64,000 nucleotides of DNA. Source: Rhodocyclaceae bacterium (GTDB lineage: Bacteria; Pseudomonadota; Gammaproteobacteria; Burkholderiales; Rhodocyclaceae). Positions 1-64,000 of the stretch are shown piece by piece. Numbering within the stretch: position 1 is the stretch's first letter; the number at the start of each line of letters is the position of its first letter. The stretch lies in NCBI GenBank assembly GCA_013791905.1, contig VMSX01000010.1, positions 124,001 to 188,000 of the forward strand, read 5' to 3'. Both the position numbers and the translations under genes were made by a program. The notes under the pieces are model-generated. The model did not search any database, had not been told where the DNA came from, and saw only the letters and a list, made by a program, of their open reading frames with translations.

Positions 1-1022
1 TGTATGGCCTTGGCATCAAGGAACTCTGGGAAGTGCCGGCCGCACAGCATGTGAACGGGCTGGTGATGCACACCGCCGGCTGGCCACTCAGCGCCGATAC
101 CTACGGCGGCGGCTTCTGCTACCACTACACCAACGCCACGCAACCCAACCTGGTCGCCATCGGCCTGGTCGTCGGCCTCGGCTACAGCAATCCTTATCTG
201 GCGCCCTTCGAGGAAATGCAGCGGCTCAAGACCCACCCCGCCATCCGCCCGATGCTGGCCGAGGGCACGCGCCTCGCCTATGGTGCGCGGGCGATGACCT
301 CCGGCGGCTTGCAGGCCCTGCCGAAGCTGATTTTTCCCGGCGGCGCACTGATCGGCGACGATGCCGGCTTTCTTGTCGCCTCGCGCATCAAGGGTTCGCA
401 CGCCGCCATCAAGTCGGGCATGCTGGCGGCGGAAGCCGCCGCCGCGGCGCTGGCTGAAGGCCGTGGCGGCGACGAACTCATCGCCTATCCGAAAAAGTTT
501 CGCCAGTCCTGGCTGTTCGACGAACTGCACCAGGCACGCAACTTCAAGCCATTGATGAGCAAGGGCTTGTGGCTCGGCTCACTGCTGTTCGGCATCGATC
601 AGCAGGTTTTTCGCGGCAAGGCGCCGTGGACACTGGGACTGACCGCCGATCACACCAAACTGAAACTCGCCACGCAGTGCGCGCCGATCGACTATCCCAA
701 GCCGGACGGCACCCTCACCTTCGACCGGCTGTCCTCGGTCTTTCTCTCCAACACCAATCATGAGGAAGACCAACCCTGCCACCTGCGGCTGAAAGATCCC
801 GCACTGGCGATCAGCCACAACCTGGCACTGTATGACGCACCCGAGCAGCGCTACTGCCCCGCCGGGGTGTATGAAATCGTCACTGAGAACGACGTCCCGC
901 GCCTGCAGATCAATGCGCAGAACTGCGTGCACTGCAAAACCTGCGACATCAAGGACCCCGGCCAGAACATCGACTGGGTCACGCCGCAGGGCGGCGAGGG
1001 GCCGATTTATCAGGGGATGTAG
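1..1022 (+). CDS. electron transfer flavoprotein-ubiquinone oxidoreductase, C-terminal part (5' end outside window)
   Basis: The reading frame is already open at base 3 (YGLGIKELWEVP) and runs to TAG at 1020-1022, so the N-terminal FAD-binding part lies outside the window. The visible part matches the C-terminal portion of ETF-QO: GWPL followed by YGGGF, a central FPGGALIGDDAGF segment, and a C-terminal [4Fe-4S] ferredoxin-like domain with CPAGVYE, NCVHCKTCDIKDP and the ending QGGEGPIYQGM. The enzyme takes electrons from reduced electron-transfer flavoprotein (from acyl-CoA dehydrogenases) and passes them to membrane ubiquinone. Family assignment is very likely. I cannot judge the operon context upstream. 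Confidence 0.93.
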   Translation, partial: YGLGIKELWEVPAAQHVNGLVMHTAGWPLSADTYGGGFCYHYTNATQPNLVAIGLVVGLGYSNPYLAPFEEMQRLKTHPAIRPMLAEGTRLAYGARAMTSGGLQALPKLIFPGGALIGDDAGFLVASRIKGSHAAIKSGMLAAEAAAAALAEGRGGDELIAYPKKFRQSWLFDELHQARNFKPLMSKGLWLGSLLFGIDQQVFRGKAPWTLGLTADHTKLKLATQCAPIDYPKPDGTLTFDRLSSVFLSNTNHEEDQPCHLRLKDPALAISHNLALYDAPEQRYCPAGVYEIVTENDVPRLQINAQNCVHCKTCDIKDPGQNIDWVTPQGGEGPIYQGM

Positions 1023-1038
1023 TCGGGGGCGGCGCGGC

Positions 1039-3492
1039 TCAACTGTTCCAGCCGGGCACCGGTTCGGCGTTGATGCGTGCAGCGACCTGGGCAAATTCCT
1101 CGGCCTTCACCGGCCGGGAGAACAGGTATCCCTGACCATAAGCGCAACCCATCCGCCGCAGAATATCGAGTTGCGCCTGGGTTTCAATGCCTTCCGCAAT
1201 GACATGCAGGCCGAGGCTGCCGGCCATCGTGACGATGGCATTGACGAGCGCGCGGTCGCTGTTGTCCGCGCTCATGTCGCGGATGAATGACTTGTCGATC
1301 TTCACCGTATCGAGCGAGAAGCGCTTGAGATAAGACAGCGAGGAATAACCGGTACCGAAATCGTCGAGATAGATATGCACGCCGTCGGCACGCAGGCTGT
1401 CGATCCAGGTTTGGGCGATGCCGACGTTGTGCATCAGCACGCCCTCGGTGATTTCGATGGCGATGGCGCCGGCCGGCAGACCGTGCTGCTTGAGCAGCTC
1501 GGCTATCGCCGCAGGCGGCAGGGCGTCCGGAATCTGTCGCACCGAGACATTGACCGAGACATACAGATCGAGGCCGCTGCCGCGCCACGCAGCCGCCTGC
1601 CGGCAGGCCTCGCCCAGCACCATCAGGCCAATCTCGCCAATCAGGCCGATGTCCTCGGCGACCGGGATGAATACGTCCGGCGGCACCATGCCGCGCACCG
1701 GATGCGACCAGCGCAGCAGCGCCTCGGCGCCTACCATCCGGCCAGTGGCGAGCTCGACGACCGGTTGAAATACCAGATACAGTTCCCCGCTATCCACCGC
1801 ATGCCGCAGGTCATCCTCGATCCGGCGACGATGCTCGACGGCAGCCTGCTGGGCAGGATCGAAGTAGCACAAATTGCGACCGCCGGCAGCCTGTGCATTA
1901 TTGAGGGCCAACTCGCTGCTGCGTAACAGCCCCTGCAGATCGGCACCATCGGCGGGAAAGAACGCAATCCCGGCACTCGCGGAAATATCGATATGCTCCT
2001 GATTACCCGCCACCTCCACGTCATACGGCTGGCCAATCAACTGCAGCAACTGGCCGACGCGCGCACCGACCGTCGTGCGCGCCTGTTCGCCCGCGAGCAA
2101 GAGCACGAATTCGTCGCCACCAATCCGCGCCACGCGATCCCCGGGCTCCAACATCTTGTGGATGCGTTCCGCAACCCGCAGCAGCAACTGGTCGCCCACC
2201 GGGAAACCCATGGCATCGTTGACGCGTCTGAAGCCATCGAGATCGACCATCACGAGGGCAAACGACGGTGTATCGAGGCTGATGTCGGACAAGGCATTTT
2301 GCAGTCCGGCGCGATTGGCAAATCCGGTCAAGGCATCAGTAACGGCAAGCCGGCGCGCCGAGATTTCCTCGCTGCGGCGCTGCGTCACATCGGTGACGAT
2401 GCCCTGCACACTGCCGTTGCCCAGCGGCGTCACCGCCACATGCAGCCAACGCTCGTCGTTGCGCCTCCCGACGAGCAGAAAGTCATCCTCCAGCGTGCCG
2501 TTATCCGCGGCATCGAGACTATTGCGCAACAAGGCCTGCAACTGCCCGGGTTCGCGCCAGCCCGGCTCGGTGAGCCGGCGGCCGGCGGTTTCCCTGCGCC
2601 GTGACAGCCAGGTCAAGGTGGCGAAGGCCAGATTGAATGATTCCAGTCGGCCATCATGGTCGGCAACGAAAATACCTGAGGCGGCGTTTTCGAAGAGATC
2701 CTGATATTTGCGCTGATCGATCACCTTCTGACGCAGCAGATCACTCTCAATGCCAATGGTCGCCACCAGACGTGCAGTGAGATTATTGATGTCGCCCACC
2801 AACCGGCCAAGCTCGGTGCGCTCGTGGCTTTCGGGAACGGCGAGGCGCTCGCCCCCGCTGGCATTGAGCTGGTGCAAGCGGTCTGAGATCGCCTTGATCG
2901 GCCGCACCACCAGAAACAACATTGCTGCCGCAGCTGCCGCAATGACCAGGGCCAGCTGACCGGCCAGGAGCAGACTGATGAAGCGGGCAGCACCCGCCAT
3001 ATGGGCGTCGATGACATCCTGATCGGCATCGAGCCAGATTTCGCCGACGGCTTCGTGCGGGGTGAAGGGGGAATACAGTTGACGCTTGACTGATGGGAGA
3101 ATGATCTTGCGGGGCGCCGTCCCATCAGTCCCACGGGGATTTCCTTCGGTCACGCCGATTTTTTGCTGCACGCGCTCGGCGCGCGCCAGTGTGCGCGCCT
3201 TGGTGCGGTCCTGGCCGTGTATCGTTACCCGCAACACCTCGCTGTTGCGCAGCAAGCCTTGCGCGACTTCATTCGCCAACTGCTCGTCACCCACAAAGGC
3301 GGCCACGGTTGCCGTGCTCTCGACCGTATCGAGCAGCTCATCAAGTTTGAGCGATGCCTGCTGGTACGCGCGGTCTTCGACCACCCGGCTCACCCACATG
3401 CTTGAAGCCCCACCCATCAGCAGGGCGATGCCCACCACCGCCATCAGGCTGCGGGCGAGAATGCCATGCCACCAGTGCGTTTGACGGCTCAT
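1039..3492 (-). CDS. membrane sensor with HAMP, PAS, GGDEF and EAL domains
   Basis: An 817-residue c-di-GMP enzyme. A transmembrane helix near residues 13-35 and a second near 175-200 enclose a periplasmic sensor region of CHASE8-like character. HAMP, PAS (about 265-375), GGDEF and EAL domains follow. The GGDEF motif is intact (RIGGDEF near 457), but the residues before it are EPGD, so the RxxD product-inhibition site is missing. The EAL domain keeps EALLRW (near 588), DDFGTGYSSL, KIDKSFI and AEGIE, so phosphodiesterase activity is plausible. Residues 111-126 of the periplasmic part are encoded by an expanded family-A repeat. The gene starts 6 bases after the stop of the phosphate-binding-like gene, so porin, binding protein and signalling enzyme look like one operon. 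Confidence 0.92.
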   Translation of the reverse strand: MSRQTHWWHGILARSLMAVVGIALLMGGASSMWVSRVVEDRAYQQASLKLDELLDTVESTATVAAFVGDEQLANEVAQGLLRNSEVLRVTIHGQDRTKARTLARAERVQQKIGVTEGNPRGTDGTAPRKIILPSVKRQLYSPFTPHEAVGEIWLDADQDVIDAHMAGAARFISLLLAGQLALVIAAAAAAMLFLVVRPIKAISDRLHQLNASGGERLAVPESHERTELGRLVGDINNLTARLVATIGIESDLLRQKVIDQRKYQDLFENAASGIFVADHDGRLESFNLAFATLTWLSRRRETAGRRLTEPGWREPGQLQALLRNSLDAADNGTLEDDFLLVGRRNDERWLHVAVTPLGNGSVQGIVTDVTQRRSEEISARRLAVTDALTGFANRAGLQNALSDISLDTPSFALVMVDLDGFRRVNDAMGFPVGDQLLLRVAERIHKMLEPGDRVARIGGDEFVLLLAGEQARTTVGARVGQLLQLIGQPYDVEVAGNQEHIDISASAGIAFFPADGADLQGLLRSSELALNNAQAAGGRNLCYFDPAQQAAVEHRRRIEDDLRHAVDSGELYLVFQPVVELATGRMVGAEALLRWSHPVRGMVPPDVFIPVAEDIGLIGEIGLMVLGEACRQAAAWRGSGLDLYVSVNVSVRQIPDALPPAAIAELLKQHGLPAGAIAIEITEGVLMHNVGIAQTWIDSLRADGVHIYLDDFGTGYSSLSYLKRFSLDTVKIDKSFIRDMSADNSDRALVNAIVTMAGSLGLHVIAEGIETQAQLDILRRMGCAYGQGYLFSRPVKAEEFAQVAARINAEPVPGWNS
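3115..3162 (-). repeat. family-A repeat, expanded 48-nt copy inside the GGDEF/EAL gene
   Basis: The two ends match the 24-nt family-A unit (CGCCGTCCC at one end, CGCCGA plus a T run at the other). A 24-nt palindromic insert containing CCCACGGGGA separates them. Read with the gene it encodes KIGVTEGNPRGTDGTA in the same codon phase as most other coding copies. It lies in the periplasmic sensor region. Confidence 0.85.
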
Positions 3493-3498
3493 GCCCGA

Positions 3499-3924
3499 CT
3501 ATTCGCCCAGGTCATACACCACCCGCACCCGCATGTCCGCCTGGCTGCGCTCGACATAGGCCAGCGCACCGGGGTGGGCGGCAACATAATGCAAGGCGCT
3601 CTCTACATTTTCGGCCAGATGCGGAGGGCGTGTCCTGCCCGAAAATATCAGACGCGCCCAGTAGGCGTTGATCTCGGCCAGCGTCTTGCCCACCAGCCGC
3701 CGATAGAAACGCGTCTTCAGTTCGTTGTCACCCATCAGATCGATGGGCTCGGCAGCGATGCCGGAAACCAGACGGCGGTAGCGCCCCAGATAGATGTTGA
3801 TGACTTCTTCCTGCGACAGACGCTCGATGCCGCTCTTCGGGTTGACGACTACAACCAGATCTGCGGCCGCCAGCGGCGCCAGCAGCATCAGGCAGAGGAA
3901 ACAGAATAGCTTGCGCAGAGCCAT
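3499..3924 (-). CDS. periplasmic phosphate-binding-like (PBP) small protein
   Basis: A 141-residue exported protein with signal peptide MALRKLFCFLCLMLLAPLAA, then DLVVVVNPKSGIERLSQEEVINIYLGRY and FYRRLVGKTLAEINAYW. These are typical of short solute-binding proteins related to the phosphate ABC transporter component PstS (SGI..LS..EV..IYLG). The start at 3924 is chosen because it gives the signal peptide and sits 4 bases after the porin stop; the frame is open further upstream but would overlap the porin. No ABC permease or ATPase is adjacent. The gene is instead followed at once by the GGDEF/EAL gene, so a ligand-sensing partner role for that enzyme is an inference. Confidence 0.8.
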   Translation of the reverse strand: MALRKLFCFLCLMLLAPLAAADLVVVVNPKSGIERLSQEEVINIYLGRYRRLVSGIAAEPIDLMGDNELKTRFYRRLVGKTLAEINAYWARLIFSGRTRPPHLAENVESALHYVAAHPGALAYVERSQADMRVRVVYDLGE

Positions 3925-3928
3925 GGCG

Positions 3929-5158
3929 TCAGAAAACAAAATCGACAACCGCCGAGATGACATTGGTGCGCCCGTTCCAGTCCGGCTGAGCATTGATGAC
4001 GGGTAGCTTTGATGCCGCGCTGCCGCGCACGGCGTCCCACTGCAACTTGATCGCAGTGTTTGTGCACAGGTTCCAGCGCGCCCCCAGTGTGTAGGTGGTC
4101 TGGTCGGCCACCCCGGCCGCCATGATGGTGTCAAGCCCCTGATTCAGTTCGGCGAAGAGCGGGTTGGGCAGACCGGTCGCAAGAGGCCTGAGCTTGCTTT
4201 TCCACCACGACACACCCACATACGGCATCACCGTTCCCAGCCGATAACCCGCCAGCAGGTAGCCCGCGCGCGAATTCTGGAAAGCCTGCGTCTCGTTACT
4301 AATCGTGTTGAGCATGCCCTGCACCTGCACGGGACCGGCGTCATACAGCACGCCGAGCGCATGATAGCGGGTCGTTTTGTCGGCGAGCTTCAGTTGATCG
4401 GCAGCGGCAATTGCACTGGGGACGCCGGTCATGCGGAGTAAATCAGTCACAGGGGCAAAGTTCATGTCATGCGAAAAACGCACACTTGCTGAATTGACAC
4501 GGAATTGCCAGGGACCGGTCAGATAATCCAGGACCAGTCCGCGCACGGGCGAACCGCTGGTATCCCAGATACCGGACTTAATCGATGTTTTTTCGCTGGT
4601 CGCGCCGGCAAACAGCTTGCTGCGCAGCAGACCGCTGCCCAGCGGCAGGGTTAGACTGGCATCGGCACCATCAAAATGCGAGAAGAATAGCGGGCCGAAA
4701 AAATCTGCCGAAGGGCGCACCGGCAAGTAGGAATAACCCACCAGCCGCGAATCGGCCAGCATCATGAAATCGGATCCAATCCGCCCGGCACGCAAGGCAA
4801 CCCGGGCATCCGGTTCCCACTTGGCGAAGGCCCACATCACTTCGGGATCGCGGCTTTCGTCATAGCGGTAACGGCTGACCAGTTGACCGACAAGTTCGAC
4901 TTGCGGCGTTGCCTGCCAGTTGGCCTGCAAGCCAAGCACGCTGTCGATGCGCCCCGACCATTGGCCGCCCTTGATCCCGTGGGGTTGCGAAAAGTCGCGT
5001 GCGAACTCGGCCTGATCGGAAGCAGAGCGTGCCACGCCCAAGGTGCCGAAGCCACGCAGGGAAAAGGTCGGGATTTCGTCAGGTTCAGCTGCCCAGCTGT
5101 TAGCACAGCTCAATGCTGCCAGCAGGGGCAGCATCGTCATCAAGGTTTTACGGTACAT
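3929..5158 (-). CDS. outer-membrane porin-like beta-barrel protein
   Basis: A 409-residue protein with signal peptide MYRKTLMTMLPLLAALSCANSWA, then a mature region rich in alternating aromatic/polar strands (FSLRGFGTLGVARS, WQFRVNSASVRFSH, GYRLGTVMPYVGVSWW) and a C-terminal Phe (VVDFVF). These are marks of an outer-membrane barrel. The start at 5158 is preferred over an in-frame Met at 5176 because it begins a clean signal peptide and has GGACGG about 10 bases upstream. It heads the operon with the phosphate-binding-like protein and the GGDEF/EAL protein. Substrate is unknown. Confidence 0.8.
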   Translation of the reverse strand: MYRKTLMTMLPLLAALSCANSWAAEPDEIPTFSLRGFGTLGVARSASDQAEFARDFSQPHGIKGGQWSGRIDSVLGLQANWQATPQVELVGQLVSRYRYDESRDPEVMWAFAKWEPDARVALRAGRIGSDFMMLADSRLVGYSYLPVRPSADFFGPLFFSHFDGADASLTLPLGSGLLRSKLFAGATSEKTSIKSGIWDTSGSPVRGLVLDYLTGPWQFRVNSASVRFSHDMNFAPVTDLLRMTGVPSAIAAADQLKLADKTTRYHALGVLYDAGPVQVQGMLNTISNETQAFQNSRAGYLLAGYRLGTVMPYVGVSWWKSKLRPLATGLPNPLFAELNQGLDTIMAAGVADQTTYTLGARWNLCTNTAIKLQWDAVRGSAASKLPVINAQPDWNGRTNVISAVVDFVF

Positions 5159-5239
5159 AATGAATCCGTCCGCCACTTTATTGATGGTCGTAGAGTAGCA
5201 CGGTAATTATATGCTTTCTACGTAACGCGCTGCCTATGG

Positions 5240-5290
5240 CGCCGTCTCGCCAGTCCCGGAAAGGGGATTCCCGGCGGTCACGCCGAATTT
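5240..5290 (-). repeat. family-A repeat, expanded 51-nt intergenic copy
   Basis: The ends match the family-A unit (CGCCGTCTCGCCAG and CGCCGAATTT) around a 27-nt palindromic insert containing GGGGATTCCC. It lies between the porin gene and the small gene at 5317-5676, about 25 bases beyond the stop of the latter. Confidence 0.8.
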
Positions 5291-5316
5291 TGCAGCAGTG
5301 ATATGCCCTGCGCAGA

Positions 5317-5676
5317 TCAGAACAGACTGGCCACCACGAAACGATCGCGGGCGGCCAGTTTTTCCAGGCCACGCGTTGCTTCGAGCGAAGCGCCCCACCT
5401 CATGATGTGCGACAGGAAGGTGGTCAGCGCCAGTGACAGCGCGTATCCCGTCTCCCGCCACTCGGTGCGAAATTCCGCAAAACTCACAGTGCGCGCGGAC
5501 AGCTTGCCGCTTTTCATCGGCACCAGCGTAACTTTGCTGCCGTCATTGCGAATCACGATGGCGGTGCTGCGTTGATGGTTGGTCACGACCACGACATCCC
5601 CCTCGACTCTTTCCGAATAAGCATGTAACGGCAACGCCGCCAAGAGCTTGATGAAAATAGTGAGAAATGAGCCCAC
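5317..5676 (-). CDS. small hypothetical protein with signal-peptide-like N-terminus
   Basis: A 119-residue open frame. The N-terminus (MGSFLTIFIKLLAALPLHAYS) resembles a signal peptide or membrane anchor. GDVVVVTNHQRSTAIVIRNDGSKVTLVPMKSGK follows, which suggests beta structure, then a Trp/Arg-containing helical part. I do not recognise the family. It is supported only by its open frame and reasonable composition; a second overlapping frame on the same strand (5234-5461) looks less protein-like. Confidence 0.45.
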   Translation of the reverse strand: MGSFLTIFIKLLAALPLHAYSERVEGDVVVVTNHQRSTAIVIRNDGSKVTLVPMKSGKLSARTVSFAEFRTEWRETGYALSLALTTFLSHIMRWGASLEATRGLEKLAARDRFVVASLF

Positions 5677-5721
5677 CTCGAGATCGCCGCTGCGCGGCGG
5701 CCCTTCGTGTTTCTTGAAAGA

Positions 5722-5940
5722 TCAGTGAACGCCGGCAGCGGCGGCCAGCATTTTTTCGGCACGCTTGCGGCGTGCTTCTGCAGGGGTCAAGCCCACCAAC
5801 GACTCTGGCGACAGCGGCACATCCCAGTGCTGCTGAAACAGATCCACTGCCTCACCGGTATCTAGGTGGGCGCGGTAAATTTTCTCCTGATAGGCGGGCG
5901 CATCCGGCAGCGCCACCAATTCAACCGATTGGATGATCAT
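5722..5940 (-). CDS. small hypothetical protein, 72 aa
   Basis: A soluble, acidic-to-neutral 72-residue protein starting MIIQSVELVALPDAPAYQEKIYRAHLDTGEAVDLFQQHWDVPL and ending with an Arg/Lys/Ala-rich helix (TPAEARRKRAEKMLAAAAG). It is followed within 50 bases by the 119-aa frame on the same strand. Family not recognised. Composition and a well-placed ATG make it plausible. Confidence 0.5.
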   Translation of the reverse strand: MIIQSVELVALPDAPAYQEKIYRAHLDTGEAVDLFQQHWDVPLSPESLVGLTPAEARRKRAEKMLAAAAGVH

Positions 5941-6087
5941 GGTTCACCTCATTGCAACAGTGGGTTTATCTGCAGGCACATCCTGCGCCGCCGACAGGTC
6001 TGGCTCAAGGCCAAAAATGAGGGAAAAACTACCGCTGCTTTGCGGTCATGAATACTCAAGTTTTCGCTACCGGGCACTGCAAATGAA

Positions 6088-6116
6088 ATGGGCGCTCGCT
6101 TGTGGCGGGCGCCCAT
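6088..6116 (-). terminator. hairpin downstream of acs
   Basis: ATGGGCGC (6088-6095) pairs perfectly with GCGCCCAT (6109-6116) around a 13-nt loop, 30 bases beyond the acs stop. On the minus strand it is followed by TTTCATTT, so it fits a rho-independent terminator with a weak T tract. Confidence 0.6.
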
Positions 6117-6145
6117 CATGGTCCTCCTCCGGTCCAGGTTCTGGA

Positions 6146-8128
6146 TTAGATGCCCTGTTTGAGCTGGTCCAGAATCGCGGGATTCTCTAGCGTAGACACA
6201 TCTTGCGTGATTTCCTCGCCCTTGGCGAGGGCGCGCAGCAAGCGCCGCATGATTTTACCGGAACGCGTTTTCGGCAAATTTTCGCCGAAACGGATGTCCC
6301 GCGGCTTGGCGATCGGGCCGATTTCCTTGCCGACCCAGTTACGCAGCTCAGTGGCAATTCTCTTGGCCTCTTCGCCCGAGGGGCGTGACTGCTTGAGCAC
6401 CACGAAGGCGCAGATCGCTTCGCCGGTCACGTCGTCGGGACGCCCAACCACGGCGGCTTCGGCGACCATCGGATTGGAGACCAGCGCGGACTCGATTTCC
6501 ATCGTGCCCATGCGATGGCCGGAGACGTTCAGCACATCATCGATGCGGCCCATGATGGTGAAGTAGCCGGTCTTGGCGTCACGAATGGCACCGTCGCCGG
6601 CGAGATATAGATTGCCGCCAAAGTCGGCCGGGTAATAATTCGACTTGAAGCGTTCCGGGTCGCCATAAATGGTCCGGATCATCGATGGCCAGGGTTTCTT
6701 GACGACCAAAAAGCCACCGTTGCCCCAAGCGACATCGTGGCCGGTCTCATCGACAATGGCCGCCTGGATGCCAGGGAAGGGCAAGGTGCATGAGCCTGGC
6801 ACCAGCGGCGTAGCGCCGGGCAGCGGGGTGATCATGTGGCCGCCGGTCTCGGTCTGCCAGAAGGTGTCCACCACCGGGCAACGGCTGCCGCCGACGTTTT
6901 CGTAGTACCACATCCAGGCCTCGGGGTTGATCGGTTCGCCGACCGAGCCCAGGATGCGCAGCGACTTGAGGTCATAGTTGCGCGGATGGGTGGCAGGGGT
7001 GACTTCGGAGGCCTTGATCAGCGAACGGATCGCCGTCGGTGCAGTGTAGAAAATCGTCGCCTTGTGGTCCTGGATCATGCGCCAGAAACGGCCGGCGTCC
7101 GGATAGGTCGGCACGCCTTCGAAAACGATCTCGGTACCGCCGCAGGCGAGCGGACCGTAAGCGATGTAAGTGTGACCGGTGACCCAGCCGATATCGGCGG
7201 TGCACCAGAAGATGTCGTCCTTTTTAAGGTCGAAGGTCCAGCGCGTGGTCAGGATGGCATGCAGCAGATAGCCGCCGGAACTGTGCTGCACGCCCTTCGG
7301 CTTGCCGGTCGAACCGGAGGTGTACAACAAAAACAGCGGATGCTCGGCGTCAACCCACTCGGGCTCGCAGGTCTCGGATTGGCTGTCGGCAACTTCATGC
7401 CACCAGAGGTCGCGGCCCGCCACCATGTTGCAGGCGCCGCCGGTACGCTTGGCAACGAAGACGGTCTTGCACGACTCGCAGCCGCCCATGGTGAGCGCTT
7501 CATCGACAGCGGGTTTGAGCGGGATGCGCTTACCGCCACGGCACTGCTCGTCGGCGGTGATCACGGCAACGGCGCCAGCATCCTGGATGCGCTCCTGCAC
7601 AGATTTGGCGGAGAAACCACCGAACACCACCGAGTGGATTGCGCCGATGCGGGCGCAGGCCTGCATGGCGACGATGCCCTCGACGGACATCGGCATGTAG
7701 ATCAGGACCCGGTCGCCCTTCTTGATGCCTTGCGCCTTCAGTGCGTTGGCAAACTTGGCGACGCGAACCAGTAAATCCTGGTAGGTCACATTGCTGACCT
7801 TGCCGTCGTCGGCTTCGAAGATGATGGCCACCTTGTCGCCGAGGCCGGCCTCGACGTTCTTGTCGAGACAATTGTAGGAAACGTTCAGCTTGCCGTCGGC
7901 AAACCATCTGTAAAACGGCACATTGGATTCGTCAAGAACCTGGGTGAACGGCTGCTGCCAGACCACATGTTCCTTGGCCAGACGCCCCCAGTAGCCCTGG
8001 TAATCGTCTTCGGCCTCTTTGCACAAGGCCTCATAGGCGGCCATGCCGGAAATGGTGGCGCGCTTGACGACCTCATCGGAAGGTGGAAAGACACGGGTTT
8101 CATGCATCACCGATTCGATACCGCTCAT
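6146..8128 (-). CDS. acs: acetyl-CoA synthetase (AMP-forming)
   Basis: A 660-residue member of the ANL adenylating-enzyme superfamily with the usual length for Acs. It converts acetate, ATP and CoA to acetyl-CoA through acetyl-AMP. Visible motifs are the phosphate loop [39 protein letters not shown] (acetate and ATP pocket), the hinge region [18 protein letters not shown], and the C-terminal [12 protein letters not shown], whose Lys is the catalytic and acetylation-regulated residue in the family. It is divergent from the 8301 gene. The spacer 8129-8300 carries an AT-rich tract (TAAATATTACAA) that may hold promoters. Confidence 0.97.
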
Positions 8129-8300
8129 TGAGGTTTCTCCTATCGTTTTGACGGGCTGATTGTAGCTAAATATTACAACTGATGAAGCTTACACCCCTCT
8201 TACGCAGGCGCTGTCAGCCCGCTTTCCGCCATTCGGTCCGCACCCTCGGCGTGTAGAATTAGCGGCTCCGTTTATACCCTTTTTTCCCCAAGAGGTCCTC

Positions 8301-8828
8301 GTGGCAAAACCCGTGCAGGCAATGGAAGCCTTCATCTTCTGGAGCCGCTGGCTGCAAGCCCCGCTCTACCTCGGTCTGATCGCCGCGCAGGGCGTGTATG
8401 TCTATCAGTTCATGCACGAATTGATCTACCTGGTCACCAAGACGGGCACGCTTTCCGAAACCGAAGTGATGCTGATCGTGCTGGGCCTGATCGATGTGGT
8501 GATGATCGCCAACCTGTTGACCATGGTCACCATCGGCGGCTACGAGACCTTCGTTTCCAAGCTCGATCTGCATGACAACCCCGATCAGCCGGAATGGCTT
8601 TCCCACGTCAATGCCGGCGTGCTCAAGGTCAAGCTGGCGGTCGCCCTGATCAGCATCTCCTCCATCCACCTGCTGCGCACCTTCATCAATGCACCGCAAA
8701 TGGAGGACCGGGTGGTGATCATCCAGGTCGCCATCCACGTCGCCTTCCTCATTTCTGCGCTAGCCATCGCCTGGACCGACAAGGTCATGATCCAGACACT
8801 GGCCATCAGCCGCCAGACCAAACACTAA
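8301..8828 (+). CDS. UPF0114/TIGR00645 family inner-membrane protein (YqhA-like)
   Basis: A 175-residue membrane protein starting with GTG at 8301, preceded by AAGAGG. It has about four hydrophobic segments (WLQAPLYLGLIAAQGVYVYQF, VMLIVLGLIDVVMIANLLTMVTIGGYETFVS, LKVKLAVALISISSIHLLR, VVIIQVAIHVAFLISALAIAWTD). The pattern MEAFIFWSRWLQAPLYLGL and IGGYETFVSKL is typical of the YqhA family, whose function is not well established. It ends 14 bases before the fumarase start, so the two are probably co-transcribed. Confidence 0.85.
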   Translation: MAKPVQAMEAFIFWSRWLQAPLYLGLIAAQGVYVYQFMHELIYLVTKTGTLSETEVMLIVLGLIDVVMIANLLTMVTIGGYETFVSKLDLHDNPDQPEWLSHVNAGVLKVKLAVALISISSIHLLRTFINAPQMEDRVVIIQVAIHVAFLISALAIAWTDKVMIQTLAISRQTKH

Positions 8829-8842
8829 TCGGGAGTTCCCTC

Positions 8843-10390
8843 ATGTCCGCACCGCAATCAGCGCCCTCATCTGCTCCAATTCGCCAGGACGACTTCATCC
8901 AGTCGATTTTCGACGCCTTCCAGTTCATCAGCTACTACCACCCGCTCGACTACATTCAGGCGCTCGGCCGGGCCTATGAGCGCGAGGAAAGCCCCGCCGC
9001 GAAGGACGCCATCGCCCAGATCCTCACCAACAGCCGCATGTGCGCCGAGGGCAAGCGGCCGATCTGCCAGGATACCGGGATTGCCGTGGTGTTCCTCAAG
9101 ATCGGCATGCACGCGAAATGGGATGCCACACTGAGCATTCAGGAAATGGTCGATGAAGGCGTGCGGCGCGCCTACCTGCATCCCGACAACAAGCTGCGCG
9201 CCTCGGTGCTGCTCGATCCGGCCGGCAAGCGCATCAACAGCAAGGACAACACCCCCGCCGTCATCCATACCGAAATGGTCGCGGGCGACCAGGTCGAGGT
9301 GATCTGCGCGGCGAAGGGCGGCGGCTCGGAGAACAAGGCCAAGATGGTCATGCTGAATCCCTCGGATTCGATCGTCGACTGGGTGCTGAAAACCCTGCCG
9401 ACGATGGGCGCCGGCTGGTGCCCGCCGGGCATCCTCGGTGTCGGCATCGGCGGCACGCCGGAAAAAGCCATGTTGCTGGCGAAAGAATCACTGATGGCAC
9501 CGGTGGACATCCAGGATTTGATCAAGCGCGGCCCGGCAAATCGCATCGAGGAACTGCGCCTCGAACTCTACGAGAAGGTCAACGCGCTCGGCATCGGCGC
9601 GCAGGGTCTCGGCGGCCTGACCACCGTGCTCGACGTCAAGATCATGGATTACCCGACGCACGCCGCCAGCCTGCCGGTGGCGCTGATTCCCAACTGCGCG
9701 GCGACCCGCCACATCCATTTCCATCTCGATGGCTCCGGCCCGGCCAAGCTCACACCACCGCGCCTCGACCAATGGCCGCAAGTCGCCTGGGCGCCGAACA
9801 CGCAGACGTCGACGCGCGTCAATCTCGACACCCTCACGCCGGCCGACGTCGCTGCCTGGCAGCCGGGGCAGACCCTGCTGCTCAACGGCAAGATGTTCAC
9901 CGGCCGCGACGCTGCACACAAGCGCATCCAGGAGATGCTGCAGAAGGGCGAAAAGCTGCCGGTCGATTTCACCAATCGCGTCATTTATTACGTCGGCCCG
10001 GTCGACCCGGTGCGCGATGAAGCCGTCGGTCCCGCCGGACCGACCACCGCCACGCGCATGGACAAATTCGTCGAAATGATGCTGTCGCAAACCGGCCTCA
10101 TCTCCATGGTCGGCAAGGCGGAACGCGGACCAGCCGCCATCGAGTCGATCAAGCAGCACAAGTCGGCGTACCTGATGGCGGTCGGTGGTGCCGCCTATCT
10201 GGTCTCCAAGGCAATCAAGTCAGCCAAGGTGGTCGCCTTCGCCGACTTGGGCATGGAGGCCATCTACGAATTCGAGGTGGCCGACATGCCGGTCACCGTC
10301 GCCGTCGACTCCACCGGCACCTCGGTGCACAACACCGGGCCGCAGGAATGGCAGGCCAAGATCGGCAAAATTCCGGTGGTCGTGGCCTAA
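8843..10390 (+). CDS. fumarate hydratase class I, iron-sulfur type
   Basis: A 515-residue single-chain class I fumarase (N-terminal alpha-like and C-terminal beta-like parts fused) that interconverts fumarate and malate in the TCA cycle. The N-terminal part has RPICQDTGIAVVFLKIG and IICAAKGGGSENKAKM-type cluster-domain motifs. The C-terminal part has NGKMFTGRDAAHKRI, IYYVGPVDPV, GPTTATRMDKF and GGAAYLVSKAIKSAKVV. ATG at 8843 is chosen over the longer open frame, because the extension would run back through the upstream gene and GGGAG lies 8-12 bases before it. Confidence 0.93.
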   Translation: MSAPQSAPSSAPIRQDDFIQSIFDAFQFISYYHPLDYIQALGRAYEREESPAAKDAIAQILTNSRMCAEGKRPICQDTGIAVVFLKIGMHAKWDATLSIQEMVDEGVRRAYLHPDNKLRASVLLDPAGKRINSKDNTPAVIHTEMVAGDQVEVICAAKGGGSENKAKMVMLNPSDSIVDWVLKTLPTMGAGWCPPGILGVGIGGTPEKAMLLAKESLMAPVDIQDLIKRGPANRIEELRLELYEKVNALGIGAQGLGGLTTVLDVKIMDYPTHAASLPVALIPNCAATRHIHFHLDGSGPAKLTPPRLDQWPQVAWAPNTQTSTRVNLDTLTPADVAAWQPGQTLLLNGKMFTGRDAAHKRIQEMLQKGEKLPVDFTNRVIYYVGPVDPVRDEAVGPAGPTTATRMDKFVEMMLSQTGLISMVGKAERGPAAIESIKQHKSAYLMAVGGAAYLVSKAIKSAKVVAFADLGMEAIYEFEVADMPVTVAVDSTGTSVHNTGPQEWQAKIGKIPVVVA

Positions 10391-10416
10391 GCAGATCAGC
10401 TTATTCTTTCAGCCAA

Positions 10417-10440
10417 CGCCGTCCCACCAGCGCCGACTTT
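10417..10440 (-). repeat. family-A repeat, 24-nt copy in the fumarase-retropepsin spacer
   Basis: It differs from the family consensus at one position (CCCACCAG instead of CCCGCCAG). It ends 16 bases before the ATG of the retropepsin gene, occupying the place where its ribosome-binding site would lie. Confidence 0.85.
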
Positions 10441-10456
10441 TGCTTCCGACCAAGCG

Positions 10457-10939
10457 ATGAACCTCGCCAGCAAACACTACGTTGCCGGCCTGGTCTGGTG
10501 CATCCTCTTCGCCATTTTCTACTTCGTCATCGACGGGCAACTCGGCCCCAAGGTCGGCGTAGCTGAAAACGGTGCCACCAGCATCGAGATACCCCGTTCG
10601 CGCAACGGCCACTTTTATGTCGCCGGTGACATCAACGGCCAGCCGGTCACCTTCATGATCGACACCGGAGCCAGCACGGTCGCAATTGGCGCTGAAATGG
10701 CACAGCGCCTGAACCTGCCGCGCGGCAGGTCCACCACCCTGCAGACGGCCAACGGCATTGCCCTTGCCGAAGAAACCCAGGCGCAGGAACTCAGACTCGG
10801 CAGCATCGTCGTACGCGATGTACGCGTGATGGTCATGGCGAATCTGGGCACCGAAGCACTGCTGGGCCAGAATGTACTGCGCCATCTCGAGGTTGTCCAA
10901 ACCGCCGACACAATGCAACTGAAGGCGAAACCGCAGTGA
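10457..10939 (+). CDS. membrane-anchored retropepsin-like aspartic protease (clan AA)
   Basis: A 160-residue protein with one N-terminal membrane segment (YVAGLVWCILFAIFYFVI) and a periplasmic retropepsin-like domain: FMIDTGASTVAIG carries the catalytic DTGAS motif, followed by TANGIALAEE, LGSIVVRDVRVMV and LLGQNVLRHLEV. This corresponds to the bacterial TIGR02281 type of clan-AA protease. As for retroviral proteases, such short proteins would need to dimerise. It lies between two family-A copies and directly upstream of a family-B element. Confidence 0.88.
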   Translation: MNLASKHYVAGLVWCILFAIFYFVIDGQLGPKVGVAENGATSIEIPRSRNGHFYVAGDINGQPVTFMIDTGASTVAIGAEMAQRLNLPRGRSTTLQTANGIALAEETQAQELRLGSIVVRDVRVMVMANLGTEALLGQNVLRHLEVVQTADTMQLKAKPQ

Positions 10940-10952
10940 CCTACATGCCCTG

Positions 10953-10976
10953 CGCCGACCCACCAGCGCCGACTTT
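10953..10976 (-). repeat. family-A repeat, 24-nt copy after the retropepsin gene
   Basis: Two mismatches to the family consensus (CGCCGACCCACCAG then CGCCGACTTT). It begins 14 bases after the TGA of the retropepsin gene and lies 17 bases before a family-B element. Confidence 0.8.
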
Positions 10977-10993
10977 TGATGTGACACTCAAGA

Positions 10994-11138
10994 GTGTTTG
11001 CGCCGGGCCGCCCCAAGCAAACACGGCACGCGCCACAGGCGCAACCCGCTCCGCAGCCAATGCGGCAGCTCCCCGTAATATCCGCGCGCAGCGCGCACGA
11101 AATAACCCCCCGCGAGGGGGGTGAAGGGGGGCGGGTAA
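10994..11138 (+). repeat. family-B element 1 (stem GTGTTTGC)
   Basis: The head hairpin is GTGTTTGC (10994-11001), loop GCCGGGCCGCCCCAA (11002-11016), GCAAACAC (11017-11024). GGCACGCGCC and a C/G-rich tail CCCCCCGCGAGGGGGG follow. This is the only copy whose tail faces a start codon: it abuts murI, where GAAGGGGGG may act as the ribosome-binding site. Confidence 0.85.
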
Positions 11139-11142
11139 AAAA

Positions 11143-11925
11143 ATGATCGGCGTCTTCGATTCCGGCCTCGGCGGCCTTTCGGTACTGGCGGCCATCGCCA
11201 CTGCCCTGCCGCGCGCCGACCTGCTGTATCTGGCCGATTCCGCCCACGTCCCCTACGGCGACAAGCCCGACAGTTTCATCACCAGCCGGGTGCTCGCCAT
11301 CGGTCAGCATCTGGCGGATCAGGGCTGCACCCTCCTGGTCGTCGCCTGCAACACCGCCACCACGGCGGCCATCCAGGCCCTGCGCGATCATTTACCCGGC
11401 GTGCCGGTGGTGGGTGTTGAGCCGGGCGTCAAGCCGGCAGCGCAAGCCTCGCTGTCACGCCACATAGCCGTGCTGGTGACTGAGTCCACGGCGCGCAGCC
11501 AGCGCCTCGCTCAGTTGATCGAACGGCATGCCGCTGGCACCCGGGTCGATATCGTACCCTGCCCCGGCTGGGCCACCCACGTCGAAACATTGCAAGCGGA
11601 TACGCCAGAATTTCTCAAGGAAATCGCGGCGAAGATCGATCCGCTCGTTTCATCCGGCGTCGACCAGCTGGTGCTGGGCTGCACGCATTACGCCTTTCTG
11701 GCACCACTCATCGCCCCCCGCTTGCAGGCTCAGGCAGAGCTGGTGGATGTCGCCGCAGCAGTCGCGCGCCAGGTGGCGCGCCTCGGCGGGGCGCATGCCG
11801 ACGGTCAGGGGCAACTGATCCTGCTGGCCACCGCCAGTCCCGAGCGACTGCGCGCCGCACTGCCGGCATTGGGTCTGCACGCGCTGGCCGCACGCAGCAG
11901 CCCGGCGCAATTAGCTACTCTGTAA
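11143..11925 (+). CDS. murI: glutamate racemase
   Basis: A 260-residue enzyme that makes D-glutamate for peptidoglycan. It shows the start MIGVFDSGLGGLSVL, LADSAHVPYGDK, the first catalytic Cys in VVACNTATTAAI and the second in LGCTHYAFL. The start is at 11143 immediately after a family-B element. Its last 11 bases overlap the end of the convergent EamA gene. Confidence 0.96.
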   Translation: MIGVFDSGLGGLSVLAAIATALPRADLLYLADSAHVPYGDKPDSFITSRVLAIGQHLADQGCTLLVVACNTATTAAIQALRDHLPGVPVVGVEPGVKPAAQASLSRHIAVLVTESTARSQRLAQLIERHAAGTRVDIVPCPGWATHVETLQADTPEFLKEIAAKIDPLVSSGVDQLVLGCTHYAFLAPLIAPRLQAQAELVDVAAAVARQVARLGGAHADGQGQLILLATASPERLRAALPALGLHALAARSSPAQLATL

Positions 11926-12790
11926 CCACCCGGCGCGCGCCGTGCCGGGCGAGATAGACGATCGCCGCCAGGATCAATCCGCCGCCCACCACTTGCAGTT
12001 CGCTGACCACTTCACCCAGCACGATGGCGGCCAGGCCGATCGTGATCAGCGGCTCCAGTGTGGACAAAGTCGAGGCATCGGTTGCGCCAAGCTTTTCCAT
12101 GCCCTTGAGGAAACCCAGAATCGCCAGCAGGGTCGAGAAAATCGCAATCGCCAGCACCGCCAACCAGCCCGCGGATGTCGCCGGCGGCGCCAGACCGGCA
12201 TTGAACGCTGCCCCGCCATACACAGCAGCGGCGGCCAGCATCACCACCGTTGCGGCCGGCAGCGGCGGCACCCGCCGCATCACGCCTTCGCCGGCCAGGA
12301 TGTAGATCGAGTAGATCAGCGCGGTACCGATGCCCAGCACAACCCCCAGCGGCTCGCTGTTCAGGTCACCGCCGACCGTCAAGGCCGTGCCCGCCAGCGC
12401 CACGGCCACCGCCCAGCCGCGGCCGGGACCGATGCGCCGGCCAAAAAGCAGCGCCGACAGTAAGGTGACAATCGCCGGATAGAGGTAAAGCAAGAGGGCC
12501 ACGAGTCCGGCGCTGGCATGTTGCAGCGCGGAGAAATAGCAATAGGACTGTCCGACATAGCCCACGCCCCCCATGGCGAGGAGCCAGAGCAGATCGCGCC
12601 CGCGCGGCCAAGCCTGGCCGTGCGCCATGCCCCAGGCGGCCAGCAACAAACCGGCAAAGGTGAAGCGCAGGAACAACATGGTGGAAAGCGAAACGCCGTC
12701 CTGATAGGCCAGCTTGGCGAAAATCGCCATGGCGCCGAACCCCGCTGCCGACAAGACGATCCAGAACGTCCCGCTCCAACGGTCAGACAA
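11915..12790 (-). CDS. EamA/DMT-family transporter
   Basis: A 291-residue, ten-helix drug/metabolite transporter built of two EamA repeats. Visible features are WIVLSAAGFGAMAIFAKLAYQDGVSLSTMLFLRF in the first repeat, SLYxYPAIVTLLSALLFG-type helices, and LGATDASTLSTLEPLITIGLAAIVLGE in the second. Members of the family export metabolites or amino acids; the substrate cannot be told from sequence. It converges on murI with an 11-base overlap and is preceded by a family-B element. Confidence 0.9.
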   Translation of the reverse strand: MSDRWSGTFWIVLSAAGFGAMAIFAKLAYQDGVSLSTMLFLRFTFAGLLLAAWGMAHGQAWPRGRDLLWLLAMGGVGYVGQSYCYFSALQHASAGLVALLLYLYPAIVTLLSALLFGRRIGPGRGWAVAVALAGTALTVGGDLNSEPLGVVLGIGTALIYSIYILAGEGVMRRVPPLPAATVVMLAAAAVYGGAAFNAGLAPPATSAGWLAVLAIAIFSTLLAILGFLKGMEKLGATDASTLSTLEPLITIGLAAIVLGEVVSELQVVGGGLILAAIVYLARHGARRVVTE

Positions 12791-12807
12791 TTAATACCAC
12801 CCCAGCA

Positions 12808-12968
12808 GCCTTGCCGCCGGGCCGCCCCGCATTGGCCAATGAGGCAAGGCGACACGCGGCGCCAGCCGCAATCCGTACACAAGCATGAATGGGGGCGCCC
12901 CGTAACAAACGAGCGCAGCAAGTCAACAGTCACCCCTCCCGTGAGGGAGGGGCTGGGGGAGGGCGGGC
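12808..12968 (+). repeat. family-B element 2 (stem GCCTTGCC)
   Basis: GCCTTGCC (12808-12815) pairs with GGCAAGGC (12843-12850). The loop begins GCCGGGCCGCCCC and carries an extra ATTGGCCAAT palindrome. ACACGCGGCGCCAGCCGCAA, CCCCGTAACAAACGAG and the tail hairpin CCCCTCCCGTGAGGGAGGGG follow. The tail end abuts the stop of the minus-strand slyD-like gene. Confidence 0.88.
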
Positions 12969-12974
12969 CTCACC

Positions 12975-13457
12975 TTAGTGCAGATGCCCACCCTCGCCAT
13001 GCACGTGGCCATGTTCGATTTCTTCAGGGGTGGCGGCACGCACATCGCTGACGGTGCAGGAGAACACCAGCGCCATGCCGGCCAGCGGATGGTTGCCATC
13101 GACCACCACCTTGCCTTCGGCAATATCGGTGATGGTGAACAGCATGCCGTCCTCATCTTCCTTGCTGGAGGCGCGCTCGAACTGCATGCCGACCTCGATG
13201 TCTTCCGGGAACAGGTCGCGCGGTTCCATCATCACCAGTTCGGCGTCATATTCGCCAAAAGCCTCCTCCGGCTGCAGACGAATGTCTTTCTGAAAACCTG
13301 CCACCTGGCCGACCAGTTCCTCTTCGATTTTCTCGAAGATGCCACCATAACCGCCATGCAGATAGATCAAGGGATGCTCGCCCGCGTCGATGAGATTGCC
13401 GTCGCTATCCACGACGCTATAGGCCAGGGTAACTATTGTATGTTTGTCGATTTGCAT
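12975..13457 (-). CDS. slyD: FKBP-type peptidyl-prolyl isomerase, SlyD-like
   Basis: A 160-residue protein of the SlyD type: MQIDKHTIVTLAYSVVDSDGNLID, an FKBP core interrupted by the insert-in-flap chaperone domain (PEEAFGEYDAELVMMEPRDLFPEDIEVGMQF), then VVVDGNHPLAGMALVFSCTVSDVR and a short His-rich tail (HGHVHGEGGHLH). It catalyses proline isomerisation, and the His tail resembles the nickel-binding tail of SlyD. The tail is short, so a metal-chaperone role is less certain. Flanked on both sides by family-B elements. Confidence 0.9.
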   Translation of the reverse strand: MQIDKHTIVTLAYSVVDSDGNLIDAGEHPLIYLHGGYGGIFEKIEEELVGQVAGFQKDIRLQPEEAFGEYDAELVMMEPRDLFPEDIEVGMQFERASSKEDEDGMLFTITDIAEGKVVVDGNHPLAGMALVFSCTVSDVRAATPEEIEHGHVHGEGGHLH

Positions 13458-13490
13458 AAGAAACTCCTACTGGGAATGATTGCCGGACTA

Positions 13491-13585
13491 GTCGCCCGCC
13501 GGGCCGCCCCAAGGGCGGCGACGTCCCCCTGTCACCGCTTCGGGTGATTTCATGGGGGGCAGCGAACGAATGTGAGCGCGGGGGG
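13491..13585 (+). repeat. family-B element 3 (stem GTCGCC, subtype 2 tail)
   Basis: GTCGCC (13491-13496) pairs with GGCGAC (13517-13522) around the GCCGGGCCGCCCCAA loop core. The tail is GGGGGGCAGCGAACG followed by GAGCGCGGGGGGCCAACTA. The same tail type occurs only in the copy at 24406. It abuts the stop of the minus-strand bcp gene. Confidence 0.82.
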
Positions 13586-13589
13586 CCAA

Positions 13590-14060
13590 CTATTTGCCAA
13601 GCTGCTTGACGAGTTGAAAGATTTCAGCGGCGTGGCCTTTGGGCTTCACGTCGGAAACGATATGGCGAATGATGCCCTGCTTGTCGATGACGAAGGTGGA
13701 GCGGGTCAGGCAAAGTTTCTTGTGCCCCTCATGTTCGCGATAGTGCATCACACCGAATTTGTGGCTCACCTCGGCATCCGCGTCCGACAGCAGGCGTACC
13801 GACAAGCCATGTTTGTCACGGAAATCGGCATGCACCAGGCAATCGTCACGCGATATGCCGATCACGGCACAACCGTGGCGATTGAACTCGCTCTCATGGT
13901 CGGAAAAGTCGATGGCCTCGAGGGTGCAATAAGGCGTGTCGTCCTTCGGATAAAAGAACAGCACGACGTGCTGCTGGCCCAGCAGTGACGCGGAATCAAA
14001 CATTTCCATGTCCGCATCTGGCAGGGTGAAGTGAGGCGCGGGTTGACCTTCGTGAAGCAT
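13590..14060 (-). CDS. bcp: thioredoxin-dependent peroxiredoxin, Bcp/PrxQ type
   Basis: A 156-residue peroxiredoxin: MLHEGQPAPHFTLPDADM, peroxidatic Cys in FFYPKDDTPYCTLEAIDF, then GCAVIGISRDD, FRDKHGLSVRLLSDADAEV and STFVIDKQGIIRHIV. It reduces hydroperoxides in the cytoplasm. No second Cys sits five residues after the peroxidatic Cys, so it looks 1-Cys-like or uses another thiol. The start at 14060 is preferred over 14129 because it matches the family N-terminus. Confidence 0.92.
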   Translation of the reverse strand: MLHEGQPAPHFTLPDADMEMFDSASLLGQQHVVLFFYPKDDTPYCTLEAIDFSDHESEFNRHGCAVIGISRDDCLVHADFRDKHGLSVRLLSDADAEVSHKFGVMHYREHEGHKKLCLTRSTFVIDKQGIIRHIVSDVKPKGHAAEIFQLVKQLGK

Positions 14061-14180
14061 CGGTATCTTTCGGAAATCGGTGCCTAATTCTAACCGACTG
14101 ACCGAGTGTCGCAACGCCAAGCGCGCCATTCCGCTTGGCGCAAAGGGGCTATTTACCCTGATCGCTCTGCGTGCTTGGCG

Positions 14181-16010
14181 TTATAACAGATCGCCTTGCC
14201 GATTGGCCGCATGCTGGAGCGGCGCATAAATGCGATAGGCATTACGCCCGCCCGTCTTGGCGGCATACATGGCGCTGTCGGCATTGCGCAGCAGTTGCTC
14301 GCTGTCCTGACCATGTTGCGGGTAAAGCGCGATACCAACGCAGCCGGAAATACTCGCCGTGCCGGCATCCAGATGGTACGGTTCGGCCAGCAGTTGTACC
14401 GCACGGCGGGCGACCTGTTCGGCCTCATCTTCGCTCGCCATGTCGGACAGGATGATGGCGAATTCATCGCCGCCCAGTCGCGCCACGGTATCGGATTCGC
14501 GCACGCAACTGGTCAGACGCCGCGCCGCCTCGATCAGCAATTGATCACCCGCCATGTGTCCCAGCGTGTCATTCACCTCCTTGAAGCGATCGAGGTCGAC
14601 CTGCAGCAGCGCAAAAATACGGTGGTAGCGCTTGGCCTGGTTGAAGGTGGACTGCAGGCGGTCGTAGAACAAGCTGCGGTTGGGCAGGTCGGTCAGCGCG
14701 TCGTGATGCGCCCGGTGGCGCAGCAAATCTTCGTCTGCCTTGCGGCGCGTGATGTCATGGAAAATGGCGAGATACTGACCGGCGCCCGGCCCGGAACCCC
14801 GTCTGTCGGCGATCTTCGAGATCGACAGCCACTCGACATAGATATCGCCATCTTTATGGCGATTCCAGATTTCGCCTTCCCAATGGCCGTGTTCCTCTAG
14901 CGCCGCCCACATTTCGGCATAAAACTCCGCGTTGTGGCGACCAGATTTCAGCAGACCCGGATCCTTGCCCATCACCTCGCTAACCCCATAGCCGGTGACC
15001 GCGCTAAAGGCTGGATTGACGCGAACGATGTGGTTGTCGGCATCGGTGACGATAATTGCCTCGGCGGCACTCTCGAATACTGCGCCGGCAATGCGCAACT
15101 CATCCTCGCGCTGGCGGCGCTCCAGCACCTCGAGGTGAAGATCGGCGTTGCTTTCCTTGAGTTCGCGCGTGCGCTCGGCGATGATGCCCTCCTGCGTGCT
15201 CGCGAGACGTTGCAGAATGAGGTAATGACGTCTGGCGCGGCTCACCATCAGGTGCAGCAGTGCGCTGGTGACAATGAAGCTGGCCAGCACAACGAGCAAA
15301 ACACCCTTGCGCTCCTGGTCGCGCACCGCCAGCAGGTCTGTGGCTGGCATGCTCACCGAAATGCCACCACGGATGTCGCCAACCTTATAACCCAGCTTTT
15401 CGTGGCAGACGATGCAGGACGGCTTGATGTACAGAGGTGCCATGTAACGGTATGTCGGTTGTACCTTGCCGTCGAAGGCAAAATCCCCGACGTAGCTGAT
15501 GCGCTCCGTTTGTTTGTCTTCACCAAACAATCTCAGCGTCTCGGCTTCCCACGGGTCGGGCACATTGCTGGGACGCATGGGCTTCAGGCTGGTGATGTGG
15601 AAGCGCGCCCCCGAGGTTTTTTCTGCCAGTTCGGCGATCTGCCGGGTCATGTAGGACGGATTGATCATCGTCAGTTCGCGCCCCTCGATGGTCGTCTGAT
15701 CCCGCTTGGGGTGAATCAGATAGGGGTTGGGCTGGAGCTGCTCGGTAACCGGCACATAAACGCCGTCGTGGTTGGCATTCCAGTCGCGCGTCAGTTCGAT
15801 CAGGATGAACAATTCGCGACCGCGTTCTCTGGCGATGGCATCGGTGTTTTCACCAATCCGCCGCCACTCGTAAGACCCCAGCGCCAGGAAGAAAAGCGCC
15901 GCCACCAAGTACAACACCATCAGCACGCTGCGGTAATTACTCAATAAACGAACCCACCCGACAGAACCAGACCGGAGCACTTCTCCACTTGGGGAGGAAG
16001 TCAATTTCAT
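14181..16010 (-). CDS. membrane diguanylate cyclase with c-type-haem DUF3365-like sensor and PAS domain
   Basis: A 609-residue protein. A transmembrane helix (VLMVLYLVAALFFLALGSYEW) precedes a periplasmic DUF3365/Tll0287-like domain containing CIVCHEK near residue 197, a CxxCH covalent-haem motif. A second helix (GVLLVVLASFIVTSALLHLMV), a PAS domain (AIIVTDADNHIVRVNPAFSAVTGYG) and a GGDEF domain follow. Near 512 the sequence VRESDTVARLGGDEF shows both an RxxD inhibitory site and an intact active site, so it should make c-di-GMP under feedback control. Redox or gas sensing through the haem is an inference. It stands alone between bcp and the permease gene. Confidence 0.92.
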   Translation of the reverse strand: MKLTSSPSGEVLRSGSVGWVRLLSNYRSVLMVLYLVAALFFLALGSYEWRRIGENTDAIARERGRELFILIELTRDWNANHDGVYVPVTEQLQPNPYLIHPKRDQTTIEGRELTMINPSYMTRQIAELAEKTSGARFHITSLKPMRPSNVPDPWEAETLRLFGEDKQTERISYVGDFAFDGKVQPTYRYMAPLYIKPSCIVCHEKLGYKVGDIRGGISVSMPATDLLAVRDQERKGVLLVVLASFIVTSALLHLMVSRARRHYLILQRLASTQEGIIAERTRELKESNADLHLEVLERRQREDELRIAGAVFESAAEAIIVTDADNHIVRVNPAFSAVTGYGVSEVMGKDPGLLKSGRHNAEFYAEMWAALEEHGHWEGEIWNRHKDGDIYVEWLSISKIADRRGSGPGAGQYLAIFHDITRRKADEDLLRHRAHHDALTDLPNRSLFYDRLQSTFNQAKRYHRIFALLQVDLDRFKEVNDTLGHMAGDQLLIEAARRLTSCVRESDTVARLGGDEFAIILSDMASEDEAEQVARRAVQLLAEPYHLDAGTASISGCVGIALYPQHGQDSEQLLRNADSAMYAAKTGGRNAYRIYAPLQHAANRQGDLL

Positions 16011-16053
16011 ATGAATATTATGGTACAGAAAACAGGATAATGCTTGCGCCAGA

Positions 16054-18564
16054 TCAAACGCCGCGCAGGCCTTCTACCACCTGCCCTGCCAGCGCCTTGT
16101 GTGTCGCCGCGAGGCCGGCCAGCGCCACGCCCGCCAGCCCGGCCAGCAGGCCGACCAATATCAGGCTGGGCGTCGGCAGATAGTCGAGCTGGAACACCCA
16201 GCGCGCCAGCGCCGTGCCGATAGCCGTGGCGGCCAGGCCGGCGAGCAGGCCGGCCAGCGCACCCAATGTGGCAAATTCGACCAACAGCGCCTGACGCAAC
16301 TGGTGGCGCCGTCCGCCGAGCGCCCGCAACACCGCCAGCTCATGACTGCGCTCGCCGGCGCTGGCCTGCAGCGCGGCATACAACACCACCAGTCCGGCCA
16401 GCAGGGCGAAGCCGAACACCAGTTGCACCGCGCGCGCCACCTGATCGAGCGTATCCCGCAACTGACGCACCAGCGCGGCCACGTCGATCACAGTGATGTT
16501 CGGGAATTGCCGCACCAGATCGCTGATGATGGTTTCGCTGCCGTCCGGCAAGTGGAAGCTGGTGATGAAGCTGGTCGGCTGATCGTCCATGCTGCCCGCC
16601 GGCGCAATGACGAAGAAATTGACGCGCATCGAATCCCATTCAAGTTTGCGCAGCGAGGTTATATACGCAATAAAAGATTGTCCTGCGATGTCGAACAGCA
16701 GTTCGTCGCCGATATGCAGATTGAGCGTTTCGGCCAGACCCTTTTCCACCGAGAGCGGGATTGGCGCGCGTGGCAGGCCATCGCCTGCATGCCAGCGACC
16801 GGCGACAACCCGGTTGCCGGTCGGCAGATCGTTGCGGCTCGACAGGTTGAACTCGCGCTCGACGAGACGCTGGGCGCGCTCATCGACAAAATCGCGCGGC
16901 GCCACCTTGCGGCCATTCACACTGGTCAGCCGCCCGCGCACCATCGGTTCGAGGCGCGGCGCGGGCAATCCTCTGGCCACAAAAAAGTCCGTGATGACGC
17001 TCCGCTGATCGGGCTGGACGTTGATGAGGAAACGGTTGGGTGCGTCGGGGGGCGTCTTGGTCTGCCAGGCCGACAGCAGATCGTCCTTCGCCAGCGTCAG
17101 GATCAGCAGCGTGGTCAGCCCCAGTGCCAGCGCCACTACCTGCACCAGCGTCGCACCCGCGCGGCGGCGCAAATTGGCCAGCCCGATGCGCCAGCCGCCC
17201 GACAACCAGCGGGCGGGTACTCTCCCGATCAGCACCAACAGCCCCTGCCCGGCCAAGGCGAAAATGGCCACCGCGAGCATGAAACCGCCCAGCACCACGC
17301 TGCCCAGCCGCACGTCGTTCGCCATCCACAACATCAGCCCGGCGAGACAGCCGATGCCCAGCAGGTAGGAAGCCGCCGAGAGCGGCTCGACTCCCCCAAA
17401 ATGCGCACCCCATTCGCGCCGCAGCACCCGCACCGTCGGTACCGCCTTGAGGCGCAGCAGCGGCGGCAGGACAAATCCCGCCACCAGCACACTGCCGACC
17501 GCCAGCCCATGCGCCCAGGGCAGCCAGCCCGGCGCGGGCAACTGTTCAGCGACCAGCCCGGCCAGCAGCATGTGCAAGGCACCCTGCGCCAGATAACCCA
17601 ATACCCCACCCAGCAGCGTCGCCGCCAGGCCCAGCGCGATGAACTCGCCCCCATAAATCAGAAGAATCTGCCTTTCGCTGGCGCCCAGACAGCGCATCAC
17701 CGCGCAAGCATCCAGATGGCGCTGCATGTAGCGCCGCGCCGCCATGCCGACCGCCACGGCGGCCAGCACCACGGTCAGCAGGGCGGCCAGGCGCAGGAAG
17801 CGCTGCGCGCGCTCGATGATGTTGCGGATTTCCGGGCGGGCGTTGTCGAGACTTTCGAGTTTTTCGCCGCGCTGCAAATTGGTCTGCGCCCACTGGCGAA
17901 ACTTGGCCACGGCCGGTGCGTCGCCCGCCACATGCAGGCGCCATCTGGCGCGGCTGCCCGCCTGGATCAGTTCTGTGGCCGGCACGTCGGCCAGATTGAT
18001 GATCAGCCGTGGCGCCAGCGCGAAGGGATTGATGCCGCGGTCCGGCTCCAGCGTGACGATCGCCGCCACGGTGGTTTCAAGTTCCCCGAGCTGCAGCCGG
18101 CCCGCGCTGTCGACACCCAGCCCGGTCGCCAGCCGTTCATCGGGCCAGACCGTGCCCGGCGCGGGAATTGCCGCCGTCTCGCCATCGCCGACATTCAGGC
18201 GCGGCGCGATGCGCAGCGCGCCACGCAACGGGTAACCGTCCGACACCGCCTTGATTTCCGCCAGTTGGACGCCGCCGGCGCTCGTCACCATGCTGACGAA
18301 GCTGACGCTTTCCGCCAGGCGCACGCCCTGCCGCTGCGCCGCTGCGCGAAAAGCCGCCGGCCACGGATGGTCGGCCGTCAGCAGCAGATCGCCGCCCAGC
18401 AACTGATGCGCCTCGCGCTCGACCGCCCGCTCGACCCGATCGGCCAGGAAGCCGACGCTGGTCAGCGCCATCACCGCCAGCACCAGCGCGAGGGCAAGGA
18501 CGGTCAGTTCGCCGGCGCGCAGGTCGCGCAGCAGCATGCGTAAGGTGAGTCGCAGGGTGTTCAT
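16054..18564 (-). CDS. large FtsX-like ABC-type permease (YbbP-like)
   Basis: An 836-residue protein with two FtsX/MacB permease modules and large periplasmic segments. N-terminal MLLRDLRAGELTVLALALVLAVMALTSVGFLADRV is typical of the YbbP group. RRYMQRHLDACAVMRCLGASERQILLIY and the C-terminal ERSHELAVLRALGGRRHQLRQALLVEF are FtsX permease signatures. Such permeases normally pair with a LolD-like ATPase (YbbA); none is adjacent here, so the partner must be elsewhere. A role in lipoprotein or lipid handling is possible but not shown. Confidence 0.88.
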   Translation of the reverse strand: MNTLRLTLRMLLRDLRAGELTVLALALVLAVMALTSVGFLADRVERAVEREAHQLLGGDLLLTADHPWPAAFRAAAQRQGVRLAESVSFVSMVTSAGGVQLAEIKAVSDGYPLRGALRIAPRLNVGDGETAAIPAPGTVWPDERLATGLGVDSAGRLQLGELETTVAAIVTLEPDRGINPFALAPRLIINLADVPATELIQAGSRARWRLHVAGDAPAVAKFRQWAQTNLQRGEKLESLDNARPEIRNIIERAQRFLRLAALLTVVLAAVAVGMAARRYMQRHLDACAVMRCLGASERQILLIYGGEFIALGLAATLLGGVLGYLAQGALHMLLAGLVAEQLPAPGWLPWAHGLAVGSVLVAGFVLPPLLRLKAVPTVRVLRREWGAHFGGVEPLSAASYLLGIGCLAGLMLWMANDVRLGSVVLGGFMLAVAIFALAGQGLLVLIGRVPARWLSGGWRIGLANLRRRAGATLVQVVALALGLTTLLILTLAKDDLLSAWQTKTPPDAPNRFLINVQPDQRSVITDFFVARGLPAPRLEPMVRGRLTSVNGRKVAPRDFVDERAQRLVEREFNLSSRNDLPTGNRVVAGRWHAGDGLPRAPIPLSVEKGLAETLNLHIGDELLFDIAGQSFIAYITSLRKLEWDSMRVNFFVIAPAGSMDDQPTSFITSFHLPDGSETIISDLVRQFPNITVIDVAALVRQLRDTLDQVARAVQLVFGFALLAGLVVLYAALQASAGERSHELAVLRALGGRRHQLRQALLVEFATLGALAGLLAGLAATAIGTALARWVFQLDYLPTPSLILVGLLAGLAGVALAGLAATHKALAGQVVEGLRGV

Positions 18565-18598
18565 GGGTGGAGATCATACCCAAGACCGCTGATTGACT

Positions 18599-18667
18599 CG
18601 TCACGCCGGCGTAGGCTGATGTCCAGGTTGCTGATTTTCCTGGATTCCGGCCTGTGCCGGAATGACG
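18599..18667. repeat. dispersed palindromic repeat (family C), copy 1
   Basis: The unit CGTCACGCCGGC at one end, a GTCCAG core, and GGATTCCGG plus GCCGGAATGACG at the other match the second copy at 42529-42598. The ends are partly inverted (CGTCA and TGACG). It resembles the common CGTCATTCCGGC-type intergenic repeats of proteobacteria. Confidence 0.75.
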
Positions 18668-18698
18668 CAATCAGGATTCATCAGCGCTTCCTCAATGA

Positions 18699-18722
18699 AA
18701 AGTCGGCGCTGGCTATACGGCG
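18699..18722 (+). repeat. family-A repeat, 24-nt degenerate copy
   Basis: AAAGTCGGCGCTGGC, then TAT where the consensus has GGG, then ACGGCG. It ends 3 bases before a family-B hairpin, in the same spacer as a family-C repeat. Confidence 0.75.
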
Positions 18723-18725
18723 GTA

Positions 18726-18944
18726 GCCTTGTCGCCGGGCCGCCCCAAGACAAGGCCGTAGGCCGCAGGACAGCCGAAGGCTGGTTCCGCGCAGCGGAAT
18801 GCGACTTTGTCGCACACAAGGCGGCACGCGGCGCCAGCCGCAATCCGCACCACTGTCTGTACAAAGCTCCCCGTAATAAACGAGCGCAGCGAGTCAACAG
18901 TCACCTCCCCCGCGAGGGGGAGGCTGGGAGGGGGCGGGCCTTCA
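18726..18944 (+). repeat. family-B element 4 (stem GCCTTGTC)
   Basis: GCCTTGTC (18726-18733), the invariant loop (18734-18748) and GACAAGGC (18749-18756). An extra segment, then GGCACGCGGCGCCAGCCGCAA, CCCCGTAATAAACGAGCGCA and the tail CCTCCCCCGCGAGGGGGAGG follow. The tail abuts the radA stop. This copy is longer than most because of an internal insertion after the head hairpin. Confidence 0.87.
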
Positions 18945-18950
18945 CTGGCT

Positions 18951-20330
18951 TTACCAGTTCCGCAACTGATCCATGGCCTGCTCGACCCGTTCCAGCGCAA
19001 TGACTGTCATACCCTTGATCGCCTGCCTGGGCGCATTGGCCTTGGGGATGAGGGCATGGGTGAAACCCAGCTTGGCGGCTTCCTTCAGGCGTTCCTGGCC
19101 GCGTGGGGCGGGACGGATTTCGCCGGCCAGGCCGACTTCGCCGAAGGCAACCCATTTGCCGGGCAAGGGCTTGTTGCGCAGGCTGGAGACGATGGCCAGC
19201 AACACGGCCAGGTCGGCCGCCGGTTCCTGGATGCGCACGCCGCCGACGGCATTGACGAAGACATCCTGATCGCCGCACATCACGCCGGCATGCCGGTGCA
19301 GCACGGCGAGCAGCATCGCCAACCGCTGCGGATCGAGGCCGACCGTCAGCCGACGCGGATTGCCCGACATGGCGGCATCGACCAGCGCCTGAATCTCGAC
19401 CAGCAGGGGTCGCGTGCCTTCCTGCGTGACCAGAACGCAACTGCCCGCGACGTCCTGCGCATGTTGCGAGAGGAACAGGGCCGAGGGGTTGGCAACGCCC
19501 TTCAGCCCCTTGTCGGTCATGGCGAACACGCCTAGTTCATTGACCGCGCCGAAGCGGTTCTTGACGGCGCGCACCAGCCGAAAGCTCGAGTGCGTGTCGC
19601 CTTCGAAATACAGCACGGTATCGACGATGTGTTCGAGCACGCGCGGACCGGCCAGCGCGCCTTCCTTCGTCACATGGCCGACGAGGATGATGCAGACGCC
19701 GGTCTGCTTGGCAAAGCGCGTCAATTGTGCCGCGCATTCGCGCACCTGCGCCACCGAGCCGGGCGCCGATTGCAGGGCATCCGACCAGAGCGTCTGGATC
19801 GAGTCGATCACCGCGACCAGGGGTTTTTCGTCCTGCAAGGTGGCGATGATTTTTTCGAGATTGATCTCGGCCAGCAAGCGCAATCCGGCGGCGGGCAGTT
19901 GCAGCCGATTGGCGCGCAGGGCAATCTGTTCACCCGACTCTTCCCCTGAGACATACAGCACCGGCTGGCCGGCTTCGGCGAGTCGTGCTAGTGCTTGAAG
20001 CAACAGCGTCGATTTGCCGATGCCCGGATCGCCGCCGATCAGCACTACGCCGCCGGCGACCAATCCGCCACCCAGCACACGATCGAACTCCTCGACGCCG
20101 GTGGCCAGCCGTGGTTCATCGCGCGGGCGGATGGCCGCCAGATCTTGTGGCTTGCTGCTGGCAGCCAACGGGGCAAAGTTGGTGCCGAAGCGCTTAGCCG
20201 CTGGCGTCGCTGTTTCTGCGACGGCTTCCACCAGCGTGTTCCATTGTGCGCAGCCGGGACATTGGCCCTGCCATTTTGGCGCGCTGGCGCCGCATTCGGT
20301 GCAGGAATAAATCGATTTGGCCTTGACCAT
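18951..20330 (-). CDS. radA: DNA repair protein RadA
   Basis: A 459-residue RecA-like branch-migration ATPase. It has an N-terminal zinc finger (YSCTECGASAPKWQGQCPGC), Walker A (GGDPGIGKSTLLL), the RadA-specific KNRFG motif (AVKNRFGAVNELGVF) and a C-terminal Lon-like domain (DVFVNAVGGVRIQEPAADLAVL, GEVGLAGEIRPAPRG). It acts in recombinational repair. The start is at 20330, two bases after the alr stop, so alr and radA are co-transcribed. Confidence 0.96.
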   Translation of the reverse strand: MVKAKSIYSCTECGASAPKWQGQCPGCAQWNTLVEAVAETATPAAKRFGTNFAPLAASSKPQDLAAIRPRDEPRLATGVEEFDRVLGGGLVAGGVVLIGGDPGIGKSTLLLQALARLAEAGQPVLYVSGEESGEQIALRANRLQLPAAGLRLLAEINLEKIIATLQDEKPLVAVIDSIQTLWSDALQSAPGSVAQVRECAAQLTRFAKQTGVCIILVGHVTKEGALAGPRVLEHIVDTVLYFEGDTHSSFRLVRAVKNRFGAVNELGVFAMTDKGLKGVANPSALFLSQHAQDVAGSCVLVTQEGTRPLLVEIQALVDAAMSGNPRRLTVGLDPQRLAMLLAVLHRHAGVMCGDQDVFVNAVGGVRIQEPAADLAVLLAIVSSLRNKPLPGKWVAFGEVGLAGEIRPAPRGQERLKEAAKLGFTHALIPKANAPRQAIKGMTVIALERVEQAMDQLRNW

Positions 20331-20332
20331 GT

Positions 20333-21421
20333 TCAGTTGATCTCGCTCACCGGCACGCGCGCGGCCAAAGCGCAAAACAGTTCATAGCTGATGGTGCCAG
20401 CCGATGTGGCCACTTCGTCGGCAGGCAGCACGGTTTCGCCGGCCTGGCCCCACAGGGTCGCCGTCCCGCCAGCGCCGACTTTTGCGGGAAGGTCGGTCAG
20501 GTCGACACAGAGCTTGTCCATCGACACGCGGCCGAGGGTACGCGTGCGCAGGCCATCCACCAGCACGGGGGTGCCGGTCGGCGCGTGGCGCGGATAACCG
20601 TCGGCGTAACCGCAGGCAACCACGCCGATGCGCATCGGATGATCGGAGGTAAAGCTGCAACCATAGCCAACACTATCGCCGGCCACCAGCGTCTGCACGG
20701 CAATAATCTCGCTTTGCAAGGTCATCACCGGCTGGAGATCCAGTTCGGCGGCGGATATCAACTGCGGGAACGGCGAACCGCCATACAGCATGATGCCGGG
20801 GCGCGCCCAGTCGTTGGCGACGACGTCAGGAAAACGCAGCAACGCAGCCGAATTTGACAGCGAACATGGCAGGTCCATGCCGGCAGTCATGGTTGCAAAG
20901 CGTTCAAGCTGCCAGTCAACACCACGCGAACCATCGGCATCGGCAAAATGCGTCATCAGGGTAATGTCAGGCACCTTGCCAGACAGCGCGGTGCGAGCAG
21001 CGGCAAGGCCGGCGGCATCAAAGCCGAGTCGGTGCATGCCGGTATCGAGCTTCAGGTAGACCGGCAGCGCGGCCGGCCAGTTGGCAGCGAGCAGCGTGTG
21101 GATCTGATCAAGCCGGTGCAGCACCGGAATCAGTCGATGTTCGATGAACAGCGGCAACTCCTCAGCCGTATAAAAACCTTCGAGCATCAGGATCGGCAAT
21201 TCGAACCCTGCCGCGCGCAAACGCACGGCGCGCTCGAGTTCGATCAGCGCAAAACCATCGGTAAGGTCGGCGAGGGCGGCAACGGCACGCTCCAGCCCGT
21301 GACCATAAGCATTGGCCTTGACCACGCACCAGAGCCTGGCGGCACCGGCATGGCGACGCGCGGTGGCAAAGTTATGCCGCAAAGCGGCACGGTCAATGGT
21401 GGCGCGAATCGGTCGCGTCAT
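20333..21421 (-). CDS. alr: alanine racemase
   Basis: A 362-residue PLP enzyme making D-alanine for peptidoglycan. The PLP lysine lies in LWCVVKANAYGHG, substrate-binding residues in KLDTGMHRLGF, and the second catalytic base in VGYGCSFTSDHPMRIGVVACGYADGYPR. The start at 21421 is chosen at MTRPIRATIDRAALRHN; the frame stays open upstream only because it runs through a family-B element. Residues 314-321 (KVGAGGTA) are encoded by an exact 24-nt family-A copy, in a loop where other Alr proteins commonly have a KVG-type motif before LWG. Confidence 0.96.
   Translation of the reverse strand: MTRPIRATIDRAALRHNFATARRHAGAARLWCVVKANAYGHGLERAVAALADLTDGFALIELERAVRLRAAGFELPILMLEGFYTAEELPLFIEHRLIPVLHRLDQIHTLLAANWPAALPVYLKLDTGMHRLGFDAAGLAAARTALSGKVPDITLMTHFADADGSRGVDWQLERFATMTAGMDLPCSLSNSAALLRFPDVVANDWARPGIMLYGGSPFPQLISAAELDLQPVMTLQSEIIAVQTLVAGDSVGYGCSFTSDHPMRIGVVACGYADGYPRHAPTGTPVLVDGLRTRTLGRVSMDKLCVDLTDLPAKVGAGGTATLWGQAGETVLPADEVATSAGTISYELFCALAARVPVSEIN
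20459..20482 (-). repeat. family-A repeat, exact 24-nt copy inside alr
   Basis: Identical at all 24 positions to the copies in rnfG, recC, parC and the 43602 spacer (contains GTCCCGCCAGCGCCGACTTT). Translated with alr as KVGAGGTA. Confidence 0.9.
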
Positions 21422-21444
21422 GCCCGGATTAACATGAAAGAACA

Positions 21445-21589
21445 GCTTTTGCGCCGGGCCGCCCCAAGCAAAAGCGGCACGCGGCGCCAGCCGCAACCCA
21501 CGCCCACGCCAACGCGGAGCACCCCGTAACAAACGAGCGTCAGCGAGCCGTTTGGAACCCCCCGCGAGGGGGGCGAAGGGGGGCGGGCC
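21445..21589 (+). repeat. family-B element 5 (stem GCTTTTGC)
   Basis: GCTTTTGC (21445-21452), the invariant loop (21453-21467) and GCAAAAGC (21468-21475). GGCACGCGGCGCCAGCCGCAA, CCCCGTAACAAACGAGCG and the tail CCCCCCGCGAGGGGGG follow. The tail abuts the stop of the minus-strand LysR gene; the head points to alr. Confidence 0.9.
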
Positions 21590-21591
21590 AA

Positions 21592-22497
21592 TTACTTGCT
21601 CTTGTACTCTTTGAGCTTATCGGTCGAAAAATCGACGAAGGCCGTCACCAGTCGCGAGCGGAATTTTTCCTTCGGGTAGACCATCGACAACTGGCGCGTC
21701 AGGCGGGGCTTGAGCGGAATCGAAACCAGATCGCCCAGGCGCAGGGCCTTCAGCACCGAGGTGCGCGAAGCAATGGCATAGCCCAGGCCGGTTTCGACAA
21801 CTTCGAGCAAGGCGAGCGGGCTGCCCAGCTCCATCACCGGCAACATGTGCTCGATATTGACGCCATTTTTTTCCAGATAGACTTCGGTGAACTCGCGCGT
21901 GCCCGAGCCGGGTTCGCGCGACACAAAAGGATATTCGATAAGTTGCTGCGGCGTGACTTCCTTCATGCGCGCCAGCGGGAACTTCGGGCTGCAGATGATC
22001 TGCAGTTCATCCTCGCAACAGACTTCGGTCTGCAGGTTGGGCTGGTGCGAGGGGGACTCGATGAAACCGATATCGATGGTGTGTTCGGCGACGCGCGTTT
22101 CGATGGTTTCGGAGTTGGCCACCACCAGACACGGCTTGACATTCTGGTACTTGGCCTTGAATTCGCCAAGGATGCGCGGCAGCAGGAATTCGGCGATGGT
22201 GGTACTGGCACCCACCAGCAGAGAACCGCCAACCTCGCCGGTCATCTCCGATAGCCGCACGTCCATTTCACTGGCCAGACCGAGGATTTTCTCGGCATAG
22301 GTCAAAACCAACTCACCCGCCGGAGTGAGTGAAATGCGGCCATGACCGCGGTCGAACAGGCGTGTATTGAAATGCTCTTCGAGTTGCTTGATCTGAAACG
22401 TCACCGCCGGCTGCGTCATGAACAACACTTCAGCAGCCTTGGTAAACGAAAGCTGTTTGGCCACGGCATGAAAAACCTGCAGTCTGCGATCAGCCAT
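21592..22497 (-). CDS. LysR-family transcriptional regulator
   Basis: A 301-residue LysR regulator with the HTH MADRRLQVFHAVAKQLSFTKAAEVLFMTQPAVTFQIKQLEEHFNTRLFDR and a substrate-binding domain (GGSLLVGASTTIAEFLLPRILGEFKAKYQNV, FVSREPGSGTREFTEVYLE). The pattern is like the CbbR/CysL/YeiE branch. The start at 22497 has GAGGGGAG upstream. It is divergent from lplT across a 180-bp AT-richer spacer that may hold its operator. The regulated genes are unknown. Confidence 0.9.
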   Translation of the reverse strand: MADRRLQVFHAVAKQLSFTKAAEVLFMTQPAVTFQIKQLEEHFNTRLFDRGHGRISLTPAGELVLTYAEKILGLASEMDVRLSEMTGEVGGSLLVGASTTIAEFLLPRILGEFKAKYQNVKPCLVVANSETIETRVAEHTIDIGFIESPSHQPNLQTEVCCEDELQIICSPKFPLARMKEVTPQQLIEYPFVSREPGSGTREFTEVYLEKNGVNIEHMLPVMELGSPLALLEVVETGLGYAIASRTSVLKALRLGDLVSIPLKPRLTRQLSMVYPKEKFRSRLVTAFVDFSTDKLKEYKSK

Positions 22498-22678
22498 GAA
22501 TACTCCCCTCGAATTATGGTTTTGTATGAGCGCGATATTCAAACACAAATCATCTACATAAGAAAGCTTGATATGCGGACGCTCATCTATTTGTTTCCCC
22601 AGTAATAAAGGGGATACAAGAGATCAAGTGAGCTTATATTAAAATTTGCTACACACTTTCGTGATATAACCGGCCGCC

Positions 22679-23941
22679 ATGAAGCCCGGGTTCTACATCA
22701 TCATGGCGGCGCAGTTTTTCTCTGCGCTGGCCGATAATGCGCTGCTGATTGCCGCCATCGCCATCCTGCGCGACATGCAGTCGCCGACAGAATACGAACC
22801 GCTGCTCAAGACATTTTTCACCGTCTCCTACGTGGCGCTGGCCGCCTTTGTCGGCGCCTTCGCCGACTCGATGGCGAAATGGCGCGTCATGTTCATCAGC
22901 AACGGCATCAAGATATTCGGTTGCTCGCTGATGTTCTTCGACATGCACCCGCTGCTGGCCTACGCGGTCGTGGGCCTCGGTGCCGCCGCTTACTCGCCTG
23001 CCAAGTACGGCATCCTCACCGAATATTTGCCGCACCGCCAACTGGTCATTGCCAACGGCTGGATCGAGGGCCTGACGGTAGGCGCGATCGTACTGGGTGT
23101 CGTGCTGGGCGGCGCCATGATTCATCCGGGCATCTCCCATAACTTGCTGTCCTTCGATTTTCCGGTGATCGACACCGGCATCGACAGCGTGGCCGAGATG
23201 AGCCTGCTGATCATCGGCGGACTGTATATCGTGGCCGCGCTGTTCAATCTGTATGTGCCCGACACCGGCGTCGACCACAAGCCGCTCAAGAAGAACCCGA
23301 TCTATCTATTCCACGAGTTCAAGCACTGCGTGCAACTATTGTGGCGCGACAAGCTTGGCCAGATTTCACTGGCGGTGACCACGCTATTCTGGGGCGCTGG
23401 CGCGACCCTGCAGTTCATTGTTATCGAATGGTCGAGGGTGGCACTCAACCTCGAACTGGCCAGGGCCAGCATGCTCCAGGGCGTCGTCGCGGTCGGCATT
23501 GCCATCGGCGCGGTGTTGGCGGCGCGCTTGATCACCCTGCGCAAATCCCTGCGCGTCATCCCACTCGGCATTGCCATGGGCATTATTGTCATGGCGATGG
23601 TGGTGGTGCGCGACACCTGGCTTGCCATGACACTCATGGTGCTGATCGGCATGTTGTCCGGCTTCTTCGTCGTGCCGATGAACGCCCTGCTCCAGCACCG
23701 CGGCCATATCCTGATGGGCGCCGGACACTCGATTGCCGTACAGAACTTCAACGAGAACATTGCCATCCTGGTCATGACGGGCACCTATTCGCTGCTGATC
23801 ATGTACGGTGTGCACATCTACTGGGTAATCGCCATGTTCGGCCTGTTTGTCGCCGGCATCATGTTTCTGATCAAACGTCACCATGAAGCCAACCAGCGCG
23901 AACACGACTCCGTCAGCCAGTTGGAGGATGTGCGGCACTGA
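22679..23941 (+). CDS. lplT: lysophospholipid transporter LplT
   Basis: A 420-residue major-facilitator protein with 12 predicted helices. The N-terminus MKPGFYIIMAAQFFSALADNALLIAAIAILRD, GAAAYSPAKYGILTEYLPHRQLVIANGWIEG and FFVVPMNALLQHRGHILMGAGHSIAVQNFNEN are characteristic of LplT, which flips lysophospholipids across the inner membrane for re-acylation. No fused or adjacent acyltransferase is seen. A family-B element follows directly after its stop. Confidence 0.93.
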   Translation: MKPGFYIIMAAQFFSALADNALLIAAIAILRDMQSPTEYEPLLKTFFTVSYVALAAFVGAFADSMAKWRVMFISNGIKIFGCSLMFFDMHPLLAYAVVGLGAAAYSPAKYGILTEYLPHRQLVIANGWIEGLTVGAIVLGVVLGGAMIHPGISHNLLSFDFPVIDTGIDSVAEMSLLIIGGLYIVAALFNLYVPDTGVDHKPLKKNPIYLFHEFKHCVQLLWRDKLGQISLAVTTLFWGAGATLQFIVIEWSRVALNLELARASMLQGVVAVGIAIGAVLAARLITLRKSLRVIPLGIAMGIIVMAMVVVRDTWLAMTLMVLIGMLSGFFVVPMNALLQHRGHILMGAGHSIAVQNFNENIAILVMTGTYSLLIMYGVHIYWVIAMFGLFVAGIMFLIKRHHEANQREHDSVSQLEDVRH

Positions 23942-23944
23942 GTA

Positions 23945-24183
23945 AGGCCCGCCCTCCCCCAGCCCCTCCCGCGCGGGAGGGGTGACTGTTGTTTTTGCCT
24001 TCGGCCGCCGCTACGCGGCTTAACGCCGGTTGAGAGCCGGCATTAGCCTTCGCCGCAACGGCGCGACTACGTCGCTTGTTGTCACTGCGCTCGTTTGTTA
24101 CGGGGTGCCCCCGTTCATGCTGGGGCGCGGATTGCGGCTGGCGCCGCGTGCCGCCTTGCCTTGGGGCGGCCCGGCGGCAAGGC
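23945..24183 (-). repeat. family-B element 6 (stem GCCTTGCC)
   Basis: It begins right after the lplT stop with GGCCCGCCCTCCCCCAGCCC and the tail hairpin CCTCCCGCGCGGGAGG, and ends with the head hairpin GCCTTGCC (24153-24160), loop TTGGGGCGGCCCGGC, GGCAAGGC (24176-24183). It carries about 80 extra bases in the middle, with TTCGGCCGCCGC and TAACGCCGGTTGAGAGCCGGC segments. Confidence 0.88.
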
Positions 24184-24219
24184 TGCTTGGGTGATACCCT
24201 TTTCGTCCTCTGCCAGCTA

Positions 24220-24405
24220 TCAGTTTGAACAGGACGTACCGTCACCGCAGCTTTTTTTGGACGAACAGCAGCCGCAGCCTTCAGCGCTACGGAACGGGCC
24301 CAGTTGCGGGTTACGTGCGGCGAACTTCCGGTAGAGGCGGTCGACGCCGATGCCGGCCAGCAGGAGGGCGAAGATCACCGCGATGGTGATGAGGTAGGTG
24401 CCCAT
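24220..24405 (-). CDS. small Cys-rich membrane-anchored protein downstream of rnfA
   Basis: A 61-residue protein: one transmembrane helix (MGTYLITIAVIFALLLAGIGVDRLY), a short basic linker, and a Cys-rich tail (EGCGCCSSKKSCGDGTSCSN) with five cysteines. It is the last gene of the rnf cluster, 84 bases after rnfA, with a family-B hairpin directly upstream of its ATG. Size and layout recall NqrM, the small Cys protein needed for Na+-NQR maturation, but the Cys spacing and motifs differ. An iron-delivery role for Rnf is therefore only a hypothesis. Confidence 0.7.
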   Translation of the reverse strand: MGTYLITIAVIFALLLAGIGVDRLYRKFAARNPQLGPFRSAEGCGCCSSKKSCGDGTSCSN

Positions 24406-24486
24406 CAGTTGCCTGCCGGGCCGCCCCAAAGGCAACTGCGCCCCCCGATGGGGGGCAGCGAGCCGGAATTGCGAGCGTGGGGGGCC
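24406..24486 (+). repeat. family-B element 7 (stem CAGTTGCCT, subtype 2 tail)
   Basis: CAGTTGCCT (24406-24414), the invariant loop (24415-24429) and AGGCAACTG (24430-24438) form a 9-bp stem. A CCCCCCGATGGGGGG hairpin and GCGAGCGTGGGGGGCCAACTT follow. It fills the rnfA/small-gene spacer: the tail abuts the rnfA stop and the head touches the start codon of the small gene. Confidence 0.87.
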
Positions 24487-24489
24487 AAC

Positions 24490-25068
24490 TTATCCACCCA
24501 GACCAGCAAAGCCCATGAAGGCCAGCGACAGGATGCCGGCCAACATCAGCGACAGGGCCGTGCCCTGCGCCACGGCGGGCACATCGGACAATTGCAGGCG
24601 TTCGCGCACGCTGGCCATCAGCACCAGCGCCAAGGTGAAGCCCGCGCCGGCACCGACGGCGAAGGTGATCGACTGGACAAAATCATATTCGCGCGCCGTC
24701 TGGAACAGCGCGACACCGAGCACCGCACAGTTGGTGGTGATTAGCGGCAGATAAATGCCCAGCGCGCGGAACAGGCCCGGACTGTATTTCTTCAGCACCA
24801 TCTCGACGAGTTGCACCGTCGAGGCGATGATGACAATGTAGGCGATCAGCCGCAGGAATTCGAGGCCGAGGTGATCGAGCAAAATGTTGATGCCGAAGGC
24901 GCACAACGAGGCCACCAGCATCACGAAGGTGGAGGCCGCGCCCATCGGCACGGCCGTTTCGAGCTTGCCCGACACGCCGATGAAGGGGCACAGGCCAAGG
25001 AACATCGCCAGCACGAAGTTGTTGGCGAGGAAGGCGTTGATGAATATCTGGGCAGCACTTTCATGCAT
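24490..25068 (-). CDS. rnfA: Rnf electron transport complex subunit RnfA
   Basis: A 192-residue integral membrane subunit with six helices: NNFVLAMFLGLCPFIGVSGKLETAVPMG, DHLGLEFLRLIAYIVIIASTVQLVEM and GIYLPLITTNCAVLGVALF. The Cys residues in LGLCPF and TTNCAVLG are those which, in RnfA/RnfE and NqrD/NqrE pairs, hold an intramembrane iron site. The start at 25068 overlaps the rnfE end by 8 bases, showing translational coupling. The Rnf complex moves electrons between ferredoxin and NAD with ion translocation. Confidence 0.96.
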   Translation of the reverse strand: MHESAAQIFINAFLANNFVLAMFLGLCPFIGVSGKLETAVPMGAASTFVMLVASLCAFGINILLDHLGLEFLRLIAYIVIIASTVQLVEMVLKKYSPGLFRALGIYLPLITTNCAVLGVALFQTAREYDFVQSITFAVGAGAGFTLALVLMASVRERLQLSDVPAVAQGTALSLMLAGILSLAFMGFAGLGG

Positions 25069-25699
25069 TTTGCGTGGCCTCCGCAAGCTTGCGCTGCTTG
25101 CGCCGCGCAATGGCGGCGAAGATCAGCAGCCAGGCGCCCAGCACGAAGAAGCCGCCGGGCGGCAATACCATGACGACCCAAGGCTGGAAGTCCGGCCCGA
25201 ACAGCGGAATGCCGAAGAAGGTGCCGGCCCCGAGGATCTCGCGCACGGACCCCAGGGCAAACAGACCGATGGTGAAACCGGCGCTCATGCCCAGTGCGTT
25301 TATGAGCGTCGGTAACAGGGGATTCTTCGAGGCATGCGCCTCGGCACGGCCGAGGATGATGCAGTTCACGACAATCAACTGGATGAAGGCACCCAGCGCA
25401 TCGTAGAGCGCCAGACTCACCGCCTGGATGAGGTAGTCGACCACCGTGACGAAGGTGGCGATGATGACGATGTAAGTGGCGATGCGCACTTCCTTGGGGA
25501 TCAGCTTGCGCAGCAAGGACACCAGCACACAGGAACAGGTCAGCACGAAGGTGGTGGCCAGGCCCATCGACAGCGCATTCACCGCCGACACCGTGACGGC
25601 CAGCGCGGGACACAGGCCCAGCACCATGACAAACAGCGGGTTCTGGCGCCAGATGCCTTCCATGAATTCGTCCCAGCGGGTTACGGATGTCAGGGTCAT
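25061..25699 (-). CDS. rnfE: Rnf electron transport complex subunit RnfE
   Basis: A 212-residue membrane subunit, homologous to RnfA with inverted topology: NPLFVMVLGLCPALAVTVSAVNALSMG, RIATYIVIIATFVTVVDYLIQA and GAFIQLIVVNCIILGRAEAHASKN. It keeps the paired Cys residues (LGLCPA, VVNCIILG). ATG at 25699 overlaps the rnfG stop as ATGA, and its own end overlaps rnfA. So rnfG, rnfE and rnfA are tightly coupled. Confidence 0.95.
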   Translation of the reverse strand: MTLTSVTRWDEFMEGIWRQNPLFVMVLGLCPALAVTVSAVNALSMGLATTFVLTCSCVLVSLLRKLIPKEVRIATYIVIIATFVTVVDYLIQAVSLALYDALGAFIQLIVVNCIILGRAEAHASKNPLLPTLINALGMSAGFTIGLFALGSVREILGAGTFFGIPLFGPDFQPWVVMVLPPGGFFVLGAWLLIFAAIARRKQRKLAEATQNA

Positions 25700-26394
25700 G
25701 GTTGTTCCTTCAATTCAGAAATACGCGGCACGATGCGCGGCAACAGGCGCTTGGCCGAATCGTTGATCGCACGGCCGACGGCGCGCGAGGTGATGGTCGC
25801 GCCGGTAATGGCATCGATCTCCCATGGGTTGGCCTTGCTGCCATGCTTGACCGTCACGATCTCGCGCGACAGGATGGCGCCATCGGCCGAAAGCGACGCC
25901 TGCAACGGGAAGCTCGCCAAAAACCCCTTGTCGACGAGAATCTTGTCGCCGATGCCCGGCGTTTCGCGCATCGCCACCACGCCGAAGCCGCTGATCATGG
26001 CAGTCGCCGGATCGTAGGCATACAGAATGCGCACATTGTCGCTGTAGCCCTTGGCGACACCTTCGGCGGCGATGCCGGACAGCTTGCCAGACGCATCGTA
26101 GCCCGCGTAAAACTTCACTGCACCCTCCGGCACCGCATTTGGCGCCGTCCCGCCAGCGCCGACTTTCACAATCGTACCGATGGGCGCGGCGGCATACTCG
26201 ACAATCGATTTGGCGGTCGGGATCACCTTGAACACCGCACGTTCGACGGCGATGCGCTTGTTTTCCTGCACCGCATCGTAAGTGCCCTGATAGGCAGAGA
26301 CGATGATCAGGCCGCACAGGGCGGCAATCAGCCCCAGCGTGCGAATCATCGCCACTGCGGACGTCGTTTGCGGAGGGATTGCGGCGCTGGTCAT
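25696..26394 (-). CDS. rnfG: Rnf electron transport complex subunit RnfG (covalent FMN)
   Basis: A 232-residue subunit with an N-terminal membrane anchor (MIRTLGLIAALCGLIIVSAY) and a periplasmic FMN-binding domain. The flavinylation motif is AITGAT near the C-terminus (S/T-GAT type; the second Thr carries FMN in the family), preceded by GYSDNVRILYAYD and RETPGIGDKI. Residues 77-84 (KVGAGGTA) come from an exact family-A copy placed in the stretch between the anchor and the FMN domain. The start at 26394 is next to a family-B hairpin. Confidence 0.95.
   Translation of the reverse strand: MTSAAIPPQTTSAVAMIRTLGLIAALCGLIIVSAYQGTYDAVQENKRIAVERAVFKVIPTAKSIVEYAAAPIGTIVKVGAGGTAPNAVPEGAVKFYAGYDASGKLSGIAAEGVAKGYSDNVRILYAYDPATAMISGFGVVAMRETPGIGDKILVDKGFLASFPLQASLSADGAILSREIVTVKHGSKANPWEIDAITGATITSRAVGRAINDSAKRLLPRIVPRISELKEQP
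26143..26166 (-). repeat. family-A repeat, exact 24-nt copy inside rnfG
   Basis: All 24 positions agree with the alr, recC, parC and 43602 copies. Translated in frame as KVGAGGTA. The flanking GG makes a short GGCGC/GCGCC inverted repeat at its ends. Confidence 0.9.
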
Positions 26395-26395
26395 A

Positions 26396-26500
26396 GTTCC
26401 TCCGCCGGGCCGCCCCAAGGAGGAACAGCCAGCACATGGAGCGGGCGCAGCCCGCGAACTACAGTCATCCCCTTCCTCGGGAAGGGGGTTGGGGGGATGG
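26396..26500 (+). repeat. family-B element 8 (stem GTTCCTCC)
   Basis: GTTCCTCC (26396-26403), the invariant loop (26404-26418) and GGAGGAAC (26419-26426), then GAGCGGGCGCAGCCCGCGAA and the tail CCCCTTCCTCGGGAAGGGGG. It fills the rnfD/rnfG spacer. On the transcribed strand the head hairpin ends one base before the rnfG ATG, and its GTTCCTCC arm reads GGAGGAAC, which contains a Shine-Dalgarno-like GGAGGA. Confidence 0.86.
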
Positions 26501-26503
26501 GGG

Positions 26504-27664
26504 TCATTCTTTGGGCGGATGCTTGGGTTTGTTGGGCAGGAAGCGTTTCTTCGGCGTCTCCGCGCTGGCGTCCTCGCGCGAGATGTAGCCAGAATGCAAT
26601 GGGTAGGAAGCGCCTTTCTTTTGTCGGCCGATGTTGCTCAGAACCCCCTTGCCGAATGGTGTCGGCTGGGTGATCTTTTCAATCAGCGGCGTGGCGGCGT
26701 TGGCAAGCAGAATGGCATACATCACACCTTCCGGCAGGCCGCTGTAATAACGAATGATCACGGTCAACAAGCCGATCAGCGCGCCATACACCCACATGCC
26801 CTTGGGTGTCACCGGCGAAGTCGCCATGTCGGTCGCCATATATACGGCGCCGAGAATCAGGCCGCCGGAGAACAGCATGAAGAATGGATTGGGAAAACGC
26901 ACGTCGTTGAGCGCAAACAGCATCCAGGCGGTCAGGCCGGCGCTGCCGAGGATCGCCGCCGGAATCCGCCAGTCGAGAAACCGCCGGAAGGCCAGATAGG
27001 CCCCACAGAGCAGGATCAGGATGGGCGACGGCCCCACCGCCATATGGCCGGACAGCGAGGTCAGCAGATCATCGGCATTGGCCAGCACGCCCTCGAACTT
27101 CCACTTCGCCAGCGGCGTCGCGCCGGCTAGCGCATCGAATTGCCTGTCCTTCAACCATTCCACGACACTGACCGGCTGCATCAGCGGTAGCGTCATCGAC
27201 GAGGGAATGAACTCGTAAAAACGCCCTGGCATGAAGGACGGCGTATAGGTGGCAATCGCCTGCGGGAAAGCCGCCTGCACGAAAGCGCGACCGATCAGCG
27301 CCGGATTGAAAACGTTGAAGCCGATGCCGCCGAACAGTGCCTTGCCGAGCGCAATGGCGACGATGCCGGCGACCGCACCCATCCATAACGGAAAACCGGG
27401 CGGCAGCGAAAGCGCCAGCAATAGTCCGGTGATGATGGCGGAAAAGTCGCCAATGTCACCCGATTGCCCCCCCTGACGGACGAAAAAGCGCTCGGTGAGC
27501 AGACAGCTCACGGTGACCACGAGCAGCGAGAGCAAAGCCGACAGCCCGTACTGAAAAACAAAGAAGGCGCACACCGGCAGCAGCGACCAGACGACATGGC
27601 GCATGATCTGCTCGACGGTGCGCGTGCCCTTGATGTGCGGGGCTGAACGAATTTCTATGCTCAT
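26504..27664 (-). CDS. rnfD: Rnf electron transport complex subunit RnfD (covalent FMN)
   Basis: A 386-residue membrane subunit with NqrB/RnfD helices (FNPALIGRAFVQAAFPQ, VGPSPILILLCGAYLAFRRFLDWRIPAAIL, PFFMLFSGGLILGAVYMATDMATSPVTPKG). A flavinylation-type site lies in FDALAGATPL. The protein has a hydrophilic C-terminal tail (SNIGRQKKGASYPLHSGYIS...PNKPKHPPKE) that looks longer than usual for RnfD. The start at 27664 gives MSIEIRSAPHIKG. Confidence 0.94.
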   Translation of the reverse strand: MSIEIRSAPHIKGTRTVEQIMRHVVWSLLPVCAFFVFQYGLSALLSLLVVTVSCLLTERFFVRQGGQSGDIGDFSAIITGLLLALSLPPGFPLWMGAVAGIVAIALGKALFGGIGFNVFNPALIGRAFVQAAFPQAIATYTPSFMPGRFYEFIPSSMTLPLMQPVSVVEWLKDRQFDALAGATPLAKWKFEGVLANADDLLTSLSGHMAVGPSPILILLCGAYLAFRRFLDWRIPAAILGSAGLTAWMLFALNDVRFPNPFFMLFSGGLILGAVYMATDMATSPVTPKGMWVYGALIGLLTVIIRYYSGLPEGVMYAILLANAATPLIEKITQPTPFGKGVLSNIGRQKKGASYPLHSGYISREDASAETPKKRFLPNKPKHPPKE

Positions 27665-27682
27665 AATGGGCCTTCCCCCCAT

Positions 27683-27703
27683 CCCCCTTCCCTTGGAAGG
27701 GGG
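27683..27703. terminator. strong hairpin in the rnfC-rnfD spacer
   Basis: CCCCCTTCC (27683-27691), loop CTT, GGAAGGGGG (27695-27703): a perfect 9-bp stem inside the operon, 19 bases before the rnfD start on the minus strand. It looks like a family-B tail hairpin without a recognisable head. No T tract follows, so it may be a processing, stability or attenuation element rather than a full stop. Confidence 0.5.
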
Positions 27704-27779
27704 TGACGGTGGTTCGTCCGCTGGCGCGGACTCCGGTTATCTGGCTGCGCCACCCTTGAGGCGGCTCTGCGGGTGACGC

Positions 27780-29144
27780 TCATTTGGACAACGCCTTCTC
27801 ACGCAAGATCTGCTTGGCGATGCGAAACTGCTGTACCAGCGGAATGTTGGATGGACAGACATACGAGCAACAACCGCACTCAAAGCATTCGCCGAGGTGG
27901 TAGTCGCTGCCCATCAGGTCGTATTCGCGCTTCGCGGCCAGCATGCCCAGCTGCGAGGGATTGAGGCCCATCGGGCAGGATTCGACGCACTCGGCGCACT
28001 TGATGCACGGGTAGGTTTTCTGGTTCTCGCGCCAGGCCAGTTCGTCGCCGCGCATCACCAGCACCCCGGACATCCCCTTGGTGATCGGCACATCAAGCGA
28101 AGCGGCGGCCTGCCCCATCATCGGCCCGCCGAGAATGATCTGCCGCGCTACCGCTCCGGGCGCGCCGGCGTAATCGAGCACAAAGCGCAAGGGCGTACCC
28201 AGCGGCACGATGTAGTCACCCGGCTTGGCAACGCCGGGACCGGTCACGGTGACGACCCGCTCGGTCAGCCCGCGCCCCGCCGGCAGCAACTTGCCCAGCG
28301 CCGCCAGCGTGCCGACGTTATTCACCACCATCCCTAATGACACCGGCAAATCACCCGCCGGTATTTCCACGCCGAACAGCGCCATGACCAGCATCTTCTC
28401 CGAACCCTGCGGATACTTGGTCGGCACCAGTTCGGCGTAAATCTCCCCCTCCGGCACTTTGCCGCAGCGGCTGATCGCCGCACGAATCGCCACCGCGGCG
28501 TCCGGCTTGTTGTCTTCGATGCCGACAATGCTGCGCACCGCGCCGGTGGCGCGCATGGCATAGCGAATGCCGGTGATCAGGTCGTCGGCCTGCTCCACCA
28601 TGACGCGATGGTCGCAGGTCAGATAGGGCTCGCACTCGCAGCCATTCACCACCAGCGTATGCACTTTCGCCTGTTTCGGCACCGTCAGCTTGGCGTGGGT
28701 CGGAAAGGCCGCACCACCCAGACCGACCATGCCGGTATCCCAGATCGCCTGCAGGATGTCACCCCGCGTCGCGGCATCCAGGTCGCGCGGTCGGCCCCAC
28801 AAATCCTCTTGCGACGCACCCGGATGGGCGCGAATGACTATGGACTCGACCCACGGCCCGCGCACGCCGGGGCGCAGGCCGATGAATTCGACGACCCCGG
28901 TCACCGGCGCATGATGCGGCACCGACAACCATTCGTCGCTCCTGGCGATCGGCTCGCCGCGCAGCACTTCCTGCCCCACCCTGACGATGGGGCGCGGCGT
29001 CTTGCCGATATGCTGCGACAGCGGCACCGTCACCTTCGGCGCGAACGGCAGGCGACGAATCCGCGTGCTCGCCGTCAGCTTGCAGGACGGCGGATGCACC
29101 CCGCGCTGGAAGGCCTCGCCACGGAAGTAGGAAAGCAGCTTCAT
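27780..29144 (-). CDS. rnfC: Rnf electron transport complex subunit RnfC
   Basis: A 454-residue peripheral subunit that binds NADH and FMN: GGVHPPSCK-type start (FQRGVHPPSCKLTAS), GMVGLGGAAFPTHAKLTVPKQAKVHTLVVNGCECEPYL, and two C-terminal [4Fe-4S] sites (CIKCAECVESCPMGLNP and CFECGCCSYVCPSNIPL). It couples NAD(H) to the membrane part of Rnf. It lies between PFOR and rnfD with hairpin-bearing spacers on both sides. ATG at 29144 gives the standard RnfC start. Confidence 0.96.
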   Translation of the reverse strand: MKLLSYFRGEAFQRGVHPPSCKLTASTRIRRLPFAPKVTVPLSQHIGKTPRPIVRVGQEVLRGEPIARSDEWLSVPHHAPVTGVVEFIGLRPGVRGPWVESIVIRAHPGASQEDLWGRPRDLDAATRGDILQAIWDTGMVGLGGAAFPTHAKLTVPKQAKVHTLVVNGCECEPYLTCDHRVMVEQADDLITGIRYAMRATGAVRSIVGIEDNKPDAAVAIRAAISRCGKVPEGEIYAELVPTKYPQGSEKMLVMALFGVEIPAGDLPVSLGMVVNNVGTLAALGKLLPAGRGLTERVVTVTGPGVAKPGDYIVPLGTPLRFVLDYAGAPGAVARQIILGGPMMGQAAASLDVPITKGMSGVLVMRGDELAWRENQKTYPCIKCAECVESCPMGLNPSQLGMLAAKREYDLMGSDYHLGECFECGCCSYVCPSNIPLVQQFRIAKQILREKALSK

Positions 29145-29166
29145 CGCCAGTTCTTATTGCAATGCA

Positions 29167-29310
29167 GCTTTTGCGCCGGGCCGCCCCAAGCAAAAGCGAC
29201 ACGCGCCGCCAGGCGCAATCCGCGCCGAAGCAACCCAGGACGCTCCCCGTGACATTCGAGCGCAGCGAGCTGATGAGAATCCCCCGCGAGGGGGGTAAAG
29301 GGGGGCGGGC
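29167..29310 (+). repeat. family-B element 9 (stem GCTTTTGC)
   Basis: GCTTTTGC (29167-29174), the invariant loop (29175-29189) and GCAAAAGC (29190-29197), followed by GACACGCGCCGCCAGGCGCAA, a variant GTGACATTCGAGCGCAGCGA and the tail CCCCCGCGAGGGGG. It fills the PFOR/rnfC spacer, with the tail against the PFOR stop. Confidence 0.88.
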
Positions 29311-29313
29311 TCA

Positions 29314-32300
29314 TCAGTTGTACTTAGCAGCGCGCGCCATCAGTTTCTCGATGCCCGGCTCGTTCATGTTCCAGGGCGTACCCGGATGCAGGCATCCCGC
29401 CGTGCATTTTTCCGCCGACTTGACGAGGTCGGCGAATTTGGCACCCTTGGGATTGATGACAATGGCCAGCTTCTGGTCGTTGTAGGCGAACGCCTTGGGG
29501 GCGAGTGTGGTGCACTCGTCACAGGCCGTGCATTCCGGCGTTTCGACCCAGACCGGTTCGTAATCCGCGGCCTCCGCCTTCCCCCCAGTGCCGACTTTTT
29601 CATTCTGCGTCGGCGCGGCGTCGCCATAGCTTGCGCCGCCCGCCAGGTTGAGACTGGCGCTGAGCTTCGCCAGCAGGTCGGCACGCACGCGCTCCGCGAT
29701 TTCAGCGGCGTCCGACGGCTGCACATCGAGACCGGCGATGCCGCGCAGCTGGCGCCAGAACTGCAGACGCTCGGCGGAGGCGCGCACCATGTCTTCGGTC
29801 ACCAAGAGGCGCGTCAAACGGTTCTTGGCATCGACGCCCCAGATGAAGGGGAACTTGCCCTCGCGTTCGTCGGTGTCAAGCGCCAGGAAGTCGGCCAGCA
29901 TGACCATGTTGTCGTTCCAGGTCTCCGGCGGCGCTTTTCTGAACTGCTTGCGGAAGCGCCCCTCGGTGGCGGCGAAATCGGCAAAGGTCATCGGCAGGGT
30001 CAGCGTCTGCTCGGCATTGTTGTCATCGACATATTTCAGCTTGTAAGTCGGCCAGTCGCTGTCGAGCGACGGGTTGCCTTCGAGACTCACGCATTCGGCG
30101 AAGGTGGTGCCGGCATCGGGGTCGAAGCGGAACAACGGATAGGCGCGGCTCTCGACCGCCAGCTTGCTCTGGTCGACGCTCCTGTCGTCGCCAACGCCAT
30201 GCTCGGGCGGGCAGACCGCGTAGATGTTGAACACCGCCGGCCGGCGGCTGTTCAGACCGTCGATGTAACTTTCGAGCAGGTGATTGACATGCGCGATAGT
30301 GCCCGACATCACGTAGGAAGTGCGGTGGGCCATGCCGATCAGCGAGATCTCCTTGCGGGTTTCCTGCTTGCCGTGCTGGGCGTCGCCGAACGGCGCCATG
30401 TCGGACACCTGGCTGATGAATCCCGAAGTGCAGGCCTGGCCGCCGGTGTTTGAATACACCTGCGTGTCGACCACCAGAATCTTGACCGGCATGCCCGACA
30501 TCAGCAGACGCGAGAGGTTCTGGAAGCCGATGTCGTACATCGCGCCGTCGCCGCCCACGCCCACCACCGGCGGGCACAGCAGCCACTCGTCGACAGAGAA
30601 TTTTTGCCAGGTGAAGCGCTTGAAGAAATCATCGTCGCGGGCCGCGATGAACTCGCCGGCCAGTTCCATCTCCGCCTTGCGCACGGCCTTGAAACCCTCG
30701 GCCATCTTCGCCATGTGTCCCTCGAAGACGCCCATCGCCACGGAAGGCGTGTCCTGGAAGAGATGCGAGGTCCAGGGGAAGGGATAGGGCAGGAAGGGGT
30801 AGGTCGAGCTAAACACGGAAGTGCAACCGGTGGCGTTGATGATGCCCATCTCGGAGCGGCCGCGCTGGGTCGGCCCCGCGACATAACGCCACTTCAGATC
30901 CTTGAGTTTTTCCAGCAACTGGGCGGTGTTCTTCACCCAGACCGGGTCGAGCAACTGCGTCGGTTTGTTCTCGCCCAGCTTGGCGGCCAAATTCGATAGC
31001 GTCAAATCATGCTGGCCGGTGGCATCTACCGCGCGCATCACGGCGCCGGTGTCGGTGAGATCGACGGCGGCGGCGAGTTTCATCCGCATGTGCTGTTCGA
31101 GCCGCGCGATCAGGCCGTCGAGCTTCTCCACAAAAGACTTGACGCGCGGCTGCATCAGCGCCGTCACCGTGGAGGTGAACAGGTGAAGCGCCGTCTTTTC
31201 GCCGCAGCCCAGACAGGCCGAGTCGCCGCAATTCATCGAGCTGTAGTTGTGCTTGTCGAGCAGCAGGGTTTCCAGCGCGCCAATCTTCTCGTCGAGGCTG
31301 TCGATGCGGCTGTATTCCTTGGGGGTGGTCGGCAGGTCGAGCCAAAAGCGCCAGTCCTGGCGCAGGCGCTCGACTGATTCCTCGGTCTGCGTCACCATCT
31401 TCAGCGCATCGTCCTCGCAAACCGTGACGCACAGCACACAGCCCTTGCAGGTGTAGGGATTGACGGCGATCGAGAACAGACCGCCGCTGCCCTTGGCTTT
31501 CTTTTCCTTCTGCGTCCAGTAGGGCTTGGTGGTGCCGAAGGCGAAATCGCCGATCTGCGCGGTGAACAGCTTGAATTCAGCCGCCATTTTTTCGCGGTCT
31601 TCCTCGGGCGCCTCGGCCACGGTGGCGGCGATCGCCTGGTCGATCAGCGGCCGAACCGCCACGCCATCTCCTTCGATCAGGCCGCGCAGCTTTTTCTCGA
31701 CGGTGCGCGCGGCACGGCGCAGGAAGCGCGTCGGCGTGCCCGCGGTTTCGATGCCATTGATGATGGTATTGCAGACATCATTCACCGTGCTCACCAGACC
31801 GGGCATCGCCGAGTCCGGGCAGGCAACGTAACAGTTGCCGCAGGCCGTGCAGTTTTCGGCGATCCACACCGGGTGCTCGAAGCGGATACCGGTCATGTCG
31901 CGAAACACGCCGGTAGCCGCGGGAATCAGCGAAACGCCGATGAAGGGATCGACGAGGTTGTCATTGCCCTTGCCGGTCAGATAGAAATTGCCGGTTTGCT
32001 CCCAGAAGCGATGAATGTCGGACACCCGGCCGTCGCCCTCCGGCATCCGGCGCAGCATGATCGGCAGACCGGCATCTTTCTTGATGAGCTGTTTGCGCGT
32101 GACGCCAACCTGCTTGTCGGTGATTTCCGTGAGCTCGGTGAAACCGCGCCGCACCACGCGCAGGTTGTCCTGCACCACGCGCGCACCCTTGCCGCCAAAC
32201 TTGGACTGCAACTGCGCCTCGATGGCGGCGAACAGCGTCTCCTCGGACAGACTGGCGCTCTGCATCACCGGGCTGGCGGCGAAGAAGGCGCCCTGGAAAG

Positions 32301-34236
32301 CGATACCCTGCATGCGCAACTGCAGCTCGGCCGCGCCGGCCTCGTCGCGCGCAATCTGGAAGGCGTCGATGTAGTAAACGCGGATGTCGTTATCGACGAT
32401 GAATTTTTGCGCCCAGACCGGGAAACTCGCCCAGGTCTCGTCGCCGAGGTTCGACTGGATGATAAAAAAGCCGCCCTTTTTCAGTCCGGACAGCGGATTG
32501 CTGTGGCCGAAGACTGCCGGATCGGGCGACAGCACGACATCGACATAAACGTATTCGCAGTTGATGCGAATCGGTTCCGGCGCCGCCGACAGGAAGTAGG
32601 TGGTCGGCTGGCCTTTTTTCTCGGAGCCGTATTTCGGGTTGGCCTTGATGTCCCAGCCGAGCAGTTCGAACAGCGTCATCGCCAGATTTTTGCCGGTGGT
32701 CATGGCGCCCCAGCCACCCACCGAGTGCATCCGCACGGTGATGGCGCCCTTCGGCAACAGGTTGGGGTTCTCCGAGCCGCGCACGGCCATCTCGCGAATG
32801 CGCGGATATTTTTCAGCCAGATCCTGCTGATGCAGTTCGTCCTTCGGATTCAGCGGATCGCGCACAAAATCAACGGACAGGTAGAAGAAGCGGCGCTGCG
32901 TGCCCTCGGGCAGCATATTCTCGATCGCGCCGATCAGCCCTTCCGGCTGCAGGTCGCGCGAACCGAGGCCGAAACAGCCCGAATAGAGGCGGGGCATCTC
33001 GCCTGCGGAGAACGCGGCATAGCCGGGATAGGGCTGCGCAGCGTCCGGCGCGAGCCCGTTTTCCAGACACTTGCTGACGGTCGCGCGCACTTCGCGCATC
33101 AGCGGCAGGTCTTCGGCCAGCGGCTGGTCGGTGCGCTCGAGCACTGCCACGCCCTTTTTGCCGCGCAGCACCTGGCCGAGCAGGTCGCCGGGGAAGGGGC
33201 GGAACATCGTCACATTCACCACACCGACCTTGAGCTGGCGCGTCTCGCGCAGATAATCGGCAACCGCCTCGGCCTGCACGATCATGCTGCCCATGCCGAC
33301 GATCGCATAGTCGGCATCTGCCATCTTGTAGGTCGACAGGCGCTGATAGCTGCGTCCGGTCAGCCCCGCGTATTCCGCCATGCAGGTATCGGCGAGAGCT
33401 TCGATGTGGTCGAAGAAGTAGGGCCGTTGGCCAGCCACGGCCTGCATGTAGGCATCCTGGTTTTGCAGCGAACCCGACACCATCGGCACATCGACATCCC
33501 AGATCGCCGGCACGCGGCGGCGCTTCGGACCATGCAGCATCTGCTGCGCCGGCGTCGGCGTGTCGATGATGTCATCGGGCTTGCCGAGAAACTCCTCGAC
33601 CAGCGCGCGCTCGGGCAACAACACCGATTCGACCAGATGGGTGGTGAGGAACCCGTCCTGGCCGACCACGGCGGGCGTCAGGGAAAGTTCGGCGATCTTG
33701 CGACTGATCAGATTGAGGTCGGCCGCCTCGGTGGCGTTTTTCGCCATCACCTGGATGAAGCCGGTGTCATCGACACAGTGGTAATCGTCATGCGCACAGT
33801 GCACGTTGAGCGAGGCCTTGGTAATCGCCCGACAGCCCATGTTGAGTACATACGGCAGTCGCTTGCCGACCGCCGCATACAGCGACTCGTGCATGAAGGC
33901 GACACCCTGCGCCGAGGAGAAGTTGGTCGCCCGCAGCCCGGTCATCGACATGCCGGCGGTAACCCCCGCTGCCGCATGTTCGGACTCGGGCTCGATGAAG
34001 ATCAGCGGCTTGTCCGAAATGTTGAGATGCCCTTCCGCCACCGCCTCGGCCCAGTATTCGCCCATCTGCGTCGAGGGCGTGATCGGGTAGGCACCGGCGG
34101 CGTCCGATGATTCGCGCTCGACGTGGATGACGGCGGTGTTGCCATCGACGGCATCGCGAATGCCAGGATATTTCGGGGCGGCGCTGCCCGCTGCACTGGT
34201 TTCGGCCTGGGCGGACTGGAAGAGTTTTTTCAACAT
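29314..34236 (-). CDS. nifJ: long pyruvate:ferredoxin (flavodoxin) oxidoreductase with extra C-terminal ferredoxin domain
   Basis: A 1640-residue TPP/iron-sulfur 2-oxoacid oxidoreductase; the usual single-chain PFOR is near 1200. Order: pyruvate-binding domain (AGAYPITPSTQMGEYWAEAV), domain II, CoA/gamma domain (GWGAMTTGKNLAMTLFELLGWDIKANPKYG), a two-cluster ferredoxin insert (CTACGNCYVACP near 797; CKGCVLCVTVCE near 930), and a TPP domain (CGDSACLGCGEK near 1007; NATGCTSVFSS; GVGGDGAMYDIGFQNLSRLL; NTGGQ). Extra sequence lies between the two cluster motifs, between CGEK and NATGC (~120 residues), and at the C-terminus, which ends in a single-cluster ferredoxin-like domain (CTACDECTTLAPKAF...CTAGCLHPG). 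It oxidises pyruvate to acetyl-CoA and CO2, reducing ferredoxin. GGAG precedes ATG 34236. It lies between rnfB and rnfC. Confidence 0.93.
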   Translation of the reverse strand: MLKKLFQSAQAETSAAGSAAPKYPGIRDAVDGNTAVIHVERESSDAAGAYPITPSTQMGEYWAEAVAEGHLNISDKPLIFIEPESEHAAAGVTAGMSMTGLRATNFSSAQGVAFMHESLYAAVGKRLPYVLNMGCRAITKASLNVHCAHDDYHCVDDTGFIQVMAKNATEAADLNLISRKIAELSLTPAVVGQDGFLTTHLVESVLLPERALVEEFLGKPDDIIDTPTPAQQMLHGPKRRRVPAIWDVDVPMVSGSLQNQDAYMQAVAGQRPYFFDHIEALADTCMAEYAGLTGRSYQRLSTYKMADADYAIVGMGSMIVQAEAVADYLRETRQLKVGVVNVTMFRPFPGDLLGQVLRGKKGVAVLERTDQPLAEDLPLMREVRATVSKCLENGLAPDAAQPYPGYAAFSAGEMPRLYSGCFGLGSRDLQPEGLIGAIENMLPEGTQRRFFYLSVDFVRDPLNPKDELHQQDLAEKYPRIREMAVRGSENPNLLPKGAITVRMHSVGGWGAMTTGKNLAMTLFELLGWDIKANPKYGSEKKGQPTTYFLSAAPEPIRINCEYVYVDVVLSPDPAVFGHSNPLSGLKKGGFFIIQSNLGDETWASFPVWAQKFIVDNDIRVYYIDAFQIARDEAGAAELQLRMQGIAFQGAFFAASPVMQSASLSEETLFAAIEAQLQSKFGGKGARVVQDNLRVVRRGFTELTEITDKQVGVTRKQLIKKDAGLPIMLRRMPEGDGRVSDIHRFWEQTGNFYLTGKGNDNLVDPFIGVSLIPAATGVFRDMTGIRFEHPVWIAENCTACGNCYVACPDSAMPGLVSTVNDVCNTIINGIETAGTPTRFLRRAARTVEKKLRGLIEGDGVAVRPLIDQAIAATVAEAPEEDREKMAAEFKLFTAQIGDFAFGTTKPYWTQKEKKAKGSGGLFSIAVNPYTCKGCVLCVTVCEDDALKMVTQTEESVERLRQDWRFWLDLPTTPKEYSRIDSLDEKIGALETLLLDKHNYSSMNCGDSACLGCGEKTALHLFTSTVTALMQPRVKSFVEKLDGLIARLEQHMRMKLAAAVDLTDTGAVMRAVDATGQHDLTLSNLAAKLGENKPTQLLDPVWVKNTAQLLEKLKDLKWRYVAGPTQRGRSEMGIINATGCTSVFSSTYPFLPYPFPWTSHLFQDTPSVAMGVFEGHMAKMAEGFKAVRKAEMELAGEFIAARDDDFFKRFTWQKFSVDEWLLCPPVVGVGGDGAMYDIGFQNLSRLLMSGMPVKILVVDTQVYSNTGGQACTSGFISQVSDMAPFGDAQHGKQETRKEISLIGMAHRTSYVMSGTIAHVNHLLESYIDGLNSRRPAVFNIYAVCPPEHGVGDDRSVDQSKLAVESRAYPLFRFDPDAGTTFAECVSLEGNPSLDSDWPTYKLKYVDDNNAEQTLTLPMTFADFAATEGRFRKQFRKAPPETWNDNMVMLADFLALDTDEREGKFPFIWGVDAKNRLTRLLVTEDMVRASAERLQFWRQLRGIAGLDVQPSDAAEIAERVRADLLAKLSASLNLAGGASYGDAAPTQNEKVGTGGKAEAADYEPVWVETPECTACDECTTLAPKAFAYNDQKLAIVINPKGAKFADLVKSAEKCTAGCLHPGTPWNMNEPGIEKLMARAAKYN
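29575..29598 (-). repeat. family-A repeat, diverged copy inside the PFOR gene
   Basis: Three mismatches to the 24-nt consensus, read in the common phase as KVGTGGKA (residues 1547-1554). It sits in the Ala/Gly-rich linker just before the C-terminal ferredoxin-like domain. Confidence 0.7.
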
Positions 34237-34264
34237 GACAAGCTCCTAGAAGATTCAGTGCAAT

Positions 34265-35143
34265 TCAATGTAATTGCGGCAGCGCGTCCTGCCTGAGGAT
34301 TTTTTTGGCGACAGCGCCCTTGACCGCCTTGTTGGGCGTTTCAAACCAGACAATGGCGCCGGTCGGGCAACGTTCGATGGGGCCCTGGGTGGCCCAAACA
34401 TTCAGTTCATAGCGGATGATTGCCAGCTCGCCCTCAAGGCGCATCAGGCCGGGCGGCGCATCGGCAACGCATTTGCCACAGGCGGTGCAGGCCACCTCGC
34501 AGGAGGCCTCTGCCGTGTCGCCGTCAGCCCGGTTCTTGCAGGCCATCCACAGGCGGCGACTGACCGGCTCCAGAGAAAACAGGCCCTTGGGACAAACCTC
34601 GACACAATCGTTGCAAGCCGAACACTTGTCGGCATCTACCCTGGGCAAGCCATGCTCGTCCAGATGCAGCGCATCGAAACTGCAAACGATCTCGCAATCA
34701 CCCAGGCCCAGGCAACCCCAGGCGCACTCCTTGCCGCCGCCACCAACCACGGCCGCCGCGCGGCAGCTCTTGAGACCGGCATAACGGGCGCGGGTATAGG
34801 CGACATGTTTGCCACCGGCACAGGCCAGCCGCGCCACTTTTTTCTCGATGCTGCCGGCCGCCACGCCAAGCAAGTCGGCGATGTCTTTGCGCTGCTGCAG
34901 TGAACTGACGGTGCATTGCGCCGGCACGACTTCGCCGATCACCACTTTTTCGGCAAAGCCGCGACAGCCGGGCATGCCGCAGGCACCGCAATTCGATTTG
35001 GGCAGCAAATCCTCGACCTGCTCGATGCGGGGATCTTCATAGACGAACAGCTTGCGGCTAGCCAATGCCAGCAACCCGGCGAGGAGAATGCCGAGCGCAG
35101 CCATGAAGCCACTTGCCACCGCCAGATTCGACATCGCTTCCAT
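34265..35143 (-). CDS. rnfB: Rnf electron transport complex subunit RnfB (multi-cluster ferredoxin-like)
   Basis: A 292-residue subunit with an N-terminal helix (ASGFMAALGILLAGLLALAS), the 4Fe domain NCGACGMPGCRGFAE...C, then CAWGCLGLGDCEIVC, CSACNDCVEVCPKGLF and CTACGKCVADAPPG motifs. A C-terminal RCPTGAIVW follows, which seems longer than many proteobacterial RnfB proteins. RnfB accepts electrons from ferredoxin. The start at 35143 (MEAMSNLAVASG) is chosen by family resemblance; a Met three codons later is possible. It is the first gene of the cluster, 28 bases before PFOR. Confidence 0.92.
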   Translation of the reverse strand: MEAMSNLAVASGFMAALGILLAGLLALASRKLFVYEDPRIEQVEDLLPKSNCGACGMPGCRGFAEKVVIGEVVPAQCTVSSLQQRKDIADLLGVAAGSIEKKVARLACAGGKHVAYTRARYAGLKSCRAAAVVGGGGKECAWGCLGLGDCEIVCSFDALHLDEHGLPRVDADKCSACNDCVEVCPKGLFSLEPVSRRLWMACKNRADGDTAEASCEVACTACGKCVADAPPGLMRLEGELAIIRYELNVWATQGPIERCPTGAIVWFETPNKAVKGAVAKKILRQDALPQLH

Positions 35144-35521
35144 GAAAGATAAACACCCCCCACACTGGGCACGCTTTTGCAGCGCACCATAATCACAAAC
35201 ACCGCCCGCAAACCAACCCGACCACCGGGGTCGGAACTTCGAAGGAACGCAGGCGAGCTTTCGTTGGGCAACCAAGACACACGCCTTACGGGCATGTGCA
35301 TCAACGACCACCACGGTGCGGCCAGGGGGTGTCCCGGCCAACTTGGCGAAAAGGCGGCTTGCTGCCATTTCGGAATGGCACGTACAAGATTGCGCCCTGT
35401 ACGTGTTCGTGATGCAGTGCAGTATAAGTACTTCCAGAACAACCCTACAAACAGTATTTTTAATGTCTTATATAAAACATCTTTTGCGGCGATGAGTCGT
35501 GTCGAGGAACAAGACGAGCAC
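35144..35521 (-). promoter_or_regulatory. 378-bp leader upstream of rnfB, possible promoter near 35405-35450
   Basis: No convincing gene. On the minus strand TTGTAG, a 17-base spacer and TTATAC (about 35412-35440) resemble a sigma-70 promoter, in the only AT-rich tract of this spacer (TTTTTAATGTCTTATATAAA near 35456-35477). The 260-base distance to rnfB would leave a long leader. The rest is GC-rich, open in several frames, and not recognised. Confidence 0.35.
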
Positions 35522-36433
35522 TTAGCCGGCGTTCTCCCCGGATTGTTCAAGACCCTGAAGCGTCAAAGCCAGTTGGTCGGCAAGCGCGCGCACACGCTTT
35601 GGCTGCGCCCGGCTGGGGGGGAACAGCAATTGCACGGGTGTGGGGGGCGGCGCAAAGTCGGGAAGCAGCTCGATCAGCTTTCCTGCCCGGAGATCCGGTC
35701 CGACATCCAGTTCCGACTTGAGCATGATCCCGTGGCCATCAAGACACCACTGCCGCACCAGCGCGCCGTCATTGGCCACCCGGTCGCCGCGCACGGTGAC
35801 GATCTGCTGCAGAGTGTTTGGGCCAAATCGCCAGACATTGTCCAGATTCGCGCCAAACCGCATGACCAGACAATTGTGCTGCTTCAGGTCGACAGGTTTT
35901 TTCGGGGCGCCGTGTTTTTCTAGATAGCTGGGCGCGGCACAGAGCACGCGCCGCCGCAGGCCAAGGCTTCTGACGCGCAATGAGCTGTCGGTGATCGGCC
36001 CGAACCGCAAGGCGATATCAAACCCCTCACCGACAATATCGACAAAGCCGTCCGAAAGCAGAAGCTCAACCGAGATGGCCGGGTGCGCTGACAAAAAGTG
36101 ATTAATTTCAGAGGAAACAACGGTTCGCCCGATATCACTTGGGGCGCTGATGCGGATCGGGCCGGACAGGGTTTGCGCACCCAGGCGGATGCGGCTTTCC
36201 AGGTCCTCGACCTCGCCCAAAACCAGTTTGGCGCCTTCGACCAGCGCGCGCCCCTCATCCGTCAGGCTGGTCCGGCGTGTCGTGCGGTTCAACAGGACGA
36301 CGCCGAAATGCGCTTCGAGCGCAGCAAGCCGTTCCGACACAGTGGTCGGCGAAAGACCCGCTTCGCGACTGGCGGCGGCCAGGCTGCCTTTCTCGACAAT
36401 TTGCAGGAACAGGGCGAAGTTGTTGAGCAACAT
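35522..36433 (-). CDS. LysR-family transcriptional regulator (CrgA/YafC-like branch)
   Basis: A 303-residue regulator: HTH MLLNNFALFLQIVEKGSLAAASREAGLSPTTVSERLAALEAHFGVVLLNRTTRRTSLTDEGR and a C-terminal effector domain (GPIRISAPSDIGRTVVSSEINHFLSAHPAISVEL, DGFVDIVGEGFDIALRFG). This is the pattern of the LysR branch which often controls neighbouring redox enzymes. It is divergent from the monooxygenase/alcohol dehydrogenase pair with a 98-bp spacer, so it is the likely regulator of that pair. Confidence 0.92.
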   Translation of the reverse strand: MLLNNFALFLQIVEKGSLAAASREAGLSPTTVSERLAALEAHFGVVLLNRTTRRTSLTDEGRALVEGAKLVLGEVEDLESRIRLGAQTLSGPIRISAPSDIGRTVVSSEINHFLSAHPAISVELLLSDGFVDIVGEGFDIALRFGPITDSSLRVRSLGLRRRVLCAAPSYLEKHGAPKKPVDLKQHNCLVMRFGANLDNVWRFGPNTLQQIVTVRGDRVANDGALVRQWCLDGHGIMLKSELDVGPDLRAGKLIELLPDFAPPPTPVQLLFPPSRAQPKRVRALADQLALTLQGLEQSGENAG

Positions 36434-36531
36434 TACACGGCTACTCCGGATTATATTTTCGTATATTGACACTTTATCCGGCTTTAGCAAATGTCTATAG
36501 TGCTCCCATCGTCAATCCAGGAGCAAAGGCA

Positions 36532-36822
36532 ATGACCCAACTCACCATCGTTGCCAACATCCACGCCAACCCCGACCAGATAGATCTGGTCAAGGCCGAG
36601 CTGGAAAAGCTAGTGCCGCTCACGCGTGCCGAAAAGGGCTGCATTCAATATGAACTGCACCGTGACAACACCGATCCGGTGCATTTCATGTTCTACGAGA
36701 TATGGGAATCGCGCGAACTGTGGCAAACCCACATGAACGCCCCGCACCTCGCCGCCTACATGCAAGCCACAGACGGCGCCGTCGCGGAATTCACGCTGAA
36801 CGAAATGACCCGCATCGCTTGA
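36532..36822 (+). CDS. antibiotic biosynthesis monooxygenase (ABM) domain protein, YgiN-like
   Basis: A 96-residue ferredoxin-like-fold protein: LTIVANIHANPDQIDLVKAELEKLVPLTRAEKGCIQYELHRDNTDPVHFMFYEIWESRELWQTHMNAPHL. This is the ABM pattern found in quinol monooxygenases such as YgiN. CAGGAGC lies upstream of ATG 36532. It is followed 30 bases later by the dehydrogenase gene. A role in quinone or aldehyde detoxification is inferred from family and context. Confidence 0.9.
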   Translation: MTQLTIVANIHANPDQIDLVKAELEKLVPLTRAEKGCIQYELHRDNTDPVHFMFYEIWESRELWQTHMNAPHLAAYMQATDGAVAEFTLNEMTRIA

Positions 36823-36852
36823 CCAACCCCAGAGACCAGGAGGTTTACAAAA

Positions 36853-37863
36853 ATGAAAGCTGTCGCCCTGACACACTATTTACCCATCGACAACCCGCAA
36901 GCGTTTCTTGACGTGGAACTGCCCAAGCCCACAGCAGCCGGACGCGATCTGCTGGTCGCCGTGAAGGCCGTCTCCGTCAACCCGGTCGACGCGAAGGTCC
37001 GCCGCCCCAAAGACACGGTGGAAACCACCCCGCGCGTCCTGGGCTGGGACGCCAGCGGGATCGTCGAAGCGGTCGGCCCGGACGTCACGCTCTTCAAGCC
37101 CGGCGATGAAGTCTATTACGCCGGCGACATAACCCGGCCGGGCACCAATGCGGAGTTTCAGCTGGTCGATGAGCGCATTGTCGGCTTCAAACCCAAGAGC
37201 CTCGGCTTTGCCGAAGCCGCGGCGCTGCCACTCACCACGATCACCGCCTACGAGGCTTTCTTTGACCGCCTCGGCATCGATCGCGACGGTGCCGACAAGG
37301 GCCAGTCACTGCTCATCATCGGTGCTGGCGGTGGTGTCGGCTCGATCGGCATCCAACTCGCGAAGGCGGCCGGGCTGGTCGTCATCGCCACGGCCTCGCG
37401 CCCGGAGACGGAAAGCTGGGTCAAGGCGCTCGGCGCGGACCATGTGGTCAACCACCGCAAACCCATGGTGGAACAGGTGCGTGCGCTCGGGTTTCAGCAT
37501 GTCGATCACGTTGCCATCTTCAATGACATGCGCCATTGGGAAACGGCGGTGGAACTGATCCGGCCGCAAGGCGGGATTGTCACCATCGACGACACCAACC
37601 TGCCGATGCCAATGGAAGGCATGAAGATGAAGGCCGCCAGCCTGCATTGGGAATTCATGTTCGCCCGCGCCATGTTTACAACGCCGGACATGATCGAGCA
37701 GCACAATTTGCTGAGCTATGTGGCGAAAGAAATCGACGCCGGACGAATTCGCACGACCCTCAGCGAAGTACTGACCCCGATCAACGCCAAAAACATCCGG
37801 GCCGCCCATGCGCTCATCGAAACCGGCAAGGCAAAAGGCAAGATCGTCGTCGAATCCTTCTGA
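36853..37863 (+). CDS. zinc-type alcohol dehydrogenase-like / quinone oxidoreductase family protein
   Basis: A 336-residue MDR-superfamily NAD(P)H-dependent oxidoreductase: MKAVALTHYLPIDNPQAFLDVELPKP, NPVDAKVRRP, LGWDASGIVEAVGPDVTLFKPGDEVYYAG, and the Rossmann motif LLIIGAGGGVGSIGIQLAKAAGLVVIATAS. Catalytic zinc ligands of true alcohol dehydrogenases are not evident, matching the TIGR02817 zinc-type ADH-like/quinone-reductase group. AGGAGG precedes ATG 36853. It is co-transcribed with the ABM protein. Confidence 0.92.
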   Translation: MKAVALTHYLPIDNPQAFLDVELPKPTAAGRDLLVAVKAVSVNPVDAKVRRPKDTVETTPRVLGWDASGIVEAVGPDVTLFKPGDEVYYAGDITRPGTNAEFQLVDERIVGFKPKSLGFAEAAALPLTTITAYEAFFDRLGIDRDGADKGQSLLIIGAGGGVGSIGIQLAKAAGLVVIATASRPETESWVKALGADHVVNHRKPMVEQVRALGFQHVDHVAIFNDMRHWETAVELIRPQGGIVTIDDTNLPMPMEGMKMKAASLHWEFMFARAMFTTPDMIEQHNLLSYVAKEIDAGRIRTTLSEVLTPINAKNIRAAHALIETGKAKGKIVVESF

Positions 37864-37902
37864 AAGAAACGCCGTCCGGTTTCGGCTGGGTAGCAAACAA
37901 AG

Positions 37903-37927
37903 CTTCGGCCCGGCAATGGGGCCGAAG
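37903..37927 (+). terminator. hairpin downstream of the dehydrogenase gene
   Basis: CTTCGGCCC (37903-37911), loop GGCAATG, GGGCCGAAG (37919-37927), 40 bases after the stop. Followed by TAGATTTAT, a weak T tract. Confidence 0.6.
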
Positions 37928-38034
37928 TAGATTTATCGCCTAAGTTTGAAATGAAAAAATCGACTCCTTAATCGAATAGTGGTTCGGCTGTGTTCAGCAT
38001 CAGTAAATACTTGCCACTCCATCAACACCACGGT

Positions 38035-38601
38035 CTACTGCACAATTTCTCCATTAATGGCTGAAAACACGTAGGACAGGCCATCGACAGTCTTCAAATG
38101 CAGGGTATTCGCTTTTTCGTCGTAACGCTGCTCAGACAACCAAAAGAAATGGCTGACAGTATGTCTTAGATTCTCTCGGTTCTTAACCAGATCACCGATC
38201 GTATAACGCTTGGTCTCCACACCTCTGGTATAGAAAGAAACCGCCAGCTGGTCCATTGAGGATGCCCAAGGCCCCATGCGTACAAGGTGCTCGCCATCCT
38301 GGTTGGGATAAACCTCAAACGCATACCAAGATACTGACCATAGCGGGGTCTTAGAGCCCTTGAGGTACATGCCCGACAACTTATAGGTACGCCGTATGTT
38401 GGCGTCGCGGTCGACTACCCCAACATCGTCCGGCGCCCCTGGATCAAACAATGGGTTATCTCGTTTTGCAAGCATAACAAAGACGTAGCCGCTCCCACCA
38501 ACGTCCACGACGTAATCGCGAGGGGGCCTTGCACGGTCCGCCCAAGCCAGGAGTGGTAGCGACAACAAAATCGCGAATAACCCAACCGAGGTCGTTTTCA
38601 T
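38035..38601 (-). CDS. exported protein of unknown function, 188 aa
   Basis: Signal peptide MKTTSVGLFAILLSLPLLAWA, then DRARPPRDYVVDVGGSGYVFVMLAKRDNPLFDPG, WSVSWYAFEVYPNQDGEHLVRMGPWASSMDQLAVSFYTRG and a C-terminal VDGLSYVFSAINGEIVQ. The alternating aromatic/hydrophobic pattern suggests a beta-rich periplasmic protein. No family is recognised. The start at 38601 is chosen because it begins the signal peptide. It is divergent from the TPR/PDZ gene, separated by a 230-bp AT-richer spacer. Confidence 0.75.
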   Translation of the reverse strand: MKTTSVGLFAILLSLPLLAWADRARPPRDYVVDVGGSGYVFVMLAKRDNPLFDPGAPDDVGVVDRDANIRRTYKLSGMYLKGSKTPLWSVSWYAFEVYPNQDGEHLVRMGPWASSMDQLAVSFYTRGVETKRYTIGDLVKNRENLRHTVSHFFWLSEQRYDEKANTLHLKTVDGLSYVFSAINGEIVQ

Positions 38602-38830
38602 GTGGATCAATGCGGCGTCAACAAAGGAATTGTGTAATCGGCAATGACTCACTGTTTAGTCGGATCCGAAATATGTTCGGAGATTATCGATTTAACCGGA
38701 CATTAGTGAAGAAGCCATCTAGGCAACCTGTCTTTTCTACCACGACTGAGAGATACTGTCATTGATAGAAATAGGCTGGTCGTTTTACAGCGCAAGATAG
38801 TTTGAAGGGCACTTCAATACGGAGAGAATC

Positions 38831-39958
38831 ATGAGAACGAAAATCTCACGCTTATTTTTTCTGATGTTACTGCTGGCCGCGTCCCCCGTAATGGCAGCAG
38901 CCCCGTCCCCGGAGGCTCGCCGTCACATGGTGAGGGGTATAGCCGCCGTTGAAATGGCGAAAGGGGATGCTGATCTGGCTCTCGCCGCCGATGAGTTCCG
39001 CAGCGCCACCAACCTAGATTCGACACTGGCAGCAGCTTGGTACAACCTGGGTGCAGTGCAAGTAAAACTGGGGCAGTTCGATGCGGCCATCCAGAGTTAC
39101 AAGAGTTATCTTAAACTGGCACCCAACGCCCAAGATACCCAAAAAATAGAAGATGAAATCATCAAGCTGGAGTTTCGTCAGGAACAAGTCACTAAGTCAA
39201 AGGCTCGCGAAGGGTTTTGGATTGCTTCCGATGGAACGTATTACCTGTTGAAAGACGCTGGCAAGCGCATCACGCTGGTGGCTAACGAACACCGGATATC
39301 AGACAACGAGGCCATATCAACGACGAATCCCAGCACCTACGTTGGCGATCACGCCATTTTTGAAAAAGAACAACTTAGTTTCAACCTTGATGCAACCAGC
39401 AGCAAGCTGGCAGGTACCTGGACACATACGGCAATAACTGTGCAAACCTGCTCTCTCCCGGAAGAAAGCGGGGATGTCACAGGCGAATTTCGTGACGCAG
39501 AAGGAGCCATGGTGTTGCGTTACGTAAGAACAAAATTCCGTGCCTTATGGAATATTAATTTATTCACGTCCGAACGCTATTGCGTCAATGTGACCCCGCT
39601 GAAAAAACTGGAAGTCGAAACAACCCTCCGTGGACCAGTACCGAACGGCAATATCAGTATCCCCACGAAAGGCCTGCATCTATACGTGGAAAAAGGTCTT
39701 TTTGGAGGCTATAAAATCGGGTGGGGGGGTGATCTTAAAGCAGGTGAAATTCCCCAGAACTCCGCACACTATGCAGCCGGACTTAGAACCGATGATGCGA
39801 TATTGGCAATTGATGGTAATGAGGTAAAAAAACTCTCCGCCGGGGATATCGAATGGAGATTGTGGGGTAAGGTCGGTACCGAAGTTGAACTCACTGTTGT
39901 ACACAAAGGCAGTAGCGATCCGGTTTCCGTACGATTGAAACGCATCCAGATATTCTGA
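38831..39958 (+). CDS. exported TPR and PDZ-domain protein of unknown function
   Basis: A 375-residue protein. Signal peptide MRTKISRLFFLMLLLAASPVMA, a TPR region (AAWYNLGAVQVKLGQFDAAIQSYKSYLKLAPNA, residues about 73-105), a central beta-rich part with two widely spaced Cys (VQTCSLPEE, ERYCVNVTP), and a C-terminal PDZ-like domain (HYAAGLRTDDAILAIDGNEVKKLSAGDIEWRLWGKVGTEVELTVVHKG). GGAGAG lies before ATG 38831. TPR plus PDZ suggests a periplasmic adaptor; its partners are unknown. Codon use is more AT-rich than in neighbouring core genes. Confidence 0.82.
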   Translation: MRTKISRLFFLMLLLAASPVMAAAPSPEARRHMVRGIAAVEMAKGDADLALAADEFRSATNLDSTLAAAWYNLGAVQVKLGQFDAAIQSYKSYLKLAPNAQDTQKIEDEIIKLEFRQEQVTKSKAREGFWIASDGTYYLLKDAGKRITLVANEHRISDNEAISTTNPSTYVGDHAIFEKEQLSFNLDATSSKLAGTWTHTAITVQTCSLPEESGDVTGEFRDAEGAMVLRYVRTKFRALWNINLFTSERYCVNVTPLKKLEVETTLRGPVPNGNISIPTKGLHLYVEKGLFGGYKIGWGGDLKAGEIPQNSAHYAAGLRTDDAILAIDGNEVKKLSAGDIEWRLWGKVGTEVELTVVHKGSSDPVSVRLKRIQIF

Positions 39959-40475
39959 TTTAACTACCCTTGTAGCAGCATAGCGGGAAACGAGAATACA
40001 ACCCCAAAATCTGCTGCGCACCTTCCGGGCTATGTCTACTTTGTGGCTCCTTTACAGCGCAGCGACACATAGAGTGCAATAAGCGTAGCGAATTGCACCG
40101 AATACTCCCATTCAGTTTCAAGGTCCCTTGAGACACTTTCCATGCGGCACTTTCCTGCCGGGTTGGCTGCCTTCTGCGCTTCGCCGGGGTAATGCCTCAT
40201 CGGCATCCGTTCTACCCAAGCGCCAGTTTGATAGGTCAGAAAAACAAAGCCCGGCATCAGCCGGGCAGAGGTAGGGGACACACCACCGGGATGCGCGGTT
40301 GCCGCGGAACCAGTAGCCGCGAAAGGTCGGCGCGGGCGGCACGGCGATTACTCAATCCGGGCAACGGACACATTAGAGGATCGGCAATATAGAACCGTCA
40401 AATCTACAATACATTTTAAGCAGTTAACACTCGTCGATTACCCAACTACATCATCTTCATCGAAGGAACTTCCCT
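39959..40475. other. 517-bp spacer, no confident gene; diverged family-A copy at 40322-40346
   Basis: An 81-codon minus-strand frame (40036-40281, MSPTSARLMPGFVFLTYQTG...) is open but unrecognised, and I do not call it. At 40322-40346 AAAGGTCGGCGCGGGCGGCACGGCG-like sequence resembles a family-A unit with one extra base. The remainder shows nothing I can name. Confidence 0.5.
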
Positions 40476-40820
40476 TCAGGCACCCAGCGCGGCAAGCGCG
40501 CCAAGAAACAGTAGCGCAAGAAGGATCAGCAAACCCCACGCGAGTACGCTGGTCCGCCCACGTTCGGCGGTAGTCTCAAGTTCCGATGTCGGTGAAGCCC
40601 GCTTGGCCAGCATCCACCCGAAAACCACGAATACGAGCAGCCCGAATGCCCCGACGACAAGCGCTGTCAACGGACTGCCGACTGCCAGGTTCTGGCCGCG
40701 CATGGCGAGAAACACCGCCACTCCAAAGCCGGCGGCCGCGGCGATGCCACCAAGCGCCTTTGCGAACATCAACGGCAGTGACCGAATCTCGGCCCGCACA
40801 TTCCCGACAATCGTTCCCAT
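40476..40820 (-). CDS. small membrane protein, 114 aa
   Basis: Three probable membrane segments (ALGGIAAAAGFGVAVFLAM, LTALVVGAFGLLVFVVFGWMLA, SVLAWGLLILLALLFLGALAALGA) separated by short polar loops. N-terminal MGTIVGNVRAEIRSLPLMFAK. Family not recognised. AAGGAAGGTGT lies just before ATG 40820. The next 250 bases (40821-41073) contain no gene that I can support. Confidence 0.72.
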   Translation of the reverse strand: MGTIVGNVRAEIRSLPLMFAKALGGIAAAAGFGVAVFLAMRGQNLAVGSPLTALVVGAFGLLVFVVFGWMLAKRASPTSELETTAERGRTSVLAWGLLILLALLFLGALAALGA

Positions 40821-41073
40821 ACACCTTCCTTTTTTTTCCGCAGCGTCATCGCCCGGCTAATGCCGAAAGCAGAAACTGGTAAGCACTTTTTCGTAATCCG
40901 GCAGGAATACATCAAAATCTGCCTGCCTGACCGTATAGGGTAGCGCGAAGAAACCGTCAACGACGGAAATCACAAGATCAGTAGCAGTATGTACACCGGT
41001 TTCATTCCAGAATCTTCTCGCAAAAAATGATCCATTTCGTCAGAAATACTGACTAGATAGACAGGTCTCCCCT

Positions 41074-42393
41074 TTATTTGCGAGAACATTCCCGCGCAAA
41101 CTCCGTTTCGGCCTTCTTGAGGCGATCACCACGTTTGCGCATTTCCACATTCAGCTTTTGCACGGCCATCAGATACTGCTCGGCATTCATGTTCATGGCA
41201 TTGATCTGCTCCCAGGCAAGCCCGGTGGCAAAGGCGTCGTACCAGGAATCAAACATCGCCCGGGCGGCTGTCTCGGCTGCGAATACGGTACTCAATCCGC
41301 CTGCCAGATGCTTCGCCAAAGGAGCGTTGGCGGCCAGTCGTTTCCAATTGTCGCGCTCCACGATGAGCCCGAATAGCATTTCACCCGTTTCGCGCAGTTT
41401 CATCCCGTTTTCCTGAAAGATGGAGGTGGGAGATTCACCGGGGTCCTCCAACATCAACGGTGCGTTGCCCCCCAGAGTTAATGCAGTGTCAATATTACTG
41501 TATTTCTTGCCAAGGTCCGCGACGATATCCTTTTCACGCACATTGAATTGCCGCGCAATCCGAATGCTGTTGCGCTTGTGCGGGTCTGTGGTGCTGGCAA
41601 GCAGATCGGCAAGATCGCCAGCGTTCTTTTCCAGCCCTTCGCTGGCAAGATCATTGATGCGCTGGAGCTTGCCCAACGGCAGCGCCAGCCAGAGAAACTG
41701 ACCGCGATCCTTCGCGCGCTCCACGGCCGTCGTCATCGTTTCTTCCCATTCGCTGCGCAGTCCCTGATCAGAGGCGATGGTGCGGCTCAAGCGTTGCGCA
41801 ACTTCTGCCGTTTGCCGGAGAGACTGCCGATAAGCTGTCACGCGTTGCTGGGCGACTTCACACTGTTGGGGTGTCCATGCGACCCTCAACCCGGATGAAG
41901 GCACTGGGATGACCGGCTTCAGCGCCAATGGAGGTTCTGCGGGTGCTGCAGGCATTTTGAGCGTCATCTCGCTCGGATTACTGACGTCGGCTCCCTTGAT
42001 CTGGCCCTTCAGATTCTTCAGGTCATCCTGAAACTGCCGCTGTTCCGCAGCGTCCTGGGCCTTCTTTTTTTCAGCAAGAATCGCTGCCTGATTCACGGGT
42101 TCCCCCGTTGCCTTACTGGTGCTGGGTGACTTAGTTGCAGGGGGATCGCAATTCATGCAGGGCGTGCAAGATATCCTGAGGCTCCCATCCGGCGATCTAC
42201 AACGCATGGTCATATTATTGACTGCCGCCATGCATGCGCTGGTCGTTTGGAATGGCCCCTGAGTCTCGCTACCCGAGATATGTCTGTTATAGCAGCGGCA
42301 ACTGACCATGCATGCAGCTATGGCCGGTGGTGGCACCCAGGCAAAGGTAGCAAGCAGAACAACAATGAAACACGAATAACGATTCAAGCTCAT
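41074..42393 (-). CDS. exported Cys-rich/coiled-coil protein of unknown function, 439 aa
   Basis: Signal peptide MSLNRYSCFIVVLLATFAWVPPPAIA, then a Cys-rich N-terminal domain (CMVSCRCYNRHISG, SACMAAVNNMTMRCRSPDG, SCTPCMNCDPP) likely disulfide-bonded, a low-complexity linker, a helical segment with charged heptads (ILAEKKKAQDAAEQRQFQDDLKNLKGQIKG), a Pro-rich stretch (PAAPAEPPLALKPVIPVPSS), and a long helical C-terminal domain. No family recognised. It stands alone. The helical C-terminus might be a secreted-effector-like or assembly domain, but nothing shows this. Confidence 0.75.
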   Translation of the reverse strand: MSLNRYSCFIVVLLATFAWVPPPAIAACMVSCRCYNRHISGSETQGPFQTTSACMAAVNNMTMRCRSPDGSLRISCTPCMNCDPPATKSPSTSKATGEPVNQAAILAEKKKAQDAAEQRQFQDDLKNLKGQIKGADVSNPSEMTLKMPAAPAEPPLALKPVIPVPSSGLRVAWTPQQCEVAQQRVTAYRQSLRQTAEVAQRLSRTIASDQGLRSEWEETMTTAVERAKDRGQFLWLALPLGKLQRINDLASEGLEKNAGDLADLLASTTDPHKRNSIRIARQFNVREKDIVADLGKKYSNIDTALTLGGNAPLMLEDPGESPTSIFQENGMKLRETGEMLFGLIVERDNWKRLAANAPLAKHLAGGLSTVFAAETAARAMFDSWYDAFATGLAWEQINAMNMNAEQYLMAVQKLNVEMRKRGDRLKKAETEFARECSRK

Positions 42394-42528
42394 GGATCAA
42401 ATCCTACACCGCAGTGTGGATTAATGTTGAACGGCCACTTACCGTATTTCGGCTTAATGAAGCATACCTGCTTGCAATTTTCGCCAGCGGAAGGTTTGGG
42501 TCTACACCAGGGAAACAGTGATCAAGTC

Positions 42529-42598
42529 CGTCACACCGGCGCGGGCCGGTGTCCAGCTTGTTGATCACCATGGATTCCGTATATGCGCCGGAATGACG
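42529..42598. repeat. dispersed palindromic repeat (family C), copy 2
   Basis: CGTCACACCGGC at one end, a GTCCAG core, GGATTCCG and GCGCCGGAATGACG at the other, matching copy 1 at 18599-18667. It lies just beyond the stop of the second EamA gene. Confidence 0.75.
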
Positions 42599-42611
42599 AA
42601 CTCCGCTGCCC

Positions 42612-43532
42612 TCAAGCGCTCGCAGCCGCCGCAATGGAGCGCTGTTGGCGCAGCGCCATCGCTTCGTTGAAGACCAGCGCGCCGATCACCAGTGCGCCGC
42701 CCACCATGGTGTTGTCGGTGGGTTGTTCGCCAGCGCCGATCCAGACCCAGGCAATGCCGAAAATCACTTCGAGCAGCCCCAGCAGGGCAATTTCCGGGGC
42801 CGGCAACACGCGGCTCAGGCGTACCAGCAGCAGGCAGGGAATTGCCAGTTGCGCCACGCCGAGAAAGCCGAGCAGCCCCATGTCGTGTGTCGAAGCCTGC
42901 AGCGGCCAGGCCAGGGGCAAGGTCACCGCAGCGGAAATGAGCGCACCGATCAGCACGGCGGGCAGCATGTCTTGCGTTGGCGCACCAGCGGCCTCATCGG
43001 GGTCGCCACTGCCGTGGCCGACGTACTGCAGTATCGTGAAATTGACAGCGGCAGCAATCGGCACGGTCAGCGCGACCAGGGCGCCCAGCAGGGGAACCCC
43101 GTCGCGGGCCTCCTGACCGAACATCCACGCCATGCCGAAACCGCCCACCGCAATCGCGAACCAGGTTCGATACGGCAAGCGGTGATTCAGGAAATAGCGG
43201 GCGAACAGCGCCGTTATCAAAGGCGCCAGCGCCATCATGACCAGCACCTTGGCCACCGACGTCAGCGTCAACGCCATCATGAATCCGGTAAACATGATCG
43301 ACCAGCAAATGCCGGACACCCACACCACGCGCGGGTAATGCAGCAGTTCGCGCCACAGCGCCGGGCCGCGCATGTAAGTCAGCGCCACGGCCAGCGCCAG
43401 CGCATTGAAAGCGCTGCGCCAGAAGGTCACCTCGAAGCCCCGCGCCGCGTCCAGATGCCGCGTGACCACGCCGGCCATGCTCCAGAGCAGGGTGACAAGA
43501 ATCATCAGGAATACGGCGCGGGAATGGGTCAT
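42612..43532 (-). CDS. EamA/DMT-family transporter (second copy)
   Basis: A 306-residue ten-helix transporter with two EamA modules: MTHSRAVFLMILVTLLWSMAGVVTRHLDAARGFEVTFWRSAFNALAL in the first and LLGFLGVAQLAIPCLLLVRLSRVLPAPEIALLGLLEVIFGIAWVWIGAGEQPTDNTMVGGALVIGAL in the second. It is distinct in sequence from the EamA protein at 11915. Substrate unknown. Confidence 0.9.
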   Translation of the reverse strand: MTHSRAVFLMILVTLLWSMAGVVTRHLDAARGFEVTFWRSAFNALALAVALTYMRGPALWRELLHYPRVVWVSGICWSIMFTGFMMALTLTSVAKVLVMMALAPLITALFARYFLNHRLPYRTWFAIAVGGFGMAWMFGQEARDGVPLLGALVALTVPIAAAVNFTILQYVGHGSGDPDEAAGAPTQDMLPAVLIGALISAAVTLPLAWPLQASTHDMGLLGFLGVAQLAIPCLLLVRLSRVLPAPEIALLGLLEVIFGIAWVWIGAGEQPTDNTMVGGALVIGALVFNEAMALRQQRSIAAAASA

Positions 43533-43601
43533 CGGAGAATCGTGTTGTCGCGGGGCCTGGCATTATTCTAGAGGCACGCGATCAAAACTGGACCGATGAT
43601 G

Positions 43602-43625
43602 AAAGTCGGCGCTGGCGGGACGGCG
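43602..43625 (+). repeat. family-A repeat, exact 24-nt intergenic copy
   Basis: All 24 positions identical to the copies inside alr, rnfG, recC and parC. It lies between the divergently placed PEP-CTERM terminator and the EamA start, so identity here cannot be due to protein conservation. Confidence 0.9.
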
Positions 43626-43668
43626 GCTAAAGACTGATAGCTGCCGTTCGCCCAACAACACCTACAAT

Positions 43669-43698
43669 AAATAAACGGGGGTAGAAGCCCGTTTATTT
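43669..43698 (-). terminator. terminator of the PEP-CTERM gene
   Basis: AAATAAACGGG (43669-43679) pairs perfectly with CCCGTTTATTT (43688-43698) around an 8-nt loop, 20 bases beyond the stop. The stem ends in A/T pairs, giving TTTATTTATT after the hairpin on the minus strand. Confidence 0.82.
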
Positions 43699-43718
43699 AC
43701 TTCCTGAATTTCTCTTTC

Positions 43719-44297
43719 TCAGGTTGCCTTTTGCTTCCAGCGCATCGCACCCAAGCATGCAAGACTCAGACCGAAAAGGACGAGAGTGGCGGGTTCTGGA
43801 ATTTGGCCGCCTGTGACATTAGTCGCTATGGTGATGGTTTGCCCTTGATAATCAACAAACTCAGCGTGGCCCGTGCCACTTGGCCCCCACCCAATGCTTT
43901 CTCCCGGCTGCGGGCTGTAATAATTGCCATCAGAATCTAGATACCACCACGGGACGGGGTTTGTAGACGTGTCTTGAAGGATAAAACCTGAGCCTGGCAC
44001 GCTAAAATCGAATACAAGGCTTGATCCGGTAGCTTGGAGTGCAGTACCCCACATCGCCGTATGGGTTGATAATGCGAAATCGATAACTTGAGGTGAGCCG
44101 CCATAAAGATTCGGGGAATTTAATGTGAGGGTGAAGTCCGTGATATTTGCTATACCCAGCACTCCAAGAGTTCCATCAGTTTCAATGAATCCTGTAACAG
44201 TACCCGCCCCGATTGTTCGATTGATATCGTAGGTGATCGAGGCATTGACGGTGGCCGATGCGGCAATAAGTAACACTGTGGCAATTAAGCGTTTCAT
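43719..44297 (-). CDS. PEP-CTERM sorting-domain exported protein
   Basis: A 192-residue protein with signal peptide MKRLIATVLLIAASATVNA, a Thr/Ser/Gly-rich beta-type middle, and a C-terminal PEP-CTERM signal: IPEPATLVLFGLSLACLGAMRWKQ. The PEP motif, a hydrophobic helix and a basic end are the recognition site for an exosortase/archaeosortase, associated with exopolysaccharide-producing bacteria. No exosortase lies in the window. Its function beyond sorting is unknown. Confidence 0.9.
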   Translation of the reverse strand: MKRLIATVLLIAASATVNASITYDINRTIGAGTVTGFIETDGTLGVLGIANITDFTLTLNSPNLYGGSPQVIDFALSTHTAMWGTALQATGSSLVFDFSVPGSGFILQDTSTNPVPWWYLDSDGNYYSPQPGESIGWGPSGTGHAEFVDYQGQTITIATNVTGGQIPEPATLVLFGLSLACLGAMRWKQKAT

Positions 44298-44962
44298 TAT
44301 TATTCTCCCCTATGTTGATCAACTCGTTACAAGTGCTACCAGAAGATAAGCATAGTTTATGCCAAATTAAATAATACATTTATCTTCATCAAGTTAGTTC
44401 AAGACTAAATCACTGAGTTATTCTTTTATGTAAAATAATTCGACACTAACCTGCCCGTCTTGTTAGACATCCATCTAATGAATCTCTTACGGCTTGAAAT
44501 TCGTGACTCCATTCGATGGTTAGCAGGGTGGCAGCGTGTCAGAACCAAACGGTTTGGCCTTGGTTGCGCTTGATTCAGATAGTACCTGTGACTTCAAGGG
44601 CGCGTTTGCATTGAAGGCCGGCTGAGCTGAAGGTCTCTAACCATCGCTCACCTTGAGGAATTCTCCTCTATTGCAATGGGCGTAATTTGCTGGTGATTCG
44701 CCAAACCTGAGTGGCTGTTGACGCTGCATTGCAGACCTAGAGAGCTAGCAGGGCTCAGACCACGGTTTCCGCCGTACCGCCAGCACCGACTTTCGGTTCC
44801 AACTGGGCAGTGCAGCCGTGGTCTGAAAATCATCCAGGCGGCCTCCCACCACCGTGAGGCTATGGGGTTGAAGTGAGTTTGCGAACTTGCTTAACCACAG
44901 GCGGCCGAAAATGAAATGTTGCGGAATTGGCCCCCTGTTTACATTGCGCTGGAGAACCTGGG
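44298..44962. other. 665-bp spacer without a supported gene
   Basis: AT-rich for the first 170 bases (likely promoter of the PEP-CTERM gene), then mixed. It contains the palindrome CCAAACGGTTTGG near 44548, the inverted repeat at 44755-44826, and near 44930-44990 a plus-strand frame ending LENLGYPVVSAED then TGA, which could be the tail of a lost gene but is not recognised. Confidence 0.4.
44755..44826. repeat. 11-bp inverted repeat enclosing a family-A copy
   Basis: TCAGACCACGG (44755-44765) pairs perfectly with CCGTGGTCTGA (44816-44826). The loop contains a family-A unit at 44770-44793 (two mismatches). A related arm, ATGATTTTCAAACCACGG, recurs near 45883-45902 where it forms its own TTTTCAAA/TTTGAAAA palindrome. 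Confidence 0.7.
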
Positions 44963-45220
44963 CTACCCGGTGGTGTCGGCCGAGGATTGATCATTCACGG
45001 CCGCGCGCTCGCGTCGCCAGAGCACGGTCTTCCAGGCCAGCAGCGCCGCCGGCAGCAGATGCCAGACCACGTCGAAGAGGTCGATGGGGCGGGTGAGCGT
45101 GCCGTTCATTGCCATACGCGCCTTTTCGACGAGGTGTGGCTCGGGAACGAAGGGCGCGCCCAACATCAGCACGGTGATGACAATCAGGATCGGAAACGGA
45201 AGATCACGGATGAAGCGCAT
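44963..45220 (-). CDS. small membrane protein, 85 aa
   Basis: Two hydrophobic segments (FPILIVITVLMLGAPFV and LFDVVWHLLPAALLAWKTVLW) separated by EPHLVEKARMAMNGTLTRPID. The ordering EPHLVEKARMAMNG.L.RP.D..D...H looks conserved-protein-like but I cannot name the family. It starts 7 bases after the stop of the AhpD-like gene, so the two form an operon. Confidence 0.75.
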   Translation of the reverse strand: MRFIRDLPFPILIVITVLMLGAPFVPEPHLVEKARMAMNGTLTRPIDLFDVVWHLLPAALLAWKTVLWRRERAAVNDQSSADTTG

Positions 45221-45227
45221 GGTGGGT

Positions 45228-45794
45228 TCAATCAGCTGGTGAACGGGGCGGGACGCGGCAGAACCCCTGCATCGGGATGGCCAGCGCGTCGTTGAACTTG
45301 CTCGAAAGGTTCTGCACGCCGATCCACGCCGTGATGGCGACGATTGCGTCGTCTCTGAAGAAGCGCTTGAGCTCGGTCATCGCGCGGGCGGTGCCGGCAT
45401 CGTCGTTCAGCGTCACCGCATCGGCGTAGGCGAGCGCCGCGCGCTCCTCCTCGCTGAAGACCTCGGGGTGCTCCGGCCAGCAGTCGATGAAGTCGATCTT
45501 CTCGTGCGCGCCGTGCGCGGCGAGGAAATTGTGGGCATTGAAGTCCACGCAGAAATCGCAATGGTTGAGCTGCGAGATGCGCACGCTCATCAGCGTCCGC
45601 AGCAGGCTGCCGGGCGCGGCCAGCCGGTTGAATCGGCCGATCAACAGCAGGAAGACGAACATGATCGCGGGCTGCCGCCCCCACGCCCACATCGGGGACA
45701 GCACCTGCCCGTATTTGCGTTTCTGGTAGGCGAAAACCAGGCGCACGTACCAGGGAAAGTCACGTTCGGAGAGTTCGTCGAGTCGGTTAGCCAT
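45228..45794 (-). CDS. carboxymuconolactone decarboxylase/AhpD-like family protein
   Basis: A 188-residue all-helical protein: MANRLDELSERDFPWYVRLVFAYQKRKYGQVLSPMWAWGRQPAIMFVFLLLIGRF, then the redox motif SQLNHCDFCVDFNAHNF (CxxC followed by His) and EERAALAYADAVTLND, which together are the AhpD/CMD signature. Such proteins act as alkylhydroperoxidase-type reductases or lactone decarboxylases. The start at 45794 avoids an upstream extension without family resemblance. Confidence 0.88.
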   Translation of the reverse strand: MANRLDELSERDFPWYVRLVFAYQKRKYGQVLSPMWAWGRQPAIMFVFLLLIGRFNRLAAPGSLLRTLMSVRISQLNHCDFCVDFNAHNFLAAHGAHEKIDFIDCWPEHPEVFSEEERAALAYADAVTLNDDAGTARAMTELKRFFRDDAIVAITAWIGVQNLSSKFNDALAIPMQGFCRVPPRSPAD

Positions 45795-46022
45795 GGGCGG
45801 AACGGAAAAGTGGAGCGGAGGGAAGTCGGGGGTGTTGGCACACTCACGCAATTTGACATCCGGGAAGAACAAACAGGCGGCTAGATGATTTTCAAACCAC
45901 GGTTTCCGCTTTGAAAATTTATGTCCCCATGCGTAGTTGGTAACGTATTGTCTGATCTGAAGCAGGGCATGAGGAGTAACCGGGGGAATGTAGCTACGCT
46001 TCAGCTACGTGCCGTGAACTGA

Positions 46023-46050
46023 AAAGGGGCTAGCTTTCGCTAGCCCCTTT
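46023..46050 (-). terminator. terminator downstream of tRNA-Arg(ACG)
   Basis: AAAGGGGCTAGC (46023-46034), loop TTTC, GCTAGCCCCTTT (46039-46050): a perfect 12-bp stem 8 bases beyond the tRNA 3' end. Confidence 0.85.
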
Positions 46051-46058
46051 GGTATTTC

Positions 46059-46135
46059 TGGTGCGCCCGGAGGGATTCGAACCCCCTACCCCTTGGTTCG
46101 TAGCCAAGTACTCTATCCAGATGAGCTACGGGCGC
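46059..46135 (-). tRNA. tRNA-Arg (anticodon ACG)
   Basis: On the minus strand the 77-nt sequence begins GCGCCCGTAGCTCA and ends TGCACCA-type with encoded CCA. The acceptor stem GCGCCCG/CGGGCGC is perfect, the anticodon arm is CTTGG-CTACGAA-CCAAG, and the T loop is GTTCGAATC. Anticodon ACG reads CGN arginine codons after A34 deamination. Confidence 0.96.
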
Positions 46136-46404
46136 AGTAAATTGAGGCGCGCACTATAGCCGAAACGTTCTGCTTCGTAAAGGCCGCCGGTAGAATTAGT
46201 GCCTTGCGCCGGGCGAAGCCTGCTTCCGCATGGTAAATATAGGCGGTTTCTCCCTTCACTTTCCCCCTTGAACTATTCGCCCCGCAGAGCAATCTTAGGG
46301 GCCCCATGTCTGGCGCCCCCCATTTCGGGAAGGGGATGTTTGTGGTTCGCCCCCGGCGGCGGCCATGGATGTTCCGCCGCTGGCCATGCAACAGGAAACT
46401 CATC

Positions 46405-48420
46405 ATGAAGCAGACTTACGACGAATCATCCTTCCGCGTCCTGAAGGGACTGGAACCCGTGCGCGAGCGGCCCGGGATGTACACCCGCACCGACTCGCCG
46501 GCCCACATCATCCAGGAAGTCATCGACAACGCCGCCGACGAGGCGCTGGCCGGCTTTGCCAAGCACCTGCATGTGACGGTGGAGAAGGATGGCGCAATCA
46601 CGGTGGCGGACGACGGCCGCGGCATTCCGGTCGGCCTGCATCCCGAAGAAAAGATTCCCGTCGTCGTGCTCGCCTTCATGCGCCTGCACGCCGGCGGCAA
46701 GTTCGACAAGCAGATCGGCAACGGCGCCTATGCGTTTTCTGGCGGGCTGCACGGCGTCGGCGTGGCGGTGACCAATGCGCTGTCGCTGAGCGTGGAAGTG
46801 GAAGTACGGCGCGAAGGCAAGATCCATGCGGTGACGTTTTCCGAAGGCGGCGAGAAGGTGTCGGCGCTGGAAACCCGCGGCACTTGCGGCCGGCAGACCG
46901 GCACCCGCGTGCGTGTGGTTCCCGACCCGAAATATTTCTATGCGCCCAGGGTGCCGCAGGCCGAACTCGAACACCTGCTGCGCTCGAAGGCCGTGCTGCT
47001 GCCCGGCGTGCAGGTGACGCTCGAAGTCGAACAGGCCGATGGCAGCATGTTGGCGAAAACCTGGCGCTACCCGGAAGGTCTGGGCGGCTATCTGCGCGAA
47101 CTGGCCGGCGAAGACAGCGACGAAGCGACCGCGGCGGCGCCGATCTACGCCGCCGAGAATTACGCCGGCGGCGATCACGAAAGCTTTGCCGAGGGCGAAG
47201 GCGCGGCCTGGGCGCTGGGCTGGTGGGCAGATGGCGGTTCGAACATTCCCCACGAGTCCTATGTCAATCTGATCCCGACCACCGCCGGCGGCACCCACGA
47301 AGCGGGCTTGCGCGCCGGAGTTTTCGAGGCGCTGAAGACCTTCATCGAACACCATGCGCTGCTGCCGCGCGGCGTGAAGTTGCAGCAGGAAGATGCCTGC
47401 GCGCGCATGGGCTATGTGCTCTCGGCGCGCATCCTCGATCCGCAGTTCCAGGGCCAGGTCAAAGAGAAGCTCAATTCGCGCGAGGCGGTGAAGCTGGTCG
47501 CCGGCATGGTGCGCGACCCCCTCGAAATCTGGCTCAACCAGCATGTCGAGGCCGGCAAGGCGATTGCCGAGCTGGCGATCCGGCAGGCCTTGAGCCGCCA
47601 GAAGAATGCCCAGAAGGTGGAAAAGAGAAAGCAGTCGGGCGTGGCGGTGCTGCCGGGCAAGCTGTCGGACTGCGAATCGACCAGCATTGCCGAAAATGAG
47701 TTGTTCCTTGTCGAGGGCGATTCGGCCGGCGGCTCGGCCAAGATGGCCCGCAACCGCGAAACGCAGGCGATTCTGCCCTTGCGCGGCAAGGTGCAGAATT
47801 CGTGGGAAATCGAGGTCAATCGCCTGTTCGCCAACAACGAAATTCACGACATCGCCGTGGCATTAGGAGTGGATCCTCACGGATCCACGGGCATCGACCC
47901 GCACAACGCCGCCGACAACCCCGACCTCGCCAACCTGCGCTATGGCAAGGTCGTCATCATGGCGGACGCCGACGTCGATGGCGCGCACATCCAGACGCTG
48001 CTGCTCACCCTCTTCTACCGCCACTTCCCGGCGCTGATCGCGCGCGGCCACGTGTTCATCGCCCAGCCGCCGCTGTATCGCGTCGACGTGCCGGCGCAGG
48101 GCAAGAAACGGCCGGCCAAGCGGCTGTATGCGCTCGACGAGGGCGAACTGGCGGCCATCAAGGACCGACTGGCCAAGGAAGGTTTCTCGCCCGACAAGAT
48201 CGAGGTCGGCCGCTTCAAGGGGCTGGGCGAGATGAACCCCGAGCAATTGCGCGAAACCGCCATGGACCCGGCGACGCGCCGCGTGCTTCCGGTCGCCGAG
48301 CGGCCGGAAGCTCAGGCGGAAACCCTGAAACTCTTCAACCTGCTGATGGGCAAGGGCGAAGCATCCGCGCGGCGCGCCTGGATGGAAGCCCGTGGCCATC
48401 TCGTGGAGGCCGACCTATGA
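46405..48420 (+). CDS. parE: DNA topoisomerase IV subunit B
   Basis: A 671-residue GHKL ATPase subunit of topoisomerase IV, which decatenates chromosomes: [59 protein letters not shown], and the TOPRIM motifs [12 protein letters not shown] and [15 protein letters not shown]. The start at 46405 gives the standard [13 protein letters not shown]. An in-frame insertion with a second IDPH motif follows GVDPH near residue 490 ([14 protein letters not shown]), built on a GTGGATCC/GGATCCAC inverted repeat at 47871-47890. The end overlaps parC as ATGA. Confidence 0.95.
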
Positions 48421-50864
48421 GCCACGAAACTCCTGATCTGTTCGACGACATCCCGGACGTACCGCCGCCTCCCCCCGCTGTCGAAAACATGGGCGACGTG
48501 CCGCCTGGCGCCGTCCCAAATGGACCGGGCGAACCGCCTGACGGCGGTCCGCGTGCGCCGACTTTTGACGACGGCACGCTGCCGCTCGATACCTATGCCG
48601 AGCGCGCCTATCTTGCCTATGCGATGAGCGTGGTGAAGTCGCGCGCCCTGCCCCAGGTCGAGGACGGCATGAAGCCGGTGCAGCGCCGCATCCTGCATGC
48701 GATGAACGAAATGCGCCTGGCCGCCACCGCCAAGCACGTCAAGAGCGCGCGCGTGGTGGGCGACGTGATCGGCAAGTTTCACCCGCACGGCGACAGCAGC
48801 ATCTACGACGCCATGGTGCGCGTGGCGCAGGACTTCTCGCTGCGCTATCCGCTCGTAGACGGCCAGGGCAATTTCGGTTCGCGCGACGGCGACGGCGCGG
48901 CGGCGATGCGTTACACCGAGTGCCGCCTGACGCCGATTGCCGAACTGCTGCTGACGGAAATCGATCGCGGCACGGTGGACTTCGTGCCCAACTACGACGG
49001 CACGCTGACCGAGCCATCATTATTGCCTGCCCGCCTGCCGTTTGTGCTGCTGAACGGCGCATCGGGCATCGCCGTCGGCATGGCGACGGAAATTCCGCCG
49101 CACAACCTGCGCGAAGTGGCTGATGCGCTCAAGCTGCTGATCAGGAAACCGGCCGCCCCGCTCGAAGAAGTGCTTACCGTGCTGCCCGGGCCGGACTTCC
49201 CCGGCGGCGGCCAACTCATCGCGCCCGCCGCCGACATTCGCGCGGCCTATGCCGGCGGTCGCGGCAGCCTGCGCATGCGCTGCCGCTGGCGCATCGAGGA
49301 ACTGGCGCGCGGCCAGTGGCGCGTCATCGTGTATGAACTGCCGCATGGCGTTTCTACTGCGCATGTCCTTTCGGAAATCGAGGCCGTCACCAATCCGCAG
49401 CCGCGCACCGGCAAGAAGGACATTTCGCAGGAGCAGAAGAACCTCAAGCAGGTGATGCTCGGCGTGCTGGATGCCGTGCGCGACGAATCGAACGAGAAGG
49501 ACCCCGTGCGCATCGTGCTGGAACCGAAGAGTTCGCGCGTGCCGCAGGACGAATTCATGGCCGTGTTGCTGGCGCGCACCAGCCTTGAAGCCAACGTCTC
49601 GCTCAACATGACGATGATCGGCACCGATGGCCGACCGGCGCAGAAATCGCTGCTGACCATCCTGCACGAGTGGATCGCCTTCCGCCACGTCACGGTCGAG
49701 CGGCGCAGCAAACACCGGCTGAATGAGGTCGAACGCCGCCTGCATATTCTCGAAGGCCGCATGACGGCCTACCTCTCCATCGACAAGATCATCAAGACTA
49801 TCCGCGCGGCCGACGAGCCGAAAGCGGAATTGATGGCCAAGTTCAATCTGTCGGAGATCCAGGCCGAGGACATCCTCGAGATTCGCCTGCGCCAGCTGGC
49901 GCGCCTTGAAGGCATCAAGATCGAACAGGAGCAGCAGGCGCTGGCCACAGAGGCCAAGGAACTGCGCCGCGTGCTGGAAGACCGGGGCGCACTGACCAAG
50001 CTGGTCGTCAAGGAAATTACCGAGGATGCGAAGAAGTATGGCGACGCGCGCCGCACGCTGATCGAATCCGTTGCCCCCGTCAGCCTCGCCGAGGTTGCCA
50101 TTCCCGACGAGCCGGTGACGGTGATCCTCTCGGAAAACGGCTGGGTGCGCTCGCGCCAGGGACACGGCATCGACCCCGCCAGCATCGCCTACAAGAGCGG
50201 CGACAGCGCCCTCCTGGTGATGGAAGCGCGCACCGTCTGGCCGCTGGTGATCATCGACACCCACGGCCGCGCTTACAGCGTGCGCGTCGCCGACCTGCCG
50301 GGCGGGCGCGGCGATGGCGCACCCATCAGCACCTTCGTCGAATTTCAGGAGGGTGGCAAACTCGCCCAGGCGCTTACCGACGCCGCAGATGCGCAGTATC
50401 TCTTCGCCAATTCGGGCGGTTACGGCTTCATCGCCAGCATTGGCGACCTGGTTTCGCGCAACCGCGCCGGCAAGGCATTCATGACGCTTGAAAAGGGCGA
50501 GTTGCCGCTGGTTCCGGCAAAAGTCGGCGCTGGCGGGACGGCGCTAGCCGGAGCCACCGCCAATATGGGGACGGCGGCGGCGATCTCGCAGGCCGGCCGC
50601 CTGCTGGTTTTCCCGGTGGCCGAAATGAAGACGATGAGCAAGGGTCGTGGCCTGATCATCCAGAGCCTCGGCCCCAAGGAGCAACTCGTGGCGGTCGCCG
50701 TCGGCGATGGCGCGGCATTCACCGTGACCGGCATCGGCCGCGGCGGCAAAGCCACCGAATACCGGATGACCACCAAGGAACTCGCCAGCCATTGCGGCAG
50801 TCGTGCCCGCAAGGGACCGCCGATCGCATCGAAGATAAAACCGACCGGCCTGGTGGCTGGATAG
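48417..50864 (+). CDS. parC: DNA topoisomerase IV subunit A
   Basis: An 815-residue DNA-cleavage subunit. [32 protein letters not shown], the quinolone-resistance region [34 protein letters not shown], and the active-site Tyr in [11 protein letters not shown] are visible. Residues about 31-49 of a Pro-rich N-terminal extension ([20 protein letters not shown]) come from an expanded family-A repeat, and residues 702-709 (KVGAGGTA) in the C-terminal DNA-wrapping domain from an exact copy. The pairing with a ParE-type partner favours ParC over GyrA. ATG overlaps the parE stop. Confidence 0.95.
48509..48565 (-). repeat. family-A repeat, expanded 57-nt copy near the parC 5' end
   Basis: The ends are CGCCGTCCC and GCGCCGACTTT, with 33 extra bases in the middle holding the palindrome ACCGCCTGACGGCGGT. 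It is translated from the opposite strand relative to most coding copies, as AVPNGPGE...RAPTF. Confidence 0.82.
50520..50543 (+). repeat. family-A repeat, exact 24-nt copy in the parC 3' part
   Basis: Identical at all 24 positions to the alr, rnfG, recC and 43602 copies. Encodes KVGAGGTA in the ParC C-terminal domain. Confidence 0.9.
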
Positions 50865-50920
50865 CGTGGTGGCAAGGGGCGCCACGGCTGGCAAGGGGCT
50901 GGCAAACTATTCCAGGCTGC

Positions 50921-50926
50921 TATAAT
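50921..50926 (+). promoter_or_regulatory. consensus -10 element close to the start of the 50937 gene
   Basis: A perfect TATAAT ends 10 bases before ATG 50937. The expected transcription start lies about 4 bases before the ATG, so the mRNA would be nearly leaderless. No good -35 is seen at the proper distance (GCTGGC). Confidence 0.5.
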
Positions 50927-50936
50927 CCGCAGGCTT

Positions 50937-51182
50937 ATGAGTACCGTGAAAAAAGAACCCGCTACCCGCTACTGCTATCACTGCCGCACCCACCATCCGG
51001 TGGAGGAGATGAAGCTGCTCGTCACCAAGACGGGCTCGCGCTGGCGTTGCATCAAGAGCATCGAAGCCGTGCGCCGCTCGAAGGCTGAGCGGGACCAATA
51101 TGGCCGCGAGGTCTCCGCCGCCAATCAGTCCGAAGCTTCCAGCCGGGCGCGCATCCTCAACAAGATACAGTCAGAAGGCTAG
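50937..51182 (+). CDS. small zinc-ribbon-like basic protein, 81 aa
   Basis: MSTVKKEPATRYCYHCRTHHPVEEMKLLVTKTGSRWRCIKSIEAVRRSKAERDQYGREVSAANQSEASSRARILNKIQSEG. One CxxC (YCYHC), several His and a later Cys (WRC) could bind zinc. The C-terminal half is a charged helix. No family name is recognised. It sits after parC on the same strand with its own probable promoter, and converges on recD. Confidence 0.8.
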   Translation: MSTVKKEPATRYCYHCRTHHPVEEMKLLVTKTGSRWRCIKSIEAVRRSKAERDQYGREVSAANQSEASSRARILNKIQSEG

Positions 51183-51187
51183 GCAGG

Positions 51188-51339
51188 CTAAGGCCCACCC
51201 CTCCCGGCCTCCCCTCACGGGGCGGTGACTGTTGACTCGCTACGCTCCGTTTGTTACGGGGCAGCGCCCGGTTCGCTCTGGAGCGGTTTGCGGCTGGCGC
51301 CGCGTGCCGCCTTCCCTTGGGGCGGCCCTGCGGTAAGGC
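51188..51339 (-). repeat. family-B element 10, overlapping the recD 3' end
   Basis: The tail begins 6 bases after the stop of the 50937 gene (AAGGCCCACCCCTCCC, CTCCCCTCACGGGGCGG), then GTGACTGTTGACTCGCTACG, CGTTTGTTACGGGGC and GGCTGGCGCCGCGTGCCGC. The head is GCCTTCCC/GGTAAGGC (one mismatch) around a loop with one change. Its CCCCGTAAC motif gives the recD stop codon. Confidence 0.87.
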
Positions 51340-52960
51340 TGCCGAGCTTATCGCAAAGACCGGACATGCGTCCGGCGCGGTTTTCGCACGCCGCTTGCAA
51401 TACGGCTTCTGACGACCACAGGCTGAGGTGCTGACGCGCCCGGGTAACCCCTGTGTAAACCAGTTCGCGCGTCACCACCGGCGAAATCGATGCGGGCAAG
51501 GCCAGCAGAACTCTTGCGAATTCCGAACCCTGTGATTTATGCACCGTCATTGCCCAGGCCACTTCCCAAGTCGGCAGGCGGGCGAAGGGAATCCAGCGCG
51601 GCGCAGCGGATGTGCCATCCCCTTTGCCAGCGAAACAGGCCTTGAGGCTGCCATCGACCGGGTCGGGCAAGGCCAGGCCAATATCGCCGTTGTAAAGTCG
51701 CAGCAGCGGGTCGTTACGCACCACCATGACCGGCATGCCCGGCTGGGCCAGCATCGCGTCGGGCGGCGTCAGCGCCCGGTTGATCGCGGCAACATCCTGC
51801 CGGTGCGCACAGAGCACGCGGAAGCGACTGAACTGTTCGAAGAGTTCGCCCACCGGCAATCCGGCTGCCACGGCATCACGATAGGCTTGATAACCCTCCC
51901 GCACCGCGGACGCCAATGTCTGCGGGGAAAATTGCGGCTGCCAGTCAAGGTCGTCCGTGGCAGCTTTCAATTGCTCGATGGCGCCCGGCGCATCCCCCAT
52001 CCGCAGGCACTCGGCCAACCGGCCGATGCCGCTCGTGCCGGCAAAGCGGAAACTGGCTGTCAGTGTCGTCACACATGGCGCCAGCCGCTCGCTGGCGCAC
52101 AGGTCGGCGAAGACCGCGCCGGCCTCGACGGCGGCCAACTGATCGCGGTCGCCGAGCAGGATCAGGCGGGCGGCGGTGGGCAGCGCAGCCAGCAGATGCG
52201 CCATCAGCGACAGGTCGATCATCGAGGCTTCGTCGATCACCAGCACATCCACCGTTAGCGGCCGCTCCCGGCAGTGATAAAAACCGCTGCCATCGGCGCG
52301 CATGCCCAGCAGGCGATGCAGAGTCATTGCGCTGTGCGCCGGAGCTGACACACCCGTTGCACCGAGCGCTTCGGTCATGCGCGCTGCTGCCTTGCCAGTA
52401 GGCGCGGCCAGGGCGATGCGCAGCGGCGCGGCGCCGGCTTGAGCGGCCTGCTGGTGCAGCAAGGCGATCAGCCGCGCCAGCGTGGTTGTCTTGCCGGTAC
52501 CCGGACCACCCGAGATCAGGGCCAGCCGATTGACCAGCCCGATGCGGGCCGCCGCGCGCTGGCCGGCATCGGCGAATTGGTTTTCCAGCGCGGCTTCCAT
52601 ATCCGCACTGAGGGCTTCCGGAGCCGTTGCCCGCGCCAGCAGATCCAGCGCGACCTGCTGCTCATAGGCCCAGTAGCGCCGCAGGCTCAGCCGCTGGCCA
52701 TCCCAGACCAGCGGGGTCAGATCATCGGCGCCACCGACAATGGCCATGTCCGGCAGGCGGGCGCGCAGCCCGGCGCGCTGCCCGCCATCCATCTCGCCCG
52801 CCCAGGGTCCCCAGCCCGCCTCCTGATCGAGGTCGGCGCAGACATGGCCATCCTGCGTGGCCTGACAGGCCAGCGCCACGGCCCGCCGCGCAGCGGGATC
52901 GTCACCGCCCAGATAGCGCGACAGATGGGCAACGATGGGCGGGATGGCTAGCTTGGCCAT
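51254..52960 (-). CDS. recD: exodeoxyribonuclease V subunit alpha
   Basis: A 568-residue SF1B 5'-3' helicase: Walker A (LISGGPGTGKTTTLARLIALL), DEASMIDLSLMAHLL, LLGDRDQLAAVEAGAVFADL, TASFRF and the C-terminal AWAMTVHKSQGSEFARVLLALP...ELVYTGVTRAR. A natural RecD end would fall near SGLCDKLG. The last ~27 residues (TAGPPQGKAARGASRKPLQSEPGAAP) and the stop come from a family-B element. It starts inside the recB end (13-base overlap), so recC-recB-recD form one operon. Confidence 0.95.
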   Translation of the reverse strand: MAKLAIPPIVAHLSRYLGGDDPAARRAVALACQATQDGHVCADLDQEAGWGPWAGEMDGGQRAGLRARLPDMAIVGGADDLTPLVWDGQRLSLRRYWAYEQQVALDLLARATAPEALSADMEAALENQFADAGQRAAARIGLVNRLALISGGPGTGKTTTLARLIALLHQQAAQAGAAPLRIALAAPTGKAAARMTEALGATGVSAPAHSAMTLHRLLGMRADGSGFYHCRERPLTVDVLVIDEASMIDLSLMAHLLAALPTAARLILLGDRDQLAAVEAGAVFADLCASERLAPCVTTLTASFRFAGTSGIGRLAECLRMGDAPGAIEQLKAATDDLDWQPQFSPQTLASAVREGYQAYRDAVAAGLPVGELFEQFSRFRVLCAHRQDVAAINRALTPPDAMLAQPGMPVMVVRNDPLLRLYNGDIGLALPDPVDGSLKACFAGKGDGTSAAPRWIPFARLPTWEVAWAMTVHKSQGSEFARVLLALPASISPVVTRELVYTGVTRARQHLSLWSSEAVLQAACENRAGRMSGLCDKLGSLTAGPPQGKAARGASRKPLQSEPGAAP

Positions 52961-55900
52961 GTGTGCACATCCAATAAGGCATCGTCCGGCCGCGTGAAGA
53001 ACACGCCGGCTTGGCTGCCTGGCCCCATGCCGCGCAGGAACAGATAGAACACGCCGCCGAAGCTTTCAGTCCAGTCGAGATCGGGCTCGCGCAGCAGCAG
53101 CGCGCGCTTCAGGGCCGCCGCATAAATCCGCAGTTGCAGGTCGTAGCGATGCATCCGCATCACATCTGCCAGACGTGGTGGCGTGTAGTCCTCGACCTGC
53201 TCGCCCAGCCAGTTCGATTTGTAATCGACGATGTACCAGCGCCCGCCATGCCGAAACACCAGATCGATGAAACCCTTCATGTAGCCGGCCTGCGCTGCTG
53301 CCGATCCCAGCGGGTAGGTGAACTCCAGTTCGATCAGGCGTTCGCCGCGCGCCACTTGCGCCAGGCACAGGCCAGCGGCATTCAACGGCGTGGCGACGAC
53401 ATCGGCCACCAGGCGCTCGAGCACCGGCCGCCATTCGAGCGGGTAGGCAAATTCCTCCAGCACGGCGACGGCAACGGGCCCGATTGCGGCAGTGGCCTGG
53501 AAGTCAATGCGCTCGAGCAGCGCATGCAGGCAACTGCCGGCGCGCGCGCCACGCGGGAAATCCATAAAGCGAGAGAAAGTCGGCGTGACCGAAGGGAATC
53601 CCCGTGGGACTGGCGGGATGAAATGCCCCGCATGGGGTACGGTGGGTAGAGCAAGCGGTGAGATATTGGCCACGAGTGCATCGTGATCCGGAATCTCCTC
53701 GTTGCCCAGTCGTGCCGCCAGGCTGGAAAAACTGCTGACGCGCCACGGCGCACGAATCGTCCCGACGAAGGGGCGTGCCACCAGTTCAGGCGCAGCGGCC
53801 ACGAGTGCCACCATGACAGGGGCGTCATCCACCGGCAAGGGTGTCACCGCCATCGCCCCATCCAGTCCGCTAGCCAGGGCGACGATCTCCGCCTGCAGGG
53901 CGGCCTCATCAAGCTTGCCCAGTCTGTCGGCGAGTTGTGCGCGTGGGTCGTCAGTTTCGCCAGCAGCGGGCGTGCGTGGCGCGAACAAGAGCCAGGCGAG
54001 TGGCGAACGTTCGCATTGATTCACCTTGCCCCAGGCGACGATGCAGCGATGCTCGGCACGCGTCAGCGCGACATAGGCGAGGCGCAATTCTTCGGCGGCG
54101 TCTTCGAGATCAGCCTGCTGGCGCAGTGCATCGATTTGTGCGGAGCCGAAGTCGAGACAGGAATGATTATCGGCATGGGCAAATACCGGCCAGCGCTTGG
54201 CATCGAATCCCGGACCGTCCCACAGGAAGGGACAGTAGACGATGGGATATTGGAGGCCTTTGGCGGCGTGAATGGTGACGATGCGCACCAGTTGCGCGTC
54301 GCTTTCCAGACGCAGTTGTGCTTCCTCGGATTCGCTGGCTTCACGCGAACGCGCCAGATGGCGGGCCAGGCCTTCGATGTCGAGGGCGCCGTCATGTTCG
54401 GCCCCTTGCAACAATTCGGCGAGATGGCGGTAATTCGTCAGGCGCCGCTCGCCATCAGGGCGCGCCAGAATGCGCGCGACAACGCCTTCGCGCCGCAGCA
54501 GGCGACGCCACATCGCCATGAAGCCGCGATCGCGATACAGCAGCAAGTCGTCGTGGAAGCAGCCCTGCCGCTCGCTCCAGGCGCGCTCGTCGGCGGCCCA
54601 GACGGCCAGTTGCGCCGCATCGGCGCCGAGCAGCACCGTCGCCAGCGCCGCCCGTACCAGCCCTTCGCGCGTCGGGGCGGCCACTGCCAGCAGCACGCGT
54701 TCGACCTCCTCGGCTTCGTCGCTGTGCCAGACACTGCCGCCACCCAAGGTGACGCTGGCAATGCCGCGCCGCGCCAGGGCTTGCTTCACCAGTTCGCCCT
54801 GCTGATGCTTGCGCACCAGCACGGCAATGTCGCCGCCCGCCAGCGCCCGCGTGCCAAGCTGCGCCCGGCCTGTCGCCGCCAATCCCAGCAGTCGAGCAAT
54901 ATCGGCGGCAACCGCGCTGGCCGCCAGCGGCTGCGCCACTTCCTTGGTTAAGCCCTTCTCCCCTTCCGGTTGCGTCATCGTCCACAGAGTGAGCGCCGCC
55001 GCATTGCCGGTGTCATCATCGATGCGACAGGAGGCGCGGGCCATCTGCGCCGGCTGGGCCGGTTCAAAAGACAAACCCTCAAGCAGGAAGGGATGCGGAC
55101 GCGCGAACAAGGCATTCACGACGGTCAGCAATGGCGCATCGGAGCGCCGGTTTTCCAGCAGCGCATAACCGGCGTCGGCCTGCTGCCGAGCAGACAGATA
55201 GGCAAACACGTCCGCGCCGCGAAAGCCGTAGATCGCCTGCTTGGGGTCGCCGACAAACACCAGCGGATGACCGTCCTGGCCGAACTTGCCACCGAAGATG
55301 CCGAAGAAGATCTCGAGTTGCAGCGGGTCGGTGTCCTGGAATTCGTCGATCAGCGCCGCCCGGTAGCGGTTGCGCAGCGCGCCGGCGAGCGCAGCGCCGG
55401 AGGTGCCCTGCAGCGCATGGGCCAGATCGGCGAGCAGGTCGTCATAGGCCATCTGGCCGCTGCGGCGCTTTCTGGCCGTCAGCTCGGCACGCGCCGTGAG
55501 CAGGAAGTCATGCAGCAGGCGGCGCGTGTCATTTTCATACGCGGCGCCGAGATTCTCGGCCGCCAGCAGGAGTACATCGACCGCATCAAAGAACGCATGT
55601 TCGGCTGGCGGGCTGGACTTGGTGATTTTCTCGGTGATCTTCGCCAGCCCGAAAAATGCCATGGCCTCGGGCAAGGGGAAAGGCGCGTCTGCAGCGGCGA
55701 AGATCTGGCCGAGCAGATCGATTCTGGGCTGCATTTTTTTCGGGGAATAAACACCCTGATTCAGTTTGGCAGCGGCCAGCCAGGCACAGATCGTCGCGGC
55801 ATCGCTTTGCCAGAGCTTGCGCGCCGCAGTGAAGGCGGCGGCAAAGGCTTGTTCTGCCGCATGCCGGTCTGTGGACACTGGCGCCAGTGTCTGCGCGTCG

Positions 55901-56490
55901 ATGCGACCAAGATGCGAGCGCACGCGGCGCACCAGGCCATCCGGCCCACCCAATTCACCCAGCAGCCAGCGCGCCCAGGGCGCGGCAGCCGTCGCCAATG
56001 TCTTGCGCCAGACATCGCGGGCCACACCGGCGAGCAGGTCCTGCTGGTCGGCGAGCAGTTCTCGCTCAAAAGGCTGCCCGGCCTCGAAGGCCGTTTCGGT
56101 CAGCGCGCGCTGGCAAAAGCTGTGAATGGTGAAGATGGCGGCTTCGTCGAAACTTTCGATGGCGAGGCGCAGCCGTGCAGCGGCTGGCGTGGGGTCGTAG
56201 CGGGCGAGCAGCGCCTGCAGGTTTTCATCATCGGTCGTGCCCGCCTCAAACGCGGCGAGCGCCTGCAGCAAGCGGTTACGGATGCGCCCGCGCAGCTCGC
56301 CGGTGGCGGCGCGTGTATAGGTGACGACGAGGATTTGGCCGATCTCGAGTTGCTGTTCGAGCAACAGGCGCAACACCAGCGCGGTGATCGTCCAGGTCTT
56401 GCCCGTGCCGGCGCCGGCCTCGACCAGGCTGATGCCGTCGAGCACGACGTCGAAGGGACCGGCGAGAGGCGTGAAGCGCCGTTCAGCCAT
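52948..56490 (-). CDS. recB: exodeoxyribonuclease V subunit beta
   Basis: An 1180-residue 3'-5' helicase and nuclease of the RecBCD double-strand-break repair enzyme: Walker A (LVEAGAGTGKTWTITALVLRLLLE), VVTYTRAATGELRGRI, QDTDPLQLEIFFGIF, LVFVGDPKQAIYGFRGADVFAYL, IHAAKGLQYPIVYCPF, and the nuclease motif GFIDLVFRHGGRWYIVDYKSNWLG near 1087. Residues about 956-971 (PPVPRGFPSVTPTFSRF) come from an expanded family-A repeat in the linker before the nuclease domain. It overlaps recC by 8 bases. Confidence 0.96.
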   Translation of the reverse strand: MAERRFTPLAGPFDVVLDGISLVEAGAGTGKTWTITALVLRLLLEQQLEIGQILVVTYTRAATGELRGRIRNRLLQALAAFEAGTTDDENLQALLARYDPTPAAARLRLAIESFDEAAIFTIHSFCQRALTETAFEAGQPFERELLADQQDLLAGVARDVWRKTLATAAAPWARWLLGELGGPDGLVRRVRSHLGRIDAQTLAPVSTDRHAAEQAFAAAFTAARKLWQSDAATICAWLAAAKLNQGVYSPKKMQPRIDLLGQIFAAADAPFPLPEAMAFFGLAKITEKITKSSPPAEHAFFDAVDVLLLAAENLGAAYENDTRRLLHDFLLTARAELTARKRRSGQMAYDDLLADLAHALQGTSGAALAGALRNRYRAALIDEFQDTDPLQLEIFFGIFGGKFGQDGHPLVFVGDPKQAIYGFRGADVFAYLSARQQADAGYALLENRRSDAPLLTVVNALFARPHPFLLEGLSFEPAQPAQMARASCRIDDDTGNAAALTLWTMTQPEGEKGLTKEVAQPLAASAVAADIARLLGLAATGRAQLGTRALAGGDIAVLVRKHQQGELVKQALARRGIASVTLGGGSVWHSDEAEEVERVLLAVAAPTREGLVRAALATVLLGADAAQLAVWAADERAWSERQGCFHDDLLLYRDRGFMAMWRRLLRREGVVARILARPDGERRLTNYRHLAELLQGAEHDGALDIEGLARHLARSREASESEEAQLRLESDAQLVRIVTIHAAKGLQYPIVYCPFLWDGPGFDAKRWPVFAHADNHSCLDFGSAQIDALRQQADLEDAAEELRLAYVALTRAEHRCIVAWGKVNQCERSPLAWLLFAPRTPAAGETDDPRAQLADRLGKLDEAALQAEIVALASGLDGAMAVTPLPVDDAPVMVALVAAAPELVARPFVGTIRAPWRVSSFSSLAARLGNEEIPDHDALVANISPLALPTVPHAGHFIPPVPRGFPSVTPTFSRFMDFPRGARAGSCLHALLERIDFQATAAIGPVAVAVLEEFAYPLEWRPVLERLVADVVATPLNAAGLCLAQVARGERLIELEFTYPLGSAAAQAGYMKGFIDLVFRHGGRWYIVDYKSNWLGEQVEDYTPPRLADVMRMHRYDLQLRIYAAALKRALLLREPDLDWTESFGGVFYLFLRGMGPGSQAGVFFTRPDDALLDVHTWPS
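53576..53623 (+). repeat. family-A repeat, expanded 48-nt copy inside recB
   Basis: AAAGTCGGCG, a 24-nt insert (containing GGGAATCCCCGTGGGA) almost identical to the one at 3115-3162, then CTGGCGGGA. The last bases diverge. recB reads the opposite strand, giving PPVPRGFPSVTPTF, the same phase as the parC N-terminal copy. Confidence 0.83.
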
Positions 56491-59400
56491 CGCCGACTTT
56501 CTCGGTCATCGCCGCGCGCAGCGGCCCGAAGACCTGTGCCGCCAGTTGCTGGAATGCTGCGCCAAGGGGATCGTCGGACCGGTCGCGCAAGGCCAGCCGC
56601 AGATAGGCATCGTCGCGCTCACCGGGAGTCTTCTGGAAGCTGTTGCCGAACCAGGCATTGCGCCAGCTCGACTTGCCTTCCAGCCAGGCCCAGGCCGTCT
56701 TTGGATAGAACGGCAGCGGTGCGCTTTGGCCTTGTCGATACAGCGCCAGCAGTTCAGCCAGTGCGGCGGCGGCCCCGTCGAGCGGTGGCAACAGCGTCAC
56801 GCCATTGTTGGCCAGCAGCACGCTCTGCTTCACCACGCCGGGCGGCGCGGCAAGCTGCAACAACAGATGGTCTATCCACAAGCGCAACAGGTCCTGCGGG
56901 CGGGTGCTGCCGAAACGCAGGCGCCACAGGCCTTGCGCCGTGATGCGTTCGAGGCGGCCGCTCAGCATTGTCTGCTCAGCGTCGAAGCGCACTTCGATTG
57001 GCGGCAAGGCGGCGGCCGTGGCCCAGGCCTGGGCGGATTGCCATAACGCGCTGGCTTCAGCGTGTGCCGCCGCACTGGCAATGCCGCCCACCACACCATG
57101 CGGCAGCCAGCCTTTCGCGTGCAGCAGGCGCGTGGTTTCATCAAGCGTCGCGCCTGCCTTGAGGCCGGCGAAATGCGCTTCGCGCAGACGGTAATTATCG
57201 AGATGGTTGGTCACGAAGGGTTCGTGAATTTCCAGCAACTCTTCGCTTTCCTCGAGATGGATGCCCAGCTGCTCGCGCAGATAGAAACGCACCGGGTGGT
57301 CGAAAAAGCGCTGCAGGCGCTGCAGTTCAAGCTCCTCGCCAGCGGCGGGTAATAGCGCTGGCACTGGCATTTCGCCGAGGAATGGACTGGCGCTGCGTGC
57401 TGTGCGGGTGGCGCCAGCTGCACAACTTGCGCTGCAGTGGTCGCCGTCGAAGCTGAACAGCGCGGGCGCCACCTGATCGAAATACACCGGACTGAAGGGC
57501 TGCAAGGGATGTTGCACGATCAGTTCCGCGACGGCCTTGCCGGTCATCGTCGCCAGTGTGTCGAGCAATTCGGCCAGCGGCGCAGCGGGGGGAAATTCGA
57601 CATTGCTGCGCGGGTCGCGGCCGGTGTAGGTGACAACAAGGGAATCTTTCGCGCACAGCAGCGTTTCCAGGAACGCATAACGTTCCTCGCCACGATGGTT
57701 GCGGTCACCCGGCCGGGGATGCCGCGCGATGAGATCGAAGCTGACCGGTGCTGCAGGGCGTGGCCAGGCGCCGTCGTTCATGCCGACCAGACACAATACT
57801 CGCGCCGGCAGCGGCCGGCCCGGCTGTAGCGCGGCGATTGTCGCCGCGCCCGAAGCAAAGGCGCGCGCCGGTGCCCGCTCAGTCAGCGCGGCGTCAAGTT
57901 CGCGCAGCATGACGGCCAGCGGCAGCCGGACTTCGCAGCGCGCAGTGCGCGCGTGGGTCGCCAGTTCGGCAAGCGCGGCGCGAATGCGTTGTGCTTCGTC
58001 TTCTTCTGATTCTGTCGGAGCGAGAAAGCGTTCCTGGGCATCGTTGAGAATGCCAACCCAATCAAGCGCCGTCCCGCCAGCGCCGACTTTCTGCACCAGC
58101 ACGAACAAGGCTTCGGCATAGTCGGCAAAGCGGCCCAGCAATTCGGCACGGCCACCCTCGATGCCGGCTACGGGCAACACCTCGTCATACAGGCGTTCCG
58201 GCACATCGGGCATTGCCACGCCGAGCAGCAAGCGCTGCAAGCCGGCGCGCCAGGTATGGGTGTCTTCCGCCGGCAAGCCACGCTGCTGGCGCGCGCGGCC
58301 ATCCAGGCCCCAGCGGATGCCCGCTGTGGCGACCCAGTCGCGCAGCAGCGGCAGTTCGCTTTCGGCCAGGTCAAAAGCACGCCGCACCGCCGGCTCTTCC
58401 AGCAGCCCCATGACGCTTTCGGCGTCGAGTTCGCTTTCTGCTACCGCGCACAGGCGACGCAACGCACGCCATAGTGGTGCGGCAACCAGCGGACGATCAG
58501 CCACCACACAGGGAATCCGTCGCGCCGCAGGCGCATGCATCAGCACCGCCTCGATGGCCTGCGCATAGGTTTCGATATCCGGGGTGAGGATCAGGATATC
58601 CGCCGGATGCAGGTCAGGCATGGCTTCGAACAGGGCCAGCAGACGATCGTGCAACACTTCGGCCTCGCGCAGCGGACCGTGGCAGGCATGGATCTGCAGC
58701 GAGGCGTCGGGGGGGATAGCGACACTGCTGTCGAGGTCGAGAATATCCCGCTGCAAGCAGCCCAACAATGTGGCTGACGCGGCAATAAAATAGTGATGCT
58801 CCTGGGTCGGCAGGCGCTCACCCGCCTCGGTCAGGCGGGCCATCGCATGCTGGCGTGACCGTCCCAGCGAGGCCAGCAGGGGATGGCCCGCTTCAATCAG
58901 TGCAGCTGTTTCGGGTTGGTCGATTTCCAGGCGCAACCGCACGCGCACCCGGTCGATGTCGCCCCAGTATTCGCGGCAGGGCGCCAGCACGAAGACATGC
59001 AGGTCGACCCATTCGGCCAGACCGAGGAACACCTCCCAGTAGAGCGCGGGCATCGACTCGACGGCAAACAGATTGATCCGCTGCGGCAGACGCGCCCGCG
59101 CACGCGGATCCCGCCGCAACTGCGCCATGAATCGTTCGCGCGGATGCTCGGCGGCCACTTCCGACAGCTCGCCGATCAGGGTACGCCACACACCCGCCTG
59201 CCAGATCTCGTCCGGCCCAAGTCCCAGCAGCTTGCCGGCGCCCCAGAATTCAAGCCAGTCGGGACGCTCGACCAGGTAACGATCAAACTGGGCAGCCAGC
59301 CGGCTGGCGAGTTCATACCGCTTGATGCCATCATCGTCAGCGAGGTAATGCTTCACCTGCGGTGCAGTGCTCTCGCCCAGCAAGCGCAGCAGACGCCATT

Positions 59401-59671
59401 GCATTGCCGTCCGCTCGAATGGATTGACCGCAGCCACTTCCGCCAGCACCCGGCCGAACAGATGCCAGACATAGGCAGCGGGAAACGGAAAGGCAATCTG
59501 CGTGGCGATGCCCAGTTCGTCGGCCAGCCGAAACCCCAGCCAGCGCGCTACAGCCGTGGCCGAGGTGACTACCTGTTCGGTTTCCAGCAAGGGCAGCGGC
59601 GCGGCGCGCAGCAGCGCCGCCTGCGCCATGGCCAGCGTGTCGGAACGATTGCTCAGATGAAGGTGCAGCAT
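56483..59671 (-). CDS. recC: exodeoxyribonuclease V subunit gamma
   Basis: A 1062-residue RecC: MLHLHLSNRSDTLAMAQAALL, ATAVARWLGFRLADELGIATQIAFPFPAAYVWHLFGRV, LPQRINLFAVESMPALYWEVFLGLAEWVDLHVFVLAPCREYWGDI, CHGPLREAEVLHDRLLALFE and LLCAKDSLVVTYTGRDPRSNVEFPPAAPLAELLDTL. It recognises Chi in the family. Residues 528-535 (KVGAGGTA) are encoded by an exact family-A copy. It is the first gene of the recCBD set, preceded by a family-B element beyond rplI. Confidence 0.94.
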   Translation of the reverse strand: MLHLHLSNRSDTLAMAQAALLRAAPLPLLETEQVVTSATAVARWLGFRLADELGIATQIAFPFPAAYVWHLFGRVLAEVAAVNPFERTAMQWRLLRLLGESTAPQVKHYLADDDGIKRYELASRLAAQFDRYLVERPDWLEFWGAGKLLGLGPDEIWQAGVWRTLIGELSEVAAEHPRERFMAQLRRDPRARARLPQRINLFAVESMPALYWEVFLGLAEWVDLHVFVLAPCREYWGDIDRVRVRLRLEIDQPETAALIEAGHPLLASLGRSRQHAMARLTEAGERLPTQEHHYFIAASATLLGCLQRDILDLDSSVAIPPDASLQIHACHGPLREAEVLHDRLLALFEAMPDLHPADILILTPDIETYAQAIEAVLMHAPAARRIPCVVADRPLVAAPLWRALRRLCAVAESELDAESVMGLLEEPAVRRAFDLAESELPLLRDWVATAGIRWGLDGRARQQRGLPAEDTHTWRAGLQRLLLGVAMPDVPERLYDEVLPVAGIEGGRAELLGRFADYAEALFVLVQKVGAGGTALDWVGILNDAQERFLAPTESEEDEAQRIRAALAELATHARTARCEVRLPLAVMLRELDAALTERAPARAFASGAATIAALQPGRPLPARVLCLVGMNDGAWPRPAAPVSFDLIARHPRPGDRNHRGEERYAFLETLLCAKDSLVVTYTGRDPRSNVEFPPAAPLAELLDTLATMTGKAVAELIVQHPLQPFSPVYFDQVAPALFSFDGDHCSASCAAGATRTARSASPFLGEMPVPALLPAAGEELELQRLQRFFDHPVRFYLREQLGIHLEESEELLEIHEPFVTNHLDNYRLREAHFAGLKAGATLDETTRLLHAKGWLPHGVVGGIASAAAHAEASALWQSAQAWATAAALPPIEVRFDAEQTMLSGRLERITAQGLWRLRFGSTRPQDLLRLWIDHLLLQLAAPPGVVKQSVLLANNGVTLLPPLDGAAAALAELLALYRQGQSAPLPFYPKTAWAWLEGKSSWRNAWFGNSFQKTPGERDDAYLRLALRDRSDDPLGAAFQQLAAQVFGPLRAAMTEKVGDG
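58067..58090 (-). repeat. family-A repeat, exact 24-nt copy inside recC
   Basis: All 24 positions identical to the alr, rnfG, parC and 43602 copies. Encodes KVGAGGTA between LFVLVQ and LDWVGILNDAQERFL. Confidence 0.9.
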
Positions 59672-59764
59672 GACAAGGCGATTCTAAGCCGGCAAGGACA
59701 GGTGCACGAAAAAAGGCCACCCGTAGGCAGCCCTTTTTCAACGCATGTGCTGACTTAAACCGCA

Positions 59765-59914
59765 GTCTTTCCGCCGGGCCGCCCCAAGGAAAGACGGCAC
59801 GCGGCGCCAGCCGCAACCCGCACCACAGCCCGAACTACGCGCCCCGTAACAAACGAGCGCAGCGAGCCACAGTCACCTCCCCCGCGAGGGGGAGGCCGGG
59901 AGGGGGCGGGACTT
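59765..59914 (+). repeat. family-B element 11 (stem GTCTTTCC)
   Basis: GTCTTTCC (59765-59772), the invariant loop (59773-59787) and GGAAAGAC (59788-59795), then GGCACGCGGCGCCAGCCGCAA, CCCCGTAACAAACGAGCGCA and the tail CCTCCCCCGCGAGGGGGAGG. The tail abuts the rplI stop; the head points to recC. Confidence 0.9.
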
Positions 59915-59918
59915 ACTG

Positions 59919-60368
59919 TTACTGCTCACCCACCACGACTACTGTAACGTTGGCAACGACATCGGCGTGGGGCGAGACTTCGAGGACGAACTCACCGACG
60001 GCCTTCAACAGACCTTCCGGCATGCGCACGGCACTCTTGTCGGTCTCGACACCTTGCGCGGTCAGCGCTTCGGCTACGTCACCGGGGCTCACCGAACCGA
60101 ACAGGCGGCCATCGACACCCGCCTTGCGGGTGATCTCGACCTTCATACCTTCCAGCTTGGCAGCCACGGCTTGGGCCGCGACCAATTTCTCGGTGGCAAC
60201 CTTTTCCAGTTCGGCGCGACGGGCCTCGAACACCTTCATGTTCTCGGGGGTGGCGCGCTTGGCGAAGCCTTTGGGAATCAGAAAATTGCGGGCATAACCT
60301 TCCTTGACCTTGACGACATCGCCGAGGCTGCCGAGGTTAACCACTTTGTCCATCAGAATCACTTGCAT
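59919..60368 (-). CDS. rplI: 50S ribosomal protein L9
   Basis: A 149-residue L9: [40 protein letters not shown], a long connecting helix and a C-terminal domain ([16 protein letters not shown]). Last gene of the rpsF-priB-rpsR-rplI operon, 14 bases after rpsR. Confidence 0.98.
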
Positions 60369-60382
60369 GGTTTATCTCCTCG

Positions 60383-60658
60383 TTACTGGTGCAGGTCGGT
60401 GTAAGGCAGCAGCGCCAGGAAGCGCGCACGCTTGATGGCGGTCGACAACTGACGCTGAAAGCGTGTCTTGGTACCGGTAATGCGCGCCGGCATGATCTTG
60501 CCGTTTTCACCAACGAAATCGCGCAGCAGATCAACGTCCTTGTAGTCAACCTGCTCGATCTTCTCGGCGGAGAAGCGGCAGAACTTGCGGCGCTTGAACA
60601 TGTTGCGGTTCTTGTTCTTGTTACGGTCGTCCTTCTTTTTTCCGGGCTTGAAAGCCAT
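60383..60658 (-). CDS. rpsR: 30S ribosomal protein S18
   Basis: A 91-residue S18: [71 protein letters not shown] Lys/Asn/Arg-rich N-terminal extension ([20 protein letters not shown]) precedes the core. Partner of S6 in the small-subunit platform. Confidence 0.98.
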
Positions 60659-60673
60659 ATCAAAATCCTTTTA

Positions 60674-61000
60674 TCAAATTTTTTCTGCAAATTCGATCAT
60701 GGTCACGTGCAGTACGGGCACCTTCTGTTTCAGGCTCTTCGCGGCAAGAAAACCGCTGACAGTGAGATCCGTACCGGGTGACGCTTCCTTGAGCAGCAGG
60801 GCTGTCGTGCCGAGGGCTATGCAGGCAAGCTCGCATTCGACGCGGCGGGAGGTTCCGGCTTCAATCTGCTCCGACATGTGGGCAACCCGGAATTCGATCA
60901 CCGGGACACCCGCCGGGGTATATCGCAGAATGCCTCGCTCCAGCAACTGACCTGCAAGCTCGGTGCGGTTGGCCAACTGGGGAGACACCCCAACCGGCAC
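60674..61000 (-). CDS. priB: primosomal replication protein N (PriB)
   Basis: An OB-fold single-strand-DNA-binding protein of about 104-108 residues in the conserved position between rpsF and rpsR. NRTELAGQLLERGILRYTPAGVPVIEFRVAHMSEQIEAGTSRRVECELACIALG is the PriB/SSB-like core. No suitable ATG exists. GTG at 61000 has GAAGG just upstream, and GTG at 60988 is the alternative. The longer open frame upstream overlaps rpsF and is not favoured. Confidence 0.9.
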   Translation of the reverse strand: MPVGVSPQLANRTELAGQLLERGILRYTPAGVPVIEFRVAHMSEQIEAGTSRRVECELACIALGTTALLLKEASPGTDLTVSGFLAAKSLKQKVPVLHVTMIEFAEKI

Positions 61001-61013
61001 GGCACCTTCAGAC

Positions 61014-61478
61014 TCAGCTGGCAACTTCGGCGGCAGCCTCCGTAACTTCGGCAGGCTTCGCTTCAACTGGCGCAGCTTCGGCCGGCGCAGCTTCGGCCGG
61101 CTTGGCTTCAGCCGGCTTGGCTTCTGACTGCTGCCCCTGCGACGAGAACGAACGCGACTTCTCTTCCTTCATCATCGGGGAAGGTATGGTTTCAGCCTTG
61201 TCCGTCTTGATGGTCAGGTGGCGTAATACAGCGTCGTTGAATTTGAATGAGTTTTCCAGTTCGGCCAAGGTTTCGCCATCGCACTCGATGTTCATGAGTA
61301 CGTAGTGCGCCTTGTGCACTTTCTGGACCGGATAGGCCATCTGGCGACGCCCCCAATCCTCGAGGCGATGAATGACGCCGTTCTTGCCGGTGACGAGCGT
61401 CTTGTAACGCTCGACCATGGCCGGAACCTGGTCGGATTGGTCCGGATGGACGATGAAAACGATTTCGTAATGTCGCAT
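61014..61478 (-). CDS. rpsF: 30S ribosomal protein S6 with extended acidic/Ala-Pro tail
   Basis: A 154-residue S6: [88 protein letters not shown]. The core is followed by a low-complexity tail of repeated [10 protein letters not shown]-like units (about residues 113-154). Tail length is the unusual part. The start at 61478 has AAAGGAG upstream. First gene of the operon. Confidence 0.97.
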
Positions 61479-61647
61479 GCACACTCCTTTTCGGTCTGGT
61501 TAGGCCCCCCCGCATGCAGTTCGGGTGGGGCAAGGATGAAAGGGGCGAGATTTTATCTGGAACGAACTGAAAATACAAGGTAATGTGCAGGCACGAACCT
61601 CGCCTTATCAGTACCATTCCAGCTCCACCCTCGACGATAATGGTCAT

Positions 61648-62511
61648 ATGATTGAGAAACCTTTTCCCGACCTCGACGCTTGGGTTGCCTATTTCAGCCA
61701 AGCGAGCATTCCCGTGCTCCGTCATACGGAGCTGAAGTTGGCCGACTTGCGCGCCAATGCCGACAAATCCAATGCCCGCACCATTTCATCGGTAATTCTT
61801 CACGACCCGATGATGACATTGCGCGTACTGGCCTATATCGAAGCCAAGCGCAACAAGACTCGCAACACCGACATCACGACCATCGAACGCGCACTGATGA
61901 TGATCGGCATGGAACCATTCTTCCGCGATTTTCAAGAGCTCCCGATGATCGAGGATCAACTGAAATCGCATCCGCGCGCCCTGCTCGGCCTGCTAAAAAC
62001 CATCAGCCGTGCTCGCAAGGCCGCGCAATGGTCGCGCGACTGGGCGATCTATCGGCACGACCTCGATGTCGATGAAATCATCGTTGCGACACTGCTCTAC
62101 GATTTCACCGAGATTCTCATGTGGTGCTTCGCGCCAAATCTCGCCTTGCAGTTCGCTGAAAAACAGAAGGCTGACCGCACGCTGCGCTCAATCGCCGTGC
62201 AGGCCGATGTTTTCAACCTTCCCCTACACCAGATCAAGATGGCGTTGACCCAGGCTTGGCGCCTGCCTGAATTGCTCACCACCCTGATGAATCAGGACAA
62301 CGCCGACAATCCGCGCGTCAGGAACGTCAAACTCGCGGTTGACTTGGCGCGCCATTCAGCCAATGGCTGGGACGATGCCGCCTTGCCGGATGACTACAAG
62401 GCAATCGGCGAACTACTGCATCTGAGCGAGGAAGCCGTGATGCGCAGGTTGGGACTGGAGATTCCCGTCGCGGCACCCGAAGCCACGTCCACCGACAGTC
62501 AGCCGCAGTAG
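61648..62511 (+). CDS. HDOD-domain protein
   Basis: A 287-residue protein consisting of an HDOD signalling domain: FPDLDAWVAYFSQASIPVLRHTELKLADLRANADKSNARTISSVILHDPMMTLRVLAYIE, ITTIERALMMIGMEPFFRDF, and DEIIVATLLYDFTEILMWCFAP. HDOD domains lack the full metal-binding HD motif and often act as signalling partners. It has no fused partner domain. It is divergent from rpsF, and its 3' end overlaps the convergent 62499 gene by 13 bases. Confidence 0.88.
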   Translation: MIEKPFPDLDAWVAYFSQASIPVLRHTELKLADLRANADKSNARTISSVILHDPMMTLRVLAYIEAKRNKTRNTDITTIERALMMIGMEPFFRDFQELPMIEDQLKSHPRALLGLLKTISRARKAAQWSRDWAIYRHDLDVDEIIVATLLYDFTEILMWCFAPNLALQFAEKQKADRTLRSIAVQADVFNLPLHQIKMALTQAWRLPELLTTLMNQDNADNPRVRNVKLAVDLARHSANGWDDAALPDDYKAIGELLHLSEEAVMRRLGLEIPVAAPEATSTDSQPQ

Positions 62512-62675
62512 CGCAGGTTCAGCTGCTCCAGCAGCAGTTCCGGCTGGCCGTAGGCCAGGAAGGCCGCCACCAAAGCTGCCCCGAGTAAAACACCCAGCAG
62601 CACCCAGCCGACAACACGCCACCCGCGTTGGGTGGTCTGAGATTGCGGTGATATTTGCACAGACTTGTCACTCAT
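62499..62675 (-). CDS. small single-pass membrane protein, 58 aa
   Basis: MSDKSVQISPQSQTTQRGWRVVGWVLLGVLLGAALVAAFLAYGQPELLLEQLNLRYCG. One transmembrane helix and a short C-terminal tail ending in RYCG. Family not recognised. It converges on the HDOD gene with a 13-base overlap. The start at 62675 is preferred over the in-frame TTG/ATG further up. Confidence 0.65.
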   Translation of the reverse strand: MSDKSVQISPQSQTTQRGWRVVGWVLLGVLLGAALVAAFLAYGQPELLLEQLNLRYCG

Positions 62676-62716
62676 GACCGGAAATCGAATCAAGTAATCG
62701 ATAAAATACGCATTCT

Positions 62717-62792
62717 GCCCCCATAGCTCAGTGGATAGAGCACCTTCCTCCTAAGAAGGGGGTCGCACGTTCGATTCGTGCTGGGGGCGCCA
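62717..62792 (+). tRNA. tRNA-Arg (anticodon CCT)
   Basis: A 76-nt cloverleaf: acceptor GCCCCCA/TGGGGGC, D arm AGCTCAGTGGATAGAGC, anticodon arm CCTTC-CTCCTAA-GAAGG, T arm GCACG-TTCGATTC-GTGC, encoded CCA. Anticodon CCT reads AGG. GATAAAAT about 15 bases upstream may be a -10 element. Confidence 0.96.
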
Positions 62793-62830
62793 CACAACAC
62801 GGATGGGTGCCGGAGCTGACCGGTTTTGGC

Positions 62831-63256
62831 TTACTTTACGCGTGTCAGGTGACCGCCGCGACGGGTCGGCGAATCCGGCTTGTCGGTTTCCGTTTCCGCT
62901 TCCACATGCGCCGTCTCGCCAGCGCCGACTGCTTCGCCATCCACATGCTCTGGGATGGCCTCGAATGCCATTCCTTGTCCGTTCTCGCGCGCGTAGATGG
63001 CCAGCACGGCGGATACTGGCACGGCTACCGAGAAAGATGCACCGCTGAAGCGGGCCTGAAAAGTGATCTCGTCGTTGCCGATTTGCAGTTGGTGAGTGGC
63101 TTCGGCACCGACGTTGAGGACGATTTGCCCGTCCTTGACGAACTCGCGTGGCACGCGAGTTCGCTCATCGACCTGTACGGCAATGTGGGGAGAAAAACCC
63201 TCGTCCGTGCACCATTCATGGATTGCACGGATAAGGTATGGCTTGGTGGACACCAT
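62831..63256 (-). CDS. sspB: ClpXP protease specificity-enhancing factor SspB
   Basis: A 141-residue SspB: MVSTKPYLIRAIHEWCTDEGFSPHIAVQVDERTRVPREFVKDGQIVLNVGAEATHQLQIGNDEITFQARFSGASFSVAVPVSAVLAIYARENGQGMAF. A disordered acidic linker and a C-terminal GGHLTRVK follow, corresponding to the ClpX-docking tail. It delivers ssrA-tagged and other substrates to ClpXP. The linker contains a diverged family-A copy. It lies directly after sspA as usual. Confidence 0.95.
   Translation of the reverse strand: MVSTKPYLIRAIHEWCTDEGFSPHIAVQVDERTRVPREFVKDGQIVLNVGAEATHQLQIGNDEITFQARFSGASFSVAVPVSAVLAIYARENGQGMAFEAIPEHVDGEAVGAGETAHVEAETETDKPDSPTRRGGHLTRVK
62909..62932 (-). repeat. family-A repeat, diverged copy inside sspB
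   Basis: Three mismatches to the 24-nt consensus (CGCCGTCTCGCCAGCGCCGA then CTGC). Encodes AVGAGETA (residues 109-116) in the common codon phase, in the flexible linker between SspB core and ClpX-docking tail. Confidence 0.75.
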
Positions 63257-63284
63257 CAGGGAAACAGGCAATGCACCGCCGCAA

Positions 63285-63881
63285 TCAGCGGCGCATCACC
63301 TTTTCAGACGGCGTCAGCGCATCGATGAAGCCCTGCCGAGAGAAAATGCGTTCGGCGAACTTCATTACCCCCGCCGCCGATTTCGGCAGTTCGATGCCAT
63401 AGTGATCAAGGCGCCACAGCAGGGGCGCGATAGCCACGTCGAGCATTGAAAAGTCATCGCCGAGCAGGAATTTCTGCTTTGCGAACAGAGGAACCAGTTC
63501 GACCAGGCGATCGCGGATATGCGCCCGCGACTTGTCCGCCGACTTCAGGTTGCGCTCAAGCGTATCGATATGGCTGAACAACTCGTGTTCCATCGTATGC
63601 AGCAGCTGGCGCGCCTTTGCCCGCGTTTGCGGATCAGGCGGCATCAACTGCGGATGTGGAAACCGTTCATCAATATATTCATTGATGATATTCGACTCGT
63701 AAAGAACGAGGTCGCGATCCACCAGCACCGGGACCCGGTTATACGGGTTGATGACGGCGATGTCCTCAGGCTTGTTGAAGAGGTCAACGTCAATCACCTG
63801 AAAGTCCATCTGCTTTTCGTAGAGAACGATACGGCAGCGATGGCTGAACGGGCAGGTGGTGCCCGAGTACAGGTTCATCAT
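63285..63881 (-). CDS. sspA: stringent starvation protein A (GST-fold RNA polymerase-associated protein)
   Basis: A 198-residue glutathione-transferase-fold protein: MMNLYSGTTCPFSHRCRIVLYEKQMDFQVIDVDLFNKPEDIAVINPYNRVPVLVDRDLVLYESNIINEYIDERFPHPQLMPPDP, then the C-terminal helical domain (LLGDDFSMLDVAIAPLLWRLDHY). SspA binds RNA polymerase and acts in stress response. The start at 63881 matches family proteins and has GGGGAACGAG upstream; a 25-residue upstream extension is open but not favoured. Bases 63882-64000 hold only its leader. Confidence 0.95.
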   Translation of the reverse strand: MMNLYSGTTCPFSHRCRIVLYEKQMDFQVIDVDLFNKPEDIAVINPYNRVPVLVDRDLVLYESNIINEYIDERFPHPQLMPPDPQTRAKARQLLHTMEHELFSHIDTLERNLKSADKSRAHIRDRLVELVPLFAKQKFLLGDDFSMLDVAIAPLLWRLDHYGIELPKSAAGVMKFAERIFSRQGFIDALTPSEKVMRR

Positions 63882-64000
63882 GGCACTCGTTCCCCAAGAA
63901 TAGTCGGAATCACGCACCACGCGACGGACGGGTGGATTCATATCTCGATGCCCCATGTCAGTATGGTCACGCTATTGAGTTAATGGATATCTTTCCAGTA

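Follow-up and report, generated by a model that had tools for sequence, protein, structure and literature searches.

The 64,000-nt stretch of Rhodocyclaceae DNA analyzed here (the window) carries multiple copies of a 24-nt word, CGCCGTCCCGCCAGCGCCGACTTT, which we regard, at a probability of about 0.58, as a putative genome-wide recognition motif working like a DNA uptake sequence. Its consensus can be written as [C/T]GCCGT nnn GCCAGCGCCGACTTT, with CCGAC as the sharpest part; positions 7–10 are variable in intergenic copies too (consensus 0.70–0.83, n = 23).

At up to three mismatches the window reveals 14 matches, five of them exact, and 100 shuffles of the window reveal none. According to our own gene model, eight of the 14 lie in genes and six between them, and three of the four expanded copies are genic (Table 1). 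Three expanded copies (starting at 3115, 5240 and 53576) consist of two motif halves separated by 24 or 27 nt. The repeated word in genes and spacers reported by the first-pass annotation is real: every site it named was recovered, its five sites of 24/24 identity are exact copies, and the copy it placed at 40322 is present, with its start at 40323. Two copies with three mismatches each come in addition: one at 18172 in the FtsX-like permease gene, the other at 56477, where it overlaps the recC stop codon at the end of that gene. The annotation was also right in stating that the exact 24-mer contains no stop in any of the six frames, as can be read from the sequence, and that a DNA-level repeat tolerated in several frames of unrelated genes, and in spacers, does not derive from protein homology.

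Table 1. Copies of the 24-mer and of its expanded forms in the window.
Feature	Position	Strand	Context
Expanded copy, motif halves with 24-nt insert	3115..3162	+	antisense in EAL/GGDEF gene 1039-3492
Expanded copy, 27-nt insert	5240..5290	+	intergenic
Copy, 1 mismatch	10417..10440	+	intergenic; 16 nt upstream of ATG (gene model at 10457)
Copy, 2 mismatches	10953..10976	+	intergenic; G008 matches at 17/24 positions
Copy, 3 mismatches	18172..18195	+	antisense in FtsX-like permease gene 16054-18564 (NVGDGETA)
Copy, 3 mismatches	18699..18722	-	intergenic
Exact copy	20459..20482	+	antisense in alr 20333-21496 (KVGAGGTA)
Exact copy	26143..26166	+	antisense in FMN-binding (rnfG-like) gene 25696-26349
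Copy, 3 mismatches	29575..29598	+	antisense in PFOR gene 29314-34236
Copy, 3 mismatches	40323..40346	-	intergenic
Exact copy	43602..43625	-	intergenic
Copy, 2 mismatches	44770..44793	+	intergenic
Expanded copy, insert between left and right parts	48509..48565	+	N-terminal part of parC
Exact copy	50520..50543	-	antisense in parC 48417-50864
Expanded copy, alternative left end TTTCATCCCGCCAG	53576..53623	-	sense in recB-like gene 52948-56490
Copy, 3 mismatches	56477..56500	+	across overlap of recC end and recB-like gene start
Exact copy	58067..58090	+	antisense in recC 56483-59671
Copy, 3 mismatches	62909..62932	+	antisense in sspB 62831-63256

The whole genome holds 499 copies at up to three mismatches, 250 on the plus and 249 on the minus strand, against no match of the reversed-pattern control; the genome-wide count, which the first-pass annotation had proposed as a check, is thus far above chance. 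The mismatch histogram, taken over 464 kb, falls into two parts, with 81 copies at 0–4 mismatches and four at 5, and from 6–7 mismatches onwards it equals the reversed-control background. Chi and KOPS are strand-oriented motifs; a motif of this type is rejected, as copy numbers, totalled over each strand, are even here and likewise in the closed genome G017 (181/185).

The motif is confined to part of one Rhodocyclaceae-like family. Among genomes of the same genus, 18 of 19 are motif-rich with 184–660 copies each, and four genomes from other genera carry 510 (G019), 738 (G026), 620 (G055) and 194 (G063) copies, so that carriers overall range from 184 to 738 copies. The density of the motif is 0.15–0.235 copies per kb. 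Lineages use dialects: position 1 is T in 79 of 94 copies in G017, and G062, from a fifth genus, has its own form, CCGTnnCnCCAGCGTCGACTTT, with 206 matches at up to three mismatches. From the ParE ranking of 30 genomes, G040, G022, G033 and G083 were left out for lack of a full-length ParE, as was the motif-free G027 (two fragments, 77% and 81%).

In most of the comparable genes the word was written letter by letter and not by insertion. We compared local protein length at 27 coding copies (12 in G000, 15 in G017) with motif-free orthologues, dropping tblastn matches under 45% identity and keeping some weak ones: the difference is at most four residues in 19 cases (zero in nine), and the motif-free protein is more than four residues shorter in six and more than four longer in two. 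On the DNA level, 42 copies (not 42 distinct sites; comparisons below 0.62 flank identity were dropped) could be set against a motif-free orthologue: 28 differ from it by no more than 9 nt net, eight look insertion-like and six show another outcome. In QueA, PEPCK and Alr the motif overwrites native residues; PEPCK reads VQGKVGARETALGWMP versus VHGRVPARETALGWMP in an alignment of 88% identity. Insertion-like are a minority among the sites, as well as the expanded copies.

Once present, copies are kept. Among five close genomes a copy is common to both partners in 64 of 65 comparisons (flank identity below 0.75 dropped). Where flank identity has decayed to 0.5–0.6, at least 22 of the 24 positions are kept in 40% of 122 comparisons, versus 5% under a binomial of the same mean. 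Retention is two-peaked, orthologous copies being either near-perfect or lost; these comparisons are mutually non-independent, and 51 of 1,064 were dropped for a flank identity below 0.5. The first-pass annotation had held that orthologues from unrelated genera with the same nucleotides at each site would speak against its repeat. In congener species the motif is indeed present at matching sites, but what they share is the motif itself, often kept better than its flanks.

How might such a word grow in place? We propose that a competence DNA receptor, for which a minor pilin of the type IV system is the likeliest candidate, would prefer motif-bearing DNA. Alleles brought nearer to the motif by point mutation would then be enriched in the DNA that transforms cells and would spread through homologous recombination, and the motif would therefore grow in place, on either strand and in several frames, wherever protein or spacer can accept it. 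We infer that the recognizer is an uptake receptor and the driver uptake plus recombination. ComEC was found in 40 of 41 genomes and ComP_DUS-type pilins in 38, the three without a ComP_DUS match being G062, which has the dialect, and the motif-rich G012 and G015. Both also occur in motif-free relatives, and hence no receptor is singled out; presence or absence of ComEC and ComP_DUS does not separate motif-rich from motif-free genomes, and a receptor identified in this manner is rejected.

The excerpts of PMC3630211 and PMC2346458 cited here treat uptake sequences for Neisseriaceae and Pasteurellaceae, PMC3630211 covering DUS dialects and PMC2346458 orientation and intragenic bias. As far as these excerpts go, the motif resembles Neisseriaceae DUS in its many copies, far above chance, on either strand and within as well as between genes, in its lineage dialects and frame bias, and in lacking an overall orientation preference in the genome. 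In our case, reading frames are used unequally (p 2e-9), the density is 0.43 per kb in intergenic versus 0.14 in genic DNA, and an excess at gene ends is not significant (p 0.14). The in-place origin by substitution in coding DNA (19/27; 28/42) is a further trait of DUS and USS, apart from the insertion-like minority. Unlike the DUS described there, which have another sequence, 10–12 nt, about 1,500–6,000 copies per genome and, in most dialects, a stop in one frame (PMC3630211, PMC2346458), the present motif has 24 nt, 184–738 copies and an exact form open in all six frames. With the USS of Pasteurellaceae it shares abundance within genes and a commoner genic orientation (antisense 36 versus 22, not significant, p 0.087), but its sequence and host family are unrelated, and it is longer and sparser. 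The 9–12 nt consensus printed in the excerpt of PMC2346458 differs from the 24-nt motif, and Neisseria DUS or Haemophilus USS proper are thus rejected. Length and sparseness relative to the uptake sequences of these two sources count against the uptake reading, as do the insertion-like minority (8/42, 6/27), the expanded and composite copies and the occurrence on viral-binned contigs.

A nucleoid or segregation protein that binds near-regularly, with selection for chromosome organization making and keeping the sites in place, would also account for in-place origin, retention and a column profile like that of a recognition site. We consider such an architectural or chromosome-maintenance site rather unlikely. 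In its favor, and counted by us for the uptake reading as well, is spacing, which over 400 kb of G017 is more even than random (CV 0.66 versus 0.83–1.20; 0 of 2,000) and in stretches of G000 marginally so (CV 0.72, P 0.039), both against a null that ignores coding constraint; according to the cited part of PMC1939737, such evenness would rather be expected from sites that compact the chromosome. Against an architectural role stand the lack of strand bias and the copies on viral-binned contigs, some of them after attC-like ends, where such a role is unexpected.

Quite unlikely, in our view, is a miniature palindromic family (REP-, MITE- or RPE-like) inserted in frame, with the 24-mer as its short remnant. 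The first-pass annotation had likened the word in principle to Rickettsia palindromic elements, which in the excerpt of PMC10969869 are insertions of about 150 bp encoding a peptide. Common to both is one DNA word tolerated in frame across unrelated genes and spacers. Unlike an RPE, however, the word is neither about 150 bp long nor palindromic, and it mostly brings no inserted length where comparison is feasible (19/27 coding; 28/42 on the DNA level), so that the likeness fails for most comparable copies; only a few, together with the expanded ones, lengthen the host protein in frame. The 24-mer forms no hairpin (z +0.98 versus shuffles), and the 49-nt expanded form folds no better than shuffles either (z -0.21). 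What does look inserted, in the manner of REP or MITE elements, are the expanded copies of 48–51 nt, of which a 34-mer gives 35 matches (up to three mismatches) in G000, the composite 78-nt elements in G017, one with a strong hairpin (z -4.77 versus shuffles), and the eight insertion-like copies, including a 45-nt in-frame expansion of recC in G010 relative to G009. The dominant 24-mer, by contrast, is mostly in place, the residues it encodes agree with those native to QueA, PEPCK and Alr, presence/absence turnover is almost nil among close genomes, and dialects exist. A mobile 24-nt insertion is therefore rejected for most comparable coding copies and kept for the minority and the expanded or composite forms. 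Since the 48-nt form occurs in 7 of 31 genomes and the 24-mer in 18 of 19 congeners, internal deletion of the former is rejected as a general origin. Rfam at gathering thresholds yields two tRNAs and nothing else, and with a 24-mer lacking a fold, a hairpin or RNA element is rejected as well. Overwriting templated by an oligonucleotide, e.g., a reverse-transcribed single strand that stamps the word onto partly matching sites, would likewise alter DNA in place without indels; we give it very little credence, since what stands at a variable position can reflect the native residue (E in QueA), as gradual mutation would predict.

If the motif is indeed an uptake label, the Rhodocyclaceae clade might be a third independent lineage whose DNA uptake is self-specific. 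It would have a 24-nt label and dialects of its own, and this label would reside in the coding sequence of hundreds of genes and in the 5' leader of some integron-like cassettes, which would thus travel with an uptake ticket. We advance this wider picture tentatively, as falling a little short of an even chance. Such a lineage with an unrelated motif would make it possible to test how these motifs originate (in-place drive), to what extent proteins yield to them and whether the gene pools of uncultured environmental bacteria become isolated through them, and would provide a sequence handle for tracing DNA exchange in metagenomes. In the open-licence PMC literature neither the motif strings nor "DNA uptake sequence" together with Rhodocyclaceae were found. 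Queried with 141 bases of alr, plasmid and phage databases gave no match. At an E cut-off of 1, a 30-mer query matched seven records each among plasmids (covering no more than 77% of the query) and phages, none at full length; four of the phage records cover 80–83% at about 92% identity (E 0.2–0.6), and we read all these matches as chance.

Contigs binned as viral also carry the motif, and some copies directly follow attC-like ends. The alr copy adds one residue relative to the three solved racemases displayed, and length is unchanged relative to G006. In parC, G006 lacks about 20 residues at the expanded copy and shows a 12-residue gap opposite the exact copy, which suggests either an insertion-like site or a variable loop at 50520. 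At 18172 several congeners have similar letters in the same place, and near the PFOR site motif-like letters in the opposite orientation occur in G015, G010, G004, G013 and G005.

The 24-mer CGCCGTCCCGCCAGCGCCGACTTT matches the window 14 times at ≤3 mismatches, five times exactly, and not once in 100 shuffles. At the same tolerance, the source genome G000 (3.64 Mb, 30 contigs) contains 499 copies, 250 on one strand and 249 on the other, versus 0 matches of the reversed pattern. The dispersed DNA repeat claimed by the first-pass annotation is thus confirmed, is far larger than described, and exceeds chance in the window and genome-wide. A mismatch histogram over 464 kb of G000 (20 stretches and the window) falls into two parts: 81 copies show 0–4 mismatches, four show 5, and from 6–7 upwards the counts resemble those of the reversed control. 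Across these 81 copies, information begins at position 1 and stops at 24–25, CCGAC (17–21) is invariant save one letter, and positions 7–10 are the most variable. Since the 23 intergenic copies also vary at positions 7–10 (consensus 0.70–0.83), this tolerance is a property of the motif and not merely of the protein code. The fold test revealed no hairpin in the 24-mer.

By our own gene model, 88.6% of G000 DNA is coding, and 58 of the 81 copies lie in genes, with densities of 0.14 per kb inside genes versus 0.43 per kb between them. In the window, alr, parC, recC, and a recB-like gene bear copies. Frame use in G000 is uneven (27, 12, 10, 8, 1, and 0; p = 2e-9), KVGAGGTA being the most frequent peptide reading; under a looser frame assignment, all six frames are in use, both in G000 and in the comparison genome G017. 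Within genes, 36 copies are antisense and 22 sense (p = 0.087), and no significant excess at gene ends was detected among 53 copies (p = 0.14). Under a null model that disregards coding constraint, the 94 sites in 400 contiguous kb of G017 are spaced with an evenness (CV 0.66) reached by 0 of 2,000 random placements; evenness is weaker in the G000 stretches (CV 0.72, P = 0.039).

The motif had also been likened to the in-frame Rickettsia palindromic elements, an analogy that does not hold for most of the copies compared. Taking G006 as motif-free relative (0 copies at ≤4 mismatches in 306 kb), the motif segment of Alr faces PPQSGLGSIATLWG at equal length, one residue more than in the three solved racemases displayed, and in QueA LKVGAGETALFVTPGYRF stands against LRSGEDETALFIVPGYRF. 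PEPCK of G017 carries VQGKVGARETALGWMP versus VHGRVPARETALGWMP in an alignment of 88% identity, and one biotin-ligase-family and one epimerase-family protein follow the same in-place pattern. The fetched DNA contains motif-free orthologues (≥8 mismatches) of 27 coding copies in all, 12 from G000 and 15 from G017, and for 19 of the 27 local protein length differs by ≤4 residues. Insertion into host proteins persists as a minority: the motif-free protein is more than 4 residues shorter in six cases (and more than 4 longer in two), and ParC is a counter-case, where 12 residues are absent opposite the copy in G006 and the solved ParC is likewise shorter. On DNA level, 109 copies have usable orthologues, and for 42, several of them one site seen in different genomes, a motif-free orthologue was found. 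Twelve of these reveal no length change and 16 more a change of ≤9 nt (together 28 of 42), while eight are insertion-like (18–45 nt) and six differ otherwise.

At orthologous sites, the closest five genomes (G000, G008, G009, G010, and G015) have the copy in common in 64 of 65 comparisons (flank identity ≥0.75, copy at ≥20/24 positions). More distant comparisons split into kept and lost copies. At flank identities of 0.5–0.6, ≥22/24 positions are kept in 40% of 122 comparisons, where a binomial of the same mean predicts 5%; retention comparisons are mutually non-independent throughout. This two-peaked distribution is stronger evidence of retention than mean motif identity (0.79–0.83 as flank identity falls from 0.85 to 0.5), which alone is weak evidence because the query copy was picked for nearness to the consensus.

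A kinship search covered 121 genomes, G000 included. Within the genus, 18 of 19 genomes hold 184–660 copies, and G006 has no copy. Elsewhere in the family, four genera (G019, G026, G055, G063) hold 194–738 each, G040 holds 35 and G062 holds 15; all further family genomes have 0–8. In an order-wide draw of 399 genomes, 22 contain any match at ≤1 mismatch, and only four, all of the family, more than five. Among named records, those nearest are for the most part metagenome genomes of Rhodocyclaceae or Rhodocyclales. Lineage-specific dialects occur: G017 prefers T at position 1, and G062, where T replaces C at position 17, has 206 matches to its own dialect. Ranking 30 genomes by ParE gave 25 full-length matches, with 80–100% identity to G000 in 12 motif-rich genomes (G062 being classed here through its dialect) and 52–79% in 13 motif-poor ones, including G006; motif-free G027 yielded only fragments (77% and 81%). 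This ranking, which is not a tree, suggests that the motif is a trait of one clade. G006 itself, despite its same-genus label, is with 78% ParE identity more distant than motif-rich members of other genera (80–85%). A few near-exact copies in the otherwise motif-poor G040, G083, G106, and G153, some close together on one contig, look as if imported.

The best explanation, in our view, is that a Rhodocyclaceae clade carries a DNA-uptake-sequence-like motif, with a probability of somewhat under 0.6. A hairpin-free word that arises by substitution in tolerant places on both strands and is long kept needs both a sequence-specific reader and a process rewarding motif matches. Uptake sequences are the case on record: they have dialects, and some relatives lack an obvious one (PMC3630211); they are biased in orientation and within genes, with a reported enrichment among genes of genome maintenance (PMC2346458). 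In Pasteurellaceae, a minor pilin has been argued from structure prediction to be the receptor (PMC12616744). Among 41 genomes tested, the competence protein ComEC was found in 40 and ComP_DUS-type pilins in 38 (no ComP_DUS match in G062, G012, and G015), but both also occur in motif-free relatives; none of 14 control genomes matched ComP_DUS. Because consensus and length of the 24-mer differ from those of DUS and USS, the uptake sequences of Neisseriaceae and Pasteurellaceae, we keep it apart from these, its uptake role being putative. Novelty in print holds within open-licence PMC papers only.

An architectural protein could also be the reader, and would likewise explain in-place origin and even spacing. 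At least 120 stretches of contigs known as viral by binning alone (L345–L464) bear the motif, at 0.069 per kb beyond one anchor each in those listed, and five of ten chosen stop-to-stop frames over it match phage DNA methyltransferase families. In several of these contigs (L353, L376, L447, L460, and others), copies directly follow attC-like ends, called from a GTTRRR end, by eye and by fold rather than with a dedicated model, and precede a ribosome site and ATG. GTTRRR occurs just upstream of 13 of 192 copies listed in viral-binned contigs versus 2 of 299 host copies. The occurrence of the motif in such contigs, with some copies behind attC-like ends, would suit uptake tags on exchanged cassettes better than an architectural protein.

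Expanded copies, in which an insert parts the motif halves, and the 78-nt composites of G017 show that insert-bearing derivatives exist too.

Positions of motif derivatives and other repeats
Feature	Position	Composition
48–51 nt derivatives	window 3115–3162, 5240–5290, 53576–53623; L131–L150	motif halves around TCCC(ACG or GAAAA)GGGGATTYCCTTCGGTCA
Composites	L301:13589, L302:8003, L310:14062 (G017); L081:3536 (G010 recC)	motif + inverted motif + partial motif
Intergenic dispersed repeat	window 59762–59910	
Second short repeat	window near 10980 and 18720	CCGCCGGGCCGCCCCAAGCAAA

The 48–51 nt derivatives occur in 7 of 31 genomes; in G000, a 34-mer has 35 matches at ≤3 mismatches. Some derivatives carry the alternative left end TGCGGGGCATTTCATCCCGCCAG, a REP-like mosaic; the 49-nt expanded form folds no better than shuffles (z = -0.21). 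In the G017 composites the copies lie 54 nt apart, and that of L310 folds with z = -4.77. The G010 recC composite is a 45-nt in-frame expansion missing in G009. The intergenic repeat (~150 bp) has many copies of 85–91% identity in G000, G008, G009, and G015. The second short repeat adjoins two motif copies in the window and recurs at other G000 loci, its commonest 14-mer occurring 13 times in 154 kb of G000 loci.
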